Assembly: GCA_027604185.1 (NCBI GenBank)
Contig: JADGKB010000167.1
Location: forward strand, 1-22,179
Direction: 5' to 3'
Length of the DNA stretch: 22,179 nucleotides
Source: Boothiomyces macroporosus
Lineage: Eukaryota > Chytridiomycota > Chytridiomycetes > Rhizophydiales > Terramycetaceae
Part shown: positions 1 to 22,179 of the stretch, piece after piece
How positions within the stretch are numbered: the first letter of the stretch is position 1
How the letters are laid out: each line of letters opens with the position of its first letter
The notes under the pieces: model-generated
Seen by the model: only the letters and a program-made list of their open reading frames with translations
The model's database searches: none
What the model was told of the DNA's origin: nothing
Position numbers and translations under genes: made by a program

Positions 1-77
1 CAGAGTCTATCCAAAAGATACTAGACAAGTACCAAGTTCACGGCTGTACAATGCCTACTGGTTTGACAAAACTGTAG
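1..77 (+). CDS. 3' end of a small gene, paralogue of the 492-674 gene
   Basis: The window opens inside an open frame (codons from position 3, TAG at 75-77). Its 25 codons begin ESIQKILDKYQ, which matches SIQKILDKYQ in the complete gene at 492-674. The two then diverge into short unrelated tails (VHGCTMPTGLTKL here). The shared block and tandem placement show that this is the 3' end of a duplicate gene. The function is unknown and I recognise no domain. Most of the gene lies outside the window. An AATAAA-like stretch near 175-180 could serve its 3' end. Confidence 0.7.
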   Translation, partial: ESIQKILDKYQVHGCTMPTGLTKL

Positions 78-491
78 CGGTGTACACAGGAATCCTCATC
101 GTATTGCAAACCTTTGAAATTATCGTGGAACCAATTTTCTGCTTGTCTATATAACTTATTAAATCGAATTTTTAAAATAAACTCTTGTTTCCTTATTGGT
201 GTTTAGTTTTTGATTGATTGTGCTAACTTTGAACAATAGTGTCAAAAGGATCTAGGCTGATTTACGCATTCAACTGATGGCTATAGTGGTCAATCTTTTA
301 TGTGGAAGTTTCGGTACTACTTCGGATAGAGTCATGTCAACTATTGAATGGGGCTGGAAATATTTCGGAAGGGTTAATAGAGTCAGACCGAACGTCATTT
401 TCATTGGTGGAATGCTATGAAAGGACAATGACGGTGTAAAGTCAAACAAGTATAAATACTGAGCTGATTAGGACAACTCACAGAATTCAAA
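78..491. other. Intergenic region between the two small paralogues
   Basis: I found no credible coding frame on either strand. The left part is AT-rich and probably holds the 3' UTR of the gene ending at 77. The right part holds the promoter of the gene at 492, including the TATA box at 451-457. No tRNA or repeat was seen. Confidence 0.5.
451..457 (+). promoter_or_regulatory. TATA box of the 60-aa gene
   Basis: TATAAAT (in the run aagtataaatactgag) lies 41 nt before the ATG at 492. The same TATA-to-ATG spacing of about 30-41 nt recurs before several other genes in this window, so the 5' leader must be very short. Confidence 0.6.
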
Positions 492-674
492 ATGGGCAAA
501 GTGACAATGCAAATCAAAGAGTACCTTCAACAATTCACTGCTAAAATGGACTCGACGAACGAAATTGAGGAGCTTGATATCATCGACACCAATGATCCAA
601 AATCCATTCAAAAAATATTAGACAAGTATCAAGCTTCATCTTTCTCACCTACCGCTACGTTTATCAAGCAATAG
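492..674 (+). CDS. Small unrecognised protein, 60 aa, tandem duplicate
   Basis: Sixty codons from ATG 492 to TAG 672-674, with an A-rich start context (ttcaaaATGG) and a good TATA box upstream. The protein starts MGKVTMQIKEYLQQF. It has an acidic middle (EIEELDIIDTND) and then SIQKILDKYQ, the block shared with the partial gene at 1-77. The pattern suggests a short amphipathic helical protein. I see no signal peptide, membrane segment or cysteine pattern, and no known family comes to mind. Coding status is supported by conservation of the C-terminal block between the two copies and by the promoter. The role is unknown. Confidence 0.7.
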   Translation: MGKVTMQIKEYLQQFTAKMDSTNEIEELDIIDTNDPKSIQKILDKYQASSFSPTATFIKQ

Positions 675-881
675 TAGTGATGCAAATCAAGTCAATAAAT
701 TATAATAAGCTGTAGTTTACTTGTGATCTTTAATTTTAGTAGTGCTAAAAACTTGCCGACTATTGGCAATACACCATTATTCCACAGGGCATTATATGTA
801 TGCCAACAATTAGCATAATAATGTGGTTTTGTATTGTCGATTGTTTATAGCCATCTGTCACAGGAACCTTCTCCAGTATCC

Positions 882-2348
882 ATGAAAACTGAAATACACC
901 TCCAATCACTTCCAAGGGAAATACACCTTCAGATCATTCAGTATTTGTCAGAACGTGGGGTTCGAACTCTTCCTTTGGTGAACAAATATTTTTACATGTT
1001 ATTTAAACCACTTTGGAAGTTAGCAGCTTCAATCAAAACAAAGAAGCTATGGCCAACGCTAGAATTAAAAGAGTCTCAGATATTAAACTGGAAGAATTTC
1101 GATGATGCAGTCGTGAATTTATCCAAGAGTGATTTTGTGTTTCGAAGCGTTGCATGTCAGTTTTCTGTTGTGCACCATGTCAAAAAACTCAAAACTAGAG
1201 AGTTTGAGTTTAACAGCATAGAAAAAATATCTGGAGAAGACAGTGCCTTTCTCTTGAATTTGAAAACTGCCTGTACCATTAATTTAAATGAAGAAAGAGT
1301 CAATCTTTTATGGAGTGGGTTGGATATTGCTCGAATTACGACTTTAAATCTGCGATGCGTCAATTTGAATGACGATCAATTAGCTACAATTGTTAAATTG
1401 ATTCCAAATAGTAAACTTAAATCATTGGACATGCAAACTAATCAAATCACTGATGAGGGAGTAGCCTGTCTGGCAGAAGTGCTGGTTTTGCCACAATGCA
1501 ATCTCAAGGAACTCAACTTGGATGACAATCCCATAGCAGAAAAAAGCTATAAAGTATTAGGATTAGCATTACCGCGCAGCAAGCTAGAATTATTGTCTAT
1601 AAAAAACTTTCGCCCAGCAAAAACTGTAGATATGAAGTACATAATCGAAGCTCTTCCTAAGTGCAAACTAAAGCATTTAAATTGGATGAAAGTTGATGCC
1701 AAAGAACTTGCTGAAGCAATTGCGAAAAATGTTGGACGATCTAAGCTTGAATATCTATCTTTTGATATATCCGTGGAATACTTTGATATGGTACTAGAGG
1801 CACTTTGCTCTTCCCAAGTCAAAGAACTGTTTTGCACAGCTTTCTCACTAAATCATGCTGAAATATTTATAAAATATTTAACAAAGCTTCCACTTACCAC
1901 ATTAGAACTCCTTACAGACGACTACATTGGAATGATTGTATCAAAATTAACCCCTCAATCAAAAATTACATCTATTCGAACTTATACCTCACTTTATAAC
2001 GGTTACGATGAACGTTTGGAAATATTCACTGGGAAAAACTTGGAATTCACAAATATTTCAGACTTGAATATTCTTGGGGGGAGCATAGGTGATGAGCAAT
2101 TGGCTGAATTTGCAAAGGAGCTCGTCAAATCTAGAGTGAGGACTTTAATTGTCCGTGATCTTAAAGCTATTTCTCTTGCAGGACTTTTCAAATTTATTCG
2201 GATCATTCAAAAGTCAAAGGTAGTGATATGCCACATATGGTTTAACAGAAAGTTTGGCGATTTCGATTTATATCAAAAATTGCTGCGATCAGCCTTGAAA
2301 GAAAAAAATCTATTGCCATTGCGGCTATTTCTTCATAAGCACAGGTAA
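882..2348 (+). CDS. F-box/LRR protein 1 (putative SCF substrate receptor)
   Basis: A 488-aa protein from ATG 882. The frame stays open upstream to a TTG at 834, but 882 is the first ATG and puts the F-box near the N-terminus, as in the paralogues. The F-box starts LPREIHLQIIQYLSERGV at about residues 10-46. A short KLWPTLEL motif follows, then RNI-like leucine-rich repeats such as LKSLDMQTNQITDEGVACL and LKELNLDDNPIAEKSYKVL, and a degenerate LRR tail. F-box proteins of this shape usually bind Skp1 through the F-box and select ubiquitination targets through the LRRs. That role is inferred from the family. One of four related genes in the window. No intron is needed to keep the frame, though a 21-nt in-frame intron could go unseen. 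Confidence 0.85.
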   Translation: MKTEIHLQSLPREIHLQIIQYLSERGVRTLPLVNKYFYMLFKPLWKLAASIKTKKLWPTLELKESQILNWKNFDDAVVNLSKSDFVFRSVACQFSVVHHVKKLKTREFEFNSIEKISGEDSAFLLNLKTACTINLNEERVNLLWSGLDIARITTLNLRCVNLNDDQLATIVKLIPNSKLKSLDMQTNQITDEGVACLAEVLVLPQCNLKELNLDDNPIAEKSYKVLGLALPRSKLELLSIKNFRPAKTVDMKYIIEALPKCKLKHLNWMKVDAKELAEAIAKNVGRSKLEYLSFDISVEYFDMVLEALCSSQVKELFCTAFSLNHAEIFIKYLTKLPLTTLELLTDDYIGMIVSKLTPQSKITSIRTYTSLYNGYDERLEIFTGKNLEFTNISDLNILGGSIGDEQLAEFAKELVKSRVRTLIVRDLKAISLAGLFKFIRIIQKSKVVICHIWFNRKFGDFDLYQKLLRSALKEKNLLPLRLFLHKHR

Positions 2349-2567
2349 TGAAATTATCCTGGATGTGTACAAATAAAAATTTCGTATTAATGCAAAATAC
2401 TCTCAAGAATATCATAGTTTTCAAACATCAGCTTAAAAGTTGCTTATAGTAAATACTTGAATCGCGAACAAATCAAGGAGTCTTCAAAGATGCTGTGTAA
2501 ACAAGTGTAGCGAACGGAAAATCGTCGGAATGTTTTGAAAATGGTTTTGCCAGCCAAGCCACCACTG

Positions 2568-2576
2568 TATTTAAAA
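2568..2576 (+). promoter_or_regulatory. TATA-like box of the DUF4097-like gene
   Basis: TATTTAAAA sits 34 nt before the ATG at 2602, matching the spacing seen at the other TATA-driven genes here. Confidence 0.45.
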
Positions 2577-2601
2577 CCGAAAAACAAATGAGAAAGCTAA
2601 A

Positions 2602-3767
2602 ATGGAAAGCAAGGAAGAACAATTACCAACGTACGAGGCAGTAGTTGAACATATTGTAGATGTAAACGAACTGGAAAAGAAGGCACCACCAGTTCCATCC
2701 AAAGATAATCAAGAATCATCTGTTCATTCACCAAAAGGAAAAGGTTCATCCATCAATTTCTTTGGGTTATTCACCACTGGTTCACTGACAGACTATCACG
2801 ACGTGCTGTACTCTTCCGGATTGGTGGAAACATTCAAATTAAGAGTTCAACCTGTAAGTTTATACTAATCAAGTATGCTAACATTGAAGTCTTCTTTGAA
2901 GAAATCAAGGCTATTCAAGTCGAATACAATATCCCTTCAAAACCAGAAATCAAACACTCTTGCGAAATGAAAGGAACCAAGTTTGTAGTCGAAATATCAG
3001 CAGCAAGAGGAATAGTGACCAATTGGTTCTCTCCACAAGCTGGGCAAGTTACTATCAGACTTCCAACATTCTTCAAGCTGAATATTGATTTTGAAGTTTG
3101 CGGTACCGTAGATTGGAAAGGTAGTCCGACACTTTTGCAAGACGTTGATATCAAAACACTGGCTGGCAAAATCAGAATTGACAGTATGTACGCCAACACT
3201 ATTGATATTTCATCATCTGGTGGTTCAATTACTTTAGATAATGCCACATGCTCAAAATTAAAGGTAGAGTCTTCTGGAGGGAGAATCGAATCTTCCAATG
3301 TTACCGCTGACAACATCAAAGTCAAATCATCTGCTGGAACGATTGATTGTATAGAGTACAAAGCGACAAATGATGTTGAAATTAAATGCTCAGCTGGGTC
3401 AATCAAGGCACAAGTTGACTTTGTTAAAAACGCAAAGGGAGAAATTGATATCCATTCATCAGCTGGGGCAATACAAGCAATAATTACTGGTTACAAAGAT
3501 TTAAAAATCAAATCAAGTGCTGGCAGTGTAAAAGCCGAATTGATACCAAATGAATCCTCAAAAACAAAGTTATCCTCCTCTGCTGGCAGTGTTTCTGCAA
3601 ATGTCAAAAACTTTAGAGGAAGCCATGATTGCAAAGCATCAGCCGGATCCGCTACTGTTAGAAGAAATGGTATGCCTCTTGCCCCAGACAACCAAATCCC
3701 GCCTGGTTCAAGTAAACTTGATGCACATTCAAGTGCTGGAAGTGTAAAAGTAAACTTTGAATATTAA
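2602..3767 (+). CDS. DUF4097-like repeat protein, 381 aa, one 20-nt intron
   Basis: Exons 2602-2853 and 2874-3767 join in frame across an intron of 20 nt (gtaagtttatactaatcaag) with a clear ACTAAT branch motif. Without it the first frame stops at once and the second lacks a proper start. The N-terminal 50 or so residues are charged and proline-containing (PPVPSK), with no signal peptide. The C-terminal half carries about nine copies of a roughly 20-residue repeat centred on SSAGS or SSGGS (for example IKSSAGSVKAEL), the pattern of DUF4097/toastrack beta-solenoid domains best known from bacteria. The family's biochemical role is poorly known; a structural or scaffold role is a guess. The gene converges on the F-box gene at 3794 with 26 nt between stop codons. 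Confidence 0.8.
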
Positions 3768-3793
3768 AAAAAGTCCAGATTGTACATTTTGAT

Positions 3794-5377
3794 TTATATT
3801 ATTACATTAATACTTGAATTAGCCAGCATAGACTTGATTTCCTTTCTTAATTGAGTCTTTTCATTGCCTTCCAGTCCAATTTTCAAGACTCTCAGCATGG
3901 AGAGTGCGATTTCACCAACAAACTTTAGTATAGCTTCTTTGGAAAATAGATCCGCTTCAAAAATCAATTTTCGTATGTTAGAATGGATAATTATTGGAGC
4001 AAGTTTGTCCAAGAAACTACTCTGGAATTCACATAATCCAAACGTTAAAGTGTCCAAACCGCCAAGCATTACTTTGGATAAATCTTGATGTTTAATTGTT
4101 GTGTCGCGAATACGCAAGTGTTTGATTTGTGAATTCTTGATGTTTGACAGTAGGAGAGAAATATTTTCGCCAAGGTTAGAGTTTTTTAAAATCAATTCAT
4201 TAGCAGGTAACGAGTGGAGTAACAATGGCAGTGTTTTCCCGTGAATAGGTTGATATCCCAAAAAGGATAGCTTTAGTACTTTTGATTTAGACACTGCCAT
4301 CAGTACAGCCTCTAGATATTCAAGATATAGATCCAATTCCAGTTCGGTGATATCTGTTTGTGGTAAGCTTTGTTGAAACGCCAAAACGGACTTTTCCCCA
4401 TATATTCTTGCAGACAGTTTCTTGAGCTTGCATTTGGGAATGATATTGTACAGTATACACCAATCATCACTGTCAAATCTGTTTGTATCAATTTCAACAC
4501 ATTGAATCTTTGAACAAGACAAGGCTTTGGAGATATTTATCAATCCCAACTTGCCGATTTGATTTCCCTTTAGATTCAGGGATTTCAATTGACTGCTATT
4601 CAGCACACCAGCCAAAGCTGTTGCTCCAATATCACTAATTTGATTGAATGACAAATCGAGATATGAAACACCACTGCAAGGTAAATTTCTGGCGAAATAG
4701 ATAACGCACTGGTCATTGATAAAACAGTTTTTAAAAGTCGCTCGCTCCAGTTTTGTCATGTGAATAGTTGAAAATATTTCTTGCATAACAGCACATTGGT
4801 AATCCAGATTCTTGTAAATCTCCAACTCTTTAATGTCATACTTTACCAGTACTTGACAGAGTATCTTGTAGCTGCCAAAACTACAGCCAGAGAATTGTAG
4901 TTTGTTTACATTTTGAAATTTGGATACCTTGTTGAATACTTGTCCGGCAAATATGTGGTTAAAAGTGATTGTCGTAATTCGGCCATAGTTGAGCATATCG
5001 ATAAATTCTGAACAATTTGTATCGAAATCTACTTCCACTTGAACATTCTTTGCAGCGGGAATATTACCCTTAAGGCTGGAATAAATTGCTGGCGCTAAAC
5101 GGACAATTTGAAACTTGAATCCCAACAGTGCTTGTTTAAGGCTAATGAATGATAAAGAGTTCATTTTTGAAGAGCTTTTTAATGTCCCAAGTGACAGCTC
5201 AATGCTTGGCCAAATATTGTACTTTTTGCTGTCAACCATCATACTGGACAAGCTTCTAAATGGCGCAAGAAGGTTATAGAGCCTCTTGCATGTTAGGGAT
5301 AGAAATAATATATCCGCCCCATCAAGTAATTCTACTATTGCGAGCAATGGATCGACTGGAAGTATATGCAGCTTCAT
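3794..5377 (-). CDS. F-box/LRR protein 2
   Basis: A 527-aa protein read from ATG 5377 down to TAA 3796-3794. The F-box opens with LPVDPLLAIVELLDGADI at about residues 6-42. It is followed by YNIWPSIEL, the same W-P-x-L/I-x-L motif found in the three sister genes. Canonical RNI-like LRRs occupy about residues 235-300 (YLDLSFNQISDIGATALAG, LKSLNLKGNQIGKLGL), with weaker repeats on both sides. A second family block, about LYLEYLEAVLMAVSKSKV, also recurs in the paralogues. The likely role is substrate recognition in an SCF ubiquitin ligase (inferred). No intron is required. It is divergent from the F-BAR gene at 5617 and convergent with the DUF4097-like gene. Confidence 0.88.
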   Translation of the reverse strand: MKLHILPVDPLLAIVELLDGADILFLSLTCKRLYNLLAPFRSLSSMMVDSKKYNIWPSIELSLGTLKSSSKMNSLSFISLKQALLGFKFQIVRLAPAIYSSLKGNIPAAKNVQVEVDFDTNCSEFIDMLNYGRITTITFNHIFAGQVFNKVSKFQNVNKLQFSGCSFGSYKILCQVLVKYDIKELEIYKNLDYQCAVMQEIFSTIHMTKLERATFKNCFINDQCVIYFARNLPCSGVSYLDLSFNQISDIGATALAGVLNSSQLKSLNLKGNQIGKLGLINISKALSCSKIQCVEIDTNRFDSDDWCILYNIIPKCKLKKLSARIYGEKSVLAFQQSLPQTDITELELDLYLEYLEAVLMAVSKSKVLKLSFLGYQPIHGKTLPLLLHSLPANELILKNSNLGENISLLLSNIKNSQIKHLRIRDTTIKHQDLSKVMLGGLDTLTFGLCEFQSSFLDKLAPIIIHSNIRKLIFEADLFSKEAILKFVGEIALSMLRVLKIGLEGNEKTQLRKEIKSMLANSSINVII

Positions 5378-5616
5378 GAAATTGTAAAAGTTCTAGAGGC
5401 TCATGCTTGGGACTTTTACTGACGCCAAGGACTGAAATTACAAGCTCTTACATGTACCTTGTTTTAGATATGAACATATGTTTATTGAAAGGATTCCTTC
5501 ATAGGACGGCCGGAAATCGTTCACTACAAGCGTCTTTGCGTATCACAAAGGAGAATCACTGTGCAGATCACAGATCACGAACCCAAGTACCGTGCGGTAT
5601 TTTTTAACTAATCTCC

Positions 5617-6942
5617 ATGGAAATGGTTTCTGAAAAAACATTTGCAAACTCGTTTTGGGGCCAGGATGAAAAGGGATGGTAACTATTCATAATCAAGGGA
5701 TGCGCTCCTTCAGAGAATGAAAAGATCTAAACATGTATCGGAAGAAATAACAATGTTATTGAAGGAACGCTCGGCGATCGAAGAAGAATACGGAAAAAGA
5801 CTCGCTAAACTTGCCAAGAACTTTTCACCAAAGGACGAAATAGGGTAATCAAAATTAATCCAGAACGTTGAGAGAATCTCTTGATGTTATTCGTATTGAA
5901 CTGGAAAAAACAGCGCGTGCTCACTTGGATCTTGCCTCCGACCTTAAAACCAAACTAGAAAGACCTATGGTTGAATTTGTAGCGAGGTACATTGTTTTTT
6001 ACAAGTCAAACGAGTATTAGAAAAAATCACCAACGAATTAACGAACGAAATATTCAGTTGAAAAGCAGTCAGGAAGCACTTGTCCATAAGAACAAGGAAA
6101 AATACGAACAGAGGTCCGCAGAGTATTTGCAGATGCAGCAAGCCGTGAAAGCTCAACCACAAAACGAAAAGGTAGATTCTTCTAATAGTAGTTGAGGGTG
6201 AAATTGGATAAATTGAAACAGAATGTTGTGTTATGTGACCAGGATTATGAACAGTCTTGTTTAAAGTTGGAAGAAATTCATAGCAACTGGCAGCAGGATT
6301 TCTTGGCTGCTTGTGTAGATTTTCAAAAATTAGAGCAAGACCGATTTCATTTTATTAGAGGAACAGTATGGAATTATACAAACTTTTTATCCAGTGTATG
6401 TGTTTCAAATGATGAAGTAATTATTTCCTAACTAGTCTTGCGAGAATGTTCGTGTATCTCTTGAAAAATGTAATTTAGAGTATGATATTCAATTGTTTAT
6501 CGACGAATGTGCCACTGGTACTGAAATCCCAAGGCCAGCATCATACCCAAAACATAATAGAATGCCAAGTGAAATGTCTTCTCAAATAAGCTCTGGTGCT
6601 AGTGTGAACAACTCTACTCCACAATTCCAGTTCACCAAAGTACCAAAATTAGAAGAAATCATTAGACAAGAACAAGATGACTCTCGTATGGATTCTACAT
6701 TCCAGTATGATCCATATGATACTGACCATATCAAAATTCTATTTAATGTAAAATGTTTATACTCGTATGAATCGCAAGCAAAAGAAGAATTGACAATTGA
6801 AAAGGATGATATTATTCCTGTATTGGCAAAGAATGAAGACGGGTGGTGGGAAGGTGAGTGAAATTTAATAATAGGACTTGGATATGAAAATGGAATCAGA
6901 AGACGCGGTCTATTTCCTTCCAATTTCACAGAGCCTTGTTGA
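5617..6942 (+). CDS. F-BAR and SH3 protein (Cdc15/Hof1/PSTPIP type), 7 exons
   Basis: Exons 5617-5678, 5698-5844, 5864-5986, 6006-6171, 6192-6416, 6436-6853 and 6875-6942 give 402 aa; the six introns are 19, 19, 19, 20, 19 and 21 nt. The N-terminus FANSFWGQDEKGWDALLQRM is the classic start of a fungal Cdc15-like F-BAR domain, followed by LLKERSAIEEEYGKRLAKLA and charged coiled coil to about residue 250. A Ser-rich linker leads to a C-terminal SH3 (about 343-400: CLYSYESQAKEELTI, DGWWEG, GLFPSNF). The final SH3 strands only appear after the last intron is spliced. Proteins of this family bend membrane and recruit partners at the cytokinetic ring or actin patches. The length is close to that of human PSTPIP1. 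A start at 5623 (second Met) is possible. AATAAA at 6946 follows the stop. Confidence 0.93.
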
Positions 6943-7134
6943 GCCAATAAATTCTTTAATTTATAACTACATTTTTAAAGCTTACAGCTGCTATGCTGGT
7001 TTTATATGAGAGTTGCCATTCAATTTCAGTCATAAAGAGCCAGCCATCTTTTTCTTTCTGGAAACTGCTTTACCAAATAGGATCATCCACCTCTAGTGTG
7101 GGGAATGAATCAGCGCGGGATAATGCACCAGCCC
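6943..7134. other. Spacer between F-BAR gene and inverted repeat
   Basis: It holds the probable polyadenylation signal AATAAA at 6946-6951 for the F-BAR gene. No supported gene is seen before the repeat arm begins at about 7135. Confidence 0.4.
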
Positions 7135-7280
7135 ACGCAACTTGTGAGAATGGCAAGCTTCCAAGCTTCTGTTTGAGCGACCAGTGAGATGGGTCAGAGC
7201 GGTTCAAGCACTATTTCTGCCATCGTGTGGACAAGTCGACATGTGCGACAACGCAACCCAATCAAGCGCCTCCACAAATC

Positions 7281-7335
7281 GATTCACCGTAGATTCACTG
7301 TTAATCCGCCATTGATTCGCCATTCATTCGCTATG
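7281..7335 (+). repeat. 11-bp tandem repeat, five units
   Basis: Five degenerate 11-bp units run without a gap: gattcaccgta, gattcactgtt, aatccgccatt, gattcgccatt, cattcgctatg. The right arm carries seven units at the equivalent place. The period is close to one DNA helical turn, so a repeated protein-binding site upstream of the micropeptide gene is possible. Confidence 0.75.
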
Positions 7336-7601
7336 ACTGAAGAGAAACGATGACAAAGAGCTGCGGACAGTGCGGCTCACGCTCACCACATGGTGCAGGA
7401 AAATGCCAATCTCTTGGCCAGCTCAGCTGCAAATCTGCCGAAACTTTCAGGCAGTGCTCACAAGCAGCCAATCTGCGACTCCCGCTGCTTTCAAAGCACA
7501 TGGCCGCCCAACAGAACGCACTAGAAACCCCTTTTAGTCCTCTTTTCGTCAAACGGAAAATTTTTTCTTTCCATCGAGTTGGTGGCGAAGCAAGGGAAAG
7601 G

Positions 7602-7608
7602 TATAAAA
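7602..7608 (+). promoter_or_regulatory. TATA box of the left-arm micropeptide gene
   Basis: TATAAAA inside ggtataaaaggcc lies 38 nt before the ATG at 7640 and is conserved exactly in the right arm. It is the strongest core promoter element in this part of the window. Confidence 0.7.
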
Positions 7609-7639
7609 GGCCAGCTACACTGAGAGCCATTAGCTTATC

Positions 7640-7759
7640 ATGATCATGCCAACTGCCACTGTTATCGCTGCCCAAGTCAAAGACGGAAAGAAGCAAGCCA
7701 AGCAAGTCGAAAACCTCTCGTTCATGAACAACATCACTTTCCAAGGCCGCCATTTGTAA
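7640..7759 (+). CDS. 39-aa micropeptide, copy A
   Basis: ATG 7640 to TAA 7757-7759. The protein begins MIMPTATVIAAQVKDGKKQ and ends in QVENLSFMNNITFQGRHL. A second in-frame ATG at 7646 could also be used. Copy B in the right arm differs by one amino acid (Ala11 to Val) and one silent change. A divergent relative at 17966 shares the pattern DGKKxxKxVENLxFMxx(I/V)TxxGR, which is strong evidence for coding. There is no signal peptide or cysteine; the middle is Lys-rich, so a small basic intracellular protein seems likely. I know of no family with this motif. Longer overlapping frames in the arm run through the TATA box and are not conserved in frame. Confidence 0.8.
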   Translation: MIMPTATVIAAQVKDGKKQAKQVENLSFMNNITFQGRHL

Positions 7760-7850
7760 GGGCCAAGTGCAACTATTATTAACTTGAACTATTTATTAAC
7801 TTATAAACTATTTATTTCGCATCTATTTCTATTTTGATTAGTGTTCAAAC

Positions 7851-8379
7851 AGATAGAGAGCAAATCTCGAATTATGGCAATTTGTAAAGATTAAGATTTC
7901 ATTTTATTAAATACATGTTGATAAATTAGAGCTAGCACTCAAGCCTGGATGATAGACTTTCAAAGTCGCCTGTAGGTATAGTAGGAGAGTGGCACACATC
8001 TTCTGCAGGTTCTTGTTGCCAGTTAAGGAGTTCGTTTGTCATTTGGTATACGTGTGCAATCTCTGTCCATATTTATACTATAATGGTCGGTGGCTTCTCG
8101 GTCGGTACTATTTTACCGATGTCGTTCCTAAAGCTGATAGAACAGCAAACATATGGGTGCTCTTTGATTCACATGATGTATCGCAGACTTGACACCCTTT
8201 TATCAGAATATCATAATCTGTTTTATACATGTTCAAAAGTATAGTTGTCAGTTTACAATGAAATATTTACCGCATGGTGATAGGAAAATTCTTTGAAAAT
8301 AAAAAAACTTTCTAGTAAACTATTGGGGAGTCAAAATATTCCAAGTAATTGCGGATTTCCGGTGTGGATCTGAATTTGA
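7851..8379. other. Intergenic region, no supported gene
   Basis: No frame on either strand reaches a convincing length or shows a known motif. A 67-codon open stretch at 7989-8192 lacks an ATG start. A 40-codon ATG frame on the minus strand around 8110-8230 has no other support. The region probably holds the 3' flank of F-box/LRR gene 3 (minus strand, ends 8380). Confidence 0.4.
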
Positions 8380-9831
8380 TTACACATGGACATTAATTAT
8401 TCGATTGCACTCCAGCACTTCACGTATCTTTCTTCTTGCCCTAGCCAACTCTGATGATTCTCTAATATTAAACCCGAGATTCAGCCTATAAAGTGTTGAA
8501 TGTTTGATTGAATTTACAAAAGAAAGAATACCGACTAAAGTAAGACTATTGCCAGAGAGATCTAGTTGTTTCAATAATTTCATATTGATTGCAAAATCTT
8601 GCAATGCATCATCAGTCATTCCTGAATAATTGATAGATAGCGAATCTAGCGACAAGTTTTTAATGTTTTTCCCAATATTTACATCTACACTATCTAATCC
8701 CCATATATCCAAGTGTTTCAACTTTGAATTGAACGGAATCTGTTCCAAAAGTCTACATATGTGAGCTTCCTCTATTTTACAGTAATTCAACTTCAAATGT
8801 TCAACTGGTAACTTGTTGATATAGTTTTGGAGAATAGTTGCAGATTCGTTCTTGAATGGCACTTCGATACCAGTAAATTCCAAATATTTTACTTTTGACA
8901 GTACTATACACTGTAAAAATTCCTCCAAGTATTCTTTAGATATCTCTAAATTAATACTTTTGATTTTTGAAGATTTCAGATTCCTTGTAATTGCTGAAAT
9001 AGATTTTTCACTAGTAATCTGTCCTTCTAATATTTCCAAGTTGGTTTCTGGCAGTACTTTATACAATATACAAAGGTCTTGATTCTCGAAATCATTGAAA
9101 GATATATCCAAAGACTTGATCAAACTGTTAGGTAGAGCAGCGACAATCATTTTTAATCCTTCCTTCCGAATGTAATTCATGGATAGATTCAACTCTTTAA
9201 TATTTGTATGTGGTAGATGTTTCGATAGTTCCGCAACACCCACATCTGTGATAATGTTTTTTGAACAATCCAAAATTGACAATGCGGTTCTAGAGAGATT
9301 AAAAGACAAGATCTGCAAAGCTGTATCTGAAAGATGGCATTCACTAAGATCAAGTTCTTTGAGATGCAGAGTGTGAATTTGGTGTATGACCATGTGAATG
9401 ACTGTAGGAGAGCTTAATTTAATTGTTAAGGCAGTCAAATTGCGCAATCTAAAGATTCTTTCCATTTCCAATTCATTAACCTCCTGTTTAATAATCATAC
9501 ACACATCTTTACTGGGAGGCAAAATCGTGAATTTGTGTAAAAAGATATCGGACTGTATGGTGATTAAATTGTATTCAAACGCAGAGTTTGAGAGGCAGGA
9601 AATCCGCTCTAAATCAACTTGCAGATTATCGTTGAGGAAATTGTCAATCAAGTGCAACGATGGCCATATCCCATAGTGATAATCCTCTTTCAAACAAGAC
9701 CCAAAGAAACGGAAATCCGACAGCAGCCCATAGAAATACTTGTTTGTGAGTGATAAATAGAGTAAATCCTTTCCATTTAATAATTGGAATATCGTGTAGA
9801 GAATGTCGAAAGGGAGATTTTCCAAATTCAT
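8380..9831 (-). CDS. F-box/LRR protein 3
   Basis: A 483-aa protein from ATG 9831. The open frame reaches a TTG at 9858, but the first ATG gives the family-typical start MNLENLPFDILYTIFQLL. The F-box spans about residues 4-40, followed by YGIWPSLHL. LRRs follow, with clean repeats at about 165-260 (LSILDCSKNIITDVGVAEL, IKELNLSMNYIRKEGL, IKSLDISFNDFENQDL) and a further set near the C-terminus (LKQLDLSGNSLTLVGILSF). The family block ISKEYLEEFLQCIVLSKV is present. The likely role is as an SCF substrate receptor. The ATG lies only 36 nt after the stop of the upstream gene on the same strand and in the same frame, so it may share a transcript with that gene. Confidence 0.85.
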   Translation of the reverse strand: MNLENLPFDILYTIFQLLNGKDLLYLSLTNKYFYGLLSDFRFFGSCLKEDYHYGIWPSLHLIDNFLNDNLQVDLERISCLSNSAFEYNLITIQSDIFLHKFTILPPSKDVCMIIKQEVNELEMERIFRLRNLTALTIKLSSPTVIHMVIHQIHTLHLKELDLSECHLSDTALQILSFNLSRTALSILDCSKNIITDVGVAELSKHLPHTNIKELNLSMNYIRKEGLKMIVAALPNSLIKSLDISFNDFENQDLCILYKVLPETNLEILEGQITSEKSISAITRNLKSSKIKSINLEISKEYLEEFLQCIVLSKVKYLEFTGIEVPFKNESATILQNYINKLPVEHLKLNYCKIEEAHICRLLEQIPFNSKLKHLDIWGLDSVDVNIGKNIKNLSLDSLSINYSGMTDDALQDFAINMKLLKQLDLSGNSLTLVGILSFVNSIKHSTLYRLNLGFNIRESSELARARRKIREVLECNRIINVHV

Positions 9832-9867
9832 ATAAAAAATAAACTGCTTGGTCACCAAAGTTTTTAT

Positions 9868-11314
9868 TCAGAAATAGATTGGATTAGCACCGCCATACAT
9901 CGGAATGTCGATACAATTCACTTCTAACTGATCACCCTTATATATATTAGTAGGGTAAGAAAAGTTGAAATTCATAATGTATTGTGTTTCGCTGACAATG
10001 ATCAAATCCACTGCTCTTGCTGGATATATCCTCTGTTCGTTAGATACATCATCGGTATAGTATACGACTGCGCGATGTCTTTTTGCATCATAGTCCATTT
10101 CAAAAGTGATATCAGTGCCGTAGAATGAAACTTCCAGATGAAAATTTGAGATTGGCTTCCCAAAAAATACAATGTTAGGGTTGTAGCGATAGAACAGATC
10201 GGAAGGGCCGCTCAGAACAGTAGTGTACGCCGCACTTGCTAAATCATAAATTCGGAAATGATTGTCATCATAAACTTCCAATTTTACAAAATCATCTAAA
10301 TCATGAAACCATCCTGGCTGCAATAAGATTGGTTCTTCATATCCTGGAAAATCTTTAGTCAATTGCAAGTATTTGTTGTTTCTTTTGCCTTCAGAAATGA
10401 TTGTTCCGATATGCTTTGGACAAGAAGGGCTTCCATATACTTTCAACTCGCAATCATGTGCTGCTCCAAGCTGATAATTCCCAGATTCTAAATTGGATAA
10501 ATTCAACTTGAAGGTTTGTGTCAATAAAGATATGGGGTCATTAAAATACCACCGCAGGTCAATTTTCCACTCTAGAAAGTATTGGGCAACCTTCTTTGCT
10601 TCCCGCTTGTTGTATACTTCGTGCTTTGTAAAAGTAACCTCGTCTGTCCTCAGCCTTTTGGAGGAATGTTCTTTTTCGATATATGAATGACAAGAATGGT
10701 CTTGCCTGATGTGGTCATCCAACTTTTGCTCAGAGGAATTGTTCTCTGGATTGTAAGCGGCTTCTAGCTGTGTAAAAGCCTTGCCATGATTTAACTTGAA
10801 TTTATATTCCTTTGATGTTGAGCTTGAACTAGAAAAATTCTTGAAAATGTCTATTGCAGAATTTGATAAATTGCTTCCAGGAAAGAGATGATTTTCTAGC
10901 ATTGGCAGGGAAGCATTTGCACCAGCCACCAATGGGTCTTTCTTGGTTGGTGCAAAATCCTCTACCAATTCGCTATCGCATTCTTCAACATATGAATTTG
11001 ATTCACCAGAACATTCACTTTCAAAAGACTCTACGGTTGGGTGTATATGTTACCTTCAAATCCAACCATATCTTGAGAATCGCTGGGGATTTTTACCAAC
11101 TCGAAACTTGAGACTGGTTTTCGCTTCATCAAATTGTCAATAAAAAATCGTAGAATAAGAAGGGTCACAAATGCACCACCTTCCACATTAAGAAAAGTTT
11201 TTCCTCGCTTATCTACAAACACATTATCATGGAGAGTAGTTACAGATTGCCGACTGTTCGCTACGGTATAATAATTACTAGAAATCCTATTGTGGGAAAT
11301 ATAGTTCACTTCAT
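9868..11314 (-). CDS. Unrecognised protein, about 466 aa, 2-3 exons
   Basis: Exons on the minus strand are 11314-11310, 11286-11054 and 11030-9868. The intron at 11053-11031 (23 nt) is well supported: it joins GFE to ESFESECSGES in frame, and no ATG start exists for the downstream frame. The first intron (11309-11287, 23 nt), which gives the start MKISSNYYTVANS, is my best guess; the frame upstream has no ATG of its own. The N-terminal block DKRGKTFLNVEGGAFV looks globular. An acidic Ser-rich linker follows, with a basic SSKRLR stretch that could be a nuclear signal. The C-terminal 230 residues or so are rich in beta-type sequence and aromatics. I recognise no family and propose no function. 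Confidence 0.65.
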
Positions 11315-11322
11315 CTTTTGGA

Positions 11323-11329
11323 TATAAAA
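11323..11329 (+). promoter_or_regulatory. TATA box upstream of the secreted peptide gene
   Basis: TATAAAA lies 85 nt before the ATG at 11408, farther than at the other genes here. It also falls about 10 bp outside the proposed start of the minus-strand gene at 11314, so the two start regions are packed together or the minus-strand start is misplaced. Confidence 0.45.
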
Positions 11330-11407
11330 GGTAAGTGTGTGGTCGTGCACTGACACGCCCCGTTCCACCCGTGGACTTTAACGATTTGATTGAAAGGACT
11401 TTGCAAA

Positions 11408-11530
11408 ATGCAAATCAAAACTCTTGTCTGCCTCTTGGTTGCTGCAGTCTACGCATCCCCTGTAAAGAACACCCAAGATTTTGTCCCTATCATGCAGGAT
11501 GATGACAAAGCCGGTAAAAGGGATGGATAA
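11408..11530 (+). CDS. Small predicted secreted peptide, 38-40 aa
   Basis: ATG 11408 in the context caaaATGC. Read straight through, it gives 40 aa ending KAGKRDG at TAA 11528-11530. The N-terminus MQIKTLVCLLVAAVYA is a textbook signal peptide, with cleavage likely after YA or YAS; a short hydrophilic mature part of about 24 residues follows, without cysteines. The unspliced form has a KR dibasic pair near the end. However, a good 21-nt intron fits at 11514-11534 (starts gtaaaa, ends ataactag). Its removal changes the tail to DKAVAK with a stop at 11543-11545 and deletes the KR. AATAAA at 11541 overlaps that second stop. A secreted peptide is likely; signal, effector or pheromone roles cannot be told apart. 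Confidence 0.6.
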   Translation: MQIKTLVCLLVAAVYASPVKNTQDFVPIMQDDDKAGKRDG

Positions 11531-11654
11531 CTAGTTGCTAAATAAACCTTTTCAAATGAAACTTGCGTTTTATTATAATTCAGCCTTGCTAAAGGATGTT
11601 GTTCAATGAGTTGCAGTTGGGGCTGCTTTCTCATTTCCTAGTGCAGTCGACTTC

Positions 11655-14600
11655 ATGCACTCCCAATTAGTTATTTTTTTTATGATTGACGCAAAAGCAA
11701 TTGAAACAGGTTTCGTTAGTCTCATATCCAATTCATGGTTGACATCTATAATGAAAAACGGGGATAACCTAGCCGCAAAAGTAACTACTGTTAATCAAGG
11801 ATGCACCAATTCTGCCCAAAAACAGTGCCGACACAGAATTGCTAGTAGAGCCATACCTCGCTCAAGTGGGGCAGTTTCTAAGGAGGCAGAGGAAGGATTT
11901 TCCCAATATTTATTTTCACCTGCTAAAGATATTTAAATGGGAAATGTATTATAGATTAATGATAGTGTTGCAATCTCATTGCTCCAGCTGCTTTCCATGC
12001 TTATGACTGCATTCAAACCATTATTAATTGGCCAAGTATATACTGCTAATTTAGTTTCTAGCCTACTTGGATCCCCAACAGTCAGCCCATCTATGGTCAA
12101 ATGATATCACCTTACCACTAGCTGCGATATTTACTATATCAATAGTTACCCCAATTCTCGACTCTATTGCCAACTCACTTTCTGCCAAATCACAGGTGAA
12201 CTTTTGGGTGTTGATGAATACTCTCCTTTACAAAAAAACCCTGAAACTGAGTGCCGAAAGTAGGGTGGTAATAATTTATAATTTTAGAAGTATCAAACTG
12301 GTAATTTGTTGAATATATACGGCAGTGATTCAGCTAAAATTTACCAGGGGTTGACAGCTTTCAACTCTTGTATATTTCCAATCATTCAAGTAGTTACAAA
12401 CATCCTTTTTCTACAAAGTTTGATAGGATTGACAACGGTATATACTTGCATTGCTTATATCTTGGCTTTTATACCTGTGGTGATGATGCAGATTAGAATT
12501 CAACAACTAGCTACCAAATCTGATATGCTGGTTGATACTAAAATCAATCATTTGCGCGATATATTCAAGAGTATCTAGATATTTACCCAGGTATTAAGAA
12601 TATCAAGTTGTCAAACGTCGAGAATTACTTTTTTGACATTGTAAAAGCCAACATTGATCAGGATATGGATGTGGCCCGAATTATATACCTGTTAAATCGG
12701 GTAAGTTTCACCGTTACAACTGGCCTGTCTACACTATTAAGCTGTTTAACCTTTGTGATTTACAGTATTCTAGGATCCACATTAAATCCAGCAGTTATTT
12801 TCCCGGCGTACATGTATTTGGATCAGATTTCATCTCAATTAGTCACTTTGAAAGAAATATTTGAAGTAGCGATGGTGGTGTACGAAGGATACAATATTGT
12901 TACGAAATTCATGTCTGCGAGTGAAAAGAGGGACACAAATGACAATACCGGGTCGCGTTTAGCTATAGAATTAGTGGGTACAACTTGGAAATGGTTTGAT
13001 CCAGTGTATATTAAAGAAGCGCATGACTTGGAAATGAAGAAAATCCGGTATATTGGAAAGTATAGAAAGCAAACCTTGGAAAGAAAAGCAAACGAAAATA
13101 CTTTCCAATTAAAGGATGTTAATCTTGATATCGAAAAAGGGAAGACAATTGGAGTGGTTGGTACAGTTGGTGCTGGCAAAAGCACACTTTTATCAGGTAT
13201 AGCAAGGGAACTTGATTACAATTCTGGAAAAGTAAACTATACTAACGCAGATGCATATTGATGGAACTATTGCGTATTTCACTCAGCAACCTTGGTTGAT
13301 GATGGATACTATTGAATCCAACATTACCTTTGGTCAAGAACTTGATCAGCAAAAGCTTGATCATATCATCGAAATATGTGGTCTAAAAATGGATATTGAT
13401 GGTCTTGATAACGGCATCCATACGTTAGTAGGAGAGAGCGGTGTCAACTTGTCAGGCGGACAGAAAGCAAGAGTTTCGTTAGCAAGATGCATCTATTCTG
13501 ATTCCGATATTTATCTGCTAGATGATCCCCTTGCATCTATCGATGCTCGTGTCGGGAGACAAGTTTTTGAAGCAGCAATCAAGAACGAATTGAAAGGGAA
13601 AACTGTGCTATTCTCGACGCACCAACTTCAATACATGAACCAGATGGACGAAATTATAGTCATAGATAAAGGAAGATTGGTAGAACGCGGCACATTTGAA
13701 GAGTTGAATCAAATCGACAGTGGGTATTTTAAAAAAATGATTGAAAACTTTCACTTTGATGAGGAGCTAGAAAACGATACTAAAGAAACTGTAATAGAAA
13801 CCCAATCAAAGCAAGTGTCAAAGAAAACAGAGGATATTATCAGAAAAGAACAAAGCAAAACGGTATTCTTTTTTTAAAAAGTAGGGGAAATTGAGGAATA
13901 CTCTGTATAAGAAGATCTTTAGAGGTATCAAAAACCCGTTGTGGTACGTTGGGATGGGTATTGGATTTATTTTCAATTTTGTTTTAGAATTTTTAGGGCT
14001 GCTTATCCTCACAGCTTGGTCAAACGACTCGTCAAGAGATTCATTCTTTATTGTTGCCCTTTCAGTGTCTACCGTGGCTCAGCTGGTTGTATTTTGTAAG
14101 AAATGTTTTACATAGATATCGTCACTTTGCTGTGGTATTTGGGGGGTATTACTAACAACAAGTACTATTTTTCAAGAATGTTCACGTCCGTATTGCACGC
14201 ACGCTATTACTTTTTTGAGGAAAACCCAATTGGAAGGATTCTTAGTAGATTTACATCCGATCTGCAGGTCCTCGATCGTGCAATGTTCAGATCTCTCTTG
14301 GCTGTGGTATCTTCAGCTAGTTCTTTAATAGGAAAGAGTATTCTAGTGTGCTGTGCTACACCGTATTTGTCCAGTATTTTCTGATTAACCCAGTCATATT
14401 GCTTTTAGGCTATAGCATACTTTGGTACATTAGGGGAACCTACGATTCTTCTGTATTGGCATTCAAAAGGATATATGCTGTGGAGAAAGCAAACTCGGAT
14501 GCTATAAAAACAGAAACTATTACAGGAATTGCCACCATCAACGGATTTGCAGGTGCATCCGAGTTTTTCAAACAAAGATTTATGGCTCAATCTGATATAT

Positions 14601-15731
14601 GGTTAGGGTGGCGTGCACTTACGATATACAATTTATGTTGGTATCAATTTAGAGTATCTATTGTGAACCTACTGATAAGCAATGGCATTATCATCTTTGC
14701 AATGATTTCGGGTACAAAATCAACGATCTTCAGTTCACTAGTTGCACTAGCTCTTACACAAGCAGAAACATGTTCCTCCAAACTAGTTTTATTGATTGTA
14801 AATTTATCACAGAATAAGTCTAATGTACTTGTGAATTAATTTAGATGAACTCTTTTGAAAGAGTAGTAGAGTATTGTGAAGGAATTGAGCAAGAGCAGCT
14901 GGATGAAGATGCTTCTGGATATCTACATTGGCCCAGTAAAGGGGAAATAGAAATCCGAAATTTAACCCTTGCATACCATAGTAAGCCTGATACCGACATT
15001 ATTAAAGACCTTCATATTTCCATTCAGGCAGGAGAGAAAATAGGTGTGGTGGGAAGAACTGGTTCGGGAAAGTCAACTCTTGCCATGTCCTTCTTTCGGT
15101 TATTTGAACCAAAGCGTGGCACCATCATTATTGACGATCATGGTAGCTATTATTTAATCTAGATATTCGAACTGTTTGTTTGCAAGCACTGAGGAGAAAT
15201 ATATCAATTATATCACAGGAAGCCAATGTTTTTACTGGGACCATACGATATAACCTTACTCTGGGTGATTTTGCAGACGAAATAATTTGGCAGGCATTAG
15301 ACGTTGTAGGACTCAAATCGTACGTTTCCGAATTGCCTCAAAAATTAGATCATGAACTAACTACAAACGGCGGTAATTTATCTTTCGGACAATGCCAGTT
15401 ATTATGTTTGGCTCGGGTTATTTTAAGAAAGCCAAAAGTTCTGATTTTGGATGAAGCCAACTCTTCAATTGATCTAGAAGCAGATCAGAAGATTCAAGAA
15501 GTGCTGCGTACACATTTAAAGGATACAACTGTCATTAGCATTGCTCATAGGTTGAACAGCATTGCTGATTTCGACAGAGTGCTAGTATTGGAAGATGGTG
15601 CGATGAGGGAATACGATTCACCGTATAACCTGCTTCTTAATGACTCTTCTCAGTTTGCTGAAATGGTTAAATCTTCTGGTAGTTCTAATGCCAGGGCTAT
15701 TATGGAAATTGCACGACTTCAACAGAAATAG
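11655..15731 (+). CDS. ABCC (MRP-type) ABC transporter, about 1284 aa, 12 exons
   Basis: Introns at 11781-11799, 11965-11987, 12036-12054, 12268-12287, 12571-12590, 13232-13250, 13863-13884, 14096-14115, 14374-14393, 14825-14844 and 15143-15162 (19-23 nt) join all pieces in one frame. The fourth intron could instead start at 12265. The order is TMD1 - NBD1 - TMD2 - NBD2 without an N-terminal TMD0, like short MRP transporters. NBD1 has Walker A GTVGAGKST (about residue 470), signature LSGGQ (about 560), Walker B IYLLDD and H-loop STHQ. As usual for ABCC, Asp replaces the catalytic Glu. NBD2 has GRTGSGKST (about 1071), LSFGQ, LILDE and AHR. It should export organic anions or conjugates across the plasma or vacuolar membrane; the substrate cannot be told. 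The start could be Met 11682 instead of 11655. Confidence 0.93.
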
Positions 15732-15805
15732 AGTTGATAGTCTTAATACATGGATCTAATTTATTGGCGCATTTTCTATTCTCTGGTTTATTTTACATGG
15801 ACTAT

Positions 15806-15831
15806 TCATTCAGCAGTCTCATTCAGCAGTC
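15806..15831 (+). repeat. 13-bp perfect tandem duplication
   Basis: The unit tcattcagcagtc occurs twice back to back. It sits about 75 bp past the ABC transporter stop. It is probably a slippage duplication; a regulatory role is possible but not shown. Confidence 0.7.
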
Positions 15832-16170
15832 ATCTGTTTGGATGGGCAAAACAGAAGGATAACAAAAATTAATTGAGCACTAATTCTCAAGTAACACATT
15901 GCTCCTTGTGAGTTTGATTCAATATTTCGTACTTGGAATGTGCTATACTTTATTATTTGGTCAATCTTCAACAGATTCCCACAGACTGAGAACGTTTTCC
16001 TGATAAGAGCGATTTGGAATTTAAAAATACATTCCTCTCACCGCCGATCAGTATCCTTTGGTTTGGCTCGTTATTTCAGCCTAAACTGTCTTTAGTCCTG
16101 CTTTTCTTTCCTTCCCTTGCTGAATTTTTCGGAACTTTTTGAATGGCGCGTGTTTGTCTTTGAAGAATTT

Positions 16171-16180
16171 GATTTAAATA
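16171..16180 (+). promoter_or_regulatory. TATA-like box of the F-box/ankyrin gene
   Basis: gatttaaata (TTTAAATA core) ends 22 nt before the ATG at 16203, close to the spacing seen before the other TATA-driven genes. Confidence 0.4.
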
Positions 16181-16202
16181 CCCCGTCAAAAATTAAACCG
16201 CA

Positions 16203-16952
16203 ATGATTGCTCAACTTCCAACTGAGCTATTTCTATACGTTGGGAAATATCTATCGATCACAGATTTTTCAAATTTGCTCGTTACTTGCGGAATAGTTTA
16301 TGGGAAAGCTAAAACTGCTCTACCATTCCTGTATCAACAGGAGCAGTTGGTGTATCACCTTGTTAATGGAAACTTGGATCAGTTTTCAAAGATATTAAAC
16401 AAAATTCAGGACTCGGATATTATCCAGGAAATATTGTGTTTGGCTGCAACCATTGGACAAATTGATATTATCAATCTTATTGAATCATCGAACCCTGTTG
16501 ATTACGAATCTATCTTCCTATTGGCTTGTGAAAGCAATCAACTTGCACTCGTTCAGCACTTGCAAGATAAAGTTGAGAGTGTAGTTGAAGGAATAAATAT
16601 CTGCATAATCAATGGATATCTGGATATATTTATCACTATCACCACTACCAAAAATGTGGATTTGTCCTTTGACGACAATTTATTCATCAGAACTGCCTGT
16701 TTATATGGATATCCTGAGCTTGTCGCGTTTCTACTGAACGATGAGCGTGTGGACCCAGCAGCAATTCAAAATGAATCACTAAAAAACGCTTGTAAATATG
16801 GATACCTTGAAATTGTAAAGTTGCTTGTTCAAGATGAAAGAGTAGATCCACTTGTTGAAAACAATACCGCTCTTCAATTGGCGACTTTAAATAATCATCA
16901 GGATATAGTTGATTACCTTGTGGATGTTACAAAGACTTTTACAGGTGTGTAA
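16203..16952 (+). CDS. F-box and ankyrin-repeat protein, 249 aa
   Basis: ATG 16203 to TAA 16950-16952. An F-box starts at residue 5 (LPTELFLYVGKYLSITDF) and runs to about 45. The rest is built from ankyrin-like repeats of about 32-35 residues. The last are clearest: LFIRTACLYGYPELVAFLLN with DERVDP, LKNACKYGYLEIVKLLVQ with DERVDP, and ALQLATLNNHQDIVDYLV. Earlier repeats (about 60-150) are degenerate. The architecture suggests an SCF-type adaptor that uses ankyrin repeats instead of LRRs to hold its target; this is inferred from domains only. No intron is needed. Its closeness to four F-box/LRR genes suggests a local store of F-box genes, but it shares no sequence with them beyond the F-box. 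Confidence 0.88.
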   Translation: MIAQLPTELFLYVGKYLSITDFSNLLVTCGIVYGKAKTALPFLYQQEQLVYHLVNGNLDQFSKILNKIQDSDIIQEILCLAATIGQIDIINLIESSNPVDYESIFLLACESNQLALVQHLQDKVESVVEGINICIINGYLDIFITITTTKNVDLSFDDNLFIRTACLYGYPELVAFLLNDERVDPAAIQNESLKNACKYGYLEIVKLLVQDERVDPLVENNTALQLATLNNHQDIVDYLVDVTKTFTGV

Positions 16953-17927
16953 ATAAACAAATTTCAGCAAGAATTTGATTTTGACGAATATTTGGATTGA
17001 AACAACACAAATACTTCCACCGTTTAAAGAGCACTGCAAATTTTAAATGAGGTGTCTCACCAAGATGTTATTCTAAAACTTGTAGGGAAAAATGTTTATT
17101 TTAAACTAGTGATTCTGTCACTCAGCTGCTTGCCAACCATCAACCATTTCCTTGGTTAATCTGCCAACACCAAATCTTTTCTCAATCACTCATAGTGGAT
17201 TACTCCAACGTCGCTAGTTGCAGCGAGAAGGAGGGTAATGCTGCTTTCCAGTCTCTTCATCAGGAGTCTACCCTTCAAAGTTCCATTTTTTCTTTTGTCT
17301 GCCAAATTTCAAGCACATTGAACCAATATAGCAGATAATTTTTTGAATGGGAGATGTAAAGTCATCTGCTGTTTTTCGCCATTGGTATTTCCGATTACAG
17401 CTCCCTGAGCTTGACCTAATATTTGTTGATACTCTTGCTCCTTTTTTGTACAGGTTTCAATATATAAATGACAGAGTTTTCCACACGGTTATATTCTTTG
17501 TCATAGCAGAGTGGGCAATGCAGTCTTCAACTTGTTCATTTTTTTGATTTTCATTAATAGAGAGATCTATAGTCGTGTGATCACTGGATACTTTAGCAAT
17601 TTGGGATATCATTTTGGGAGGTTCCCTTAGAGTGCCAGGGTTAATTTCGGTAAGTTAAACCCATGAAAAAAGAATGATCACAATTCGATTTTCATTTGAA
17701 AGATGATTAATTCTTGGTCAGTGGTTTGGTCACTGGATACTAATGGAATATTTCGCCATTAACTCGTGAAATTAATATAAATGAAAATGGAATTACCTAA
17801 CTAAACCGTAGGTGATTCTACCATTAAATCTGCTATAACCATTGAAATTTAGTTGAAATTCCAAACGTTTTTGAACCACATGATCCTAGTAATCATCAGT
17901 CATTTTGATGGTGGCACCAAAAAGCAG
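16953..17927. other. Long intergenic region, no supported gene
   Basis: About 1 kb without a convincing gene. A 66-codon ATG frame at 17347-17547 has no homology, no TATA box at the usual place and a Phe-rich composition typical of chance frames. A 12-bp direct repeat (tcactggatact) occurs at 17581-17592 and 17730-17741. The right end is the promoter of the gene at 17966. Confidence 0.45.
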
Positions 17928-17935
17928 TATATAAA
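17928..17935 (+). promoter_or_regulatory. TATA box of the 46-aa micropeptide gene
   Basis: TATATAAA lies 38 nt before the ATG at 17966, exactly the spacing of the TATA box in the left inverted-repeat arm. Confidence 0.65.
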
Positions 17936-17965
17936 GCGGTAGCCACGGTCATTAATTACTACAAA

Positions 17966-18106
17966 ATGTCTACTCCAGGTGAAAAAATGAATCCTATTGC
18001 TGAAAAGATTGTCATGGTTGAAAAGCATGACGGAAAAAAAGAAGTTAAAGAAGTAGAAAACTTGCAATTCATGGGTCCAGTTACCATGCATGGAAGAAAC
18101 ATGTAA
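17966..18106 (+). CDS. 46-aa micropeptide, divergent relative of the repeat-arm gene
   Basis: ATG 17966 (context acaaaATGT) to TAA 18104-18106. The protein starts MSTPGEKMNPIAEKIVMVEK and ends EVENLQFMGPVTMHGRNM. Aligned with the 39-aa copies it keeps DGKK, a Lys two or three residues on, VENL, FM, V/I-T and GR near the C-terminus, while the N-terminus is different and longer. Conservation of spacing and of the C-terminal end, plus the identical TATA-to-ATG distance, argues for a real gene. No signal peptide, membrane segment or cysteine. The function is unknown. It lies between the two repeat arms but is not itself part of the inverted duplication. Confidence 0.8.
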   Translation: MSTPGEKMNPIAEKIVMVEKHDGKKEVKEVENLQFMGPVTMHGRNM

Positions 18107-18496
18107 AATAATATATTGTTGCATATGCGGTTCAAATCTTGTCTCTATTAAACACGTGTATTGATGTGTTAAATAATGATGCCATTTTGGAACCAAAACC
18201 TAAACCTATAGAAACACTTGAAATTGCGAGTTTTCCAGTAGCACATCAGACACACTTGATCGAACTATTGCTGTAACTTTTCGAGTAACCGAAAAGGGTG
18301 TAAAAATTTGTATAATTGCTTGTTGAGTAATGACACAGTGAGTATATCGTCTTGTTCACTGTAATCTACGATTCTATACCAGATTTCTAATGGTAGTCCA
18401 GCAGACATGTAGATTGAAAATTCATAAATTTTAGGAAAGACTTTTATTCAATTAATTTGGTTCTTTAGAGCATTGGGTTAAGGAGAGTAATTAAGT
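18107..18496. other. Intergenic region between convergent genes
   Basis: AT-rich, with no gene seen. It holds the 3' ends of the 46-aa gene and of F-box/LRR gene 4. A short inverted repeat (acagtga at 18335-18341, tcactgt at 18356-18362) could form a weak hairpin. Confidence 0.4.
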
Positions 18497-20053
18497 TCAA
18501 TTCAATTTGATACACAGATCAAATTTGTCCATCAAAATGAATTGAAACGAGATTTCCTTCACTTTCGAATTCCTAGCTGCATTAACAAATTGATCCATCC
18601 CCTCTCTTGTAAATTGGTTATAATCCAGTACCAAATATTTGATCCTAGACTGTGAAATAGTTTTAGAGAGATAATCAAGGAAACCATCGTTAAGACGTGT
18701 ATTTACTAATGACAAACAAGTCAACTTGGATCCTACAATTCCATCTGTAATATCTGATGATAAACTGGATAAATTGGTGGAATAAATCTCCAGTTTCTCC
18801 AAATTACATTCAGATAAAGACCGAAAAATTGTCCTTAATAGAGCTTGATCACTGTTGTAACTACTAATCTTCAAGTGTTTCAAATTGGAATTGATCAATG
18901 ACGAATGGACATCTCCGGTAAACGAACCGCCGTTTAGCTCCAAATTACAAAGTGGTGCTTCCTTGGTGATACTTGAAAAGATCAAGCCAATATCGGAAAA
19001 AGCACAATTGAGAACAGTGATACTCTTGATTGGAAGATTATTCAGGTGGCTTCCTAGTATTATAGCACAAGCGTCTTCAAACTTCAAGTCTTCCCTTACA
19101 GTTAGAGATTCCACTGTAGAGCTGTACAACCCTAATAAAAATTGATCCAGGAATTCTTTTTCTATATCAATGATGAGCGTTTTCACCCTTGATTGCTTAA
19201 TATTCCGGGAGAACGAACTAGCAGTACTTTTATCTATTATTTTCAAGTAGCAGTTTGTAATATTGCTTCCAGGCAAATTATCTCCCAACAAATAGTAATG
19301 TGATGCGTCAAAGAGATTGTGTTGAATTTGTAATTCTTGTAATTTACATTTAGGAAGAGCTTCACAGAGATGTTTGAATCCTTCCATTTTGATCTGATTG
19401 AAATATAGATTGATTTTAATCAGTCTGGATTGTGGTAGAATCGTTGAAATTGCTATTGCACCCTTGTCGCTTATTTTGTTATTGGCCAATTCCAATATTC
19501 TTAGAGTATCAAATGGCATAGTATGGATCAAATTGATAATATCTTGATCATCAAGTCCGCAATTGTAAAGCGAAAGCTCGCTTAATCGAACCCCAGAAAG
19601 GTTATTGATTACTGCTTTAGAAATACTATGATCAACACTGCTTCCTACGCTGACTCTGTTCAAATTCCAATGATCAAAGACTCTATCAAGTTCATCCTCT
19701 CTTGTCCCTTCTTCCACATTCATACAAATCTCTTTTGCATTGGGCAATCGATGCGATAAATTGTTGAATATTCTCGGGCTTACAGTAATACATTCAAATT
19801 GAAGATCTATCGTAATTATTAATTGCACATCCGTTTCGGTAATATTCCGCAATTCATCCTTTACTGTAAATTTGCAGAGTAATAACCTTGGCCATATATT
19901 TATGTAATGTTCGGGATTCATGTATGATGACAGAATTCGCAGAGGAGCTAGGCGATTGTAAAAATAATGATTCGCGATTGATAGTTTCAAGATATCCAGT
20001 CCATCAAGGTGTCGAAAAATGTAATTTTGAAGTTCTGCAGGGATTGTTTCCAT
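18497..20053 (-). CDS. F-box/LRR protein 4
   Basis: A 518-aa protein from ATG 20053, start METIPAELQNYIFRHLDGLD. The F-box covers about residues 4-40, followed by INIWPRLLL, the same motif as in the three sister genes. RNI-like LRRs are clear at about 185-265 (LRILELANNKISDKGAIAI, LIKINLYFNQIKMEGF, LQELQIQHNLFD) and again near the end (IKYLVLDYNQFTREGM). The block IEKEFLDQFLLGLYSSTV recurs in the family. A TATATA stretch at about 20108-20113 lies some 55 nt upstream of the ATG. The inferred role is a substrate receptor of an SCF ubiquitin ligase. No intron is required for the frame. Confidence 0.88.
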   Translation of the reverse strand: METIPAELQNYIFRHLDGLDILKLSIANHYFYNRLAPLRILSSYMNPEHYINIWPRLLLCKFTVKDELRNITETDVQLIITIDLQFECITVSPRIFNNLSHRLPNAKEICMNVEEGTREDELDRVFDHWNLNRVSVGSSVDHSISKAVINNLSGVRLSELSLYNCGLDDQDIINLIHTMPFDTLRILELANNKISDKGAIAISTILPQSRLIKINLYFNQIKMEGFKHLCEALPKCKLQELQIQHNLFDASHYYLLGDNLPGSNITNCYLKIIDKSTASSFSRNIKQSRVKTLIIDIEKEFLDQFLLGLYSSTVESLTVREDLKFEDACAIILGSHLNNLPIKSITVLNCAFSDIGLIFSSITKEAPLCNLELNGGSFTGDVHSSLINSNLKHLKISSYNSDQALLRTIFRSLSECNLEKLEIYSTNLSSLSSDITDGIVGSKLTCLSLVNTRLNDGFLDYLSKTISQSRIKYLVLDYNQFTREGMDQFVNAARNSKVKEISFQFILMDKFDLCIKLN

Positions 20054-20196
20054 AAAGTAAAAAATTCATGTCCAACATTGAAAATCAATCACAATAGCAA
20101 TAGACTCTATATACATCTGGGTTAAGTATGCAGATTATTCCAATCAATTTGCGTATAGCCAACAAATCGTTTGAACACTAATCAAAATAGAAATAA

Positions 20197-20240
20197 TGCG
20201 AAATAGATGCGAAATAGATGCGAAATAGATGCGAAATAAA
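20197..20240 (+). repeat. 11-bp tandem repeat, four units
   Basis: tgcgaaataga is repeated three times exactly, with a fourth unit differing in one base. The left arm has a single copy (around 7813-7826). It lies in the 3' flank of micropeptide copy B. Replication slippage after the arm duplication explains it best. Confidence 0.85.
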
Positions 20241-20294
20241 TAGTTTATAAGTTAATAAATAGTTCAAGTTGATAAATAGTTGCACTTGACGGCC

Positions 20295-20414
20295 TTACAA
20301 ATGGCGGCCTTGGAACGTGATGTTGTTCATGAACGAGAGGTTTTCGACTTGCTTGGCTTGCTTCTTTCCGTCTTTGACTTGGACAGCGATAACAGTGGCA
20401 GTTGGCATGATCAT
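20295..20414 (-). CDS. 39-aa micropeptide, copy B
   Basis: ATG 20414-20412 to TAA 20297-20295 on the minus strand. The protein is identical to copy A except Val instead of Ala at residue 11; one further difference is silent (Thr codon ACG for ACT). The TATA box at 20448-20454 is in the same position as in copy A. A longer frame that includes this region (20245-20685) is not preserved in the left arm and runs across the TATA box, so I treat it as chance. The function is unknown; see the motif shared with the 17966 gene. Confidence 0.8.
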   Translation of the reverse strand: MIMPTATVIAVQVKDGKKQAKQVENLSFMNNITFQGRHL

Positions 20415-20447
20415 GATAAGCTAATGGCTCTCTCAGTGTAGCTGGCC

Positions 20448-20454
20448 TTTTATA
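20448..20454 (-). promoter_or_regulatory. TATA box of micropeptide copy B
   Basis: On the minus strand this reads TATAAAA in the run ggtataaaaggcc, about 40 nt before the ATG, the same arrangement as in the left arm. Confidence 0.7.
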
Positions 20455-20719
20455 CCTTTCCCTTGCTTCGCCACCAACTCGATGGAAAGAAAAAATTTTC
20501 CGTTTGATGCAAAGAGGACTAAAAGGGGTTTCTAGTGCGTTCTGTTGGGCGGCCATGTGCTTTGAAAGCAGCGGGAGTCGCAGATTGGCTGCTTGTGAGC
20601 ACTGCCTGAAAGTTTCGGCAGATTTGCAGCTGAGCTGGCCAAGAGATTGGCATTTTCCTGCACCATGTGGTGAGCTGAGCCGCACAGTCCGCAGCTCTTT
20701 GTCATCGTTTCTCTTCAGT

Positions 20720-20796
20720 CATAGCGAATGAATGGCGAATCAACGGCGAGTCGACGGCGAGTCAATGGCAGATTAACAGTGAATCTACGGTGAATC
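20720..20796 (-). repeat. 11-bp tandem repeat, seven units
   Basis: Seven 11-bp units without gaps; on the minus strand the series starts gattcaccgta, gattcactgtt and ends gattcgccatt, cattcgctatg. Compared with the left arm, two units of type gactcgccgtt have been added in the middle. The array sits about 300 bp upstream of the copy B start. Confidence 0.75.
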
Positions 20797-20930
20797 GATT
20801 TGATTGGGTTCATTGTGGCAGTTGTCGACTTGTCCGCACGATGGCAGAAATAGTGCTTGAACCGCTCTGGCCCATCTCACTGGTCGCTCAAACAGAAGCT
20901 AGAATCTTGCCATTCTCACACAAGTTGCGT

Positions 20931-21258
20931 ATGGTCTCAATGTTTTAAAAAAGCGGACAACTTGGCGACTCAAAGCTTTTACGCTCAGCATCTGCCTCAT
21001 ATGGCTTTCTAAAATAGCTGAAAAGTACGTATTCGTAGTTAATGTTTATATACTAATGTACGAATACTTAAGAATCAATTCTTCACAGGAAGCTCACTTC
21101 CGCATAAAAATATTATTAGGACCATTGGTGATGCTATTCCGATATCTTTCATTTGCTTGTAAATCATAACCTATGTATACCAGACCCTCTTAAGTTATTT
21201 CCTGAATATTTCAACAGAAGACTAATTAAAAAGTTACAATTACAGCAATTAAATATAT
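20931..21258. other. Intergenic region right of the inverted repeat
   Basis: No gene is seen. A perfect 9-bp inverted repeat (gtattcgta at 21029-21037, tacgaatac at 21059-21067) is separated by a 21-nt AT-rich spacer, and a second small hairpin (ggaag-ctca-cttcc) lies near 21090. Both could be part of the 3' end region of the Uma2-like gene or of no function. Confidence 0.4.
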
Positions 21259-22179
21259 TTAGTGTTGTTGGTTTCTTAAAAACTTTGCCTTTTGTGCTTG
21301 ACTACGGTGCCATTCTGCATGCTTGGCCATTTCTGAATCCTTCTTAAACTCCAAATTACACCTTCTACAATATTCTGGCTCCTCCAATTCATCTTCAGAC
21401 GACGAACCAGGTTGCTAAATATCAACAAAGACTTACCTGATTTAATACAAGGTCCAAATCTAGCGACTCTACAACAAAACCAGGAAGAATGTCATCGCCT
21501 GAAAGATTTCTCCAACTATCATCAGCAGAAACATCCACATCACCAGTAACTGCATTCTTCTTATATACAATCATAATCTTGTTTTTCGGGTCAATTAGCC
21601 AGCCTAATAAAACACCCTAACATCAGTTTTCACTTACATGTGGGAAATAATCGACAATCATTTTACGGTGAAGCTCACTACGTTGAGAACCAGAGCCAGT
21701 AAGAGTGTCTATTTCCACAACAAAGGTAGGAGAAAATGATATACCTTGGTAAGTCCATTTCTGTTGTTCATTTAAGTTTCTGTGAGTTGAAATAGGAGTG
21801 TACCCAACATCGGGCATTCTAACATCTCGCCTTGTACCTAATATAAAGGCACCTTGAGACGGAGTCATCCTTCCACCAATTTCAGAATTCCATGTAATCC
21901 ATTTATCAAGTAATCCAGCAATTTTACCAACAACTATTTCTCTCCCATAGACCACCATTCTTGCTGGCACCAGTCTGTTAATTTCGCTGTCGATATAAAA
22001 GTGTCTTAACAATCCAAAATGGCTGTTATCAATAGGATGGTTGCGTAAATAATCGTTCAACTCTTCAAGTGTAACGTTACTGTAGTTTTCCAAGGATAAT
22101 AACTTTTCAGTTGTTTGTAAATCTTTTATAAGTCGTTGAAAGTCGCCACTTGGTTGTCTCGGTTGTAAGTTGCTTTCTT
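21259..22179 (-). CDS. Uma2-like PD-(D/E)XK nuclease-fold protein with C-terminal C2H2 zinc finger, 5' partial
   Basis: Exons on the minus strand are 22177-21638 (open to the window edge; no ATG found), 21616-21437 and 21414-21259, separated by introns of 21 nt (21637-21617) and 22 nt (21436-21415), both starting gtaagt. The 291 codons seen include a Uma2-type core: MTPSQGAFILGTRRDVRMPD, FVVEID, LHRKM, then GVLLGWLIDPKNKIMIVY and LPGFVVE. The Asp of MPD, the Glu of VEID and the Lys of RKM match the expected PD-(D/E)XK active-site pattern. A Glu/Ser-rich hinge leads to CRRCNLEF and a final KHAEWH, a C-x2-C-x12-H-x3-H finger near the C-terminus. Uma2 proteins are common in bacteria and occur in some fungi; their function is unsettled. 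The introns show the gene is resident in a nuclear genome. DNA binding or cleavage is inferred. Confidence 0.82.

Follow-up and report, generated by a model that had tools for sequence, protein, structure and literature searches.

On a contig from Boothiomyces macroporosus, a chytrid of the family Terramycetaceae, conserved protein frames are restored by the removal of segments of only 19-23 nt, which raises the question of whether these segments are spliceosomal introns and whether such a length is the rule in this fungus. The window analysed here is the whole contig, 22,179 nt in length.

Ultrashort introns in the window

The window contained 20 introns of 19-23 nt spread over four genes: one in a DUF4097-domain gene, six in an F-BAR/SH3 gene, eleven in an ABC transporter gene and two in a minus-strand gene at the contig end. 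The first-pass annotation had proposed about 20 introns in five genes; the count held for these four, and a 23-nt segment in the fifth gene is uncertain. Seven introns are 19 nt long, eight are 20 nt, two are 21 nt, two are 22 nt and one is 23 nt. All 20 have GT-AG termini, the donor being GTA in 18 and GTG in two (6854 and 12265), in line with the earlier description of GTA starts, a few GTG and AG ends. The motifs CTAAC, CTAAT or TTAAT had been reported for most introns; YTAAY was present in 12 of the 20, the others fitted only the looser YTNAY (19 of 20), and the sole exception, at 13863-13884, fitted neither. The retention of any single F-BAR or ABC intron gave a premature stop (17 of 17 tested), and the four introns quoted individually in the annotation, 2854-2873 (20 nt), 6417-6435 (19 nt), 12036-12054 (19 nt) and 13232-13250 (19 nt), were each verified in place.

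The DUF4097-domain gene (2602-3767, plus strand), whose frame matches Pfam PF13349 with an E of 9.4e-16, has one ultrashort intron of 20 nt at 2854-2873 (GTAAGTTTATACTAATCAAG), which links a 97-aa frame to a 352-aa frame and gives a spliced frame of 382 codons, stop included. The F-BAR/SH3 gene (5617-6942, plus strand) encodes 402 aa, with Pfam FCH and SH3 domains identified on the spliced protein. Its introns are located at 5679-5697 (19 nt, GTAACTATTCATAATCAAG), 5845-5863 (19 nt, GTAATCAAAATTAATCCAG), 5987-6005 (19 nt, GTACATTGTTTTTTACAAG), 6172-6191 (20 nt, GTAGATTCTTCTAATAGTAG), 6417-6435 (19 nt, GTAATTATTTCCTAACTAG) and 6854-6874 (21 nt, GTGAGTGAAATTTAATAATAG); the last is a multiple of three that introduces a stop if retained, and its removal restores the end of the SH3 domain. 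Protein P0237 of Terramyces sp. JEL0728 (402 aa) is 94% identical to the spliced protein and aligns without gaps at all six junctions, among them those at 5679, 5845, 6172 and 6417. The public F-BAR protein from this very contig is mis-spliced, missing 75 exon residues and ending at the last intron, and it fits a 34-nt version of the intron at 5987. The 34-nt reading is contradicted by the peptides SQTSIRKNHQR of Terramyces P0237 and TQHSIRKNHQK of Globomyces P0248, both of which fit 19 nt.

The ABC transporter gene (11682-15731, plus strand) encodes 1275 aa with two ABC_membrane and two ABC_tran domains and is interrupted by eleven introns. Those of 19 nt lie at 11781-11799 (GTAACTACTGTTAATCAAG), 12036-12054 (GTATATACTGCTAATTTAG) and 13232-13250 (GTAAACTATACTAACGCAG), and those of 20 nt at 11946-11965 (GTATTATAGATTAATGATAG), 12571-12590 (GTATCTAGATATTTACCCAG), 14096-14115 (GTAAGAAATGTTTTACATAG), 14374-14393 (GTATTTTCTGATTAACCCAG), 14825-14844 (GTACTTGTGAATTAATTTAG) and 15143-15162 (GTAGCTATTATTTAATCTAG). 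The intron without YTNAY is 22 nt long (13863-13884, GTATTCTTTTTTTAAAAAGTAG), while that at 12265-12287 (23 nt, GTGGTAATAATTTATAATTTTAG) has a GTA donor 3 nt further on, giving an equal-length alternative at 12268-12290. Extra introns called in a permissive run (such as 12301-12357, 14135-14162 and 14190-14236) were rejected as over-calls, the unspliced frame being open at these positions and retaining transporter motifs.

The minus-strand gene truncated by the contig end (21259-22179) is open as far as its stop after splicing of a 21-nt intron at 21617-21637 (GTAAGTGAAAACTGATGTTAG) and a 22-nt intron at 21415-21436 (GTAAGTCTTTGTTGATATTTAG). The doubtful 23-nt segment of the fifth gene (11031-11053, minus strand, GTAACATATACACCCAACCGTAG) would link the frames 11031-11414 and 9868-11049 and is without a clear branch motif.

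Introns in essential and spliceosomal genes

A curated set of 38 introns was assembled from a non-random choice of genes (window 20, Prp8 5, U2AF65 4, Slu7 2, Prp18 2, SF1 2, RPL7 2 and a C119 gene 1), and 37 of these were 19-24 nt in length. The five introns of Prp8 (20, 19, 21, 21 and 22 nt) each gave an early stop if kept, and two joined pieces spanning all five junctions aligned without gaps with human Prp8. The chain 9r8v was rejected as a closer relative of Prp8 than the human protein, since it repeats part of the human sequence and its paper concerns the human spliceosome. The introns of U2AF65 were 19, 20, 19 and 19 nt, those of Slu7 20 and 23 nt, those of SF1 24 and 21 nt and that of the C119 gene 19 nt. 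Both Prp18 introns were 21 nt long, one of them a probable GC-AG intron. The near-identical Logan protein P0001 retains a 21-nt Prp18 segment, which would count against an intron there, and begins at an internal GTG past the probable first intron; it was not accepted as transcript-derived, as it looks like the output of a gene caller on unspliced DNA.

The one longer intron of the set is in RPL7, which has introns of 22 nt and 122 nt. The 122-nt intron is supported by homology and carries a sequence resembling a C/D snoRNA of the snR39/SNORD2 kind, with matches below the gathering scores (25.5 of 40 bits, E 0.031; 23.3 of 37 bits, E 0.051). No snoRNA was obtained at gathering scores in Rfam scans of C1:1-200000 in 10-kb pieces. 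Introns much longer than about 20 nt are the exception, RPL7 being the only case backed by homology.

Intron lengths beyond the window

The distance from GTA to the branch adenosine was measured without gene models over 287 kb. The counts spiked at spacings of 14, 15 and 16 (124, 70 and 23) over a background of 6.9 +/- 2.2, with no rise at 8-13 and a count of 2 one base short of the highest peak. The spike was obtained for YTAAY and was absent for the control motif YATAY; a smaller spike (31, 27 and 10) persisted when the 3' AG was swapped for GA. In 204 of the 329 GTA/YTAAY pairs with spacings of 14-16 the first AG fell 5-6 nt past the branch A, and the implied lengths were 19 nt (58), 20 nt (70), 21 nt (29), 22 nt (18) and 23 nt (8), compared with 8.5 per length. 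The implied lengths thus have their peak at 19-22 nt, for a sample of 287 kb or about 2% of the genome. The strict motif GTA-N7-9-YTAAY-N2-3-AG gave 151 matches in 200 kb of another contig versus 4-14 in ten first-order Markov resamples, and 10 matches inside the window. Extrapolation from the sample would give about 10,000 introns genome-wide.

Run on 222 kb with fixed motifs, raised penalties and a length prior that was flat over 10-300 nt, a gene finder placed 71 of its 96 introns at 19-22 nt; with the branch motif reversed, 80 calls remained, 34 of them at 19-22 nt. This run superseded an earlier one (self-retrained motifs, introns up to 500 nt) in which false long introns fused neighbouring genes. 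Of 74 short introns examined from the strict run, 70 contained YTNAY, a figure partly built in by the branch matrix of the caller, and the branch A was at positions 14-17 in 69 of these 70. The branch position is accordingly fixed, as in the ultrashort intron class. A cruder frame scan based on long open flanks gave 11 GT..AG segments at 19-22 nt against 7, 1, 0, 1, 1 and 0 in six controls, and was superseded by the motif-based scan on account of its few candidates and weak separation from the worst control.

It is very improbable that the ultrashort introns are one class of several and that a class of 40-200 nt, just as large, was missed. Such a class would be in keeping with the 122-nt intron of RPL7 and with the 25 of 96 gene-finder calls outside 19-22 nt, which are mostly raw program output, and the per-length test is poorly sensitive to long introns because their lengths scatter widely. 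However, no excess was detected at 24-44 nt (165 counted, 186 expected from the level at 45-60 nt), only one of the 38 curated introns, from genes not randomly sampled, exceeded 24 nt, and gene-finder calls of at least 26 nt rose from 23 to 43 under the reversed branch motif, behaving as noise would. An ultrashort length (below about 25 nt) is the rule in the 200-287 kb sampled, about 2% of the genome. The earlier description of these introns as the normal class thus stands for the sample, though not every intron is ultrashort. Among the papers listed in literature searches, none concerned a fungus in which introns of such length are the rule.

The splicing machinery

Searches located U1, two copies of U2, U6, SF1, U2AF65, Slu7, Prp18 and Prp8. 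The U1 candidate has the canonical AUACUUACCUG end and aligned along the full 166-position model with 68.8 bits, slightly below the gathering score of 69.5. Both U2 copies contain the GUAGUA branch-pairing element, and U6, aligned along the full Rfam model, contains ACAGAGA. No U5 match to Rfam was obtained anywhere searched, a type of search that does not show absence. Dedicated family models gave hits for all five protein factors sought, with U2AF65 below its cut-off (230.7 of 310.3 bits) because the gene is split; the U2AF65 model also responded in two control genomes. U2AF35 was not located among the three of 17 CCCH matches that were read. Of the U2, U6, SF1 and U2AF genes named for comparison in the first-pass annotation, U2 and U6 have intact pairing regions, and SF1 and U2AF65 were found. 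Work in yeast suggested that Slu7 and Prp18 might be missing where the branch lies near the 3' site; this expectation was rejected, as both genes are present. In the parts tested, the predicted genes point to neither a shrunken U1 of the nucleomorph kind nor a strongly reduced spliceosome of the mikrocytid kind.

Removal without a spliceosome, by ribosome bypass, tRNA-ligase splicing or DNA elimination like that of ciliate internal eliminated sequences, might be considered given lengths well under those of usual fungal introns (means of 63 to 469 nt for the fungi named in the available part of PMC8476143). It is less credible still than a hidden long class, considering the GT-AG ends, the branch motif complementary to the fungus's own U2, the canonical U1 end, the U6 ACAGAGA and the roughly 10,000 cases expected by extrapolation. 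Indels introduced in sequencing or assembly, or decay of the gene copies, can be practically dismissed as the source of the segments: any of the 17 window segments tested brings in a stop or a frameshift of the kind an error might cause, but errors would not produce spacing counts of 124 versus 2 one base shorter, GT-AG in all 20 window segments and a branch-like motif in 19, segments in the essential genes Prp8, SF1 and RPL7, or the same spliced F-BAR protein in a separate isolate, Terramyces sp. JEL0728.

The GT-AG (or GC-AG) ends, a branch complementary to U2 and the canonical U1, U2 and U6 are features of U2-type introns, to judge from the predicted genes. Junction homology, other contigs, essential genes, the flat-prior gene finder, the spacing test and U1/U2/U6 agree with the original proposal of ultrashort spliceosomal introns in a fungus. 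The window segments are therefore read, with a probability of about 0.94, as spliceosomal introns of the ordinary U2 type, shortened to the physical limit of the splicing machinery, and would be excised from RNA by the spliceosome.

Proposed recognition of the introns

The introns have a near-fixed layout, with a 5' GTA, the branch A at 14-16 within a YTAAY-like motif and the AG ending 5-6 nt past the branch A, a layout that yields 19-22 nt in most introns. As the pairing regions of U1, U2 and U6 are intact, the usual pairings should carry out recognition. Almost no linker would separate the 5' site (positions 1-6) from the branch heptamer, which spans positions 9-15 for a branch A at 14; a polypyrimidine tract has no room between branch and AG, and on the simplest reading the 3' site would be the first AG. 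A tentative model, somewhat less probable than its negation, is that a spliceosome complete in the parts tested has, in this fungal family, pushed some 10,000 introns down to a single steric floor, with the branch A at 14 and the AG 5 nt on. U1 would then pass the 5' site on to U6 no later than during formation of the branch helix, and only introns that carry functional RNA would escape. If this floor is real, simultaneous binding of U1 and SF1/U2 across a loop would be impossible.

Comparison with known short introns

The nucleomorph of Bigelowiella natans, a relict endosymbiont nucleus, has 865 introns of 18-21 nt in 373 kb and has kept the U6 ACAGAGA, but both its U1 and its U5 are shrunken and no 5' site motif could be identified, according to the accessible text of PMC6461891. 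B. macroporosus resembles it in length range, large number and U6 ACAGAGA, and differs in being a fungus with full-length U1 and U6. In Stentor coeruleus, as far as the available portion of PMC9505925 describes, introns are 15-16 nt long, about four nt shorter than here, with a branch A fixed at 10 in those of 15 nt; narrow lengths and a fixed branch adenosine are shared, whereas the branch consensus is weak in Stentor and a strong YTAAY with A at 14-16 is found here. The parasite Mikrocytos mackini, in the sections available of PMC10245619, has 224 annotated introns of 16-17 nt and a spliceosome of 17-19 proteins; uniform ultrashort introns and conserved motifs are common to both, in contrast to the extrapolated 10,000 or so introns and the Prp8, Slu7, Prp18, SF1 and U2AF65 found here. 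The slightly longer introns of Paramecium and Nyctotherus (about 25 nt) are likewise ultrashort as the only class, in the excerpted text of PMC5014332.

Some microsporidian introns are near 23 nt. Of the other short introns compared from fungi, taken in the wide sense, those of microsporidia are few (available text of PMC10245619) and those of Cryptococcus are not centred on 20 nt; in Cryptococcus the mean is 56 nt, "ultra-short" denotes less than 60 nt and a 20-40 nt bin exists (the part available of PMC11913375). In human introns dependent on SPF45/RBM17, U2AF65 lacks room on the polypyrimidine tract, as it would here, but the model intron is 56 nt long (PMC8363638, in the text at hand).

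Implications

Terramycetaceae are free-living soil fungi. Earlier examples of ultrashort introns came from intracellular parasites, from ciliates and from relict nuclei, with an odd spliceosome or genome; in a fungus with canonical U1/U2/U6 pairing regions and the usual factors, the minimum working distance of a normal spliceosome becomes testable. Gene predictions across the Terramycetaceae may err wherever software presumes longer introns, as exemplified by the public F-BAR protein.

Ultrashort introns in the window genes

The first-pass annotation had proposed about 20 introns, each 19-23 nt long, spread over five genes. In all, 20 introns were recovered, in four genes, and the 23-nt segment of the fifth (11031-11053) was found doubtful. 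Splicing of the window DNA gave stop-free proteins of 402 amino acids for the F-BAR/SH3 gene and 1275 amino acids for the ABC transporter, and restoring each of their 17 introns singly introduced a premature stop. Pfam identified FCH and SH3 domains in the spliced F-BAR/SH3 protein and two ABC_membrane and two ABC_tran domains in the spliced transporter. After splicing, an open frame was also obtained for the DUF4097 gene, which has one intron, and for the two-intron gene on the minus strand at the contig end (21259-22179); residues of the latter resemble a Uma2-type nuclease domain. The lengths in the window set included seven introns of 19 nt and eight of 20 nt. The predicted termini, GTA with a few GTG at the start and AG at the end, held for the window (GTA 18/20, GTG 2/20, AG 20/20), and the branch motif was YTAAY in 12 and YTNAY in 19 of the 20 introns.

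The window also contains an inverted duplication (7164-7761 and 20293-20900), the copies of which lie approximately 12.5-13.5 kb apart and share arms of 246 nt (99%), 140 nt (99%), 95 nt (92%) and 93 nt (88%). A tiny open frame at 7640-7759, of 40 codons including the stop, lies within the 140-nt arm, and the 46-residue peptide of another very small frame (17966-18106, plus strand) looks like it by eye. A third very small frame (11407-11530, plus strand) encodes a secretory-looking peptide with a C-terminal GKRDG. Four F-box/LRR-like genes occur in 22 kb, at 882-2348 on the plus strand and at 3794-5392, 8380-9831 and 18497-20053 on the minus strand; F-box was matched in three and LRR_6 in all four, some matches falling under curated cut-offs, and the genes apparently belong to an expanded family.

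Homologous proteins and public annotation

The annotated F-BAR protein of Terramyces sp. JEL0728 is also 402 amino acids long and aligned over its full length at 94% identity, with no gaps at the six junctions. It is compatible with the same splicing, though a protein alone gives no Terramyces intron lengths. For the third intron, the length of which was disputed, the Globomyces protein (approximately 50% identity) agreed with the chosen splicing. The public protein of the window contig, HK103_002060, has 302 amino acids compared with the 402 obtained here and, judged from the sequences, is mis-spliced: a 75-residue stretch (LRVK to NDE) is absent, SQTSI is missing in the way that a 34-nt third intron would produce, and the protein terminates inside the last intron. 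The F-BAR protein of Boothiomyces sp. JEL0838 looks likewise faulty in that region. The spliced product of the RPL7 gene on another contig, C1, was identical over 249 amino acids to a public B. macroporosus protein. We infer from the proteins, rather than from gene coordinates, that public annotation catches some ultrashort introns, as in L7, and misses others.

Introns in spliceosome-factor genes

Prp8 was joined to a 2312-residue protein by removal of five introns of 20, 19, 21, 21 and 22 nt, and retention of any single one stopped the protein at residue 77 to 1699. Two Prp8 pieces, jointly spanning the five junctions, aligned with human Prp8 without gaps. Further introns were found in Slu7 (20 and 23 nt), U2AF65 (19, 20, 19 and 19 nt), SF1 (24 and 21 nt) and a Cwc24/RNF113-like gene (one, 19 nt). 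The first Prp18 intron, after MDFLK, is probably a 21-nt GC-AG intron, placed by its fit to the human Prp18 start; the second is also 21 nt and stop-free, and its seven residues are absent from Globomyces. Since Prp18 and SF1 have stop-free 21-nt introns, frame tests alone overlook some introns. The public Prp18 of Terramyces sp. JEL0728 is fused to an upstream domain (PF01894) and lacks a run of conserved residues, a pattern that may stem from ultrashort introns missed by software. Other chytrids were the next matches for Prp18 and L7. Across the introns curated gene by gene, RPL7 included, 37 of 38 were 19-24 nt, in genes that are not a random sample.

Generality of the ultrashort class

The intron tests covered approximately 2% of the 15.2 Mb genome (216 contigs). 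A scan of 200 kb of C1 for frame-joining segments of 19-25 nt (GT[AG]..YTAAY..AG) returned 32 candidates, a few with a common donor, compared with 5 when AG was replaced by GA, 4 with AC, 2 for each wrong-donor control, and 12 for a reordered branch motif, which shares sequence with the real one. In an earlier, cruder scan there were 11 candidates, and 7 in the worst control. Introns were also called on C1:1-200000 and the window by a gene finder whose length prior was flat over 10-300 nt. At its strictest setting it placed 71 of 96 introns at 19-22 nt, and looser settings gave 98 of 157 and 150 of 288; with a reversed branch matrix the result was 34 of 80.

Spacing was also measured without gene models, from GTA to the branch A of YTAAY with AG ending 5 or 6 nt later, over 286,696 bases in 20 sequences. 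Counts were 2, 3, 8, 7, 4 and 2 with the A at positions 8-13 and 124, 70, 23 and 6 at positions 14-17, over a background at positions 20-60 of 6.9 ± 2.2 (maximum 11). The spike was absent from these bases with other donors or YATAY, and a reduced spike (31, 27, 10) remained with GA for AG. In C1:1-200000 the fixed-geometry motif occurred 151 times, compared with 4-14 in ten Markov resamples. The implied introns numbered 58, 70, 29, 18 and 8 at 19, 20, 21, 22 and 23 nt, over a background of 8.5 per length, with 165 at 24-44 nt compared with 186 expected from 45-60 nt. If C1:1-200000 is typical, the 19-23 nt excess extrapolates to approximately 10,700 introns genome-wide.

Intron anatomy and spliceosomal RNAs

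The 74 short introns (15-30 nt) of the strictest run had A at base 3 in 96% and at the next base in 61%, with no preference for G at +5. YTNAY was absent from four; in the other 70 the branch A lay at position 14 (37 introns), 15 (24), 16 (6), 17 (2) or 9 (1), followed mostly by 5 nt (34/70) or 6 nt (29/70) to the intron end. With the A at 14, the 5' site would occupy positions 1-6 and the branch heptamer 9-15, leaving two nucleotides free between them, and we infer that the step from 2 counts at position 13 to 124 at 14 is a physical floor. U1 starts with AUACUUACCUG, both U2 copies contain GUAGUA and U6 contains ACAGAGA. The U2 genes (C80:60682-60874, G+C 0.44; C178:9607-9797, G+C 0.36) have the branch-pairing region in common and differ in the 3' half and G+C.

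Comparison with known introns and a long RPL7 intron

B. macroporosus, of the family Terramycetaceae (Rhizophydiales, Chytridiomycota), is a free-living soil organism. Introns are 18-21 nt in nucleomorphs, with shrunken U1 and U5 (PMC6461891), 15-16 nt in Stentor, where position 10 holds the branch A (PMC9505925), and 16-17 nt in mikrocytids, with a reduced spliceosome (PMC10245619). For fungi, published work gives mean lengths of 63 to 469 nt among named species in a survey (PMC8476143), a mean of 56 nt in Cryptococcus, where "ultra-short" denotes <60 nt and a 20-40 nt bin exists (PMC11913375), and 37,153 annotated introns in Batrachochytrium, of the same order as B. macroporosus (PMC5364385). 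Among the matches listed from open-licence literature, introns of approximately 20 nt were found neither in a chytrid nor as the rule of any fungus; reports elsewhere are possible.

RPL7 has introns of 22 and 122 nt, and its spliced product aligned with no gaps to a structurally characterised fungal L7. GTGATGA and CTGA boxes occur in the 122-nt intron, which matched snR39 (25.5 bits, E 0.031) and, at 23.3 bits (E 0.051), SNORD2, in each case under the gathering score; yeast snR39 is itself located in an intron of an L7 gene. Longer introns can thus probably still be removed by the B. macroporosus spliceosome and, from this one case, long introns may survive where they carry a needed RNA.
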